From Phorcus lineatus (taxonomy: Eukaryota; Mollusca; Gastropoda; Trochida; Trochidae): a stretch of 64,000 nt of DNA. The stretch lies in NCBI GenBank assembly GCA_921293015.1, contig OV121092.1, positions 4,470,001 through 4,534,000 of the forward strand, in the 5' to 3' direction. The translations under genes were made by a program, and so were the position numbers. The notes beneath the pieces were generated by a model. It had not been told where the DNA came from. It saw only the letters and a program-made list of their open reading frames with translations, and searched no databases. Shown here one piece after another: positions 1 to 64,000 of the stretch. Position 1 is the first letter of the stretch. Every line of letters starts with the position of its first letter.

Positions 1-260
1 CGGTGAGTACAGTTCTTACCACGAGTGTGCTTTTCCTTTTGAGATCTCTTGCAAAAGTATTACAATTGCAGAATTAAGACTATTGTTAATGCAAAGGTGA
101 ACTTCTGACATGGTGAGATGATTTTTCAACTATTATCTTGGTAAATGTCCAGTACTTCCACCGTATATAATTTTTCTCTCTGGTATAAATATTTCATGGA
201 TAAGATGATATTTCTATCCATAGCATTGTACACAAACTATGTTTCCTAATTAATATGAAT
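1..260. other. AT-rich sequence, nothing recognised
   Basis: No open frame of note, repeat or RNA signature was seen here. Confidence 0.5.
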
Positions 261-261
261 T

Positions 262-317
<56 letters not shown>
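261..317. repeat. (TA)n microsatellite
   Basis: Almost pure TA dinucleotides run for about 57 bases, with one C interruption near the left end. Confidence 0.97.
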
Positions 318-320
<3 letters not shown>

Positions 321-1344
321 GTATGTATTTCGGAGGTGAAAATAATTTTGTTATAGTGACGCTCGAAGGTTGTTATAAACATACTGAACTAATGAAATTG
401 ATATTTTCTAAATGTGGATAGATATTTTTAGAAACTTAAGAGCGGTTTCAGCTTTTAGAACGTCTTATTAATGTAAATTTTAGAGGGATTCCTCTGTAGT
501 GTTACTACATAGAAACGTCTCTTCCACGATGTGAAAAAAGAAGTTTTATTCACTATAGTTTATAGGGAAAAAAACCCTCAATAATCACTCACACTATTCC
601 TGATTATTGAGATACATATTTCAGGTACATATTTTAAATTCAGATATATATTTTGAAATAAACTCTACGAAATTCATATTATTATTAGACGTATATGAGC
701 ATGATTATTGATTTTTAATTGTTTAATTTCTCGTATTTCAACTTTTAGTTTTTAGGCCTTGGAATGAAATGAAACACATTCATGGATTGCCAAAAATTTA
801 TTGGTGGGTGGACAGGTGGAAACTGTAAAGAGAAGGATATCTTAGCGTATTTCGCTGTTCAGGATAGGCACCTTTCGGTAAAAGCATTGTCTGTATATAA
901 GGTGGGATCTTGTAGATAATTGTAACTTTGTAATTGATAATGTTCGTGAGATCTATGGCTACGGTTGCTCATCTGAGTTTTTTACAGCAAGTTTGACGCC
1001 ATATCCTTTTCGAGTTTAATACATATGGTTGTACACGGAAGGGAGTTAAGTATTCTGTTTCTAACTCGCCCACATTATTCAAGCGACCTGATGCCAACGT
1101 TATATTTGCAGCCGGTTTAGTCAGGTAACGTGTACGATTACATAACTTTAGTGAAATCTGAAGATTTCCGTAATCAAAAATTTTGAAAATAAAAACCCAA
1201 GAAAAGGTGCAATATGAAAAGCAATTTATACTTTAACAAATTTCAATCATAAACACAACAATAGGTGCAATCTTTTTAGCGTAATAAATAGATGTGATTT
1301 CCCGGCATATGTGATGGAAGTTTGAAACCTCACTTTTAGTGTAC
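318..1344. other. Non-coding, nothing recognised
   Basis: This AT-rich stretch has no convincing open frame, repeat copy or RNA signature. Confidence 0.5.
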
Positions 1345-1459
1345 GTCAAGCCGTCAAAATGGCTAATTGATGATGGTGTTAGTTACTTGTGCGACATGTC
1401 AGGTACACTGAACCAATGGGACCTCAACCAAGCATACACCTTACAGGTCAACACAAGAC

Positions 1460-1756
1460 ATGGGTGGCCTGTGGCCTGAGCTTTCGGTACGACAGAGCGG
1501 ACATCCCGGGAATTTATACCGGTACGAGTGTTTGTTTGACGGTGAACTCATGACATTCCACGCCATTGACATCCGTTTTCAGGCTGATATCTCCCCAGTT
1601 CATGCTCCTGTGATTTATCACACCTCAGAGACCAAGAGTGTACACGTAAAATGGGCATACAGTGTTGGGTATACCTCCTTTGTTGAGCAATTATACTGGC
1701 GTACATGGTCATCAGCAAACACCTTCAATGTTCCAGAAGAATGTTTAAAAAAATGA
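1460..1756 (+). CDS. Possible coding exon or gene fragment, family not recognised
   Basis: A 98-codon open frame lies in a patch clearly richer in G+C than its surroundings, which is the best sign of non-transposon coding DNA in the window. Another open frame immediately upstream (about 1378-1465, containing CDMSGTLNQWDLNQ) would join it after a single-base shift near 1460, so the piece may be a frame-broken relic or the two may be separate exons. The end of the frame reads NTFNVPEEC, which loosely resembles the F-x-x-P-x-x-C close of ependymin-related secreted proteins, but the preceding cysteine expected in that family is absent, so I do not assign it. A CTTTTAG at 1333-1339 could be a splice acceptor. 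The product is unknown. Confidence 0.3.
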   Translation: MGGLWPELSVRQSGHPGNLYRYECLFDGELMTFHAIDIRFQADISPVHAPVIYHTSETKSVHVKWAYSVGYTSFVEQLYWRTWSSANTFNVPEECLKK

Positions 1757-2052
1757 TGATGAAGTTGTCATTAAGAATATCTTATATCCGGAAACATTCT
1801 CTTATCTACTCCTGTCCCCCTATAATCATACGGCTTAATTTCAACGTTTATCTAAATGTATTCATTGAATATCATATTCTTATCTAAATTTATATTTGAC
1901 TTCTTTATTTTATAAATAGACTTAATTAACTTATGTCTGTCTGAGGAGGTTTAAAGCAGAAAAAGTGACATGCTACCAAACAATCATTCTTTAAGTGAAG
2001 ATAATGATATATTGCTCTTGACTGTTTTACTTGGGCATGAAACTTAGTGTAA
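1757..2052. other. Non-coding, nothing recognised
   Basis: AT-rich sequence between the possible exon and the first exon relic; no structure seen. Confidence 0.4.
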
Positions 2053-2332
2053 AGTGTCATTCAAACTTTTCGTCAATTCAGTGTAGCTTGAGAGTACTCT
2101 AGATGATAGTTAAGGCATAGAAAGCAGGACCTAAATGACCGTCCAATAAATGAGCTTATGCTAAGTTTCAAAGCTTGCCAGTCAAACCAGACATGTTAAG
2201 AAGATTATCAGATCTGCGCCTCCTGAGACGAGATTATAGAAATTGACTCCATAACCCACATTTGGACAGATTAGTTAGTCCCGATAAGAAGATCCCTGGC
2301 TTGATCTGCGGGTTTGTCTGTTTCAGATGGAC
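2053..2332 (+). pseudogene. Decayed exon relic, PDM family copy D
   Basis: This is the plus-strand copy of an exon that also appears on the minus strand at 11655-11925, 23600-23790 and 51825-52010. The shared core is TTTCAAAGCTTGCCAGTC followed by a CCAGACATG block. In the best frame it reads KPDMLRRLSDLRLLRRDYRN, then a stop, then NPHLDRLVSPDKKIPGLI, which matches NNPHLDR..KIPGLI in the 11.7-kb copy. Stops and frame changes upstream show it is not translated as it stands. A TTTCAG at 2324-2329 follows. The ancestral product is unknown. It lies opposite in orientation to all other copies, consistent with an inverted block at the left end of the window. Confidence 0.6.
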
Positions 2333-3613
2333 AATTATTTTTGCAATACTTAAACTATCATAAATCTAGCTTTGACATTAAGTATGATAGAGAGCGCCGT
2401 GATATATTTTTGAAATGTAGATCTATATCAAACTTATTGGTATCGCATAGTATGCAAATTTATACTACTATGAATAATATGAAACTGTTACATTCCTGTA
2501 TTCGAATACAAATAAACATCGTCTTGTCTTGTTAGTAGACATAACTATATATTTGTTTTGATTATAAAGTTTTTGAAAATATCTTAGTTCGAGCCTGCAA
2601 TAGAAAAGTCTAGTAATCTTGGAAGTTTAAAGTTAAGGCTGAATTTCATGTCTAGCAATAAGAATCAGTTAAAGTGCATCAAGTTTCATATAATATTATG
2701 ATATATCATTTTAATATCATAAGTACAAGTCAGCATGTGCCCATAGCCCTTATGCAATGTAACGTATGGATACTAATGTGCATATGGGTGTACATTCTTT
2801 GAAATCCCGTAAGGATATAAAGATTTTTAAGATTAATAACAAAGACACGTTTTTGTATTCACAATAATAATAATAATATTAACGATCAATAAAACTGATA
2901 GAAAACGATACAGAAGACGATTTTGCTTTGCTTGGCCAATGGATACGTTGACAATTCGAAGCCCTTGCTAGTGTGATGGTTTTGATATAAAACCTACTTG
3001 TCACTCTATTTGAGGCCCCTCTGGTTTTAGTTAACCATGTTTGCAGCTGTTTATTCAAGTTACCACGTTCACACAGCTTTTATTATTGAATAGCTATCGA
3101 GATCAAAGATTGTCTATGTTTAAATCAATGGTCAAACAACTTTACGAAACTCGAGTGCAGACACTTGGTACTTTTGTGTTACATATTCTTCTTTTGTTTT
3201 GTCCTATTGTTCTCATATTTTCAAGAATTTTAAGACATAGATCAGTTGTATTCTTGTTAAAGGGTTCCTTCTGTTAATTGATTATTTTATTATGACTTTT
3301 AGGAGTTCCACAGAGATGAGAGGTGAATAAGAGCATTTTGAATATTGAATAGAGTAAAGCAAAATATATTTATAAATATATCTTATATATTCGAGATAGC
3401 AAGAGAATGTTATAGTTATGTATGCTCGTAAGCATTTTTTTTTTAGAAATGTTTGATTCATAGACAACACAACTTGATTTTTTTTACCGGTAAACCTTAT
3501 TAAAAAAAGCAAAGCAAAGGACATTTGTGTCATCATATAGTTTGAAAAAAGTAACTGATTTTAGCTCTGTGTATATTGTGCACACCATTTTGACTCAAAG
3601 TTTTATGATGATG
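2333..3613. other. Non-coding, nothing recognised
   Basis: The stretch holds short AT-rich runs and several open frames under 85 codons that look like chance. No repeat copy was matched. Confidence 0.4.
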
Positions 3614-3905
3614 CATCCATATACCCTGATATCCTTTAGGCCAAAAGCCTCGTTTCGCTAGCTAACTAACCAGCCAATGAGACGACTCGCATCCAGCAAC
3701 AGCGGCACAACCCGGATGGAAAATTACGTTAAGATCAAAAGATTAGCTTTAAGCTCCTTGAATAACGACATTTCATTGGCTGAAATAATAACAAGTGAGC
3801 ACAGCCACGAACATCAAGCCGCGCCAGCCGTACGAGGGATTTGGCTCGAAAGAGTTAAGGTATATGGAAGAAGCTGGATCAGCGAATTCAATTATACTGA
3901 TGTAA
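3614..3905 (+). mobile_element. Short element with inverted ends (MITE-like); a second copy is at the right window edge
   Basis: The left end (3614-3652: CCATATACCC...CCTCGTTT) is an imperfect inverted copy of 3832-3870 (ACGAGGGATTTGGCTC...GGTATATGG). The interior from about 3710 to 3905 is matched at high identity on the minus strand at 63795-64000, including the shared words ACGACATTTCATTGGCT and GAGGGATTTGGCTCGAAAGAG. A 79-codon open frame (3677-3916) crosses it and is probably incidental. A dispersed, non-autonomous inverted-repeat element is the simplest reading. No target duplication was identified. Confidence 0.55.
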
Positions 3906-4244
3906 TAGCAGGATGATGATGCGACAATGCCACTAGACGGAGACTGTGCAACGGTCGTTATTGTATAGCAAGGTAAATACTATTTGTCAGAGCAAGGAGG
4001 TAGACAGGTAGTTAAATTCCAGGTTTAGTACAAAATAGTATGTTGAATCGGTGACCTTTCTTTTTCACATTCTTTTCAAAATCTCTATTATCATGGTGAG
4101 CAAGCTTATCAAAATGTATGCAGATTTCTTTTTAATTTGTGATGTATAAGATGCATATATATGAATGATTCATAATTGCAATAATTACATTTTAGGTTCA
4201 GCAAGGTTCCTGACACGAGCATACGCTGGCCGATAAACAATAAC

Positions 4245-4700
4245 TTAAAACATCACATCGAATGTGCAGCCTTCCTCGTGCAATTGCTTTTCTGTGCTAT
4301 TCTCAATGTTCTCTAAACATTTAGGAGATGTTCCTGGTGAGTTTACAACTATCTCGAGATCATTTCTTAATGTAGAGCTTAACAAGCTTTGAATGCTATT
4401 GCAAGCATTAGACGCATGCTTTGAATTCATAGCTGTCTTCCAAATGTATAACAGAATATATTACCTTAACCATTCATCGTACCTTATTGATTCTACTTGT
4501 TATCAGTAACTCTTTAATTAAATAGAATCGCTGGAGGCTACACTTTATCATTATGAGGCACGTGTACCAAGGAAATTGAACTCGAAGTCTCGAAAGCTTA
4601 ACAAGATTATGTATAGTGCTAATATAAACTGCTCTAAGTGTTCCTTGGAGAAATTCACAAACCGTACAGTAAGCCAGCTGTCATCTTCAACTTAACGAAT
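4245..4700 (-). pseudogene. Exon relic pair, SWLT family copy 1
   Basis: This block is an inverted copy of 7620-8010. Read on the minus strand, the upstream part encodes SWLTVRF..FSKEHLEQF and the downstream part is a 61-codon frame beginning MNSKHASN and containing VVNSPGTSP. The copy at 7.8 kb encodes SWLTVQF..ISKEHL and VVHSPG at the same places. Shared reading frames at two points suggest real ancestral exons: a C-terminal exon preceded by another with an intron-like AT-rich gap between. Stops interrupt both copies. I do not recognise the family. Confidence 0.5.
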
Positions 4701-5997
4701 CAATCTGTCTAAATATGAATTGAAAAAATATTATCCAATAGTCTTTTCATTAGATGACTTAGCATTATGATTTAAGTAAATATCTAGTTTCACTTTAAAG
4801 CTTTAACATTCATTAATCAAAAGATAAATAATTCACTTTCAGATATTAGAACTCTGATGTATCTTAAACTTATTAACGACAATGTGCCTCCATTTAGGTA
4901 AATCAGTCTTAAAGGCTATGGACGACCTAATAACAGTTATATGACGTCTTACAATATTGACAGCGACGACTATTGGGGGAGCGATGTGACGTTAGTGTTT
5001 GCATTATGACGTCATATATGGTATCGTTGTCTTCAAATGAAATAAGCTGTGTGATTTGGAACTGTGATCTTGAATTAATAAATGTCCTACTAGTCCATTT
5101 CATTTTGCAGATACTGCGACGGCACAAGTCACATATAATATACATACGATAATATTGGTTCCAATGCAGAGTAAAGGGCCACTGAAGTAACTAAAGAATG
5201 AAAGTTTATTGAAATAGTCCCGGCACAGTCCTTCCTTTGCAATCCAAAAATGAAAATATTCATTAGTATTTATATATTTTTTTCACCCAATATATCGACT
5301 TCTCATTAGCGATTGATCATCAAAAATAATATTTTAGCAACTTGGCAACCTGCCAATAACCTCTATAGTTATTTCGATACATGCACGCCAATGTTGACAC
5401 TTAATGATCGATAAAATTGACCATCAGTTACATTGCAAATGTCATACTGAAGACACATCATTGACCTAGAAGTCTATGGCAATCAAAACATCGTGCCAAA
5501 TAGTGCACTCAACAAGAACGACTTCCAAATATCTCAACCCAAATATGCTCTCAGCATCATGAATACATGGCAACTGTTCTATCTCAGATTGCTTTCATCA
5601 AATCTGTTTCTGTCCGTGTTGATACAATCGAAAAGTCAAATGAATAGTATGTGAAAGTTGTAGTCAGTGTTATTCAATCAGTTAAACTAGTATTGATTAA
5701 CGTCTTTTCAAAATGAGTGATATATTTTGATATACAATTTACATTCAAATTTATATTTATCATTCATTTATTCATCGCACTTTACATTACATTTTCATAT
5801 GGAGCATCAAGTATAACTCAATTCACATTTTTGTACATTCTGATATATACATGTTACGAACTGTGAAAACTTACGTTAGTAAAACTCATCTGATAATTTT
5901 AGCTTATCAAATCACCCGGATGCATATAGTCTTATTACATAATTGACTGTGATGTGAGTACTTCATTAACTGCATAATATTGTTTTTATTAAGTTTC

Positions 5998-5998
<1 letters not shown>
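4701..5998. other. Non-coding, nothing recognised
   Basis: No repeat copy or plausible coding frame was found. A 72-codon minus-strand frame at 4927-5145 has no supporting copy elsewhere. Two GACGTCA-type words (near 4942 and 5009) are noted only as words. Confidence 0.4.
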
Positions 5999-6060
<62 letters not shown>

Positions 6061-6061
6061 T
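5999..6061. repeat. (AAT)n microsatellite
   Basis: About 21 uninterrupted AAT triplets. It sits close to the midpoint between the inverted exon relics at 4.5 and 7.8 kb. Confidence 0.97.
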
Positions 6062-7619
6062 ATGATAACACATTTTCAAAGGTATCATCTAGTACATCTA
6101 TTTCAAAGAAGTCTCCAGTTTAAAAGACTAATACTACGGTCAGACACCACCAGGTAAGAGAAAGGAAATAGTTAATAGTAGTCAATAGTACATGTAAAAG
6201 TGGTTAACCTGAAGTCATGATGTTGCAAGCATGTTTAGGTAGAGTTTCTTTAAAGTGATTCTTGTCGGTTGGACATCTAGACAGAGCTTGTTTGCAGTAT
6301 TAGCTTTTAAGTAAGAATCCCTTATCACAATAGACTACTAGGTTACTAGGATGTCTACAGTCTGCCATTCGCAATCTAACTGATAGTCAGTTAAATCATT
6401 AACAGTAAACTTAAGCGTGCATAAATCGAACTAATTTCAGAAGTTGTTGAAGAAACATATGTTTGTTTTTTGGATAAAACTGGAAGTACATGTCGTTGTG
6501 AAAGCCTATCAATATAGTATTACTTCATAACTTAGTCATTAGTTGGAACGCCATTACCAAACGTTAAATATACGGTCATTTTGTCATTAAAAATACAAAG
6601 CAAATTATTTCCTTTATAAAGAACGTCGTCAACTAGAAATATATGCATGTGATATGAAATATGCTGCTTAGAATTTTGGATTGAAGCTTGAAAATGAGAA
6701 CAATCCCTATATGCACTAAGTTGAATTTTCCAAGGTAACCAGAAAACATATATATTAAGAATAACTAAAATAGCAAAGAAATCACTACACCACTGGGTCT
6801 ACCCATGTACCAAGTTTCGTTAAAAATCTTAAAGAGGTTTTGAGATAATGCCCGGAAACGAAAGACTTTCAAAATTCGAGCGTTAGTCCTTACCACGTCA
6901 TTTCGCTAAGACCGTGACGAAGAACACATAAAACTTCAAAGCTGAATATCCAATGAAAATAGCTAATAGTTTACGCTTTTTCAAATACAGAAATAACAAA
7001 AAGGTGGTAAACTCAATGAAGAATGCGTCTGTCATAAGTATTGGCGCTGCGATGACTAGATTTCCGGTGATTTGCACTCGCGATGGGATTGCACTTGATT
7101 CGGTACCTTATTGGTCTGAACCGGCATACGCCAATAAGCTGCTTCATCCAAAATTGTACATGTAAACGGGCATAACAATGAAAATCTTTGCAAACGCGAC
7201 AGGAAATATCTATGTTAGCGATCAGATTTTGTTCGTGAAGAATAATTAGTTCAGTTTAGTTGCCTTACAAAAATGAGACTATGAATTTAAGGCAATAAAA
7301 TTGACACATATTTGGATTTCTTTCACATCCTAAAATATTATCAACTTACGAATCTATGTTCATATCCCGCCAGTCTTGGCCGATTATAGCCAATACGAAT
7401 GAGTCCCGCGGGCAGCTGATATAGCAAGAATGTTTTCATATTTTCTTTATTTCTGTATTTTTATCTAGTGGTAAACACATTGCTAGATTTAGTGAGCTCC
7501 AAATGCCTTCTTTTCAACAGCATTGCAATGAAACTAAACATACAATAATGAAACTGCAAGACTGCCCAGTGAAGATTTTACTTTTATATTTCGTAATTCG
7601 ACAGTTTGAGGCATCACGC
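6062..7619. other. Mostly non-coding; one GC-richer patch at 7020-7165
   Basis: The only notable part is a 70-codon frame at 6953-7165 whose second half (DGIALDSVPYWSEPAYANKLLHPK) is richer in G+C than its surroundings. No second copy was found, so it remains an unsupported candidate for a coding fragment. The rest shows nothing. Confidence 0.3.
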
Positions 7620-8010
7620 CAAAGATGAAAGCTGGCTTACTGTACAGTTTAAGCCTATCTCGAAGGAACACTTATAACAGTTTACATTAGCACTAGACAT
7701 AATCTCGTAAAGCTTTCAAGATCCCAGTTCAATTTCCTTGGAACACGTGCTTCATAATAATGAATTGCAGATGTTGCCGTCAGCGATTCAATTAAATCGA
7801 AAACTCCTTGATATTAAGTAGAATCAATAAGATACGTTGAATGGATAAGCTAATGTATTCTTTTATACAGTTGAAAAACAGCTAAGAATTCAAAGCATAC
7901 TTCAGATGTCATACATGCTCTCTGGGTGGTTGTACACTCGCCAGGAATACATCTGAGATCGTTTACAGAACGTTGCCATAAAAAAGCACAGGAAGGATAT
8001 GGAATTTATT
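7620..8010 (+). pseudogene. Exon relic pair, SWLT family copy 2
   Basis: This is the plus-strand partner of the minus-strand relic at 4245-4700. The first part reads SWLTVQFKPISKEHL, followed by a stop where the other copy has GAG. After an AT-rich gap ending in TTTTATACAG (an acceptor-like site near 7870) a second frame contains SKHTSDV and VVVHSPGIHLRSF before stopping at about 8010. Frame agreement with the other copy supports an exon origin. In-frame stops show it is broken. The product is unknown. Confidence 0.5.
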
Positions 8011-8520
8011 GCTAGAGGGAGGTTTAAGTAATCCGCATATTCATAGGGCTAATTTTCTGTTAGCCACCACGGTAAGATCTTGTTATTTATAGAATTTATC
8101 TATAAGTGAAAATATGAACTTGAATATTGAATTTTCTTTTTCGCTGTTACAATACTTTTATTTTCAGTGTGCCGACCCATGTTAGCATTTATCTCCGATG
8201 CATAAAGATAACGTGTTATACTTCCATTTAGCCAAGGTACATATTTACAATGTACCATTTCAGCCTCAGGCTTTTTGTGTCTGTGGAAGAGAGGGACAAA
8301 ATTTGATTGTTCTGCAAATGTTTTGGAAGCAATGCAATACGCTCCGGCATAAAAATGTACCGTTTTACAGCAACATAGATATTAAAATATTGAAGGTCAC
8401 ATGTTGTGTTCTCAACCATCTGTACATCTTCCATGCTTACATATGTTTAGCTACCAATGACTTGCATAACATTCAGTTACAATTGATCACTTGGGGTGAA
8501 CTCGAACGAGTGAAATGAAG
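8011..8520. other. Unassigned; 106-codon open frame of doubtful meaning
   Basis: A plus-strand frame (8198-8518) and a minus-strand frame (8228-8434) overlap. Neither shows a motif, and no paralogous copy was seen, so neither is called as a gene. Confidence 0.3.
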
Positions 8521-8960
8521 TCACAAAAACATTAAAGTGGTGTAACAGAAATTTACGGACCGTTAGTTGTTGGAGTATTGATTTTGAACTTAGACAATAT
8601 TTGATCTATCCGGCAGCGGGAAACATCTCCAGCTAATCTTGTGAATGTGTAAGATGGTCATTTATTCCTACACAACCTCTGTTCTAAAACAAGCTTTTCT
8701 CGAGCTTCTGGCAGTTTTTCCCGGCGGCATAATATTGTGTCATAAACTACCTTTCAATATTTCAGTAAATGGAAACACCGGATGCATGGATAGCATATTT
8801 GTCGTCAAACAGGCGTAAGTAAAGATGCTGTTTCCTAAAAAGGCGAATGTGCTGCCTGGAGAAGATTAACTTTTAAGAAAGAAGATATGGAATTATCTGA
8901 GGCGTTTTGAACTATTACGTTTGAATTTTTGAACTAATTTTGATTGCATCTAATCAGATT

Positions 8961-9170
8961 TCTACATTTCTAGACCGTGAAACACATGAATTCAGACAGA
9001 GGTTGTACAGGTATTTATGACGGAGCTACCTATGTTGGAAGAGAATGGCTCACCACTAGAGTCCTTGAAATGTCGACTTATGGGAACTTATTGTCGAACC
9101 AAGGCACACCGTCTACTGCATCGTGCTGAATCAGTGATTGTAAAAAACGCAACACGAAATTGGATTAGAC
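8961..9170 (+). pseudogene. Short exon-like relic, GIYDG family copy 1
   Basis: The block TTCTACATTTCTAG to TTAGACGTATGT recurs on the minus strand at 14430-14525 and on the plus strand at 14811-14905. In one frame it reads GCTGIYDGATYVGREW and the second copy reads CCVGNYDEGTSVWREC, a cysteine spacing faintly like small secreted domains, but the similarity is too short for a family call. A 64-codon frame in another phase (9017-9211) is the alternative. The left edge follows a TTTCTAG acceptor-like word and the right edge precedes GTATGT, a possible donor. A TGA interrupts the favoured frame. Confidence 0.35.
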
Positions 9171-11085
9171 GTATGTCATTGAACATTCATTTATTCATTT
9201 ATATAACTTAGAGAAACTTTGAAAGCAGTATTTTTTAAACTGTAAACCAGTTGCTACCATACGCGATTTCATAGAGTTTATTGATATAGGTACTCATCTT
9301 CTGTGTTTGTCAACTATTCATCATATCATTTCTCCATCTCCTCACTAGAACAATAGTTTGAAATTTACAGTCCCTTTCCATTCTCATGAATATCAAATTT
9401 CGGATATGATCTTCTGTTTCGTAAGTCTCGAACAAGTAGATTTGGTTAGATGCAAACTTTCCGACTTAAAGGTCTAAGCACTTAATGTCAACACTTAAAT
9501 AAATTACTGCGGATCGTGTTACTATTAGTCAGCTTTCCTCCTTAAACTAAATGCCATTTTATTCACACATATCGTACAATTTTCTGTATAGGAAAAATTC
9601 TTTAAAAAATTTAAATATATTAAACAAACAGTTACATATTTCATAATCAAACCCAAACATAGTTGAACGTATTATAAATAAGTTATCACCATAATCAGAT
9701 CAGTTACGTTTATTCACCTAAATTGATAGCGTTCAATATCACTGAAAATCAACAGATACAAAATCGATAACATTTTGTGTTGGAATAGCAAATATGAAAC
9801 TGAATAGTGTTCATGCTGCAAAGTTATGACATACATTGTATACATACCGATCGTCTTGTTAATTAAGAAACCATTTTTAAAAAAATTAACTCTCAAATTT
9901 CTTACTGAGTACTACCCAACCGTAGCTGTACCGATAAGAAAAAACATACCATGTAGAAAATGAGGAGTTATGTGACATTGTTATTTTTGGTATAACATCG
10001 AGAGGTGGGTTCAAATCATGCACTCGCTCACTCATTACAAAGGTAAAGAATGATAATAAGAGAAAAATAGTTCGGTGAAAATAAACATTGAATGACAACC
10101 CTTGTTAATCGAAATTAATTAAACGATTATTAAGTACATTATATATTATATATTAATATTATTACGTGTACAAAAGAATACATACCTTTAAAGCATTTAT
10201 CATACACTTACAATGACAAGTTTGTTAAATATTATTGGGTTTAAGGTTGAGTGGCCTAAATTTTCCATTCGTAATAGTTTGGTATTCTGAAATCAGAAAG
10301 TTTTGTGGAAACTCCTTTTATGACTGGAGTACTTATAATGAAAGGTGAGGCTCTTAAATTATGCAAGTTCTGTCAAGGAGAAACTGTTCGACACGATGTT
10401 AAAGGAAGTACATAAGAATCAGGTAATTTTTCTGACTCATTAATTTGTTAGAGATACAACAATAAAATCCCTCATGAACTCATGATGTTAACACTTTTTG
10501 TCCACTTTGCACCCGAACTGTGTGTATGGTTTACAGGCATCTGATTGATAGAGGAGCATCAACGAAAGCAAACAAGGATCAGACCAACTAATGATACAAA
10601 AGCAACAAGACGACTTTCGCTACCAAGTCACAAGAAGACATAACGCGAATTTACTCATATTCTTATGGGCCATAAAATAAGGCAGATAAAATTATTTAAA
10701 ATCTTCCTTTTTAACTTCATAAAGACAGGGAGCTTTCATCTTAGCGCATGATAAACACGAAACCACCATGAAGAAATCACAAGAAAGGAAACTGAAGGGT
10801 AACCTAACTGTACTGAGTGTCTGCCTTTGTGTTTCTATTTCTAACTTTCTATTGCTTTTAAACATAGGCGTTCTTTGATATATCTCGAGTACAAACACGT
10901 TGTTGTGTGAAGCGTCTATAACCAAGGGTGAGTCATTTAAAATAGATACCAAACTGAGTGACAAGTAAGTCAACTACGGCCATCATTCTGTAAGGGGCTG
11001 TGGGATGTCAAATAAGTTTATCTAGCACTATATCACCACTTGCTTGTATATCAATTGTTATTGCAACTTTTTATATATTTATATA

Positions 11086-11400
11086 GGGGGTGGGGAAGCG
11101 TAGTAGTTAGTGGGTTCAGCTTCGTATAATAAGGCCTCAGGATCGAATCCCGCCAGGGGCTTGGCAACTGTGTTTGCAGTAGAAATTTGTTCTACATGAT
11201 GTGAGGTTTGGGTGCAATGCTACACTGAATTCAGGACAGTATTTCCCATGGTTTGCTAGTTCCCTACGCTCGCAAGTCTCACCGCAATGCAAAAGCCACA
11301 ATGGTGGTGTGGACTACCTACCTTCAAGAATAATAGCATCCGTGATGTAGTGAAATACTTTTGAGAGCGGCTTTAAACCCCAAATCACCTTCAACCCCAT
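11086..11400 (+). mobile_element. tRNA-headed SINE, family 1, diverged copy
   Basis: The head resembles a tRNA gene, with a damaged A box (GCGTAGTAGTTAGTGGG) and a B box (GGATCGAATCCCGCC). The body (GTTTGGGTGCAATGCTACACTGAA, CAATGCAAAAGCCACAATGG) matches the well-kept copy at 56988-57322 along its length, and the tail ends in TTTAAACCCCAAATCACC. No clean target duplication was found. RNA polymerase III transcription is the known mode of the class; this copy looks old. Confidence 0.85.
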
Positions 11401-11654
11401 CTACATTAGTATAATTGATTTGAAAATTACTATTTTATAATTTTTTTAACACTGTTGTTAAGCATGTGCACATGGTATAAAAAATTCGAGTTAAATATTA
11501 TCGTCAGAGCCAATACTTGTTTCAGACCATGCTTTAAGCTTCATGTCATATAATATATACCTTTTCTTGAATGATGCCAATAAGCGCAACGAAGTACGTT
11601 TGAAAAAGAAGCCGTTTGAGAGAGAACAGGTCATAAGCACAAAGTTGCGCAGAT

Positions 11655-11925
11655 ACATAGACAAACAAGTAGATCAAACCAGGGATCTTAATACCGTGAT
11701 AATCAAATCTGTCCAAATGAGGATTATTCAGCCAGTAATCTCCCAACAGGAAGCCCTGGCCTGATAAATTTCCAATCATGACTGGCGTGACTGGCAAGCT
11801 TTGAAACATGACATAAGTCCTTTTTTTGCACAGACATTTCCTTCCTGTTCTAAAATCATAACAGTCCTTAAGAGCACTCTCAAACTGCACAAGTGTCATA
11901 TTGTATATATCTTTGACATTCACCT
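11655..11925 (-). pseudogene. Exon relic, PDM family copy A (part of a 125-codon frame)
   Basis: This lies in the minus-strand open frame 11546-11923. The frame contains VQFESALKDC, then MFQSLPVTP, LSGQGFLLGDYW and NNPHLDR..KIPGLI. The MFQSLPVTPDMF..LSGPGFLWRD part is matched by the 23.7- and 51.9-kb copies, with changes that are mostly synonymous in this phase (AGA/CGA, TTA/CTA, CCT/CCA), which argues that it was once translated. The frame continues past the homology into sequence without support, so the true exon end is unclear. It is the least damaged copy, but no start, promoter or partner exon is evident. A faint likeness of QFES followed by an LSGP block to galactose-3-O-sulfotransferases was considered and is not adopted. 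Confidence 0.5.
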
Positions 11926-12850
11926 TTGCAATTAGTTATCTTAAAGTTTTTATCATAAGTTTATTTCATAGGCTTTTATTTCTAATAAAATGTATTAAAA
12001 AACATTACTGAAAACATCTTGCACACAACTTTCATAAAGGATTTTAATGTTTCGACGTACATGAATTGAATATAAATGGGCAAATCCGAGATTGCTATTC
12101 AAAGGATAGCTGAGGAATTCCTGTTATAGTTGTATAATAGTTATTGTTAAATAGTTGATGTTTAAAAGCAGGGACGATGTTAAATGGTTAATGGCGATGT
12201 CATCCAGGTTTATTTAGTCAGTGATTTTATCTTCACAAGGGGTGAAATAATAAAAGATTAACAAAGGAAAAGGGTAAATTTAAAGAACTATTGGTTATTA
12301 AAAAAATCTATTTAAAAAATGTGTGCATTATATGGAATAAAATCACACTTATGTATTAATTCTAAAAATGTTGAATTCATTAACTCCTTATGTGATCATA
12401 CTTCTCGCTTCTGGAGACAGATTGAATACAGAAAATCTTAAATGTAACTCTCAAAGTCCTTTTCTAACAGGTGGGACTAGAAGTAAATAGCTAGAAGTGA
12501 ATTTTCTAACTTAACTGTCAATCAGCAGAGTATTTTAAGGTAACATTTCACCTATTGTTCTTGAAATATCAAATGCACTTGAAGTTCCATATAATTATTT
12601 AAATATGATTAAGGAAAGTTCTGAGGTCAAGAAATAAAACACGTATATGACAAAATCTACCTACGTGCAAGTATTTGAATTTTTATCATTAAAGAAAATC
12701 TAAATAGTTTGATTCGTCATTTCTCTCACATATTATCTCTTCCAAAGAGCAAAGCATCCGTTGAAGTGATGAGGTAACAAGGACACATGACCAACATATC
12801 TACTGGATGAGTGAGGTATTCTCTGCCATTTTGACATTAACAGCTTGCAT

Positions 12851-13177
12851 TAAATATATTGCAAAATTTCATTTAAACAGATGGATTAAATTAGAAAACT
12901 TCATACAAGACAAAAATAAGTGTCGAGAGATTATAGCAAATTGATACAAAAAAAGGTAGTGACCAATGGTCAGGTATTCCCTAGAACTAAAATCAAATAT
13001 TTGTCATTGGATGGAGGAGTGCTCTGTTTTCTGATTGGCTGAGACAGAGAATCAACAACATACTCAACAAACATTATGTTAACCGCGATAAAAGGTATGC
13101 GACGTTTACATAACAATCATATCATATAGAGCTAACTATGTGAGGAATGCTGTTCGGAGTTGCTTCCCTTGGCAGTT
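12851..13177. other. Non-coding, nothing recognised
   Basis: AT-rich sequence with no matched repeat. Confidence 0.4.
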
Positions 13178-13394
13178 ATGACAGACGATGCCAAAAAACA
13201 CTTTTCTGATGCCGACAACCAATAAGTTAAACTATTGATTAAGAAATATAATAAAACAGTAATTAACTTGAGTTAATGGGTTTATTGTCAGTAATGAGAG
13301 ACACTGCAATGAATCACTTTACTAATGCCGATAACAAATACAATAAAATATTGATTAAGAAATATAATAAAACAGTTATCGACTTTAGTTATGT
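13178..13394 (+). repeat. Tandem duplication, unit about 116 bp
   Basis: Positions 13178-13278 and 13294-13394 align along their length, sharing ATTGATTAAGAAATATAAT and AAAACAGT. They differ at roughly one base in six, so it is an old local duplication. A 66-codon frame over the second unit is probably chance. Confidence 0.8.
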
Positions 13395-14429
13395 GTGGAT
13401 CAAAATGTTTGTCAACTTCGGAACACTTATGTGGCGGAAGCCAATAATTGTAATATGTTACAGTAATATATTTTAACTTACTTTGAATGATGCTTCAATT
13501 AGGCCACTTTTTGGACCAGAAAACAGGATTCAAGATACAGTACAGCCCCTTAATTAGAGTTTGTTTCACTACATTGGAACTTAGTGCAAATAAAAATAAC
13601 ATTAATGTTCATTCACGATCCAGTTATTAAATCATTATTCCTCCAAAAGTTAGTTTTTTCTTCTAAAGATAAAGAAATTAAATATTGCCGTCACGGGAGT
13701 ACCTGTGACAGGTTGTACTGCAACATATGGGTCCAAAATACACTATTAGACTATTAGTATTCTCTTAACATAGAACATTGTCAATTCGAAATTTGTTTTG
13801 GTGAAATTTGAAAGATATTTTATTGTTTAAAAAAAGTGTCAACTTTGACGAAAAATTTGCAGTAAATTGATTTGAATAAAATTTTATCACATACTAAGGA
13901 GAATCATAGTTTTCTAATTCCGACCCCATGCCAATTTTGGGGAATACTAAAACGGTTTCTGGTACACAACTTACATGTACCAGTCCCTTGTATATGTAGG
14001 GTAAAAATTTGATAGAATGGTTGAAACATTTAAGTATATGTTTAAAAAATCATGACAAATTCAATATTTCCAAAAATGATGATTTTATTTAAGACAGAAT
14101 TTAAGTATCTGTAAATAGGGTTAAAGACTTTGAGACCTATCACATCCATATTGCTGTCATTTTTCACTCGTCTTGGCAAAAATCACAGGTCGTAGCAAAT
14201 CAATAAACCACTATTAAAGAAACAGATCAACCCTTCTTTTCAGTTAAATGAATGTGTTCCTAGAACAAAATAACCTGATTTGATAAATCCATCTATGCAA
14301 TGTATAAAATCGAGGTGACCATCTACCCAATCTTGTTTTAAAGAGTTATCACCTTACTAACGTGTCTGAAGGTGAATGGCTTGAGAGACGGCTAGGAATT
14401 AAAGTTATTTCTAAAGTTAACCAGATCTA
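13395..14429. other. Non-coding; the end is a diverged repeat of 15300-15390
   Basis: The stretch is unremarkable except that 14270-14335 (GATTTGATAAAT...GTGACCATCTACCC) matches 15315-15380 (GATTTAATAGAT...GTGACCATCTTCGT), evidence of a further local duplication. Confidence 0.45.
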
Positions 14430-14525
14430 TCCTTCAGCATTCTCTCCAAACAGAGGTACCTTCGTCATAATTTCCTACACAACATCTGTCTTAATACGAA
14501 GGTTTCTCGGCCACGAAATGTAGAA
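14430..14525 (-). pseudogene. Short exon-like relic, GIYDG family copy 2
   Basis: On the minus strand the sequence runs from CTACATTTCGTGG through CTTCGTATTAAGAC to GGTACCTCTGTTTGGAGAGAATG and aligns with 8961-9070 and with 14811-14905. In the shared phase it reads CCVGNYDEGTSVWREC and then stops. With 14811-14905 it forms an inverted pair about 290 bp apart. Confidence 0.4.
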
Positions 14526-14810
14526 CGTTGACTGGATGCAATAAAAGTTAGTTGTGCAATCAGCGACGCCGTTTCAAAAGTTATCATTCAAACCGCCTAT
14601 GTTATTTCCGGAAGCCTTACAAAAGCTAAACTCGAATATGCAACTTGCACTTTGAGTCGTCTTTACAGGACACGTACGCCTCATTTTGCGACTGCATCAT
14701 CGCATAGGCATATGCGACAACAAACAGGTTAATCATGCATTGTGTGTTTCATTGGCTGAAATATTGCCAGGTACTTTGAGGTGCAATATTGTGACGGTAT
14801 GGTAAACTGC

Positions 14811-14905
14811 CGGAAGCACGAGAAATCTTCGTATTAAGACTGAGGTTGTATAGGAATTTATGACGGAGCTACATCTGTGGGAAGAAAATGATCCTTCAGT
14901 TACTA
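14811..14905 (+). pseudogene. Short exon-like relic, GIYDG family copy 3
   Basis: The words CTTCGTATTAAGAC and GAATTTATGACGGAGCTACAT match the 9-kb copy on the same strand and the 14.5-kb copy on the other. The shared phase gives GIYDGATSVGRK followed by TGA. It is too short and broken to be a gene. Confidence 0.4.
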
Positions 14906-15462
14906 CCGACTGATTTCTTCTGGCAGACATGAGGGACATTTTTATTTTTAACCATAAAAAACATTGAATGTCTATGACACTGGTTGGTATGGATTTCAGC
15001 AAGGTATGTAAACACAATGAACATCCCACTTACTCACTCTCAGTGCATTTATTTTAAAAATGACTTCTTCATCATTTGTAAATGCTTCGAGATAAAAGTT
15101 CAATTTATTAGATAGTGAACTGCAGCAAAGAAAAGGCCGAGGAGTGCCCGAAAAAGAGCAAATGATGACATAGGAGTTAGCACTTGGACTACCACTGAGG
15201 GGAGAGAATACCGGATCTCTGAGCCAAAAGAGCCTGAAGAATTCACTTCCAATAGAATGAGGTCAATCCTGCACATCAATGTCATACAGTCGTATTGAAC
15301 CTATCTATAGTTAAAAAACAACTTGATTTAATAGATCGACCTTATTTAGACAGACGAAGTGACCATCTTCGTAATCTTGACATATTGCCTAAAGCAAATG
15401 GGTGCTTATTGGGATGATATTTCATAATCCTTTCTAAGGAGGCGGGGCAGTAATACACTTAC
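14906..15462. other. Non-coding, nothing further recognised
   Basis: Apart from the diverged repeat at 15315-15380 described with the 14.3-kb sequence, no structure was found. Confidence 0.4.
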
Positions 15463-15690
15463 AAGCACGTCTGGACATGTCTGGCTTGTGATAAAGCCAG
15501 GGAATCGTGTTCCTTTTAACGCTTATCTGGTCAACTAATCAATTACCAGTGCGCAATCTTAATCTGTCAAACATGACAGATCTTCTCTCCGCTTTAATCG
15601 TATTAAGCTCGTGGATTGCTCTATCTGCCTCCATATGTCTACATTTTCTATGTTTTTGTTACATTAACCTCATAATTGATATAGTTTTTC
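15463..15690 (-). pseudogene. Exon relic with conserved splice donor, family E copy 1
   Basis: On the minus strand the frame reads EADRAIHELNTIKAERRSVM and FDRLRLRTGN, then a stop, then WLYHKPDMSRRA, and ends directly at GTAAGTG, a good splice donor. The same block, including CATGTCCAGACGTG and the GTAAGT, recurs at 46862-47040 and 63296-63470. The KPDM word recalls the PDM exon family, so the two may be related exons. The conserved exon-donor edge in three copies is the evidence for a spliced minus-strand gene. This copy keeps the longest frame but has a stop. Product unknown. Confidence 0.5.
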
Positions 15691-15944
15691 ATTGAAAGAT
15701 GTGCTCTATGTTTTCATACCGATAATGAGCTTATTATGCATATTGTATTCAAATATATGTATTTTGCATATGTCCTTTTCAGTGGTGCAACTTGATATAT
15801 ACTGAAAGTTGGATAGATAACATAAAACGCTTGACATCTTTATTCGGTTTAAAAGATAGATTTTTAAAAATATGGTTTTTAGTTTGTTTGTAAGAAAGAA
15901 CTTTGACAATGTTAGACAGAATATAAAATAATAATAATAATACT
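15691..15944. other. Non-coding, nothing recognised
   Basis: AT-rich, with a chance-looking 67-codon minus-strand frame. Confidence 0.4.
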
Positions 15945-16970
15945 AACTAGGACTGCCGAGGCAGTACTTAGGTCTTCAAGACTTCCTCTTTGACCTTCAC
16001 CTAGTGTTTGACCTTCACACAGTGTTTGACCTTCACATGTTTTTTTTTGTCTTAGTGGTAAACAGTAACTTGCTTACGTGACGAAATCTCATAAGGAAAC
16101 TAATATTATTGCAAAGAAGTTGATAATGCGAAAAAAGTATGCTAGTTACGAATTCGTCATGATTGACTTTTTTGTTTGCACTGTAATGACGCTTCATTCA
16201 AAACAAGTTTCAAGTCTATAGGTGCATTTTGAAAAATTACCCCATGTTAAATTTTGTCAAAAGATTTTTCCCGATTTCAATCGTTAATTGTGAAAAACTT
16301 AACCTTGTTCGCGATCAATGTTTTGATAGTTTCATAAAGTCCACATATAGGTCTTACATTCCTGAAAAAATGGTGCAATTGTGAGTCTAACTTTTTGAGT
16401 AATCGGCCCTTGAATATGGTCACAGGAGCTAAGTCGCCCGACTTTGAAGGGTTGCAGAAAAAAAATTATTAAGAAAAATGCAAATGTTGCTCTATCACTT
16501 TTCTCCCCAATCCTTCAGCTATGATATATGTGAGTTTCAGCTCTTAATTGCATGTATCTTCAGAGAAGAAGATTGTCAAAGATGCATGGGGTCCGGAAAT
16601 TGAAAAAAGTAGAAAAAAAAAAAATATGGCGGCGAAAGTACTAACGCTACGAAATTGCCGTGATTTACTTTTTTGCTCAAAATGTAATTGCCTATCGTTT
16701 AAAACAAGTTGCAAGTCTTTAAGTCCATTTTGAAAAAATTTCCAATGTTAATGTTTGAAACTTTGAGTGGGTCTGTGCCTTTAACGCATAATCCGATTGT
16801 GCCCAAAAGCTTCGCACGACTATTCCTCAGTAAGGGCTATGAGCATACAAAATTTGGTCGAATTTGAAGCAGCCGTTTTGGCTGTATCAGATTCACACAA
16901 AAAGTACAAATAATAATAATAACTCGGATAAAAACAATAGGTCTTCCAGACTTTGTCTTGAAGACCTAAT
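15945..16970. mobile_element. About 1-kb repeat-like unit with inverted ends and an internal duplication
   Basis: TAGGTCTTCAAGAC at 15969 is the exact inverse of GTCTTGAAGACCTA near 16953. Within it, 16125-16270 and 16605-16755 are diverged direct copies (shared words: GACTTTTTTG/TTACTTTTTTG, AAAACAAGTTTCAAGTCT/AAAACAAGTTGCAAGTCT, CATTTTGAAAAA). No transposase is present, so a non-autonomous element is likely. Confidence 0.45.
15989..16038 (+). repeat. 18-bp tandem repeat, about 2.8 units
   Basis: The unit TTTGACCTTCACCTAGTG is repeated with small changes. Confidence 0.9.
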
Positions 16971-17799
16971 AATAACGATTGGAATATTGTTGACTGAAAG
17001 AGACAATAACATTTACACACAGACATAGTTTGACAGGGACGCAAACATGTGAATGGTGAAATAATCAAACAAAATGGCATCCGCAACACAATCCTCCAGT
17101 ACCAGGGTTTCACGTTCAAATCTCTATTCATATCCTAAATCCTTTCACGACCTGCTGTTTATCTGGACTCCTCGTGTTTATGTCTTCTTGGTAGTATGCC
17201 CATGGCCTTACAAACGAGTTTTAATAAACGAATTAAAGCTCTTCGGGTGAAAATGCAAAGTAATCTCTTTTTTCTCAGATGTTGAAACGCCATGGCAATT
17301 AATGGAACTGCTTTGTCTTTATTGTGTTCTAAGTTGCGTAAGACACTACCACATCAAATACCACTTCACAAAAAGGTGTAATTGTAAATAACAAATGCAA
17401 AAGAAATGCTACATTTCAATTGCTATTGAGTGTGATAGTATTAGTCTTTAATTCATTTTCATGGATATTTCATTGATTGTCTTATCTTGTATGTCATATT
17501 TGTGTTGTCAGAACATGTCCTGTCTGTACCAAAACTAATTACGATTAACTATTCAACAATCTATTATGTTTCAATTCCATGGGCCTTTTATTCTATTTCA
17601 AACCATAGTCAACAAACTCATTCATAACTACCTACAAACATCAAAAATAGATTACTGAAAGCAAGGATATCAGCACTTGGACACCAAGTTGTAGAAGCAG
17701 TTTACAACCTTAAATTCTAATATTCTAATTTACTTAGACAGTGAGGAAAAGTTCATGATGTCCAATGTTATTTCAAATAAGTGTGTTTTAAAAAACTAA
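16971..17799. other. Non-coding, nothing recognised
   Basis: A 103-codon minus-strand frame (16820-17131) overlaps the left edge, but it runs across the repeat end and shows no motif. Confidence 0.4.
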
Positions 17800-18260
17800 C
17801 ATGTGTTAAAGGTTTTAAGATAACATTCTAGTGTTATGAAATTGAGTGTGCCCTTTCTCCTAAATTATTTCATCCCAGCCACATATAAATACAACAGAAT
17901 GTATTATTATTATTTGATTAATATCTTTCTTTTTGGCAAGGGCAAATAGTAATATCTACGCCATGACGACCGAATACACCAGGGTTTCACCACAGAAGAA
18001 TTCATACTGATATTACTGTTGATTAATCTCATCTAGATGTTATCACTCTTCTCAAATCTTGTTTCGGTTTATTCAAAAGGTATGCAGATTGTATAACGAA
18101 AGTAACGATTATTTACTCACTAAACATCATTTCTGATGAATGATGCTTCATCATATTTGTGAAGTGTAACATTTCTTACAGAACAGATTATTAAAACTCT
18201 ACACTCAGATTTTACTCTTTGCATTTCTGTGTTTATTATGTTCTCTTGGAGAAAAACCTT
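17800..18260 (+). repeat. Paralogous block, copy 1 (matches 25680-26100)
   Basis: Shared order: GATAACATTCTA, then GGCAAGGGCAAATA, then GTTGATTAATCTCATCTAGAT, then TTCTCTTGGAGAAAA, against GATAATATTCTA, AGCAAGGACAAATA, GTTGATTAATCACGTCTAGAT and TTCTCTTTCTGAAGAG. No coding signal is evident. Confidence 0.55.
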
Positions 18261-18889
18261 TTCCTCTTTTTAATAAATTTGAAGTCCTTCTAAGTATATG
18301 ATCCATAGCTAACAAGTTTAAATTCACACAAAAGAAGTCTAAAGTTTAATTACATTACTATTTTACAGAAATAGGAACAGCCGGCACATAAATCCAGTGA
18401 TTAACAAATTCAGGACCAAAAATATAAATAGAATCGGTCTAAATAGAAATTGGGGAGCCAATATGTCCTTAACTCCTCAATGAAAAACGAGTTAAATGGT
18501 CGTCATAACACGTCTGGTTAAAACAAAGAACATCGGCTAGCTTACTTTATCCACAGCCTATTTTACTATATCAACCCTTAATTAAGCAATTGATCTTAAA
18601 CTTCATGGTCGGTTTTTTTTCAAAATGGCTTGTTGGAAAAAAAACCACTTAACTAGTTATTGATATCAATCCCTTGGATAAGTGTAGGTTAATGATATAC
18701 TAAACATTTGATTTGTACAGTCTTAAACATATCCTAAACTCTAATGAGCATATATGATGGTAATATGTGGTGTTTTGGGTTTAACGACGTTTTAAAGAGT
18801 GCTTCTCTTAGTATTATTGCAGAGAGAAAGCCCGTGCACTTCTGTGGCAGAAGTATTGCATTCTGTCGTGTAAATCTAAAGAATAAGTG
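18261..18889. other. Non-coding, nothing recognised
   Basis: Two overlapping opposite-strand frames of about 70 codons (18734-18956) begin here and look like chance. Confidence 0.4.
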
Positions 18890-19060
18890 TACGTTTACGA
18901 AGGTAATGAAAATCATAAATTTTTTGTTGAGCACCATCTGTTACCTTAATGATTGAAACACGATGCACGTCAATGCTTTTGTTTGTTATACTTTTGATAC
19001 GTGCTAGCTTACGCACATAGATTAATTGATTTCAACATGGGTCAGTACTTTATTGTAACA
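18890..19060 (+). repeat. Paralogous block, copy 1 of 3 (others 27960-28120, 33160-33300)
   Basis: CTGTTACCTTAA, GATACGTGCTAGC and ATTGATTTCAACAT occur in the same order at 28.0 kb, and a more diverged version is at 33.2 kb. Confidence 0.6.
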
Positions 19061-19771
19061 TGACTTCGTTGTATCCTTGATTCTGATTGGTCGATTCGAA
19101 AAAATTACCCTATGTTGAATGACAATGAATACCCGCAAATTAGCAAAGGCGAATCACCGCGAATGTTCACTAGTGCCGGCCCGACTCAAGTTTTAATTTT
19201 CCAGTTTCTTAGAAAAATCGTGCCGTACTCCGATTTGACAGTTGTCTTTGTCCTTTTTTATATTGTGCCTACCGGTAGATATAACAAATACACTTTAATA
19301 TGATTTATTTTTGAAGAACGAAAATATTTTAAACTGGCTTAATAAGTCCAAGTTTGCCGCAAAGTTTCATGCGGCCGCCTTCTTTAGAATGCCGTTCCCA
19401 TGGTATGACGTCACAAAGGCCAAGCGTTTTGACGTCACAATGTCTGCGTCGCTGTCACAATGGTTGTGGGCTAGTTCAAGACTTTTGTACTCGGGGGTTT
19501 TACGATATTTTTCTATGAGCTTTATAATTGTTGATTTCGGTCTCGAATTAAACAAGTATGTTGTAAGGTCTCGCTGTTACGAATGTCACTATTTGCTAAT
19601 ATCACAACGATGTTCGTAATGTAAATAATGCCGGGAATTCACATTAGTTAGACCTTATCTCACCTCTTACAGAAATAGAACAGTCACAAAGTCCTTTTCA
19701 CACAAAAACAAGTACGCAAAAACAGAGTTCGCTTTTAAAGTTCTAATAACTAACGGTAATGTTACAATATC
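19061..19771. other. Unassigned, GC-richer patch; relic of the hairpin element
   Basis: At 19113-19145, GTTGAATGACAATGAATACC and CGCAAATT resemble one arm of the hairpin at 19772-19932. A 102-codon plus frame (19311-19619) and an opposing 62-codon frame show no motif. Confidence 0.35.
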
Positions 19772-19932
19772 GATAAATAGTTGCGTTAGTAAAATTTCCG
19801 GGATTCATTGTTATTCAACGCCCGCAAATTTAAGCGTTTAAAACCTCCGGCTAACGCCATCGGTTTTAAACTAAATTTGCGGGTGTTGAATAACAATGAA
19901 TCCCGGAAATTTTACAAACGCACCTATTTATC
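19772..19932. mobile_element. 160-bp hairpin (palindromic MITE-like) element
   Basis: The arms 19772-19845 and 19862-19932 are nearly perfect inverse complements, about 72 bp each, around a 16-base loop (TCCGGCTAACGCCATC). It separates two paralogous blocks that are adjacent at 28.0-28.3 kb, so it is an insertion relative to that copy. Confidence 0.8.
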
Positions 19933-19934
19933 TT

Positions 19935-20100
19935 CTTATTGAATTTAATTATAATTCGCGACTTGTCAGGAAATCACATTGACATATATTTATGTAACAA
20001 CTGTTCCTGTGAAAACATGTAATAATGTAATGTGCCTTCGTTACCTTTCACAGGTATGTTTTAGTGACTTGTATTATTTTGATATTTTAACAACATTCAA
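19935..20100 (+). repeat. Paralogous block, copy 1 of 2 (other 28135-28290)
   Basis: CTTGTCAGGAAATCACATTGA and AATGTGCCTTC recur in order at 28.17 and 28.23 kb. Confidence 0.6.
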
Positions 20101-21559
20101 ACTTCATGAAAAAGTTTCTTTTAGTGAGTCTATCCATCAGCACTAATGACGTTATTTTCAATTAGTTTGCCTCATTTCGATAAGATATAGTTTGCTTCGT
20201 CTTTAAAATTTGTTTTACTGAAGTATGTCTGTAAGTATGTAGTTTTCTATAGGAAATAAATTTCAGTTATATTTTCCCCACAAAGTTGTATAATTCAAGA
20301 TTTTGATTACTGTGTGAAATACCTACTTTGTGAATTTGGTTATTTTAAGGATGTAGCTTGGTCATCTGATATTCATTATTACAGGGGGTTACATTTTATT
20401 AAATTCTGATACCTGTATTAACAGAGTATTTGCTGTATATCTATAATTATATTATTAAGTCCAAAAATGTAAAATAAACATTCCTTATGTTAACATATAT
20501 TCAAAGACAACAGTCACTATACATCTCAGGTTTCTCAAAACACACGATAAAGTCAACCTTAAAACAGGAATATAGTGTTGTATTGAGTGCTGTCCTTTTA
20601 TAAGCATATGAACGAAGAGGAAGTCGTCCAGATTAATTTCCTTTTTTTCAATAGCTTCATGGATTTCATACTGTATCAATTTCTGTTTCAATGACTTGAC
20701 GAGGTATAGTAGAAATATGAAATGTTATCTATTTTATAAATTTATATCAAAGTATATGTGATTCAAACCTTCTCAAATAGAAAAATATTAATGGAATTAT
20801 TTTATAATTAACGTGACGTTGATAATGCAATGTTTCATCGCTTTCGAGGGTGTAAGTCAAGTCTACATGACACCCATTGGTTTCGGCATAAATTACACTA
20901 GGTGACTTTTTACCACATTCAAGCAGAATAGTGGTATATCTTTCTTTCATGTATCAACTTATATTAAAATATCTAAGTCATTTGATAAAACAAAAATGAG
21001 AAACAAGAATTTTTATTGAAAAGAGTAATCACAGAGCTGCAATCAATTGGGCATGCTAAGCATCATTTAAGAAATTGCATCCGTTTTATTGACTGAAGAA
21101 ATATGACTATTTTGGTTTCCCTTTCTCATAATCCTTGTATTTTCTGTCACTTTAAACATGAGTTTGGCTCGTAGCTTTGCATGTTAGTTGACAGTCAACG
21201 TGTTATCTCAAAACCCAGCTTCAACCTTACGACTACATCAGTAATAAAACGAATGATTTAAGAGGGTTATACTTTGAGTTGTTAGATACGTTATTGAACA
21301 AAACCATTTATGATTTTAATCATTATTAAGTTAATCGTCGTCTCAATCTACTTGCTTACTGAAAATTTTAGGCACTCTTAGATTTAGAAAAATAGTGTGA
21401 CATTCCTTTACATCTCATAAATGCATTGTTAAAATTTAGATGTGGCAACTTGTATGTAGTAATTGCATTTCTTTTTATAATAATGTTTATCATAATCAGA
21501 GATTATGTTTATTATGGAAATTGTATGACAAAAACGTAATAGAAGAAGAGTTTTATGTT
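20101..21559. other. Non-coding, nothing recognised
   Basis: Several frames of 60-70 codons on the minus strand lack motifs or copies elsewhere. Confidence 0.4.
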
Positions 21560-21589
21560 TTCTTGAAGCGTTGTCGTTTCCATGAACAC

Positions 21590-21625
21590 GGGTTAAAATA
21601 TTTCCCCGGGTTAAAATATTTCCCA
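21590..21625 (+). repeat. 18-bp tandem repeat, two units
   Basis: GGGTTAAAATATTTCCCC is followed directly by a second copy. Confidence 0.9.
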
Positions 21626-23599
21626 ATGAACGTGAATTATATTTATCCAAATGTAAATTTTATCAACATTTCAAAATCTAGTCTAACTAGTCATGCTCCT
21701 TACGAAAGAATAAATCTCTTTATCATACATTTGCATTCATCATCAAGGTTATTTAAAAATATGAATGGGACAAAGGTTGCATGGTCTGAATGTAACTTTC
21801 CATTCATACGTTCAACTTGATAATCTGAACTAAGAAAGGTCGTTTAAACTCTTTTTATGGCTGGAGTAGTCATGAAGAGTGAAGGTGAGGCTTTAGATAT
21901 AACAAGTTCTGACAGGGCTAATGCTGAACTATGTCCAGAATGGACTCTTTGACCCGATGTTCAAGGAAGAACGGAAGTAAAAATGGGCAAGGAAAGACTT
22001 TGTCCTCATCCTCAAGATTTATAACAGAATAAAACCCAATAACAAATGGTTATTCGTAATCGCATGGTTGACATTATTACATAGGCTTTGATATTTATTC
22101 ATGAATGAACATTAATATAACAAAAACCGCTGAGCGTTTCATTTCGAATACTCATAATTCAGCTGCAAAGTCTGGGCTTTATTTTTTTCTCACTTTTCGA
22201 TTGAACGAAAACCGAACGAAATGTGTTTCACTGAAAATAAGACGGATTTATATAATAGCGGCAAACGTGATAAGTATTTTGGGGAAATCTGTAGATGCAG
22301 AATAATTTTCACAGATCCCCTGTTGAAAGAGGTGGTCGGAGTCGGAAACTGTTCCCCTACAAGTAGCGACAACTTCCTCATATGCCGTGGGGAGCCAATA
22401 TGAAAACAAGGCTCAGACCAACCCTTGATTAAAAAACATCGAGATAACCTCGCTGTCAAACCAAAGGAATACATAATAAGAATTTAATTGTATAACAATG
22501 TACTATAAAAAGAAAGATAGGTACAAATTTTTAAATTTTTTTTATGATATTCCTTATAATCACTAGACGAAGAGAGTAACCTACATGTAATTATTGCCTT
22601 TGACTTTCGAACTCTTACAACTTGTCTACTGATATTGAACATTAATTTTCTAACAGAATATATCACGACTATCATAAGTATGAACATGTTTTTAAGCAAC
22701 TATAATCAAGGATGATTCATGTCAGGGAAGTGTCAAACTGAGTGACAAATAAGTATCCGTATAGCCATCATGAGTTGTCAAGTAAGTTGGTTGAGCAGGA
22801 CAAGTCACCTACAGTATCATTCCAACCATTCTAAGATCTGCCAACTTATAGATAAGGAGTTAATTAATCTAATCTAATCTAATTCTCCCCTCTGATTTCC
22901 TCATGCTTGAACTGATAATCTATTGTTTTTAAATTAATAAAATTGATTTAGGTACTAAATTTCAAATTCAAGATTGGTAAATTTACCACACCTAATATCA
23001 TTCATTAAATTATTTCTCTTGATTGTTGTTTTCATATGTTTTGTCATAAACATTTTTAACGTATATATTTATTTACACAGAGGAACATAGTCATATTTTA
23101 TGGTTTAAATATCGTTTTTACCCTTACCTTTGTTGTGCATTTGAACATCGTATAATCGTAATGGTAATGTTTGTTTGTTTTTCATCATTCATCAAGCTTC
23201 GTTTCAAACAATATCCCCTAAGCGACTAAGCGAAATCCAGTAGGTTTGAAAAATAAAGAATCAGAGTAGAGAGAGAACAAGACAAAAGCACAGACAACAG
23301 TTGCACTGATACCACCGCAAATGTGCTATGTTGATGATGTAAGCAATATATTTTTGGATAGTTGTTTAAGTCATATAAGTTCTGCAGTTACTGCTTAAGC
23401 ATGTTGATTATGTCCATATCGGAAGATACAATATTTTTTATAAGTGTCGAGGAAGTCAATATTTTAGCTGAACTTCGGATGCATACAGACTTCGATGGAC
23501 TTACTACTTTAATCTTTTTTCTAATTATCATGTAGTAATTGTTGTAGAACACATTTTGCATCTGTCTCAATAAGGATTTTTGAGTCAATATTCTCTAAT

Positions 23600-23790
23600 C
23601 TCGCCACAGGAAGCCAGGGCCCGATAATCTTCCAAACATGTCTGGTGTGACTGGCAAGCTTTGAAACATGGCATAAGCTCTCTTTATTCGACAGTCATCT
23701 ACTTCCTGCTCTAACATCATTAACAGTCCTTAAGAGTACTCTCAAGCTGCGCTAGTGTCGTTTTGTATGTATCTTTGACATTGGTCTTTT
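23600..23790 (-). pseudogene. Exon relic, PDM family copy B
   Basis: On the minus strand this reads EQEVDDCRIKRAYAMFQSLP, then VTPDMFGRLSGPGFLWRD, the cleanest version of the family motif. Upstream, LESTLKDC agrees with FESALKDC of the 11.8-kb copy but in a different phase, so at least one base has been lost or gained. Downstream of WRD the frame is lost. No acceptor or donor edge is certain. The product is unknown. Confidence 0.5.
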
Positions 23791-24870
23791 CAATTAGATA
23801 TCATTAGTTTATTTCCTTGGGTATTGTTTCTAATGAAATGATTTACGAAACACTGAAAACTGAAAATACCTTGCAAAAAGGATTTTTCGAAATTCATGAA
23901 AAACACATGCAATTCTGAGATTAACTATTATTACACAAAAGATGGCGGAAAAAAACCTAGTGTACTTGTTTAGCAAATGATGTATAAAAGCAAGTATGGA
24001 GTTTTAGGAACAAACTAGAAGTGATCATTTGATTACTTTTTATCTGAGACATGATGATATTTGAACTAAATTAATCAAGACTATTTTTACCCCAAATCAG
24101 ACAAACAAAATAAAACAATTATAAGTACTTTACAGCGATGTTATCAATGTATAATTAGTATGTGATTTTATCCACACAAAATATGAAGTATTGATTAAGC
24201 CTCAACGACAACGACAAGTTGAATGAGACTGGACTGCTATGGCTGACTGTTGGTTTTTCATAAAATCTGTGAAACATAACTTCTGCATGGTATGGAATAA
24301 ACTCAAAGTCACATACACCCTAATATCATGGTCTTAAAAAATTTAAATCATAAGCTCATTATGGACAATTAATCTTACTTTGAAGATGATTGATTAAAGA
24401 AAACTATTTCTTTACCAAAGTGATTTTCTGGTAGGCAAGACTCTGCAGGAATCGAAAAAGAAATGGGTAAAAGTATGTTTTGGTTTGAAGCTGCAGTTTA
24501 TATAGATCCCACTCTAATGAAAGGCAATGTTTTTACTAGAAAGTGACAATCAGAAGCAGCAGAATATTTCAAGGTACATTTTCCTTACAATTTCTTATAA
24601 ATGTCAAATTCACTTTAGGTTCCATATAAAACGACTATGTGCTTCAATTAAAATAAAGAAATTTTTATCTCAAGAAAAAAAAATTGAAAAAAATTTATTC
24701 TTTGAAATATTGACATCAAAGAAACATTTATTGTTAAGTTGAGCGTTGTAAAAAAAAACTAGATGTAAGTTGGTCATTTCTATAACATATAATCTTTTTC
24801 ACTAATGACGAACTTCAAAAGAGAGAAACATCAGTTAATATTATAAGATCATGTTGACCAATGACCAAGG

Positions 24871-25679
24871 CTCTACTTTGACATTTTTGGTTATGATGAT
24901 TAAAACATTAATTAAATGAAATCAACAGTTCACTGTCTTTTGTAAAGTATACTAAAGAGAGAACACACGAAGGTTTTATTGTAACAAAGCGATCAAAATA
25001 AAAACAGCAGGACTGTAAACATTAGCTTTTGCTTCAACTTCAAAGAAGCCAGTCAACTGAGTTATTGTTTAAGGATCGGACTTAAATCACCTACAATCAT
25101 CTTATTGGGTTCGTTGTTTATTATTTCTTTGTGACAGATTAATGATTTCTATGTAGTAGAGTAATCTTTTCTTCGGAAAAGAATGTCATAACATATCTAT
25201 ATCTAACTTACATCTATAAAATTGGAATGTACAATACAACGCCATAGAAACCTGCTAATCTGAGTGGCATAGGTATGTAAAGCTGTATGTACAGACTCCT
25301 TAATTTATGAGGTTTTTAATTTATAGATAGTGACACACTGATATGGCCCATATGGGTCACACCCTTAAAAATATTTTGATCTTTTTCTCCGTAATCAAAA
25401 GGCCTAGAAAGTTGAAACCGTGTGTAAAGACATCTTTGTTAATGGGGAATCTACATTAGAGATTTTGTTTATTTGATAGATTTGTTTATAAAAGGAAAAG
25501 CCTAGAAAACTTTTGCAAAGATTCCTCAGCCGATTAGGATTATGGTGAGCATTAATAATATAGATAATATATATCCTGATAAGCTTTAGAGCAAATTATA
25601 CTAATTATTAGCTAATTATGTTCAATAAACTTTCAAAACTTTGAATATCTTTTTATAACTATACATAAGAAAACCGTTA
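24871..25679. other. Non-coding, nothing recognised
   Basis: No repeat copy or coding signal was found. Confidence 0.4.
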
Positions 25680-26100
25680 TCTTGAAAGATAATATTCTAA
25701 TTTTGCGAAACTGAAACGAGACTCTTAACATGTTTTTGCTTATAAGATAAATGTCACCCGTATTACATATTGATACAAATAAGTATATATGTGTATACTA
25801 TGATTAATGTCTCTCTGTATAGCAAGGACAAATAATTATATCTTATCTACAACAGAGTCTCATCATAGAATTTATACAAATATCAATGTTGATTAATCAC
25901 GTCTAGATATTTTTAATCTTCCCAAATCTTTATTTTGATATACGATTATTCAAGTTGCGTACAAAAATAATTAGTTATGTACTAAAAATGTTTTTTTTAT
26001 TGCTTTTGAATTACTTTAGATTTAAATTAGATTTTACTCTTTACCTTTCCTTTGTAGCCATTCTCTTTCTGAAGAGATTTTATGAGAGAGATTGCTCTGA
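25680..26100 (+). repeat. Paralogous block, copy 2 (matches 17800-18260)
   Basis: It matches the 17.8-kb block through the anchors listed there. The 441-bp palindromic element begins just to its right. Confidence 0.55.
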
Positions 26101-26110
26101 GTGTTGAACA

Positions 26111-26123
26111 GTCCTCAACATCA
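26111..26123 (+). repeat. Target-site duplication, left
   Basis: GTCCTCAACATCA is identical to 26565-26577 on the other side of the palindromic element. Confidence 0.85.
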
Positions 26124-26564
26124 GTCTGATTAAAATCGACCATGTTCCGAAGAATAAAAGTTTCAAAATATTGACTCTACCGAGATTCGAACTCTATGTG
26201 TGTAGGCTATCTTCTCCACTAGGTCTGAACGCAGCCTACTGTAGCGCACGTACTGACACCAGTTTAGCTCATACAAAACCTAGTCATTAGCGAACCAATC
26301 GCATCATCGCGTTTAAAATAAGGATAGCAGCAGTCAATGTTAACGAATGGTGAATGAGAGTTACTTGCCCCTAGCTACTGATACCGAATGCTTTTGCCGC
26401 ACGCATTATGATTGGTTAGCTGTGCTTACGTAAGAACGTGCGCTACAGTAGGGTGCGGTCAGACCTAGTGGAGAAGATAGCCTACACATATAGAGTTCGA
26501 ATCTCGGTAGAGTCAATATTTTGAAACTTTTATTCTTCGGAACATGGTCGATTTTAATCAGACT
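26124..26564. mobile_element. 441-bp palindromic element with 128-bp arms carrying pol III-like boxes
   Basis: The arms 26124-26251 and 26436-26563 are inverse complements with about three mismatches. They flank a 184-bp centre that shows weaker inverse similarity (AGCGAACCAATCGCATCATCG against AGCTAACCAATCATAATGCG). Each arm holds a tRNA-like stretch; on the plus strand of the right arm CCTAGTGGAGAAGATAGCC is followed by GAGTTCGAATCTC, which fits A- and B-box spacing. The insertion is framed by a 13-bp direct repeat. That length suits a retroposon more than the usual 2-, 3-, 8- or 9-bp duplications of DNA transposons, so an inverted dimer of a tRNA-derived SINE is possible. A large MITE is the alternative. 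Confidence 0.8.
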
Positions 26565-26577
26565 GTCCTCAACATCA
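26565..26577 (+). repeat. Target-site duplication, right
   Basis: Exact repeat of 26111-26123. Confidence 0.85.
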
Positions 26578-26591
26578 TTATGCTACAAATT

Positions 26592-26646
26592 AAGTGGCCT
26601 CGGATCCAAAGCTGAATGTGCTAACCACTGCACTATCATGCTCCTA
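26592..26646 (-). mobile_element. SINE family 1 head fragment
   Basis: Read on the minus strand, GATAGTGCAGTGGTTAGCAC followed by ATTCAGCTTTGGATCC matches the tRNA-like head of the SINE at 56988 (GATAGCGCAGTGGTTAGCGC). Only the head remains. Confidence 0.7.
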
Positions 26647-26714
26647 AATTGCATAGCCAATTGGTGTTCGATTGTATATGTTATAGTAGCAACCTGCTTA
26701 TAAGATATTCGTGC

Positions 26715-27288
26715 ATGGGTGAGTTTAAATTATCTTAACTCAATGATGAGAAAACAGAGTTCTTGACCTTGGGTACACGTCATCAACTGGCAAAACTGGC
26801 CCTAAAAACTACCATGAACTTTGACACCTTAAAGGCCAGGAACCTCGGTGTGATATTCAAATCAACCATGTCCATGGAAGAGCATGTAAGCTCTGTGTGC
26901 CGGAACTGCTACTTTCATTTGCATAATATTGGGCATAAAAAGATACCTTTTAACTATCGGCAACAGCAAACTTCTTGTGCAAACTCTAATAACTAGTCGC
27001 CTTGTTTACAGTTACTCCCTCCTTGTCAATTTTCTGAGAAAGTTAATATCACGTTTACAAAGAGTTCAGAATTCTGTAGCAAACTGACAATAACCACTTG
27101 TAAAACCACTTTCAAAATTTATGTCAAAACTCTCCTGTTCAGATCTGTTTATCATATCTAAAATAAATCTATCTTTCTCATCGTTTAACTGACTCGATCA
27201 TATACGCAAGTGAGCAACTGTATAGGTGGATACCGGGCGCTATACAAGTTAATAATAATCATAATTATCATTATTATTACTACTAAAT
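26715..27288 (+). mobile_element. 3' end of a CR1/L2-like LINE, frame-broken
   Basis: The translation carries hallmark words of the C-terminal part of this reverse-transcriptase family. LNDEKTEFLTLGTRHQLAKL is followed by ARNLGVIFKSTMSMEEHVSS and then FHLHNI (26763-26996 frame). After a frame change come TLITSRLVYSYSLLVNF and LQRVQNSV, then FKIYVKTLLFRSVYH, which fit the thumb and C-terminal tail. The 3' end reads GGGCGCTATACAAGTT followed by AATAATAATCATAATTATC, the usual terminus of such elements. The catalytic palm and the endonuclease are absent, so it is a 5'-truncated dead copy. Confidence 0.85.
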
Positions 27289-27959
27289 CATTTTAGTGTA
27301 GTGCAGTACTTCATATGGTTTAATAGCAGGCTCACATCAATTGGTCTTTGTATTTATTTTTCATTTTTGCAATAACTAGGCCTCTTACCTCCTCGTAAAG
27401 TATAATAATGGAGTGATTTATGGTCCTAAAACAGTTTGTGGTGTGTTATAATGAGAAACATTACAGCATGTTTAATCAGATGAAGATATGGGTATAGAAA
27501 GACAAACCTTTTATAACAATACCAGCATAATATTGACAATGCTTGAAACTTACGGAATCAACATTTGCTTCTGATTGAGTAAGTGGTGAGTGGTAGGGTT
27601 TAAGGTGTTGTCAGCTTATCTTGAGCAGCTATTTTACATACGTATGCCGTCATTTAAAAGACAGGCCAGTTAAGAAAGGGATTGGGAAAGAAAAATAACG
27701 AAAGAAAGATAAAGTGAGAATAAGACAGCAGAAATTCAAAGGACCCAAGTTTCTTCTGAACTTTGCCCTTTCAACTCTTCAGTTTGGTTTTATTTCAACT
27801 TTGGTTGAATGCTCTGACACTTCGAGATCCCGTTGACGTAGTGCTTAAGGGTCATAGAGATACAGACACACTTCCTTACCAGGATAAAGAACTGGTTCAC
27901 GTTGAGGGAAATAGTGCTTCCTAAGAAAAGTATGTTATGATCATTACGTAAATAAAGAA
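27289..27959. other. Non-coding, nothing recognised
   Basis: Only short chance frames are present. Confidence 0.4.
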
Positions 27960-28310
27960 GTGTACGTTTATCAATCATAACTTTACATTATTTTTGTTGA
28001 TAACCAGCTGTTACCTTAAAAACTGAAACATGATACACATCAGTGGTTTTGTTTACTTTCATTTGATACGTGCTAGCGCACGCTTGTGCATATAGATTTA
28101 TTGATTTCAACATATGGTAGTCTCGCTACTCTACTTAACTGTATTTAATTAGAACACGAACCTTGTCAGGAAATTACATTGATTGATATTTCTGTAACAA
28201 GTGTTAATGCGGAAAAAATGTATACAATGTGCCTTCTTTTCTTTTCGCATTTATGTTTTACCAACATCCTATACCTCATATCGTAATTGGTTTCAATTAG
28301 GGAGTCTCTC
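27960..28310 (+). repeat. Paralogous blocks adjoining (match 18890-19060 and 19935-20100)
   Basis: Two blocks that are 870 bp apart at 19-20 kb lie directly together here. This shows that the hairpin element and its flanks were either inserted there or deleted here. Confidence 0.6.
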
Positions 28311-29310
28311 ATTAAGGAGTAAATTCGTTAGTGTCAAGAAGACCTGTACATAAGATAAGTACATCTCGATTTGTACATTTTGAAATTTTGTGCTTTAACG
28401 ATAAGGAATTTTTTTTATCAATAAGCAAATTATTTTTTTTAGACATATATTCTAATGTCGTTGTCAAACATGTCACTTCACATCTTTGATCTAAACATAT
28501 TGATTGAATTTGGAAAAAATATATACTTCACATATATACTTCAAAGTCACTTGCTTGACAACAACATTAGACACATGTCGAAAAGTCGCTTCCCCAGAGT
28601 AAAGAAGTTGCTTATTCATAAACATTGTCCTTATCTTTCATCTCATAAACTTCAAAGAAGTCATCCCGTGCTTCGTCTGTGAATTTGGATAAATTAAGAA
28701 TGGAGCTGGGTCCATTGCAATGTGAAACTAAATCAGTATGTTTAGGTCACACCAACAGACACTACAGACCTCAGTTTTCTTGAACCAAATATAAAGTCAA
28801 CGATACGAGTAAGAATAAGCAATTTATTGGATTCCGTCCCATTTTAAGCATTACAAACGAGTAAGGGGTCGTTCAGACAAATGCTCCTTTTTCAAGAAAC
28901 CAGGACCTACCTGATATTTGATTCAGCCATCACATTATTATGAATGGATATCTGAAGATTAGATATCTTAACCTCCTCTGCATTTTGTTCACTTGTGATA
29001 CAAAGTCTGAAAAATCTGAAAGATCAAAACATTAACACAGTAAAAGTTCCAGATAAGGCATTATGTACTTAAATTATTTAAAAGCACAATCAGACGTTTT
29101 TATTTGTTGCGTTATTCTATAATCAAATATTTATATTGTATAATAATTTATTATTCATGTTAATTTCAAATCATACTTCATCTGATAGAAATGTCAAGTA
29201 CATCAATCAAGTAAATTTATTTGGATATGATATATAAGAAATTTATCGTATTCCGTTTTTTCCGGGACTCCTATTAACTTCTATGTTATCTTATGTATAT
29301 AAATTTATAT
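28311..29310. other. Non-coding, nothing recognised
   Basis: A 75-codon frame at 28455-28682 has no motif. Confidence 0.4.
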
Positions 29311-29332
29311 ATAGTTAAAAGCGTTGATAAAA
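29311..29332 (+). repeat. 22-bp inverted repeat, left of the Penelope-like element
   Basis: It begins ATAGTTAAAAGCGTTG and is the exact inverse complement of 30606-30627. Confidence 0.9.
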
Positions 29333-30531
29333 AACAACAGCACAGAACAGCAAGGAACTGCGATGGGAACAAAAATGGAACCAACCTATGCAACTCTAGT
29401 TCTTGGATACCTTGCAATCAAATTAGAAAATGTGATAACAACTGAGTTTGATAAAGAATTTGCCAATTACTTCAAAGACAATTGGCGAAGATTCCTAGAT
29501 GACTGTTTTATATTGTGGCCGCTAGGTAACCACAAATTAACACAATTTGTGGATATATATATAACAACCTAAATGAAAACTTGACATTCACAATGGAAGC
29601 AAGTGATACAAATATTCCCTTCTTGGATACGCATATTATCAAGTCCGGCAAGAGACTGGAAACAGATATTAATTTCAAAAACAATATCTCCATTTCTCGT
29701 CGTGTCACCCAAGTCACACAAAACGCAGCATTCCGTACAATTTGGCAAGACGAATCTGTATGATAGTATCCAACCAAATCACAAGGGATAACCAACTCCT
29801 GGAACTGAAAAAATATCTCCAACAGCGTGGATATCCCATTGCCTTAATAGAAGACGGAATCAAGAAAGCTCAATCGTTAAAGAGAAGCGAGTTATTGGTT
29901 GTTAAACATAAAGAAGTCAACGAGCAACCAATTGCTGCATATGTTTCCACAACAAATCCAGACCTATTTGGAATTATCAATAAGAATATGCCGATCCTAG
30001 AACAAGACAATCGAATGAAGAGGATCATGAAAGATGGCAGTCTTATAAAAAGTTAAAGACAGAGCCCAAACCTAAAAAGAATGCTTTCTAGGGCGCGTTT
30101 TGACACCAAGCCACATCCTGAAATTATTGGTGTCACCAAATGTAAGAGGATATTGTGGAACTTGTGACCATCTAATAGAGGGGAAATCAATTAAACTCTC
30201 TATAAAAAAAACATGCGGAGTTCAATGTTCATACCAACATGAACTGTAGTGCCCGAAATGTTATTTATTTAATCACATGTCAGGGATGCCACGAAAAATA
30301 TATAGGCCAAACAGAGTATCTAAGGGGAAGGGTGAGGGTACACAAACAACAAATTAAGGACCCAAACACCCGCTGTATACCCCTCAGTGCACACATAGAC
30401 TCGTGCGCAAAAGGAAAAACAATTAAGTTTATACTCTTCCCCTTTATCAACTGTCAACAGATGATCCCATGATGCGCAAAATAAAGGAAGAATTCTGTGT
30501 TAAAAAATACTGTTCATCATTAAACAGGTAG
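29333..30531 (+). mobile_element. Penelope-like retroelement, 5'-truncated, broken reverse transcriptase and GIY-YIG endonuclease
   Basis: Penelope-like elements join a reverse transcriptase to a GIY-YIG endonuclease that nicks the target. The copy starts inside the transcriptase: QGTAMGTKMEPTYATLVLGY (motif near the palm), then WRRFLDDCFILW with the catalytic-type DD pair. After a shift in a TA run near 29556 come LNENLTFTMEASDTNIPFLD and then ARRICMIVSN and YLQQRGYPIALIEDGIKKA. After a further shift near 30055, NLKRMLSRARFDTKPHPEI leads to the endonuclease: NVIYLITCQGCHEKYIGQTE and LRGRVRVHKQQI (30239-30472). The last shift gives a C-terminus ending CSSLNR at 30531. At least four frame changes make it inactive. 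It is bounded by 22-bp inverted repeats. Confidence 0.92.
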
Positions 30532-30605
30532 AGCGTAATCCTTACACAAGCTCTTTGTACATGTCCAACATCGTGACGTCATAATATGTTGTGTGCTCCT
30601 GTTTA
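30532..30605 (+). other. 3' untranslated tail of the Penelope-like element
   Basis: Short non-coding tail between the last codon and the right inverted repeat. Confidence 0.5.
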
Positions 30606-30627
30606 TTTTATCAACGCTTTTAACTAT
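30606..30627 (-). repeat. 22-bp inverted repeat, right of the Penelope-like element
   Basis: Exact inverse complement of 29311-29332. Confidence 0.9.
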
Positions 30628-30672
30628 GAAGACTGTACACTTGATTGAAATTTTACCTTATATATATGTATC

Positions 30673-30710
30673 ATCCCAACTTGGGATCGCGTCCCATCTC
30701 AAGATGGGAC
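30673..30710. other. Two adjacent hairpins
   Basis: ATCCCAACTTGGGAT (7-bp stem) and GTCCCATCTCAAGATGGGAC (9-bp stem) are three bases apart, a GC-rich island just outside the Penelope-like element. No tRNA or ribozyme core is recognisable. Confidence 0.7.
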
Positions 30711-32447
30711 GGCGGATACTTTAACATGTTTATAATATTCTTATTCTAATGTTGAATTTAGTAATAACATGATAACATGTATCATTTAGATGAGCGCTTT
30801 AAGGCCCTCGAAAGATATTTTGATTTTATGTTGATTTTCATGACTTATTGGCTATATCTATCTCTCATCGCATACGAGTCTTTCATCATAGTACAATACG
30901 ATTTCAAAAGTAATTCTTATACAAAATTTTATAAATTATTTCATTATATTCTTAAATATTTTTTAAATGTGACAGCATGTTAAGCAAATAAAAAAAAGAA
31001 ATATACACTCAAAACCCACTCTTAGTGAATACCAAGAATGCTAATGCCTTGTAATCAGTTCAATTTCTTACACATAAACCGTTCCGTTAAGCAAGATTTC
31101 AATGTACTCATTGTGTTTGATAGTCGAATCTAAGACTTTATGTTTCTTAAACATAATTCACAAATACTAACCTATAAGTGGTGTTCCGTCAATGCTTATA
31201 AGATGTCCAGTAAATAAATCCAGTTATGCCTCCTCATATTTCCGATCGAACCTGATGTGATCAGTGTCGTGGTGCAAATGGCAAACATACGTGCTTGGTA
31301 GTTCAGAGAAGGGTGTGGGGTGGGTGGAGGGGGGAGGGGGGTCCGAAAGAAGGGATTTTGGTAAACATCCGGCTCGGTTATGACACCAATACCTGTGTGT
31401 CACCTTCAAATTAGTGACAAGAATGGGTACCAATTGTACATGAGCATGCTTGTAACACTACAAAGGTACACGCCAAGCGTTTGTTGTTTTAGTCAATGAT
31501 TATCATTCATAGTTATTAAGGCATTTGCCCCTATCGGCAATATCACTGATAGGAAGCAGGCGTGATCAAACCCTAACCAAAAACAACAACAAATGTTTAT
31601 GTTTATTGTTATTGTTATTCGATGAAAGTGTTTTGGCCAAACTGAATATATTCAAAATATTTTTTTCATAAACAGAACGATTATGATGTGAAGTAACCAA
31701 CATGAAATCTAACATCATCCATTGATTATATATGGGGAAATAACAGACATTTTAAATAGAATTTTTAAAATTTAGAACTTAGTTTCCAAGATTTACAAAA
31801 GAAGATTATGGTTTTAACATATTTTGTTCATTTCAAAAAAAGAAAATAGATTTGCAAGCAAGCTGAAAGCTTATATTAATGCCGCGCCAATAAAAATTAT
31901 ATTTTGAAACCATCAAAAATACAACACAAAGTTATGTCAAACCAATACGATGTACAGTTGCAACACAATTCGGTTAAGATATTCAATATTGCAAAGGCAA
32001 TTTTCTTCATGCTAATTTAGAAATACAATATTTCAACTCATTTCTTATCAATGCTACAAGAAGATTATAAACGGAGTTTGTTAACTTTGAGTTCATTAAT
32101 AAACTTTGTTTACCTTCACAAGATTTTTTGACACAAACCAGGGTACAGAGTTGAGAAAAAACAAATTTTCTACTTAACCCGAGGTAACATATGATTTCGA
32201 TCAGTATGAAAAGGTTGTTTTTATATGTACAAGCGTCTATCTAGGCTTGTTAGAAGCGTTGAATTGAGAGAATTTATGTGTGTTGTTACTGCTAATAAGT
32301 TAATCAACTGATCAACTGAGTCAAATAATTACACATCAACGAAGTTTTATTGATATACTAACAATTATCGAGTTATTTTGTGCTGACATACATGTACTAA
32401 TGTGTTATCTTCAGAGGACTAAATGATTCATAGATATATGATTCAAT
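30711..32447. other. Non-coding except a G-rich tract
   Basis: Apart from the G-rich tract at 31311-31342 no coding or repeat structure was found. The short frames (30777-30983, 31224-31433) have no motif. Confidence 0.4.
31311..31342 (+). other. G-rich tract, potential G-quadruplex
   Basis: Five runs of three to six G separated by one to four bases (GGGTGTGGGGTGGGTGGAGG and on) meet the usual G-quadruplex pattern. Confidence 0.75.
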
Positions 32448-32534
32448 GATATAGAAACTGTCATTTCTTATACAAATTTGATATTGAAACTGTCATTTCT
32501 TATACAAATTTGATATTGAAACTGTCATTGCTTA
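32448..32534 (+). repeat. 32-bp tandem repeat, 2.7 units
   Basis: Units at 32448, 32480 and 32512 share GAAACTGTCATTTCTTATAC. The last is cut short. Confidence 0.95.
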
Positions 32535-33159
32535 TTGTAAAATATTATCGTATTTCATTGTATGAGAATATGCAATATGGTTTAAAGATACTTTTATTCA
32601 AAAGAATCTGGTTCGGTAAACAAGCAAAATTTTTCTTATGTGAATACCTCACCAGTACATGACATGATAAACATAATACACAAGGACCAAACAAACTAAA
32701 ATAAAATTAACATAATGACATGTGTGCATTTACAAAAGAAATTAAGAAAACGTCTGCAGTTGCCTTCATTAAAAGTTTTCACTTACAATAATTTATCCAA
32801 ACGCTTGGTCTTACAGATGAATTGGTGAAGTGACTCTATGATTTTTCTATTTTCATTTCTGGTTGTTGGATTGATCCCATATAAAACCTTTTGGAGGCTG
32901 TATTCATTTATATAGAAATAATAATAAGAAACACTACGCTATCCCGCCCTCTTTAAATAAGAACATATCGACTTAAAAGTGTATGAAGCCATTTTAGTAT
33001 TAAACAAACAAATTCCAAGATGGTTACTTACATGCAATCGCTGCTTATTTGCTCTCAGTCTTTAACATCATTGATTTGTGAATCACGTATATGAATTGTG
33101 AACATGACGAAAAAAAAACACCTGAGCAAGCTAAACCTACAAATAAACTTGTAACGCAA
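32535..33159. other. Non-coding, nothing recognised
   Basis: AT-rich with no matched copy. Confidence 0.4.
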
Positions 33160-33300
33160 TATTTTATTTCACAGCACATGCTACCTTTTGGTGTTTCCAA
33201 CGTATAGATTGAAAGAAGATGCATGTCAATACTTTGTTTGATTAAGTATGTGTTGGAGTACGCTAGTGCACACAGAATAATTAATTTCAATGGTTGAATT
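33160..33300 (+). repeat. Paralogous block, copy 3 (diverged; others 18890, 27960)
   Basis: GATGCATGTCAATACTTTGTTTG, GTACGCTAGTGCACACAGA and ATTAATTTCAATGG correspond to the 18.9-kb block in order. Confidence 0.5.
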
Positions 33301-33960
33301 AGGTCTCACGGAATGTTGCTAATACTTGATTTTGACTCTTAACTGATTTGTTATGGAAATCTGGAGGGTTTGTGTCAGGCCTTCAAGCAAACCTTGGTAT
33401 TGTGTTATGTTTTTTATTTCAATTTTGTACATTGAAAAATAACTGAAATGCATTTGCACAATTTTTGGGCCATATTTCGATCCAGTTCTAGAGGTTTGAG
33501 CGCTTTAGGATCAAGGATGCATCCGCATGATTAAGGCATCTAACAAAAACTAGTTATTTAACCCCAACAGCACTGAAAGTTAAACATAAAAAGTACATGA
33601 AAATGTATGGGGAAAGTCTTCGTCTAGTAATGGAGTATATATATAAGGTGGCAAGTGCTTTATGTATCGTTATAAGGCAATCCTAGTCGACATTAGTTAC
33701 CTGATGACGCATATTACAGAAGCTGGGATATTGTGGTATGGTCAGTGACTGCAGTCGTATAATAGTCATGATGACAAACTTTCTTGCGGCTAAGTATAAC
33801 GTTTCCTAGGTAAAAAAAATCAGTGATTACAGTTGTTGAGAATCAGTTGTAGTTTTAACTTCATAAGAATATCGAGCGACCAATAAATGAAAAATAATAA
33901 TAAAATAAAAAAACTAATGTAAATATGTAAAAGTTTATACATCAAATTCCAATATTTTGA
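33301..33960. other. Non-coding, nothing recognised
   Basis: No coding or repeat structure was seen. Confidence 0.4.
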
Positions 33961-34640
33961 AATTAGTATTATTTACAACTTAAGATAAAATTTCCCTTAC
34001 CGTCTTGTATTATTTACAACTTAAGATAAGATCTTCCTTTACCGAAAATTGTCACATTTTTTTTCTTATGTTAGATTTGATTTGTCAGTTAGTATTCATT
34101 AATTGCCCGACTCTGTTTGTGCAGTAGCTGATTGTCTAATTTCTTAAGTTCATAGTTTATTGTCTATGACAGTTGCTGACGTCTTTCATTATAATGAATT
34201 TGAATTTCAGCGACTGACATGTCGATGGCAATTAAAAGATCAATATAGATAGTTTGAATACTTCAGATGAAATATGGTGATGCAATATGTTTTTAAAAAG
34301 CATTTTCAAAATGTTTACGCTATTTTCCATGCCACCCATGCAATATGAGTGCTACAAAATAAGTCGGTTAATCAAGCTAATGTGCTGGGCATGTATCTAT
34401 TTTACAAAAAATGCCTTGTGTGATGCTGCTCTCTTTTGATGTTGAGATGAAAAAGATAATATTTGAGAGTAATCAGCATATAAAGTTTCATTTAGTTCTG
34501 GATGCAAAATTTAAATTGTGGCTCTTTGAAATCTTTATTCGATGTCATTTATAGAAACAGATTTTGTCACTTTGGTTGGTCTTTTTATCTTGACATCAAA
34601 GCTAAAGGTTCAGAAGTTTTCTTTGTTGTGAAGTAATATA
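33961..34640 (+). repeat. Paralogous block, copy 1 (matches 52560-53230)
   Basis: Shared in order: TAAGATAA.. TTCCTT, TGTGCAGTAGCTGATTG against TGTGCAGTTACTGATTG, TATTGTCTATG, AAAAGATCAATATAGATAG and GAAATCTTTATTCGATGTCAT. Confidence 0.65.
33966..34044 (+). repeat. 41-bp tandem repeat, two units
   Basis: GTATTATTTACAACTTAAGA starts at 33966 and again at 34007. The second unit is absent from the paralogous copy at 52.6 kb. Confidence 0.9.
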
Positions 34641-36470
34641 CACAAATTTCATATTTTCCAAAAAATGCTTAAGAATATAACTTCAAGTACTTAAGGAAAT
34701 TATAAAAGAAACATTCTCTTTCAAAAGTGTTTATAAGTTTTATATTGAGTGTTACTTAAAAAATCACACATCATGCTACTGATTTTGTACAACATGAGCT
34801 CTTTCCTTAACACTTTGAAGATGACTTTGATCATGCAATTTACATCTATTATATTGATTACTAATATTGCTACCAAATGTCAGACGGATTACCTTGAACC
34901 GATGTATGTCATACGGCTTGAGACACTTTGATGCTTTGGTATCTTAGTTGCAACCGTCACAGTACCTACATGTATACAGATTATTCCCATTTAGGTCCCT
35001 TTTTTAAAATTGCACTGTTTACCATCTTACCTAAATATCTTAAATATTAATACAAAGTGGATATCTCTTTTTCCTTGACTAATAGTAGATTTACTAAATA
35101 AAAAGCAAAATAATAGTTATATGAAAAGAAGCTATGAAAATGGTATAATAAATTTTAATCAATGCAAAATGTTATTAAAGCATTAAACATCACACTTACA
35201 CAGCTTAACGGTTGTATTGCAGGTTGTTGATGAAGTTTTAACAAGAAGTAAACTTTGGAATTAAGGAACCTGATACTATATATCCAAATTCGATGCATAT
35301 CTAGCTTTGAGTTGATCCTCTGAAATACGATTAAATGCATTTTCTTCAATGTTTTGTACACCTATTTAAGAGTGGTTTGACAAAGCAACACTTACATTCA
35401 TTTAAACCTAAGTGTTGCTTTTTAACGTTAAAAATATCAATGGTATTATATATTGTAAGTAATTATATTAGGAGTATATCAGTTGAACTTTATCAGTGCA
35501 ATGATTACTGTTACAATTCATTAGACAGATAAAAGAAAAATATAATGAATCACTGCGGCCAAAAAAATCATTTCATTATCCTTTATTTGAATTTGTCCTT
35601 GTATACTGTATTTCCTAAAGTTTACAAGCTTCATATGGAAACTATAGATGTTGTTGAACATCTTCTTGTTCCTTACTTTACACTTAAATATGGCACATTC
35701 GTGGGCGTTTTATCAGGCAGTTTACCCGTATTGTCACACTTATAGCTCAATGAAATATTACATTAAAACGCTTCATTTTGAATGTTTTAACTGACTCTCT
35801 TTCAATGAATTGACATGATAATTTATTTTATTTTTTGTTCCAAAGTTTTGCTACAAATTCGCTTTGAAATGGATTTGTGTATTAGTGCATCGATTTATAA
35901 TTGCACCCTTGGCTGTAGATTTATTGAAGAATTGAATTAAACAGCTGACGTATGTTTTTTTAACAACGGTTATATTTCTGGTGTATTAAAGTTGAATTTA
36001 CAAAACTATTTGACACTTAAACACACATTTACAGTAATAACAGCTGACCGACCCTAATGCAACAGTTAATAAGATATAAGATAACCAATAACAGCCATAG
36101 AAATTATCAAATACATTGCATATGCCAATGTATCCTTTCTAAGTAGAAGACGAAACACATTACAGCTCATTAGTAGGAGTCGGAAGAGCTTTAACCATGC
36201 ATAGCATTCGGTAAGCGGGAGGCGTTATAATGAGAATGCGTTGTAGAGGAGAGAAACTTTAACAACTATCTGCTTTCCTAAGATAATATGCTTTCCTGAC
36301 ATAAGCAGTTCATCTTTAAAAACTGTACAAAAGTTAACAGTTTCCAAATAATCTTAAATTGTGTGAATCTCTAAGAAATTATAAAATATAAATTTCTCGA
36401 AATTTATAGAAACTTTCTAGATAAGTTCCAAGTACTTTCTAAACATTTCTAGAATCGTGGTACACTGTTT
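34641..36470. other. Non-coding, nothing recognised
   Basis: Chance frames of 60-68 codons only. The part near 36020-36060 is a diverged match of 53500-53545 (ACAGCTGA..CTAATGCAAC). Confidence 0.4.
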
Positions 36471-36850
36471 CTTGGCCTAGTGGATTTACATTACCAACAA
36501 ATCGAATGATAAAGCAATGATTGGACAGTAGTTGATATATTCTGCTTGTCCAATTTTGTGTAAAGAGCATGGAAATAATGAGCTCCTAATAACCATCTCA
36601 TCTCCGTTAACATTATCAACATAGCGTAAATTGTATTGGAAGAATATTCCGGGCTGAGTTGATGAGATTTTGTATTAAACCCAAGGGTTCCATCACAATG
36701 TTGCTTGGGATAACTTTATAAGGGGTTTCTTTTAATTGAGATTAGACATCGGAATGAAAATATGATGAATTGTTGATATGTACTCTCAACTCAATGTGAC
36801 CATTAGTAAATCTTGACCTTGATATCTTGTTTCTTTTAAGATCTTTATTA
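36471..36850 (+). repeat. Paralogous block, copy 1, with the empty Tc1 site
   Basis: It matches 53555-53743 plus 55598-55740, with shared words AAGCAATGATTGGACAGTAG, AATAATGAGCTCCTAAT and GTTGCTTGGGATAACTTTAT. The Tc1-containing block that splits the 53-55-kb copy is missing here, at about 36696. Confidence 0.8.
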
Positions 36851-37340
36851 ACTCTTCTTTAAATCGAAACTTTTCTGGACCTAAGCCTAATCGTTTAAAG
36901 TTTCTAACTTTATCTTCGAAAAATACTCTTTATTGAAAATATTATTTTATTTCAAAGGAATAGAATACTGATTGGTCAATCATTCAAGTAATCACAGATA
37001 TATATATATATATATATATATGGTGCCTTGGAACATAAAGTAAAGCAATTAAAACATTAATGAGGTAGTTACGTTATAGGTTCTAATTATGTTCTAATTT
37101 TTGTGAACGATTATTCGTCAAATACCAATTCTTGTAACCACAATAGTAGAAAAAGGTAGAAAGAAATCAATAAAAACAACATTGTCTCAACACATATACT
37201 TGCTATCCGAGGTAGTTTATCTGAATCGTATGTAAAATCTACTTATCAAATGTTTGTGATAATTATTTATCAATTGCAAGGCAGTGTTTGTCATTTGAAA
37301 ATGCCTTTTTTTCATTCAGCATCTTTAAACAAATACGTAT
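36851..37340. other. Non-coding; includes a (TA)n run at 36996-37021
   Basis: The only structure is the short TA microsatellite. Confidence 0.5.
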
Positions 37341-37381
37341 TTACTACTACTACTACTACCACCACTACTACGACTACTACG

Positions 37382-37412
<31 letters not shown>

Positions 37413-37510
37413 TTTCTACTACTACTACTTCTACTACTACAACATCCGCTATTTCTACTTCTTATACTATTAGTACAACTACTACTTCTACTACTGTTTC
37501 TTCTACTGCT
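37341..37510. repeat. (ACT)n microsatellite, degenerate
   Basis: Mostly TAC/ACT triplets with CAC, GAC and TCT variants. The poly-threonine and poly-tyrosine frames over it are low-complexity artefacts, not genes. Confidence 0.95.
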
Positions 37511-37820
37511 GCTAATAACGATAAGAAGGATATTATCGGTATCATAAGTATGTCTACCACTGCTAATAATACTTTTCGTCCATGACTAATACTTTTAATG
37601 ACAACCATATTACAACTACATCTGCTATTATTTCCAATCATTTACTGCATATCATGATGATAAAAAATGGTTATGCATAAAGCAATGTGGTATGGCGCTT
37701 CAACAGTCAACCATACTTTACAACGGTGCAAAGATGTAATCAGTGAACTGAATAGACTCAGTGGTCGTGTCAACCTATATGTCATATGAAGTAGAAACAA
37801 AACAATAATGATGATAATGC
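37511..37820. other. Non-coding, nothing recognised
   Basis: Short unremarkable stretch between the microsatellite and the tandem array. Confidence 0.4.
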
Positions 37821-40800
37821 TAGATAATAACTAGTTAAAGTCCCTTGAACATCGTCTGTGAGTCGTAAAAACAACATATTTAAGAGACGTTAATTATAAA
37901 ACCACACCATAGATCCTTTCTTTATAGATCAGCCAGTATTTTCCTGAGGTAACATATATGCAAGCAAAGGATCGAAGAAGAGCAAACATTTGCTTTAAAA
38001 TCAATCATCACTGAAGAGCAGTCGACCAAAGTTATTTCCCAGGAGATCAAATCTTTGTTACTTTCATCAATCTCCTTGTTATGAATGGGATTGTTGTTAT
38101 TTCTTCTCTCTTCAGAATGCTGCTTTCAAAACTTACTTCATGCTTTGCTTCATTTGTGAAGATCAAGGTTGATGATATCATTTGTTTAGAGTTAAATGTC
38201 AATTTATGAATTTTCAATATTTATACGTTGATCAACTTTAACAAGTCAATCAGAAACTATTATAATTTTTTTAAATGTGATATCAAAAATCTAATTCAAT
38301 TTATACCCTTTCAAACATCATCCTTATTTTCGTATCTTTTGACAATTATTTGGTCTCCACAAAAGATCTGTTCAATCACAAATATAAAGTGCATCAGGAT
38401 TATGTGTATGGTAAAACATGCCTCAATCCCACAACTCGAGTTGTAAACTAGAAGGGAGTACAAAAAAGGCTTACAAATGGTGGTGTGACGTCATCGGAGA
38501 AGCAGCGCTGTGTTTACACAATTGGAGAATACTACTACTTATATGTGATATTAGTTTTATCATTCATCATATTCTCGTAAATTCTTTTGTGATAAGTTTA
38601 ATTCGTTTTTTTATAACAATGAACATATTGCATTTGATTGTGCTTTATCAATTTTGATAGCATAAGTGTGAAAGTTGCTTACATAACAGATGAAAACTAA
38701 AATTGATATTTGAATGGTATCACTTTATGCATGACACATTAATGATAGTATTGTTTTTGCTTAGACCAACATGAACAACGAATTCAATGTTTAAAATACA
38801 TTTATCAAACACCAAATCTAAAGGTCGATAAAATCAAAAGAAATTCTATTGATAAAAACTATATTTTCCTATTTGAAAACTTATTGTCATAGAGTTATGC
38901 CGGATACAAACATAAATATACACAAACAAAATCAAATGTTAAGAAAATATTAAATTAGAATGTAGACTGATCGAAATTCGTTAACGTTTCGCTTTAGTAT
39001 ATGGAAAGGGGGCATCTATCTAGCAGTATGAAAATTTGCCCTTTTTTCATTTTCTGATAAACAGTTTTACTCAATATCCGTGTTGTATCTGGCAAGCAAT
39101 CGAAAACTTCATATACTCCTGTCTTCTTGATAGCATGTTATTATTGGAAAAGTAAGTGCAACATGGTTACTCTACCACCCTCATCAGACAACCTTCCATT
39201 AGATGTCAAGCTATCAGACACTCATGACATCAACAAGCCACAAAAAGCACTACACACTATCGTTTTGTTTAATTGCTAAAAAGGAGGCAGCTTTCATCTA
39301 AAGGCGAGAAAGAAAGGAAACAAACTCCTCCTGCGTCCATGAAGAAGAGAACACAGGAAAGATGCACTTAGTGTTTGTGGTCAATATACTTTTCAAAGTG
39401 TTTGATGATTCGTTTATATATTATGGATCTTTGATCTGACAAGCGCTCAGAAGGAACAAGCATTAAATTTTCTCTGTGCAACTTGTTATTGACAATAGAT
39501 AATAACTAGTTAAAGTCCCTTGAAAATCGTCTGTGAGTCGTAAAAACAACATATTTAAGAGAGACGTTAATTATAAAACCACACCATAGATCCTTTCTTT
39601 ATAGATCAGCCAGTATTTTCCTGAGGTAACATATATGCAAGCAAAGGATCGAAGAAGAGCAAACATTTGCTTTAAAATCAATCATCACTGAAGAGCAGTC
39701 GACCAAAGTTATTTCCCAGGAGATCAAATCTTTGTTACTTTCATCAATCTCCTTGTTATGAATGGGATTGTTGTTATTTCTTCTCTCTTCAGAATGCCGC
39801 TTTCAAAACTTACTTCATGCTTTGCTTCATTTGTGAAGATCAAGGTTGATGATATCATTTGTTTAGAGTTAAATGTCAATTTATGAATTTTCAATATTTA
39901 TACGTTGATCAACTTTAACAAGTCAATCAGAAACTATTATAATTTTTTTAAATGTGATATCAAAAATCTAATTCAATTTATACCCTTTCATACATCATCC
40001 TTATTTTCGTATCTTTTGACAATTATTTGGTCTCCACAAAAGATTTGTTCAATCACAAATATAAAGTGCATCAGGATTATGTGTATGATAAAACATGCCT
40101 CAATCCCACAACTCGAGTTGTAAACTAGAAGGGAGTAAAAAAAAGGCTTACAAATGGTGGTGTGACGTCATCGGAGAAGCAGCGCTGTGTTTACACAATT
40201 GGAGAATACTACTACTTATATGTGATATTAGTTTTATCATTCATCATATTCTCGTAAATTCTTTTGTGATAAGTTTAATTCGTTTTTTTTATAACAATGA
40301 ACATATTGCATTTGATTGTGCTTTATCAATTTTGATAGCATAAGTGTGAAAGTTGCTTACATAACAGATGAAAACTAAAATTGATATTTGAATGGTATCA
40401 CTTTATGCATGACACAATAATGATAGTATTGTTTTTGCTTACACCAACATGAACAACGAATTCAATGTTTAAAATACATTTATCAAACACCAAATCTAAA
40501 GGTCGATAAAATCAAAAGAAATTCTATTGATAAAAACTATATTTTCCTATTTGAAAACTTATTGTCATAGAGTTATGCCGGATACAAACATAAATATACA
40601 CAAACAAAATCAAATGTTAAGAAAATATTAAATTAGAATGTAGACTGATCGAAATTCGTTAACGTTTCGCTTTAGTATATGGAAAGGGGGCATCTATCTA
40701 GCAGTATGAAAATTTGCCCTTTTTTCATTTTCTGATAAACAGTTTTACTCAATATCCGTGTTGTATCTGGCAAGCAATCGAAAACTTCATATACTCCTGT

Positions 40801-42851
40801 CTTCTTGATAGCATGTTATTATTGGAAAAGTAAGTGCAACATGGTTACTCTACCACCCTCATCAGACAACCTTCCATTAGATGTCAAGCTATCAGACACT
40901 CATGACATCAACAAGCCACAAAAAGCACTACACACTATCGTTTTGTTTAATTGCTAAAAAGGAGGCAGCTTTCATCTAAAGGCGAGAAAGAAAGGAAACA
41001 AACTCCTCCTGCGTCCATGAAGAAGAGAACACAGGAAAGATGCACTTAGTGTTTGTGGTCAATATACTTTTCAAAGTGTTTGATGATTCGTTTATATATT
41101 ATGGATCTTTGATCTGACAAGCGCTCAGAAGGAACAAGCATTAAATTTTCTCTGTGCAACTTGTTATTGACAATAGATAATAACTAGTTAAAGTCCCTTG
41201 AAAATCGTCTGTGAGTCGTAAAAACAACATATTTAAGAGAGACGTTAATTATAAAACCACACCATAGATCCTTTCTTTATAGATCAGCCAGTATTTTCCT
41301 GAGGTAACATATATGCAAGCAAAGGATCGAAGAAGAGCAAACATTTGCTTTAAAATCAATCATCACTGAAGAGCAGTCGACCAAAGTTATTTCCCAGGAG
41401 ATCAAATCTTTGTTACTTTCATCAATCTCCTTGTTATGAATGGGATTGTTGTTATTTCTTCTCTCTTCAGAATGCTGCTTTCAAAACTTACTTCATGCTT
41501 TGCTTCATTTGTGAAGATCAAGGTTGATGATATCATTTGTTTAGAGTTAAATGTCAATTTATGAATTTTCAATATTTATACGTTGATCAACTTTAACAAG
41601 TCAATCAGAAACTATTATAATTTTTTTAAATGTGATATCAAAAATCTAATTCAATTTATACCCTTTCATACATCATCCTTATTTTCGTATCTTTTGACAA
41701 TTATTTGGTCTCCACAAAAGATTTGTTCAATCACAAATATAAAGTGCATCAGGATTATGTGTATGATAAAACATGCCTCAATCCCACAACTCGAGTTGTA
41801 AACTAGAAGGGAGTAAAAAAAAGGCTTACAAATGGTGGTGTGACGTCATCGGAGAAGCAGCGCTGTGTTTACACAATTGGAGAATACTACTACTTATATG
41901 TGATATTAGTTTTATCATTCATCATATTCTCGTAAATTCTTTTGTGATAAGTTTAATTCGTTTTTTTTATAACAATGAACATATTGCATTTGATTGTGCT
42001 TTATCAATTTTGATAGCATAAGTGTGAAAGTTGCTTACATAACAGATGAAAACTAAAATTGATATTTGAATGGTATCACTTTATGCATGACACAATAATG
42101 ATAGTATTGTTTTTGCTTACACCAACATGAACAACGAATTCAATGTTTAAAATACATTTATCAAACACCAAATCTAAAGGTCGATAAAATCAAAAGAAAT
42201 TCTATTGATAAAAACTATATTTTCCTATTTGAAAACTTATTGTCATAGAGTTATGCCGGATACAAACATAAATATACACAAACAAAATCAAATGTTAAGA
42301 AAATATTAAATTAGAATGTAGACTGATCGAAATTCGTTAACGTTTCGCTTTAGTATATGGAAAGGGGGCATCTATCTAGCAGTATGAAAATTTGCCCTTT
42401 TTTCATTTTCTGAAAAAAAGTTTTACTCAATATCCGTGTTGTATCTGGCAAGCAATCGAAAACTTCATATACTCCTGCCTTCTTGATAGCATGTTATTAT
42501 TGGAAAAGTAAGTGCAACATGGTTACTCTACCACCCTCATCAGACAACCTTCCATTAGATGTCAAGCTATCAGACACTCATGACATCAACAAGCCACAAA
42601 AAGCACTACACACTATCGTTTTGTTTAATTGCTAAAAAGGAGGCAGCTTTCATCTAAAGGCGAGAAAGAAAGGAAACAAACTCCTCCTGCGTCCATGAAG
42701 AAGAGAACACAGGAAAGATGCACTTAGTGTTTGTAGTCAATATACTTTTCAAAGTGTTTGATGATTCGTTTAAATATTATGGATCTTTGATCTGACAAGC
42801 GCTCAGAAGGAACAAGCATTAAATTTTCTCTGTGCAACTTGTTATTGACAA
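37821..42851 (+). repeat. Tandem array of three nearly identical 1.68-kb units
   Basis: Units run 37821-39495, 39496-41173 and 41174-42851. Each begins TAGATAATAACTAGTTAAAG and ends in TTGTTATTGACAA. Differences are few: unit 1 has about ten private changes, mostly in its first half (for example ATCTGTTC against ATTTGTTC), and unit 3 has four near its end. The first halves of units 2 and 3 are almost identical. Frames of 72 and about 80 codons recur in each unit (38228, 39905, 41583; 38418, 40095, 41773) but show no family motif and repeat because the DNA does. Each unit has one TGACGTCA. The last 450 bp of the unit has old single-copy relatives at 56060-56480 and 60840-61120, so it was amplified from the local segmental repeat. 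Confidence 0.97.
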
Positions 42852-43110
42852 TTAGAAATCGCAATTAAGAGTGATTCATGCAGCTAAAGTGGACAACTGA
42901 ATGACAAAGAGTTTTCACAACATAATCATCGGTTCTTGAGTTGTCTTTTTTAAAAGAAAATAAACCATGATGAACACCATACCTAGGCATACTCGTTCAA
43001 GGAAGCAGACAGATATATTATGATGTAGAATGCTATAAGACTAGGCTCGTAGATCATACTTCAGCTGGTGACATATGTAATTTACTTTGATATAAATTTG
43101 TTAATGTTTC
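42852..43110 (+). repeat. Paralogous block following the array (matches 56490-56640 and 61130-61340)
   Basis: AAGAGTGATTCATG..AAAGTGGACAACTGA and AATAAACCATGAT recur at 61.13 and 61.24 kb. The first part also recurs at 10.92, 22.71, 51.19 and 56.5 kb, six copies in all. Confidence 0.65.
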
Positions 43111-46100
43111 TGAGCTAGGTGTCTGTGACTTGTTAATCAATAGTTATTTCAAGATCGACATGAGTTTAATTGATATTGAAACTAGTAACCGATTTCAACA
43201 GTAATGCACCAATCCTGATGTGTAATATGCTTTAACTACATTTATGCAGACAATTCATATCATGAAAACGATGCCCTAGGAAATATATCAGACAAAATGT
43301 TACCAGAACACAAACACCAGGCACCATTCTTTAAGATATCAAGCTATCAAACTAAACCTGAAAGTAACAAACTTGTTCGATAAATATTTTATTTAGTTTT
43401 TTCTTATGGTGCACTAAAACATCCATACACGAAAGTTGTGTATGGAATGAATAAAGCATGTCGTCCTTTAGATGTCCACTTTAAAGGTTGAGGAACGCTG
43501 TGGAGCAGGAGGAAGAGTCTGTAAAGCTACTGTAATATCCCACATCAAAGAAGTAGATACATATAGAGAGATAAACAAGGCATCCAGCTGTTGATCTTAA
43601 TCATTTATTTTGATTCAAATTTGAGAAACTCTTTGAGATGCGTGTATACCAATAGTAATTGTAGAACCTTACATTGATTTTATTTATCTAGGTTGTAACA
43701 AGTGTTGTGTGTTGACTTACATCATTTGTGTTGTTTATTAAACTCAACAGAGCATATTTCTATTATTTTTACCTGAAGGAACACAACACACCCTAAACAA
43801 GTAAAATAAATACACCTCCTTTTTTCGGTCTTAAATAATAAATAATAAATACAAGTAGGACTCAAGGCATATGGATCGCAGCGTTAAAAACCCTAAGAAA
43901 ATTCTTTCTACTGAACTATCCTTGACATTACTAAAAATTACAAGGACAAACCTAAAATGATAAGAATTGAAAAGATAATGAATCAATGGTTAGGAAGGGA
44001 TCTAACTCCCCGAAGGAAGGCAAATTTATTTTTTAAAAGTACACTTATTGGATCCATTTTCGATGTTCCTCCTCCTTGTACTTACCTTACGACCTTTTTG
44101 AAAGTCAATTGACACATATAATTTTTAAACTCATGATGACGCAATAGTAACTTCCCTGATGTTATTATTTATTGTGAAACGTTGCACATTTGACATTGTT
44201 TTTATCTTTTCTCTGGAACACTTTTTAATATGTGAATAGTGTCTTGGTGTTGATTATTGATTCAATTAACAAATCATTATTGATTCAGTCTCATTCATAG
44301 GATTGCAAATATATAATTCCGTAGCAAATAAAAGTTCCTCAAGTTCATCGTGCAAACATGACATTTTACATATTAATCCTTGGCATGGATCCTTTACAGA
44401 GTACCCTAAACAAAGTGGTAGCTTACTGATCATGAGGTGACATTTCATAATCCAAGTTATGAATGTGTTGTTGCAACAGACTTAAAAACACGAAAGTTGT
44501 AGACTCAATATTCTTGTGAATAAAAATAAAGAATATTCTTTCAATAAACCTTATTAGACATAGTTGATGGTCAGTCTAAGAAAATCAATATATGATTAAC
44601 AAGATTCTATAGTAATATTTCTTAATAATTGTGTTAACAAACTGAAGTAAATAAACTAAATCATACTTGAGAGAAATAACTGCAAAGGTGGGCATAAACC
44701 CTTGATATGACAAGGAGTACTTGATCCTTTGTGTACTTCGAGATCTTGCCTAAATTTAAAATTCAAATCCGATTAGCTTGAGGGAGTACACTCTATTTAA
44801 AACAGGATTATATTCTTCTGATCACTTGTCTCCTTATCTCTCATAGCAAGTGCAGAAAATAGTTCACTGAGTACAGAAAGATATAACATTGTAGAACAAA
44901 ATCATCGTTTACTTCATGTCAATGAGAAATTTAAGAATCATCAGGAAAGAATAATGAAGACTTATTCCCCAAATAAGACAATACTTTCTTATTTTTTACA
45001 ACAACAAGTGAAAATTGAAAATAAAGTGAAAATAATAATTCTGTAATACGGTTCTGAGCTGTCACCATCTGATAAATTGTCTCTTGAAACTGTATGTATA
45101 CACGTCTTTCTCTGACATTAACGTGGATCTTCTTGTGTACTTTTACCATGTGCTTTGGCAGAAGTTTAACGATGGATTATGCTCATACATTGAATTTTTT
45201 TTATAAATTCAGAAGTCAAAAAAGCAATGACACAGAATTTAATCAGCTTTGATCTTATGGGCCAGAACCATTACTCAATGCTTCTCCATCTATTCCAAAT
45301 GAAACAGTTTTCAATGTTTAGGAAAACTAAGATAATTGAATTCTAAAGAGAGTTTAAAATAAGTCCTACTAGATAATAGATGGCAGGTCTCAGTCTATTC
45401 TAGAAAACATATGTTCAAAAACACAACTATAATCAAGGTTTTCAGCACGAAGTATCCTGGAGGGAGACCTAATTAGTTTCATCAACACACACAGAAATGA
45501 AAGATTAAACTGAAAACCGCGCTTGATATCGACCCACGTTTAGAATTAAATTCAATGAAAATAGACATCGAAAATAGATTTTTGTTCAAATCTTGATAAA
45601 CATATAAGTGTGAGTAAATGAATAAATCTAGTTGATAAATATATTAATGCATGACTTACACCTACATTTTTATCTCAAAATGGGCATCATTTCAAGGGTA
45701 AAAAGCAAAAGTAAAAAGACGACAAACACATTGTGAGAAAGAGAAAAACCTGACCTATAGAGCTTGGTTGAACATAAGCAAGGAATACTTGATTCATTGA
45801 ATATATTACTGGAAATTTTGATTAACAGAAACCAAAATATACTTCACAATGCATTTTCAAGCCCATGTCTCTTTTTCTTAGTATATTATTGAGCATTTTA
45901 GATTCTCATGGGTTATAAAGCAGTAATATTGATTCTGGACGAAAACGGTTTCTATGGCTTTAAACCAAACTTAGTGGTATTTGATTGAGTGATCAAGTCT
46001 TAGTTTCAATACTTTGTTTAACGCAAGACATTTTTAGAAGTAAACTGTTACTCATGGTTAAAAGTCGTGAAAATGCAAGAACGTCCTCTTTGGCTTCCAT

Positions 46101-46861
46101 TCTGTGCGTGTAATCTTTAAACATAAGACAGTGCCCAACTTGTTTTTCTGTCTGACTTTATGCACTAATGGGACCATCATTGTGAAAAACTTTGTATGGA
46201 ACAAAAATCTTCAGCTTTCCTTGCACACACACAAAAAGAAAAACTTGTATATAAATCTTAGTGATTTTTTATCTCAAAATTTACCTCAAACTATTGAGGA
46301 TACAGAATAAGATTAATACAAGCTCTACAATACAATTGAGCTGTCTTTGGTCACATTAAAATCATAATCTATTGAAAGATATTTGCCTATAAGTTTGAGT
46401 TATTATATCCAGTAAAATTTTCAAAAAGAAGAAGCGTTCAAGTCCTATTATTAACATTTCCTTCAGTATTTTATTTCTAGTTTTCTCTTATGAATGGCAT
46501 AATAAATCAATTTTTTAATGATTTAGTTTATGTTTGTGTTACGAATAAAGGTCAAATGATCTTTTCAAGGACGTGTTCATAATCACATTGAATTGAACAA
46601 GTGAAAACCATTTCCATGAATAGGTCTGAAAGGAATCTTTTCTACTGGAATTGGTACGATATGAATTATACTGTTACAATTTTTGAAATCATAATTTTCT
46701 AACTAATACTTCAATTTAAACTGAAATAGTTTGATAATTGCATATTCTGAATGCTGATCAAAAACCATTTCAAAATATCGTCTTTCAAAGATTGATACAT
46801 TCACAACTTTTATTATAAGAAATTTATCCACTGTTTGAACGCGGAGTTGTAATAGACTTAC
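43111..46861. other. Long non-coding stretch, nothing firmly recognised
   Basis: Only short frames (44266-44448, 44931-45149, 46104-46310) without motifs. The part near 43580-43640 (CATCCAGCTGTTGATCTTAATCATTTATTTT) faintly matches 61335-61380, suggesting more diverged paralogy. Confidence 0.35.
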
Positions 46862-47040
46862 CAACACGTCTGGACATGACGAGCTTGAGGCAAAGTTGTA
46901 AACTATATTTCCCTATAAAGCTAACCTGATCAATTAATCAATTACCACTGAGTTATCTTTATCTGTTAGTCATGGGAGATCCTTTCTATTTTGTATCGTA
47001 ATAAATCAATGGATTTACATGACTTACATGGTTTGGTCAG
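46862..47040 (-). pseudogene. Exon relic with conserved splice donor, family E copy 2
   Basis: It matches 63296-63470 closely and 15463-15640 more weakly. On the minus strand the shared end is CATGTCCAGACGTGTTG followed at once by GTAAGTC. A minus-strand frame (46966-47238) overlaps its left half and stops at the site corresponding to FDRLR of copy 1. Several stops follow, so it is dead. The partner PDM-type exon of its segment has not been found nearby. Confidence 0.5.
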
Positions 47041-48910
47041 TGAATTGAATTTTAGAAGCCTATGATATACCGTATTGTTTGACGGTGTTATGATACCGCA
47101 TCTGAAAAGGAAGAGTGGATACATGTTTCTTTGTAATTTAAGTTTTAACTGACCTTTAAAATGCATTTCGCATTTGTATGAACGACCTTTCAAAGGTATT
47201 AGATGAGAATCTAAGTTTTTTATCATCCTACAGATCACATATCATTGCTATAAAAATAGTTCACGTGCCCAACCATATGTCAGTATATGCGTATATAGTA
47301 TACACTGTTACTTAAATCACTCACTATAAGTGTGAATATTGATTGTTATGAATGCCGTTGGAATCTATGACTCACACATGAAAATGATATTCACTACACA
47401 ACTTTCATGTTATCTGAGTAGTGACTTGGTGTTGAGCATACGATGGTCCTATTATTTCAATAGTAGGATTAAGATCATAATTCAGTATTTAAGTAAGGGA
47501 TAAACGCATATTTCGGTGTGATACACTCTTGTAAGGGAATGTGTTCATAATGAAAAACAATGCCTGCAATGAGTGTTTGTCCTTTGCATGGCAGAATGGT
47601 AAGGTTACTAACTACCTATATAAATCCGGACTTCAAAATTAAAATTAAGGATTAAACTTTTACATTTTTATATCCTCTCTAAGATCATCATCATTTTTAA
47701 ATTGTGGTAAAACCATTGTTAGACAAATAAATGAGCTTCCGCAGCATCGTTATGAATCCAGACGTTTAAGAATGACACTACATGACCGTAAAGTGTAATG
47801 GTTAATGAATATTACCTTCATGAGTATTATTAAGGATAGCTTACTTACTGTACGAGGGTTAACAGAATAGCATGATGACAATCAGGTATTTCCAAATTAT
47901 TTATTAACCTTGAGAGCAATCTTTTCAAAAGCTAGTGACAAAATATTACAATCATTCGTAGAGTAGTTTTCGAGCTGTCACATCCCAAAGTGCATAGGGG
48001 GTAAGAAACTGGAAAAATGAATGATGTTGAAAACGATGCAGGAATGTCTGCATAGGAAATCCTTGACCAATTCGTCACCAAGTTCATAAATTATACGTCC
48101 CATTAGCAAAGGACTTTAAGCTTTGTATGCCATTTCTTTTCGGTAAGAGAGACAAAAAAAGTTGTGTCCTGGATGACCCTAACTGGTGGTCACAAGGAAC
48201 AAAACCAATAAACTGAAATCACAACGGCTAAGAAGTTTGTCCAAAAAGGTTTTCTTTTTCACAAGTCTTTTGCTTCTTGAAAAGGAGATGAAATTTAAGA
48301 GCACTGCTCCTGTGGTCAACTAGGCGACACAAGATCACCCTATCTATAAATTATAATACCTATCAGCTATTGAGTACACAATATTTCAGTTTTCTAGACC
48401 TTTTGGGATTAAGAAAGCAAAGCTAGCAACAGCACTATGTAAACATTATACTAGGTTTTTATGTTCGACATGCACATTGCTAGATTACAAGATAAATTAA
48501 GCTATTAAACAACATAGTTGTCTTTTTGAATGATTATGCTTTTCAAAAGTGTACAAAAAGAGCTATATGTACTATAGTTTGTTATCATTTATTTATCATA
48601 TCACTGGTCAAAAAATCTATATCGTATATCAATTTGATAAAGCCAAATGACTCTTGGATCTGAAAGAAATGGACAATGTCATGCCAAATTATTTTGTTGA
48701 ATTTAAATACATCAGCATAAACAATATTGTTTCACAGGAACATCATTATTACAAACTAAAAGTCACACGGCGATACATTTTCTGCAACAAACGATAACTA
48801 CAACACCCATACTTACATTATATTTAACGTTCCATTGGCTTGTATAACATTCTTTTACATATAATTATTTGGGTTTGTAACTGGCAAGAGCTGAACAATA
48901 ATTTCGTGAC
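47041..48910. other. Non-coding, nothing recognised
   Basis: No coding frame or matched repeat was seen. Confidence 0.4.
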
Positions 48911-49125
48911 AATGAGTGAGGGATTGAACGTGTCTTCAGCATTGTTTCAGTCATTCAGCACTTAATTGAAGATCATCAAAAAGTGTGTATACAGTAGAAA
49001 GAAAATGGATCGACAGGTTAGGAAGGGAGATAGTAAGTTTTTGAACAATTCAAATTTGGTCTGGTTTATCTGTGTCGATATGCCAAGTTTAAGTTCCCCC
49101 ATCATGAGAATGAAAGTTCAGACTG
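48911..49125 (-). mobile_element. SINE family 2, strongly diverged copy
   Basis: GAGTGAGGGATTGAACGTGTC, ATTGTTTCAGTCATT, ATGGATCGACAGG, CAAATTTGGTCTGGTTT and CATAGCTCTCTGG appear in the order found in the minus-strand SINE at 61473-61791. A 62-codon frame across it is incidental. Confidence 0.65.
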
Positions 49126-49149
49126 TCATAGCTCTCTGGTCACTAACAC

Positions 49150-52120
49150 CATGAAAGAAGTGTAACAGAAATTTACGGACAAGCTGTCTTTCTCTCTATT
49201 GGAGCATTGATTTTGATTCAAGTCACTCTTTGATCTACCAGGCACTTCTAATCTTGTTCATGTGTTCAATTGAATTAACAAATGCAATCAAAGGTTTTTC
49301 CAAACCAGAACAGTGTCAAACAGATCGCAATCTAAAACTAGGACAAATGTCTCCTGTATTGTGTTCAATCAATATCATTGACGGTGAATAATGTAACTCG
49401 AATTTGTATAAGGCAACTGATAATTTAGTTGTTGAACATTCTATTTTATTTATTCAATTTTGTGAGCAGCATACTTGAGATCAGTAAATCAGTTGCTACA
49501 CTACGCGTTTCCATGGATTTAATTTATATAGGTACTAACAGCACATGATTGTTTTAGTCAAATACTATTTGTCAACTCGCTCATCAATCCCCTGACAACA
49601 ACATCAAACTCACTCTTTCTGATAGAGTTGAAATATACAAAAATTGACTTTCTTTTCATGTGAATGTCATATTTTGGATATTATCATCTGTTATGACAAT
49701 CTTGACCAAGCAGGTTTGGTACGACTTTTCCGACTAAAAGGTCCATGCACTTTTTGTCAACACTCTAATAAATTGATGCGCACACTTGTAGCAACTAGTC
49801 AGGTTTCCTTCTTATTATGCTTGTCATTTTGTTCCAACATATTGTTTAACTATCGGTATTGGAAAACTTATCTAAAGTTATTTAGACATATAATATGAAG
49901 AAACACGTTAATACATAATCCAACCCAAATATTACTTGTACATATAATTATACAGATGAGCTATAATAACTGTTTTAACTCTTACATTTCAGAAAGCTCA
50001 AAAAGTACGGGAATGAGAATAATTAAAAAAATAGTTCAATGGAAATACAAATTCAATTACAACCCTCGATGTTGAAAATGCACTTAATGATTCAATTCAT
50101 GCTGCGTACGAAAGAATACTCTCTTACAACATATATCATGTGCTGAAACTCATAATAAAAAATGTGTGGAAGTATTAATCGGGTTAAAGTATGCATGGTC
50201 TGATTCTAACCTTCCATTTATAAAAAATGTATATTGTGAACTATGAAAGGTTGTGGAAAGTCCCTTTATGACTGGAGCAGTCATAAAGATCGAAGGTGCG
50301 GCTTTAGATAAGACAAATTCTGTCACGGCCCATGCTGAACTATGTCCGGAATGGACTCTTTGACCCGATGTTAAAGGAATAACGGAGTTAAAAAGGGGCA
50401 AACAAAGACTCGCTCACAATATCTAAGACAGAGTAAAACCTAATAAATAATGGCTATTTGTAATCGTATGGTTGACATTATAACATAAGCTTTGATGTTT
50501 ATTCATGAATGTTCATTGTTATAACAAAGATCGCTAAGCGTTTCATTTCAAATTCTCATAATTCAGCTGCAAAGTTTGGGCTGTATTTTTTTCTCAATTT
50601 TCAATTGAAAGAAAACTTGCTTGAAATGTGCTTCATTGAAAATAAGACGAATTTATATAATGGTAGTACAAAAATAAAAGACTCTCATCTATTTGCAACA
50701 CACCAGTTTTGAAATTTATTAATCAGATAATCAAACACTTTTTAGTCTGTAAGCTTTATTTTCCATGAAAAGTGTGTCACTGTTGATAGAGTTGGTAGAG
50801 ACGGAGACTGTGATACGAAGAAGTGGTAACAACTTCCCCATTGATTATGTATAGATTTAACGTAGTATGCCATGGATGCCAATAAGAAAACAACGCTTAG
50901 ACAAACCATTGGTATGAATGCAAGATGACTTTTCTGTCAAATAACAGGAATATATAATAAGAATTTAATCATATTGCAATGCACTTTAAAAAAGGATTAT
51001 TAAATTTTGAAAGCTGTCACCTTGTAGCACGATTAACACGAAACATTCGTGAAGACAACACTAGATGACAAGTAACCTATTTGAACAGAGTCTTTGAGTT
51101 TCTAATTCTAACAATTCTACAGATTTATAAGATTTCTAACATCACGACTTTCAAAAGTACAAACACTTTGTTGTGTGAAAAAAATATAATCAAGAGTGAT
51201 CCATGTCAAAGGAGTGTTACGCATGTCTTATTATGGCCATCATTCTATAAGGACCGTGAGAGTAATAACTTAGTTGGTCGAGCAAGAGAAGTCCCCAACA
51301 CAATCAATCCCAAATTAATTCTTGTAATTCGGAATGTCTTAAAATGAACAAAGATCTGTCACCTGTTGATAAACCTTAATCAGCTTTGTGATTTTGAATT
51401 TTACATATTTGATTATGTATAAGGTACTAAAACTACAATACTTATTATCATTCATGATTCTCTTTTCTCTCGATCGCTCTTGATCTGAGCGGCAGGGTTT
51501 AGCCCTGAACATGTTGAATAAATTATTTTGTAGCTACTTGAAACATATGACAGGCTGTAATTAGGAGATCACAATTTTTGGAACAATGAATATGGACATA
51601 CAGAAATTATTTCGATTCGAGAACAGAGAAAGTCGTTTGCGCCCTGCCTCATTTCGTTTTCATGTAGGGGAAACTTGGTATATTATATGTATATTTTCTG
51701 CCTAACGCTAAACTTGGCCTTTCTTATGAGACAGAAGCAAGTAGATTAAGCCCGTCATCCTATAACCGTGACCATGAAATCTGTTTGAAAGATGATTATT
51801 AAGTCAATATTCTATTCTCCTATCTCGCCACATGAAGCCTGGGCCTGTTAGTCGTTCAAACATGTCTGGTGTGATTGGCAAGCTTTGAAACATAGTATAA
51901 GGTCACTTTCGGCAGTCATTTCCTTCCTGCTTTGACATCAATATATAACAGTCCTTATGAGTACATTAAAGCTAAATTAGTGTCATTTTGAATGTTTTTT
52001 TAATATTAACCTTTGCAATAAGATATCTTCAAATTCGTATCATTAGTTATATATTATTTCTAATAAAATGATGTATAAAACACATAGTTGAATATACCTT
52101 GCACAACAGTCAAAAAATAC
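49150..52120 (+). repeat. Paralogous segment C
   Basis: It is collinear with A from 8.53 kb onward and with B from 21.6 kb. Anchors are GTGTAACAGAAATTTACGGAC (49161), AACTATGTCCGGAATGGACTC (50338), GCTGCAAAGTTTGGGCTGTA (50566) and the exon relic at 51825. Confidence 0.7.
51825..52010 (-). pseudogene. Exon relic, PDM family copy C
   Basis: On the minus strand the family phase reads MFQSLPITPDMFERLTGPGF followed by MWRDRR. Relative to the 23.7-kb copy, several codon changes in this phase are silent (AGA/CGA, TTA/CTA, CCT/CCA). Upstream of MFQ the phase is broken and the LESTLKDC part is lost. The relic is on the same strand as the 11.8- and 23.7-kb copies. Confidence 0.5.
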
Positions 52121-52559
52121 TTTGAAAATCTTTTTGATTTTTCGAAGTAACATACATTAACAATTCAAAGAATTTTGTAAAAAAGATGGCTGAAAAAACC
52201 CTTTTGCAATTGTTTGATGATTGATGTGTGAAAACAAAGACATAAACGATGTAATCAATGTTTATAGTTAGTAAGGATTTTATTTTCATGAGAATTGAAT
52301 TATTGAAGGATTAAACTTAAAAAGCACAGTCTAATCGGGGTATTTCTGTTGGAAAGAGAGACCTTCCTATTGATCATATACACTAATACTAAATGATTAT
52401 AACACAACACAGTTGAAATATGTTATTTAGGGTAACAGTTTAGTTGATTTAGGTTTGATAATTTTATAAATAAGAGCGCATACTTGTTGAAAAAACAAAA
52501 CATTGAGAACTGAAGCCATTAACTGAAACACATTTCCTAGAATTATATAACCGAAACAA
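52121..52559. other. Non-coding, nothing recognised
   Basis: No matched repeat or coding signal. Confidence 0.4.
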
Positions 52560-53230
52560 GACTTCATTTTCATAATACCTTTTATTATAAGATAAATGTC
52601 TTCCTTGTCTACAAAGAGTAATCCAATTTAAATGTTCTCTTACCGAAAAATAAGCTTACTCAAATTCACAAAGTTGTTTCTTCTGTTAGAATTGATTTTT
52701 TTTCATTAAGTCGTCATTATTTGCTACTTTTCTGTGTGCAGTTACTGATTGACTTCACTCTATGTATGAATCCAGGCCTTAAATTATTGTCTATGTATTT
52801 TAGATTATTTCAATGGTGGTCGCATATCATTCATTATTCACATCAGATTGATCATCATAAGTAACATTTCTTTGGCTATTAGAAGATCAATATAGATGGT
52901 ATTTGAAATGAAGCATGGCGATTCCAAATTCTATTTTTATGAGAAAAAAAACCCCACATAGCCCAAACTTGGCAGATCATCATATCCAAGATTTCTTTAT
53001 TTTTGGACGGAAATAAACTTGTGTCTTTCAGAAATCTTTATTCGATGTCATAAATAAAAAAACACAGATCTGACACTTCGGAAGTGTTTTTTTCCTTGTA
53101 ATTCTTGTAAAGTTTGCTTGATTTTAAGGTTCAGTAGTATTTTTGTTATGTAGTACCAAAAAAAATAATTTCATATTTTCGAAAAATGGTTGAAAAAATA
53201 ACATCATTTATTTCAAGGACATTGTTTATA
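52560..53230 (+). repeat. Paralogous block, copy 2 (matches 33961-34640)
   Basis: It contains TGTGTGCAGTTACTGATTG, TATTAGAAGATCAATATAGA and GAAATCTTTATTCGATGTCAT, in the same order as at 34 kb. Confidence 0.65.
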
Positions 53231-53554
53231 AAATTGTTTTCAAAAGTTTTTGATTTATATAGATTGTTAATAAGAACATCATACCTCATGCTATCGCTGT
53301 TGAGCTATAGAGCCATATATTTGTATTAATACATTGATTTATCAATGCATCTTTACAAACACATATAATGTAGATTTAATGACGGTTTGGATTGAACAGT
53401 TGACTTAATACAAAATGGAATATCTTCATATTAAACCGTGATTTTAACTATATTTCGGTTGCATAAATGTACGCTTTTCACAGATATTTGCCACTTATAC
53501 ACACATACACATTTATTACAGCTGAGCAACTCTAATGCAACGGTTACATGTACA
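53231..53554. other. Non-coding, nothing further recognised
   Basis: 53500-53545 is a diverged match of 36020-36060. Confidence 0.4.
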
Positions 53555-53743
53555 TTACCAACAGATCGAATGAATAAGCAATGATTGGACAGTAGCATAT
53601 TTTATCTCCGTCCAATTTTGTGTGCCGAGCACGGAAATAATGAGCTCCTAATCACCATTATCAGAATGCGTGAATGTGTTGGAAGAATACTCCGGGCTGA
53701 GCTGATGAGATTTTGTATTATGCCCAAGGGTTGAACCATACAG
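53555..53743 (+). repeat. Paralogous block, copy 2, left part (matches 36490-36700)
   Basis: It shares AAGCAATGATTGGACAGTAG and TCCGGGCTGAGCTGATGAGA with the 36.5-kb copy. It ends in CATACAG, which is repeated at 55598-55604 across the inserted block. Confidence 0.8.
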
Positions 53744-53812
53744 GTCATTTTGTTTTATTAGGTATAAATGGCCATGAGGGCAACAGTACAACATGTGAAA
53801 AAATATAAGACA
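53744..53812. other. 69 bp of unexplained inserted sequence left of the Tc1 element
   Basis: It is absent from the empty-site paralogue at 36.7 kb and is not part of the Tc1 inverted repeat. It may be what remains of an earlier insertion. Confidence 0.55.
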
Positions 53813-53983
53813 TAAATTGAACACCAAAAATTTTTTACACCTCTTTGAATTTGAATATCATAAAAAGTGACGTGTTCAAAGGAATTTGCTTTACGTGTTG
53901 TAACACTCCTTCAGTTTAGTGTTTTGTGCTAAAATAGCAGACCTGTAACTTTAATGGTAAATAAGTTATCGCCAGTTCTTCAT

Positions 53984-54023
53984 GGGGGGGGGGGGGGGGG
54001 TGGGGGGGGGGGGGGGGGGCGGG
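53984..54023 (+). repeat. Poly(G) tract in the left inverted end of Tc1 copy 1
   Basis: Seventeen G, a T, eighteen G, a C and three G occupy the place where copy 2 has GGGTGGGG and the right end has the complement of GGGTGGGG. Confidence 0.97.
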
Positions 54024-54345
54024 CAATTGTCCTGTTTCCGATAATGCTGAAAATTGTACAAATTAACCAAACTTTCTTTTCATTGATAAGGAATGCACAT
54101 TCATAAAAAAAGGTAATTAGTTATGGTTTTGGAAATATTTATTCGTTATATTGTCTGAAAATGACGAAATATTGAGATTTGTTTCTAAATCTTTCTAAAT
54201 AGTGAACTTCGGTTTTCATCAGGAGGATCATGTCTCCAAAACGTAACCATAAATGTTTTACCACGCATGAAATGCACGTGAAATCAGTTGGTAACAGGTA
54301 TAGAAGGCCCCTGTATTCATTATTTTACACCATAATTCGATTACA

Positions 54346-55342
54346 ATGCCTAGATTAACAATTGAAGAGCGGGAAAGAGCGATTGGAATGCTGCAGACTG
54401 GGTCCACTGATGGGGAAAGTCGCTGCCGCATTCGGAAGTCATCGTCTCACCATTCTTAGGCTGCGTGGACGTCTACAACAGACTGGATCGACTCGAGACT
54501 GAGCTAGAAGCGGCAGGCCGCCAGTGACAACCCCAAATGAAGACCGGTACATGCTTCCAACTGCATCTCAGGAACTGCTTTCAAGCCGCCACAACAACAG
54601 CTTCTACTGCACTTGGACACCGAATCAGTCCCCAGACGGTGAGAAGAAGGCACCAACAACATGGACTGAGGTCATACCGGCCAACACGAGCAATGCTGTT
54701 GACGCGCCGACATCGACAAAACAGGGTTGCTTGGGCCAGAAATGTTCGAAGTTGGCAGAACCAAAACTGGCAGAGAGTGTTATTTTCCGACGAAAGTCGG
54801 TTCCATATGCGCGTAGAGGACGGGAGAAGGGGGGGGTCTACGGTCGCCGGGGTGAGAGGGAGGCACGCTGCTGCATACAGGAAGTTATCCCTTTCGGTGG
54901 ATGCAGCGTCATCGTCTGGGGTGGGATACACGGCAACGCAACCACCGACCTCATTGTCATTGACAGAAAGCTGACAGCGCAGAGGTACATTGACAGGGTC
55001 CTACAGCCAGAGGTCATCCCATTCCTACAACGCCATCCAAACACCCTTTTTCAACAGGACAATACTCGTCCTCATTAGAGTGTCGTTACAGTACCTCAAC
55101 GTCAACGTTTTGTCTTGGCCTGCCAGATCGCCCGATATGAATCCCATCGAGCACCTTTCGGATTACATCGATCGAAGGATCCGTCAACGTCGACACCAAC
55201 CACACACACGTCAACAACTTATTGCTGCATTGATGGCCGAATGGAGGCGGATACCACCTGCTTTCATCTGACGGCTGACGTTTCTGTGAGACGAAGAGCT
55301 CAGGCATGTTTGAATGCCAGCGGCGGACATACCAGATACTGA
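54346..55342 (+). pseudogene. Tc1-like transposase, broken, copy 1
   Basis: Tc1 transposase cuts and pastes the element through a DD34E triad after an N-terminal paired helix-turn-helix domain. Present here are PRLTIEERERAIGMLQTGS at the start, the helical segment RLRGRLQQTGSTRD, RISPQTVRR, the first Asp in FSDESRF (GAC 54789-54791), the second Asp in FQQDN (GAC 55058-55060), and the Glu in SPDMNPIEHL (GAG 55149-55151). Damage includes a phase change at 54409 shared with copy 2, an added C near 54552, a slip in the G run near 54830, a small deletion at 55076, and stops after STRD, after RPH and at 55271. All three catalytic residues survive, in different phases. Confidence 0.92.
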
Positions 55343-55597
55343 TAACATACAATTTCTCATTATACTAATGATTATTCTATTATGTTGTTTTTGTGCATGA
55401 TCGGAAATAGGACAATTGACCCCACCCTTGAAGAACTGGCGATAACTTATTTACCATCAAAGTTACAGGTTATTTTAGCACAAAACACTAAACTGATGGA
55501 GGGTTACAACACAACAAAGCAAATTCCTCTGAACACGTAACTTTTTATAATATTCAAATTCAAAGTGGTGTAACATTTCTTTTGGCGTTCAGTTTAT

Positions 55598-55740
55598 CAT
55601 ACAGTTGCTTGGGATAACTTTATAAGGGGTTTCTTTTAATCGAGCTAAAACATCGCTATGAAAACATAATGACTTGTTGATATTCACTCTCAGCATATCA
55701 TGACTCGTAGTAAACCTTGACATTAATATTCTTTTTTTAG
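55598..55740 (+). repeat. Paralogous block, copy 2, right part (matches 36700-36840)
   Basis: GTTGCTTGGGATAACTTTAT and AAGGGGTTTCTTTTAAT continue the copy interrupted at 53743. Confidence 0.85.
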
Positions 55741-56059
55741 AAGTTTATTTTCAGTTTTTTATATCAAAACGTTTTTTTTCATTTCTCGTCAGAATGATGG
55801 TTACAGTTCTCAAAGTCATGCTTTACGTCATTTGTTCATACCATGGTTTAAGAGTTTAAGAGTATTAAGAAAAAAATCTCAATTTATGAATCTTTAATCT
55901 TTATACTCATAAAACCTCCATTTTGACATTATGCTTTTTTATACACTTAAGTAAAGAGCATCAGTATTATTGCTGAAGAAAAACGACTTAATATAGATGG
56001 TGATGCTTACAACGACTTTTACCTTATTTCTTTTTACGTTTTACAAGGGAGGAATACCA
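55741..56059. other. Non-coding, nothing recognised
   Basis: Poly(T)-rich sequence with no coding signal. Confidence 0.4.
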
Positions 56060-56640
56060 AAGGTGTACTCAGTGTCTGTTTATTCTCTGCCAAGCAATTG
56101 AAAACTTTAAATACTCATGACTTTCTTTGTAACATGTTATTGTCAAAAACGTAAGTGCAACAACGATCATCGCCAGACAACATTTCGTAAGATGTCAAGC
56201 TACCCGACACTCCTGACATTAACACCACAAATGCACAACGCAATTTATCGTTTTTGTTTGATTTCTAGGAAAAAAGGAGCTTTCAAATATTGTAGCGAAA
56301 CGGAACAAAATACATCTACTTTCAAGACGAACAGTACAATATAAAATTTACAATGATGTACTTATTACAAAAGATGTTTATCTTCCAGTAGCCATTTCAA
56401 GTTGTTTGATGATTCGTAACGGTTGTATGAACAGATAAGTTCTCACGAAGGAATGAACGTCACTTTCGTTCGTGTAAGTTGTTAAAAGATTTAGATAGTA
56501 CAATCAAGATCGATTCATGTTTCAAAAGTGGGCAACTAAGTGACACTGACATATCAAGAATATCAATGGACAGTGGTTCTTGGGTAATCTGGCTATAGGA
56601 GATTAAGATAGTATCAACCCAAACCCGTTGAATGTTCAAT
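56060..56640 (+). repeat. Old single-copy relative of the 1.68-kb unit end and its flank
   Basis: GCCAAGCAATTGAAAACTT, AACATGTTATTGTC, AAGATGTCAAGCTACC, AAAAAAGGAGCTTTCA and GTTTGATGATTCG follow the order of 39090-39420. The AATCAAGATCGATTCATG block at 56503 follows the order seen after the array at 42866. A 75-codon frame at 56117 is incidental. Confidence 0.7.
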
Positions 56641-56975
56641 CGATGAAGAGAGATATACATTGATTTGATTCTAAATGTGGTAAAACTATATTAGTTGTCA
56701 GCTGTTGACCTTATTCAATATCTTTAGACTTTTTAAAAAAATTATTTACACGACTTTAATTGATATTGGAAATTAAAAAAATTCTGTGATTATTGTAAAC
56801 AGTTATGATGTATCTGTCTCTCCTTGAAATGTCAAGCTATAATTGTCATTGCCTTTTACTTAATCTCCATATAAAAAGTTCTCTCAGGAATAAAGCTCAA
56901 ACATAATAGAACGATTTTTAAAACAACAGCATTTGAGATGTAACACTGTAACATTCTACATTCTAACATTCAGAG
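56641..56975. other. Non-coding, nothing recognised
   Basis: Diverged continuation of the paralogous flank, with no coding signal. Confidence 0.4.
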
Positions 56976-56987
56976 ACGAAATAAAAT
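56976..56987 (+). repeat. Target-site duplication, left
   Basis: ACGAAATAAAAT is identical to 57323-57334. Confidence 0.9.
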
Positions 56988-57322
56988 GGGGGCGGGATAG
57001 CGCAGTGGTTAGCGCGTTCGGCTTCGGATCAGGAGGTCCGTGGTTCGAATCCCGCCAGGGGCTCGGCAACTTTGTCTGCATTAGAGAACTGTTCTACACA
57101 CAGTCAGGTTTGGGTGCAATGCTACACTGAAATTCACTGCAGTACCACCCATGGTTCGCTAGTTCCAGCCGATGCTCGCAGGTTTCACCGCAATGCATAG
57201 CCACAATGGTGGGTGTTGCGGGCTTTCTCCCTGCAATAATACTAGCAGCCGCGATATAAGTGAAATAATCCTGAAAGCGGCGTTAAACAACAACTCACCT
57301 CACCACCTCACCACCTCACCTC
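56988..57322 (+). mobile_element. tRNA-headed SINE, family 1, full-length reference copy
   Basis: The head GGGGGCGGGATAGCGCAGTG continues into GTTAGCGCGTTCGG and the B box GTGGTTCGAATCCCGCC, a good internal pol III promoter. A unique body of about 190 bp follows, then the tail GCGTTAAACAACAACTCACC with CACCT-type repeats in place of poly(A). A 12-bp direct repeat flanks the element. The good tRNA-like boxes and clean duplication make this the youngest family 1 copy here. The open frame over the head (56933-57130) is not a gene. Confidence 0.95.
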
Positions 57323-57334
57323 ACGAAATAAAAT
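57323..57334 (+). repeat. Target-site duplication, right
   Basis: Exact repeat of 56976-56987. Confidence 0.9.
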
Positions 57335-57535
57335 ACATTGTTTGGGACTGTTTACATACATCATGATATTGCCAGATGATTATCATTCTGTTATTCTTTC
57401 ACATTTATTTTCATCTATGTTGGTTCTGACATGAGTTCTCTGTAGAATTAAAAACAATTGGGCTGCTTATCAAACTTCATGAAATATATTAATTTTATTG
57501 ACTGTTATGTACTTTAAATTTAACTGAAACAAGTA
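57335..57535. other. Non-coding, nothing recognised
   Basis: Short AT-rich spacer between two SINE copies. Confidence 0.4.
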
Positions 57536-57779
57536 AGTGAGGTGGATGAGGTGTGGTGATGTGGGGTTTAGAGCCGCTTCTTAGAGTATTTCAATTATAC
57601 TACAGATGCTAGTAGAAAAAGCCCACAACACCATTGTTAGGTGAAACCTGCAAACATCGGCTGAAACTAGTGAATCATGGGTGTTACTGCGCTGAAATTT
57701 AGTGCAGCATTGTACCCAAACTTACTGTGTGTAGAACAATTATCTACTTTTGGCAAAGTTGCCGAGCCCCTGGCGAGAT
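57536..57779 (-). mobile_element. SINE family 1, head-truncated copy
   Basis: Read on the minus strand it runs from TCTCGCCAGGGGCTCGGCAAC through GTTTGGGTACAATGCTGCAC to a CACCTCAC tail. The A and B boxes are missing, so it begins just after the tRNA-like part. Confidence 0.88.
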
Positions 57780-58206
57780 TAAATCAATTGAATAACATTC
57801 ATCAACATGTAAGGAAAATTAATGGTTATATTTTAAAATGCAACTGCAAAATAAATTATGTTTTCGAGAGGAGTAAATAAAAAACCAGTCAAAATTGGCC
57901 TCAAGGCACTAAATCTCATAACATAATGCATCTTAATAATTTTGACAAAATGTTCGTTTACGTTATCAACGTCACCTTTCAACCGAGCCATTGGTAGTTT
58001 TCCGATGTGTTGTGTCTCTATTTTGATAAATACTTTTAAATTTTGCCATTTACATTGCCTTGTCCATACTGCTTTCCACTGAAATTTTGAAATACTCAGA
58101 CTTAACAAAGCAATCATGATAGAGGCGGAACCACTGCATGACTGCAAGGAGGTTCTACACAAAACATTTTCACATCCTTGCTGCAACCAGTTCTTTATGC
58201 CACATC
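57780..58206 (-). other. Unassigned; 117-codon minus-strand open frame
   Basis: The frame 57833-58186 is the longest outside transposons besides that at 11.5 kb. It begins QGCENVLCRTSLQSC and has a hydrophobic patch (MIALLSLSI), but no motif I recognise, no paralogue in the window and ordinary local composition. It might be a fragment of an exon or of an unrecognised element. Confidence 0.2.
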
Positions 58207-59133
58207 AACTGAACGCCAAAAGAAATGTTACACCTCTTTTAATTTGAGTATTATAAAAGTTACGAGGAATTTGCTTTGTTGTGTTGTAACACTCAATCAG
58301 TTTAGTGTTTTATGCTAAAATAGCAGACCTGTAACTTTAATGGTAAACAAGTTATCGCCAGTTCTTCATGGGTGGGGTCAATTGTCCTATTTCAGATCAT
58401 GCAATAATCAAGTGAAAATTGTAAAAATTTACCAAACTGACGTTGTTTTCTTTGATAATGAATGCACATACAAAAAAGGAAATAATTTTTGTTTTTGAAA
58501 ATACTTCTTCATTATTTTGTTTATTTTGTCTGAAAATGACGAAATATTGAGATTTGTTATTTTTATATTCTAAACACAACCATACGATTCTAAGAAAACG
58601 TTTTTGTTTTAAAACGTGCTTCGACTGCTTTAGGAAGCTTTGGCACATGTTTACGGACTAGATTTCTTTCTAAATCTTTCTAAATAGTGAACTTCTTAAA
58701 CATTTCGGTTTTCATCAGGAGGATCATGTCACCAAAACGTAGCCATAGAATTTTTACCACGCATGAAATGCACGTGAAATCAGTTGGAAACGGGTATTAA
58801 AACGCCCCTGTATTCATTATTTCACACCATAATTCGATTACAATGTTGCGATTAACAACTGAAGAGCGGGAAAGAGCGATTGGAATGCTGCAGACTGGGT
58901 CCACTGATGGGGAAAGTCGCTGCCGCATTCGGAAGTCATCGTCTCACCATTCGTAGGCTACGTGGACGTCTACAACAGACTGGATCGACTCGAGACCAAG
59001 CTAGAAGCGACAGGCCGCCAGTGACAACCCCAAATGAAGACCGGTACCTGCTTCAACTGCCTCTCAAGAACCGCTTTCAAGCCGCCACAAGGACAGCTTC
59101 TATTGCACTTGAACACCGAATCAGTCCCCAGAC

Positions 59134-59143
59134 GGTGAGAAGA
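59134..59143 (+). repeat. Target-site duplication inside Tc1 copy 2, left
   Basis: GGTGAGAAGA is repeated at 59461-59470. Copy 1 of the transposon has one uninterrupted version. Confidence 0.92.
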
Positions 59144-59460
59144 CCACCACTGGACCCAATACCTTATCGCGGTGTGGTGGTTTGGGTGCTTCAGAGACCC
59201 CGAGAGCTATGCCAGCCGGAGCGTACATGTTCCTGCGGAAAGAAAGGCATAGTGAGAGATAGAATGCAGGTTTTAGAAAGACTCAAATTTGGTCTGGCTT
59301 CTACCCATCGACCTGTCCAGCTTGGGTGTCCCTACCAGTTCCCTCTTCCTACCATCCCTTTTCCCCTGATCTGTCCACTCTCTTTTGGATGCTTGTCATC
59401 CACGTGTTTAATAACTGAAATATTGTTCAAAGCACGTTAAACCCCAACTCACTCACTCAC
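59144..59460 (+). mobile_element. SINE family 2, nested in the Tc1 transposase
   Basis: The 317-bp unit begins CCACCACTGGACCCAATACC, continues through GGGTGCTTCAGAGACCCC, GCCAGCCGGAG and CTGTCCAGCTTGGGTG, and ends GTTAAACCCCAACTCACTCA with an ACTC tail. It is about the same length as the minus-strand copy at 61473-61791. No clear tRNA-like head is seen, so its pol III origin is inferred from the class. Confidence 0.93.
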
Positions 59461-59470
59461 GGTGAGAAGA
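59461..59470 (+). repeat. Target-site duplication inside Tc1 copy 2, right
   Basis: Exact repeat of 59134-59143. Confidence 0.92.
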
Positions 59471-60433
59471 AGGCCCCAACAAAAATGAATGAGGTCATAT
59501 CGGCCGATGCGAGCAATGCTGTTGACGCGCCGACATCTACAAAATAGGGTTGCTTTGGCCAGAAATGTTCAACGTTGGCAGAGCCAAAACTGGCAGAGAG
59601 TGTTATTTTCCGACGAAAGTCAGTTTCAGATGCACCTAGCAGACGGGAGAAGGAGGGTCTACCGTCGCCGGGGTGAGAGGGAGACACGCTGTTGCGTACA
59701 GGAAGTTATCCCTTTCGTTGGAGACAGCGTCATTGACTGGGGTGATATACGCGGAAACGCAACCGCCGACCTCATTGTCATTGACGGCAAGCTGACGGTG
59801 CAGAGGTACATTGACAGGTCCTACAGCCAGTGGTCATCCCATTCTTAAAACGCCTCCCAAACACCCTTTTTCAACAGGACAATGCTCGTCCTCATGTAGC
59901 GAGAGTGACGTTACAGTACCTCAACGTCAACAGCGTCCGTTTTGCCTTGGCCTGCCAGATCGCCCGATATGGATCCCATGCAGCACCTCTAGGATTACAT
60001 CGATCGAAGGATCTGTCAACGTCGACACCAACCACACACACGTCACCAACTTATTGCTGCATTTATGGCCCAATGGAGGCAGAAACCACCTGCTTTCATC
60101 AGACGACTGACGTTTTCTGTGAGACGAAGAGTTCAGGAATGTTTGAATGCCAGCGGCGGACATACCAGATACTGGCCACATAAAATTTGTCATGAAACTA
60201 ATGATTACTCTATGATTTATTTGTGTTTGTGCATGATCGGAAATAGGACAATTGATCCCACCCACGAAGAACTGGCGATGATTTATTTACAATTAAAGTT
60301 ACAGCTCTGCTTTTTAACACAAAATACTAATGGTGGAGTGTTACAACACAACAAAGCAAATTCCTCTGAATACATAACTTTTTATTATATTCAAATTCAA
60401 AGAGGTGTAACATTTCCTTTGGCGTTCAGTTTA

Positions 60434-60839
60434 TGCCAACCTGACGTCTTACTATGACGAACTTGCAATGGAAAGCAACATGATCATTATACTTACTTTT
60501 GTGATCAAATTGTTTCCGAAAAAACGCCTTTTGCAAGTGCAGGGACGTAACCATCGCATGAAGGTCAGATTACATCGGTTTAGGCGATTCAAAGAGTTTT
60601 CGCATGAATTGGTGTTTTTTTTCAGGAGACTGTCAAACTCCTTGTGTTTCGAAATGCCATGTTCTCTGTACACAGATCTTGCAGTCAGGACATTCTGAAC
60701 CAGTTTTAACCAGCATTCAACTTAGAAATTGTTTGTTATCTTTTCTATGCAAAGAACCTGTCAACATTTTAAGCATAAGTCATAGATAGCCTGAGTAATT
60801 GCCTGATTTCCTGTTATTCAATCCCGACAGGAGAAAGTT
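60434..60839. other. Unassigned; short frames only
   Basis: Frames at 60468-60698 (plus) and 60452-60673 (minus) overlap on opposite strands and show no motif. Confidence 0.3.
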
Positions 60840-61400
60840 GAGTCAGGTATTCGATTCAGTTATGTGGAAATGTAACAAATCACCTAAGCCATCCCTATAC
60901 ACTTCATTTTTGCTGAATTTCGGGAAGATTTTTATCTTGTAGCACAAAACTCGTTCTGCTTTTATGAAGCACTGTACAGCTGTAAATGTACAATAATGTA
61001 CATAGTGAGCATTATCGAATAACCATTTCAAATTGTTTGATGATTCCTTTAAAAGATAATAGACCTTTGATCTGGCAACCACAAACGAAGGAATAGGGGT
61101 TACTTTCCTCTGTGTAACATTTTAGTACGATTTGCAATCAAGAGTGATTCTTGTTACAAAAGTGAAGAACTGATTGACACAGAGGTTATACATCATAATC
61201 AACAGACGGCGGTCTTTAAGTTGTCTGTCCTTTGGAGAATAAACCATGATCAAACCAACACCGTGGCATGCTCCGTCAACGAGACAGACAGATTTATATT
61301 TATTTGGAATGCTGTAAGACTAAATTAAATAGCCAGCTGATGATTAAGCTGTTGGCGTTTCTCATTTATTTTCATTTAACTTTGTGAAACTTTCTCATCC
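60840..61400 (+). repeat. Old single-copy relative of the 1.68-kb unit end and its flank, second copy
   Basis: GTTTGATGATTCCTTT, GACCTTTGATCTGGCAAC, GCAATCAAGAGTGATTC, AATAAACCATGATCAA and AGCCAGCTGATGA appear in the order of 42750-43070. Confidence 0.68.
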
Positions 61401-61459
61401 ACATGCTGGAGTCATGTAAATCGATAATTATTTATAGGTTCAGGACTTAAACTGATATT

Positions 61460-61472
61460 GGTTTTAACAAGA
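61460..61472 (+). repeat. Target-site duplication, left
   Basis: GGTTTTAACAAGA is identical to 61792-61804. Confidence 0.92.
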
Positions 61473-61791
61473 GTGAGAGAGTGAGTTGGGGTTTAACGTG
61501 TTTTGAACAATATTTCAGTTATTAAACACGTGGATGACAAGCATCCAAAAGAGAGTGGACAGCCAAGGGAGAAAGGGATCGACAGGATGAGGGGAAAGAC
61601 GGAAAGAAAGGCATAGTGAGAGATAGACAACAGGTTTTAGAAGGACTCAAATGTAGTCTGGCTTCTAACCGTCGACCTGTCCAGCTTGGGTGCCCCTACC
61701 AGGAACATTTAAGCTCCGGCTGGCATAGCTCTCGGGGTCTCTGAAGCACGCAAACCACCACACCACGATAAGGTATCGAGTCCAGCGGTGG
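61473..61791 (-). mobile_element. SINE family 2, full-length copy
   Basis: It is an inverse copy of 59144-59460 over its whole length, starting (plus strand) with GTGAGAGAGTGAGTTGGGG and ending in ATCGAGTCCAGCGGTGG. A clean 13-bp direct repeat marks the insertion. Confidence 0.95.
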
Positions 61792-61804
61792 GGTTTTAAC
61801 AAGA
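61792..61804 (+). repeat. Target-site duplication, right
   Basis: Exact repeat of 61460-61472. Confidence 0.92.
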
Positions 61805-61930
61805 AGTCTAAGTTTGATGTCAACATTGTTAATACCAAATATTGATTCTAAGTGAGGATGTCATTGCAAGAACAGCTTATCTGACTGACTGCTTATCTGA
61901 ACATTGATTAGACTAAATGTTTTCATCAGT

Positions 61931-62135
61931 TGCCACCACTTGACTCAATACCTTGTCGGGGTGGCAGTGTGTGTGCTTCAGAGACTATGAGCTTTGTCAG
62001 CCGGAAGTAATAATGCTCCTGGTAGGGGGACGGGACAGATAGACGGGTAGATCTGCTGTCTTTCTCTCACTATGCCTTTTCCGTCTTTTCCCTCATCCTT
62101 TCGATCCCTGTCTCTCCCTTATTTTCATCCATATG
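61931..62135 (+). mobile_element. SINE family 2, 3'-incomplete diverged copy
   Basis: TGCCACCACTTGACTCAATACC, GTGCTTCAGAGACTATGAGC and CTCTCACTATGCCTTTTCCG follow the order of 59144-59390. The GTTAAACCCC tail is missing. Confidence 0.85.
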
Positions 62136-63027
62136 TATAGTAACCGAACCCCTCATTGTATTAATAAGCTATTTATATTTACAACGATGTCACATTGACG
62201 CAATTTTTCAAATGAAGGTGACCACCTTAAAGGTGAGTTATCGCACTGACTACAGAATGATATAGAGCTTACATGTCACATTGTTTAATTCTTCTTTGAT
62301 ATGAATCGCTGCTGAGTCCAGATGTTCCTTTTCTAATGACAAATAATCCTTGAACTGTATGAGTGCTTGTAAGATCCTGTCTTTGTTTCAAATCAAGAGT
62401 AAAAAATATATAATCCTTATCTAAAAGCAAGGCACATTTACGTTGCCCTTCTTTAGCGGTATTTTTGTGTTTGGTTTGTATTATGGTATAAGATGGACAA
62501 TAACTTATTTCAAGTTATTAAAGGTAACGACAAACTATCTGACAGATTGCAGTTCTTTAATACTCACTGTTCCTTATTAAAACATTTGCGTTATTAGTTA
62601 TATTTTTTTGCTTCTCATCACTTTCAAATTACGTATAAAAATTGACCTTTTTCAAAATGATTTACTTGATTTTATTGCATTGCCAATAAATCTTACATCA
62701 TGTGAGACTGGAAAAAAAGCTTTCAAATGTTTAATCGTAAGTTCCGCGCTGTGTAAATGAAAAATGTTAAAGGAAAATTAGATTTCAAATAATTTCTTCT
62801 TTACATAAAATCGTTAATGTTAGGAATTGTCTTAACATCTCTCTATCCTGATCATGACATTTTATCTGTACAAGGGAATGTATTTCATCGCAGGGTCAAA
62901 ATAAATACGGCGTAAAATAAACAGTAACAGAAAAAACAATGTTCTATATTTTCAAACTTTCAAAAAATATTTTTGTAGGCATGACAAAAAAGGCAATGTT
63001 ACCATCAACCTATCTTAACGCATTAAC
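62136..63027. other. Non-coding, nothing recognised
   Basis: AT-rich sequence without coding frames or matched copies. Confidence 0.45.
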
Positions 63028-63042
63028 CTAACCAAGTGGGTG
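63028..63042 (+). repeat. Target-site duplication, left, overlapping the SINE start
   Basis: CTAACCAAGTGGGTG is identical to 63223-63237. Its last bases also match the SINE body (TGGGTGCAATGC). Confidence 0.9.
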
Positions 63043-63222
63043 CAATGCTTCACTGAATTTTAGCGCAGTACCCATGGTTCGCTAGTTCCAGTCGATACTC
63101 GCAGGTTTCACCGAAATGCATAGCCACCATGGTGTTGCGAGCTTTCTCCATGCAATAATACTAGGAGACGTGATATAAGTGAAATAATCTTGAAAGTGGC
63201 GTTAAACCGCAACTCAACTCAT
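63038..63222 (+). mobile_element. SINE family 1, 5'-truncated copy
   Basis: It begins at GGGTGCAATGC, about the middle of the reference copy, and runs to GCGTTAAACCGCAACTCAAC. The 15-bp duplication shows that it was inserted in this truncated form. Confidence 0.92.
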
Positions 63223-63237
63223 CTAACCAAGTGGGTG
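63223..63237 (+). repeat. Target-site duplication, right
   Basis: Exact repeat of 63028-63042. Confidence 0.9.
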
Positions 63238-63295
63238 CTGACCAAGGTGAACTCTCATAGTCCCATCTATGGACGCGGAAATGTAATAGACTTAC

Positions 63296-63470
63296 ACACA
63301 CGTCTGGACATGACTAACTCGAGGCAAAATTGTAGACTCACGTTCCTTATACAGCTAACCTGATCTTTTAATCAATTTCCAAGGAGTTGTCTTTATCCCT
63401 AAGACATGGGAGATCCTTTTTGTCCTGTATTGTAATACATGAATGGATTTACTTGATTTACTTGGATGTC
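63296..63470 (-). pseudogene. Exon relic with conserved splice donor, family E copy 3
   Basis: On the minus strand it runs ...AAAAGGATCTCCCATG...CATGTCCAGACGTGT and meets GTAAGTC. It is closest to 46862-47040 (shared GGGAGATCCTTT and ATGGATTTAC on the plus strand) and carries several stops in every phase. Confidence 0.5.
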
Positions 63471-63794
63471 TATCCAAATATGGAGTAAGAACCTAGGGTC
63501 AAACCTGTCCCCAAACATATTTAGTGCTATTTTTGGAAAACGTCGTATTATATGGATTTATCAGTGAAATTACTGTGATTTATTTGAAACATTAACAATT
63601 TTACAAGTCAATCATGATTTATGTTCATTAACTTCCTTGCATCATTATCATTATTTGATAGATATAATGAAGAGGCATTTGTATAAGATAATAATCATGT
63701 TTGCATTGAAAAATAATAAGGAGTAGAAAAGGACACTTCTAGTTTAAGGACCTTCAACACACTGTTGATGAAAGTTGAGCGGTTTAAGTACATC
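63471..63794. other. Non-coding, nothing recognised
   Basis: AT-rich spacer without coding frames. Confidence 0.4.
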
Positions 63795-64000
63795 CTGCTA
63801 AATCAACGTAATTGAATCCGCTGATCCAGCTTCTTCCATATACCCTGATCTCTTTCGAGCCAAATCCCTCGTCCGGCTTGCGCGGCTTAAGCTTGATGTT
63901 CGTGACTGTGCTCACCTGTTATTGATTAAGCCAATGAAATGTCGTTATCCGAGGAGCTTGAAGCTACTCTTTTGAACTTAAAGGAATGTTTCATCCGGGT
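63795..64000 (-). mobile_element. Inverted-end element copy, cut by the window edge
   Basis: The inverse complement of this stretch matches 3710-3905 closely (ACCCGGATG, AACGACATTTCATTGGCT, GAGGGATTTGGCTCGAAAGAG, GGTATATGGAAGAAGCTGGATC). The other end lies outside the window. Confidence 0.7.

Follow-up and report, generated by a model that had tools for sequence, protein, structure and literature searches.

Does a stretch of gastropod DNA in which the same short blocks keep recurring record repeated local copying of one segment, and did that segment carry a gene? The question is raised by a window of 64,000 nucleotides from Phorcus lineatus (contig OV121092.1), the whole stretch of DNA analysed here, whose positions 8521 to 61400 a first-pass annotation had read as an old array of tandemly duplicated, gene-bearing units that decayed and were invaded by transposons. 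The window is probably a local segmental duplication that has decayed and been invaded by transposons. Duplication, decay and invasion survive from the earlier interpretation; the gene-bearing unit and a single series of equal units do not.

Recurrent blocks and their order

The landmark of the array is marked by two words, each sought with up to two mismatches. AAGAGTGATTCATG occurs on the forward strand at five of the six places first reported (22708, 42867, 51192, 56506 and 61140) and is absent at 10925. ACTGAGTGACAA also occurs on that strand at five (10953, 22737, 42896, 56535 and 61169) and is absent at 51190, where the alignment shows it deleted. Additional matches of ACTGAGTGACAA lie at 10087 and 31409 (forward) and at 2998 and 34082 (reverse), that at 2998 falling within an inverted copy, G (Table 1). 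Local alignment of the six flanks, proposed earlier as a check, reveals likeness on both sides of the words, in a gappy alignment with a mean column identity of 48%. Six of the seven main copies lie head to tail on the forward strand, and G is inverted.

Masked self-blastn at a cut-off of E ≤ 1e-3 returned 49 matches, versus none in the reversed-sequence control. Direct matches between units account for 35, all of them collinear, in eight of eight unit pairs: A-C and A-B (nine each), D-E (seven), B-C (four), D-F (three), and A-D, A-F and E-F (one each), where A is counted with its sub-copy A′ and C with C′, the pairs share units and are therefore not independent, and the unit borders were drawn from these same matches. 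Inverted or local repeats make up the remaining 14, and G takes part in four of them. Among 13 weaker matches (E 0.001-0.1, sorted by hand), seven lie on the diagonals, three lie off them (43586-61347, 57368-61329 and 18951-33207) and the last three are local or inverted matches or fall beyond the units. The recurrence of the same blocks in the same order, on common diagonals, is confirmed by this comparison. The units tile without interleaving and are both adjacent and collinear, as in local tandem segmental duplication.

Collinearity over 3 kb or more had been claimed for A, B and C together. At E ≤ 1e-3 it holds for A-C (3.8 kb) and A-B (10.4 kb in A, 7.2 kb in B) and not for B-C (2.2 and 2.0 kb); D-E spans 5.2 and 3.6 kb. 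Landmark spacings are 11783, 20159, 8325, 5314 and 4634 (11478, 16805, 8325, 3527 and 1803 with the listed inserts removed), so that the reported rightward shrinkage from 12-20 to about 5 kb applies from the second interval on and fails at the first (11.8, then 20.2 kb). Satellite and higher-order tandem repeats, as that class is generally understood, offer a partial likeness in the nesting of repeats (A′ precedes A, and C′ precedes C) and the mostly single orientation. Unlike them, the array has few copies, no fixed period (spacing 4.6-20 kb; TRF, with a period limit of 500, reported no kb-scale array) and no sign of homogenisation except in a triplication within D.

A further account sees in the blocks ancient copies from a single dispersed transposon family, or from a few, that lie close together by chance; long or composite elements would account for their collinearity. 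The window is rich in SINE-, MITE- and hairpin-like repeats, and as in dispersed non-autonomous SINE or MITE families, as we understand that class, short blocks recur, some on both strands. The Z block follows the landmark in the same order in A, D and F; iterated profile search accepted it at nine places, as it might a dispersed repeat. However, such families do not lead one to expect collinear multi-block segments over 2-10 kb, nor extents that differ from pair to pair, and match ends in self-blastn vary between unit pairs. The common strand of six of the seven main copies and the absence of Pfam matches above cut-off in unit sequence, so that no transposon protein is seen there, also argue against a dispersed origin, which is improbable.

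Table 1. Units, sub-copies and large inserts of the array (window coordinates)
Feature	Coordinates	Strand	Landmark	Parts and remarks
Unit G, inverted seventh copy (type X)	2043..3240	-	region 3240-2827	post-landmark block 2321-2043; left of 8521
Sub-copy A′, in front of A	8415..9700	+		matches 48790-49950; holds MITE-like copy 8657-9047
Unit A (type X)	10100..20646	+	10925	collinear with B and C; SINE-like insert 11086-11390; post block 11663-12045; Z blocks 14348-14430, 15392-15617
Unit B (type X)	21691..28892	+	22708	post block 23560-23886; collinear with A (9), C (4)
Unit D (type Y)	34059..47031	+	42867	collinear with E (7 matches), F (3); Z blocks 44411-44492, 46826-47031
Triplication inside D	37821..42852	+		three head-to-tail copies of a 1.68-kb piece, about 99% alike
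Sub-copy C′, in front of C	48790..49950	+		landmark profile 49156-49324 (E 0.0019)
Unit C (type X)	50060..52314	+	51192	second landmark word deleted; post block 51735-52106
Unit E (type Y)	52674..57417	+	56506	split by Tc1-like insert 53811-55597; SINE-like insert 56985-57320
Tc1-like transposon remnant, inserted in E	53811..55597	+		two main pieces resemble 58202-60435 at 91% and 88%
Second Tc1-like remnant	58202..60435	+		nested SINE-like insert 59144-59460
Unit F (type Y)	60885..63465	+	61140	SINE-like part 63037-63219; Z block 63225-63465

Two types of copy, an inverted copy and a triplication

One 100/100 branch separates D, E and F (type Y) from A, B, C and G (type X). K2P distances in the landmark region are 0.42-0.59 within types and 0.85-0.98 between them, in keeping with the decay proposed earlier, and range from 0.42 to 1.15 across unit pairs. 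At the landmark, profile searches across types recover A (E 1.8e-6), B (2.1e-5) and G (3.6e-4) with the Y profile and F (4.5e-4) and E (0.0084) with the X profile. The Y profile reaches C only at 0.65 and the X profile D only at 0.14, no better than reversed controls (0.17 for X); the best E values in 20 dinucleotide shuffles with five profiles were 0.06 to 0.33.

Copy G was detected by nhmmer with profiles built without it, through its landmark (3200-2891, E 1.9e-9) and post block (2321-2080, E 7e-44), in the part order and strand expected of an inverted unit; its limits were later refined with G in the profile. Its post block also matches A, B and C by blastn. The left part of A′ resembles G 3183-3002 (E 2.4e-6) and the right part G 2973-2877 (E 7.6e-7). 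To the landmark profile A′ is a weak match (8565-8659, E 0.007, rising to 0.2 on iteration); with an M profile built from D and F, C′ is recovered at 6.3e-5 and A′, before iteration, only at 1.9. With the A′/C′ profile the best reversed control stands at 0.066; the matches of A′ and C′ are weaker than those of other copies. As A and C are each accompanied by a further, weaker sub-copy, duplication looks stepwise, and A′-A and C′-C were presumably copied jointly.

Weak inverted matches among unit parts (28891-28790, E 3.8e-4; 35285-35166, E 2.3e-4; 12820-12396, E 0.0011; 23782-23656 and 22079-21920, both E 0.0028) are at odds with a simple tandem series. The copies form two types plus an inverted copy and sub-copies rather than one series of equal units. 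The inverted copy, the sub-copies and the 99% triplication are features that the first-pass annotation had not listed.

Within the triplication, the middle copy is a hybrid, its left side like copy 3 and its right side like copy 1. Counted by hand from the alignment, with end columns excluded, nine differences at which copy 2 equals copy 3 (one a two-base gap) are followed by five at which it equals copy 1, and copy 2 has one private base. Both unequal crossing-over and an assembly loop through a two-copy repeat would give such a hybrid. An artefact of the latter kind is compatible with local duplication elsewhere in the window, and the roughly 99% likeness of the copies and the mosaic middle one are as a loop predicts; the private base speaks against it, and we regard it as rather unlikely. 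For the other unit pairs, divergence is too high for an assembly artefact.

A (TAC)n-type run precedes the triplication (37342-37514). The sea urchin Sp185/333 locus is a cluster of tandem segmental duplications for which recombination at repeats is the proposed shaping force (PMC5103432). Both loci have locally duplicated segments and, close by, short tandem repeats. In contrast to that description, no gene was found in the present units, most copies are strongly diverged (K2P 0.42-1.15), and the run lies about 300 bases from the duplication edge, not at it.

Coding and RNA content of the units

The proposed gene content was not borne out. In 100 pairwise alignment-by-strand frame tests (the best 28 listed), no coding signal was convincing, the best z of 2.45 being reached by one of 200 shuffles. 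Six-frame Pfam scans, run outside 39500-42849 (two triplication copies), 47352-48350, 53813-55596, 57423-60899 and 63503-64000, gave no match above cut-off in unit sequence; long translated queries lose score in these scans (GIY-YIG, from 30 to 23.4 bits), so that short exons could be missed. The sole match above cut-off, a GIY-YIG domain, lies outside the units, near 30.2 kb. Frame 30206-30469 has PDB matches at chance level (best E 0.26). PDB searches with two unit frames and one left-flank frame yielded nothing below E 0.3. Below the Pfam cut-off, YycI in F (E 0.15), NACHT C-terminal at about 9.8-10.0 kb (E 0.032; 14.7 bits against a cut-off of 27), and UPF0180 (E 0.026) and RecX_HTH1 (E 0.12) in frame 29673-30053 were taken as chance. 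Ranking of frames by amino-acid composition, against database amino-acid frequencies, placed transposon frames first and was otherwise uninformative.

The array might instead derive from a fast-evolving gene that forms a birth-and-death cluster; its copies in the window would then all be dead, or have exons too short or too novel to be recognised, and the duplicated noncoding blocks would be its introns and flanks. Such a cluster is compatible with decayed local duplication, and local duplications do occur in gene clusters, as PMC5103432 describes for Sp185/333. In unit F an open frame of 85 aa (61071-61325) spans the landmark. In the PDB set this frame matches nothing up to E 1; across D-F it contains stops and its score is reached by 13 of 200 shuffles, and as an exon it was rejected, with a stop in D and a weak paired test. 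The coding tests, Pfam and PDB, which could miss short or novel exons, found no recognisable exon or pseudogene in the units. A gene cluster is possible but doubtful.

A structured noncoding RNA gene was likewise rejected: RNAalifold gave a consensus fold of 0 pairs on a gappy 7-row alignment, and Rfam returned no match at gathering score and three below it (E 1.2-2.5). No tRNA genes were found.

Inserts and the probable history of the array

Transposon invasion is borne out by Tc1-like and SINE-like inserts. In the remnant that splits E, one frame (54975-55268) resembles Sleeping Beauty transposase (E 1.6e-7), and a second (54528-54971) gave nothing significant against the PDB set; D carries the same block as E without the insert. 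The SINE-like insert nested in the second remnant has GGTGAGAAG on both flanks. A match of 29315-29569 to cytolysin (E 0.0036) was taken as chance because that frame resembles a Penelope-type reverse transcriptase.

Under decayed local duplication, an ancestral segment consisting of the landmark region, a short M block and a Z/post block would have been copied stepwise beside itself. One early split may have produced types X and Y, the former giving rise to A with A′, B, C with C′ and the inverted G, and the latter to D, E and F. Later unequal exchange would have triplicated the 1.68-kb piece within D, while deletion, point mutation and uptake of Tc1-like, SINE-like and MITE-like inserts probably took place between and after the duplication steps. 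Unequal or ectopic recombination is the likely mechanism, the decay of the copies was presumably neutral, and the copies may be confined to one locus.

The same segment may have been copied over a span from very old (K2P about 0.85-0.98 between types) to recent (about 1%, the triplication). Tentatively, and with fairly low expectation, this could be a long-lived duplication hotspot with no detectable gene to select for copies, or a cluster of a gene too novel and short-exoned for the coding tests and Pfam. Without gene content or genome context the array changes no general view, and as genome history it looks untidy but ordinary. Should the copies prove confined to one locus, the array would be a datable record of repeated local duplication, with old, middle-aged and recent steps within 64 kb and transposon inserts as time marks. 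The array shows how far such duplications decay and yet stay readable.

Collinear units and their two groups

The landmark, a pair of short words, had been placed at about 10925, 22710, 42870, 51190, 56505 and 61138. With at most two mismatches, each word is present at five of these six places (10925 lacks the first and 51190 the second), and alignment shows both flanks to be alike between units. Self-blastn, run after masking the transposons, the microsatellites and all but one of the three copies of a triplication, produced 83, 62 and 49 matches at E≤1, 0.1 and 1e-3, while a reversed-sequence control comprising twice as many comparisons produced 35, 9 and 0. The first-pass annotation was right that the units are collinear: 35 of the 49 strongest matches are direct matches between units and run collinearly in all eight pairs having any, with A and C counted together with their sub-copies. 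Since unit borders come from the same matches and several pairs have units in common, the chance figure calculated for this collinearity is not a literal probability. The remaining 14 are repeats that are either inverted or local, and the inverted copy G takes part in four. Hand sorting of the 13 matches with E from 0.001 to 0.1 placed seven on the diagonals and three off them; the last three are local, inverted or outside units. The six units do not interleave.

Features of the array (window positions)
Feature	Positions	Remark
Unit A	10100-20646	
Unit B	21691-28892	
Unit D	34059-47031	
Unit C	50060-52314	
Unit E	52674-57417	
Unit F	60885-63465	
Copy G	about 3240-2043	minus strand; seventh copy
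Sub-copy A'	8415-9700	in front of A
Sub-copy C'	48790-49950	in front of C
Tc1-like remnant 1	53811-55597	
Tc1-like remnant 2	58202-60435	
Weak inverted match	28891-28790	
Weak inverted match	35285-35166 (to 35164 in post-block search)	post-landmark block, E 1.4e-5
Weak inverted match	12820-12396	
Weak inverted match	23782-23656	
Weak inverted match	22079-21920	
Weak inverted match	62522-62257	landmark profile, E 0.0011

In a gappy landmark alignment, identity is 59-63% within A, B and C and 64-68% within D, E and F, versus 46-49% between the groups; single-block identities by self-blastn reach 65-80% and 64-82% within the respective groups. The only supported branch of the tree (100/100) separates D, E and F from A, B, C and G, none being supported inside either group. 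The two groups share a real link, though a short and uneven one. With the D-E-F landmark profile, A is recovered at E 1.8e-6, B at 2.1e-5 and C only at 0.65; the opposite profile recovers F at 4.5e-4, E at 0.0084 and D only at 0.14 (reversed control 0.17). Across twenty dinucleotide shuffles, none of five profiles gave an E better than 0.06; for the A', M and iterated profiles, the control was the reversed sequence only. A second shared piece, Z, follows the landmark in A, D and F, and is joined by profile iteration to the post-landmark block of A, B, C and G.

Successive landmarks are 11783, 20159, 8325, 5314 and 4634 bases apart, or 11478, 16805, 8325, 3527 and 1803 once the listed inserts are removed. 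The rightward shrinkage described earlier holds only once the second interval is reached, the first step being an increase (11783 to 20159). We see no process in this trend; differing extents of duplication and deletion are enough.

Further copies and the triplication

Copy G, both sub-copies and the triplication are additions to the first-pass annotation. Profiles from which G was left out recover both its landmark region (E 1.9e-9) and its post-landmark block (E 7e-44), in the expected order. The two sub-copies are good matches for one another. G resembles their left part at E 2.4e-6 and their right part at 7.6e-7, and D resembles the right part at 0.0012. With a profile of the short shared block M, built from D and F, the E for C' is 6.3e-5; for A' it starts at 1.9 and improves to 2.5e-8 with iteration. 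The landmark profile reaches the two only at E 0.002-0.007, A' dropping to 0.2 on iteration. From the matches of A' and C' to each other, G, D and the M profile, we infer that growth was stepwise, the pair (A'-A or C'-C) being duplicated jointly.

Unit D contains a stretch, some 1678 bases long, in three copies that are about 99% alike. Their differences, counted without alignment-end columns, are clustered: copy 2 equals copy 3 at the left nine and copy 1 at the right five, and has one private base. Such a mosaic is the expected outcome of unequal crossing-over between two older copies; an assembly loop is the alternative source, from which the same middle copy is expected.

The main rival to local duplication is a dispersed repeat family. 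A simple tandem series does not account for several weak inverted matches between parts of different units (profile search, E 2.3e-4 to 0.0028), nor for the inverted landmark match at 62522-62257. All of these could be either additional ancient copies in inverse orientation or ordinary dispersed repeats; those at 62522-62257 and 35285-35164 are possible further old copies.

Transposons and other repeats

The transposon invasion proposed earlier is supported by Tc1-like and SINE-like inserts. Remnant 1 interrupts a block of E whose counterpart in D is intact, which places the insertion after the D-E duplication; about 80 adjoining bases are likewise missing from D. The two remnants are 91% and 88% alike in two main pieces. 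One Tc1-like frame resembles Sleeping Beauty transposase (E 1.6e-7), and another had no significant match. Nested in remnant 2 is a SINE-like element with a CTCA-type tail (59144-59460), flanked on both sides by the nine-base direct repeat GGTGAGAAG; its second copy lies inverted in F (61473-61791). A SINE-like repeat whose head resembles a tRNA has copies in A, E and F and an inverted one beside E. Since their distances from the landmark differ, these copies seem to have been inserted later and not to belong to the unit.

Other repeats include a MITE-like element at 14437-14890 with 72-base inverted ends (83%) and its inverted copy at 8657-9047 (about 65% alike), a hairpin at 26122-26565 (136-base arms, 96% identity), and a tandem dimer of a 107-base unit at 13169-13391 (80%). 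Broken frames at 29315-30469, including a GIY-YIG domain (Pfam E 6.7e-7), are presumably a Penelope-like element. A large imperfect palindrome (4416-7898) has arms at 4416-4730 and 7579-7898 (78%), inner arms at 5354-5477 and 6330-6449 (73%), and, close to the centre, an (AAT)n run at 5998-6068. An inverted pair, 3710-3915 and 63791-64000 (84.5%, the right member cut by the window end), is likely a dispersed repeat.

Gene content and origin of the array

That the unit is gene-bearing, as first suggested, found no support in reading-frame, Pfam, tRNA, Rfam or fold tests. Coding signal was absent: the best frame z, 2.45, was equalled by 1 of 200 shuffles and is unremarkable because 100 tests were made (both strands of 50 aligned pairs). 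Almost the whole of the units, apart from two triplication copies and small edges, was scanned in six frames against Pfam without a match at the family cut-off, some score being lost with long queries; the sole match over it is the GIY-YIG domain, at about 30.2 kb and outside the units. The tRNA search found none, Rfam gave none at the gathering score, and no consensus fold was found in the landmark region. A gene cluster is possible solely as an unrecognised gene, short, novel exons being beyond the reach of the frame, Pfam, Rfam and fold tests. Separately, a 114-aa open frame at 1412-1753 has no Pfam match and a chance-level PDB match (E 0.68).

The best reading, and a fairly probable one, is that a segment was duplicated locally, step by step, and that the copies then decayed. 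Clusters of duplicates shaped by recombination are already on record, for example in PMC5103432, and the array is a new instance of this known kind.
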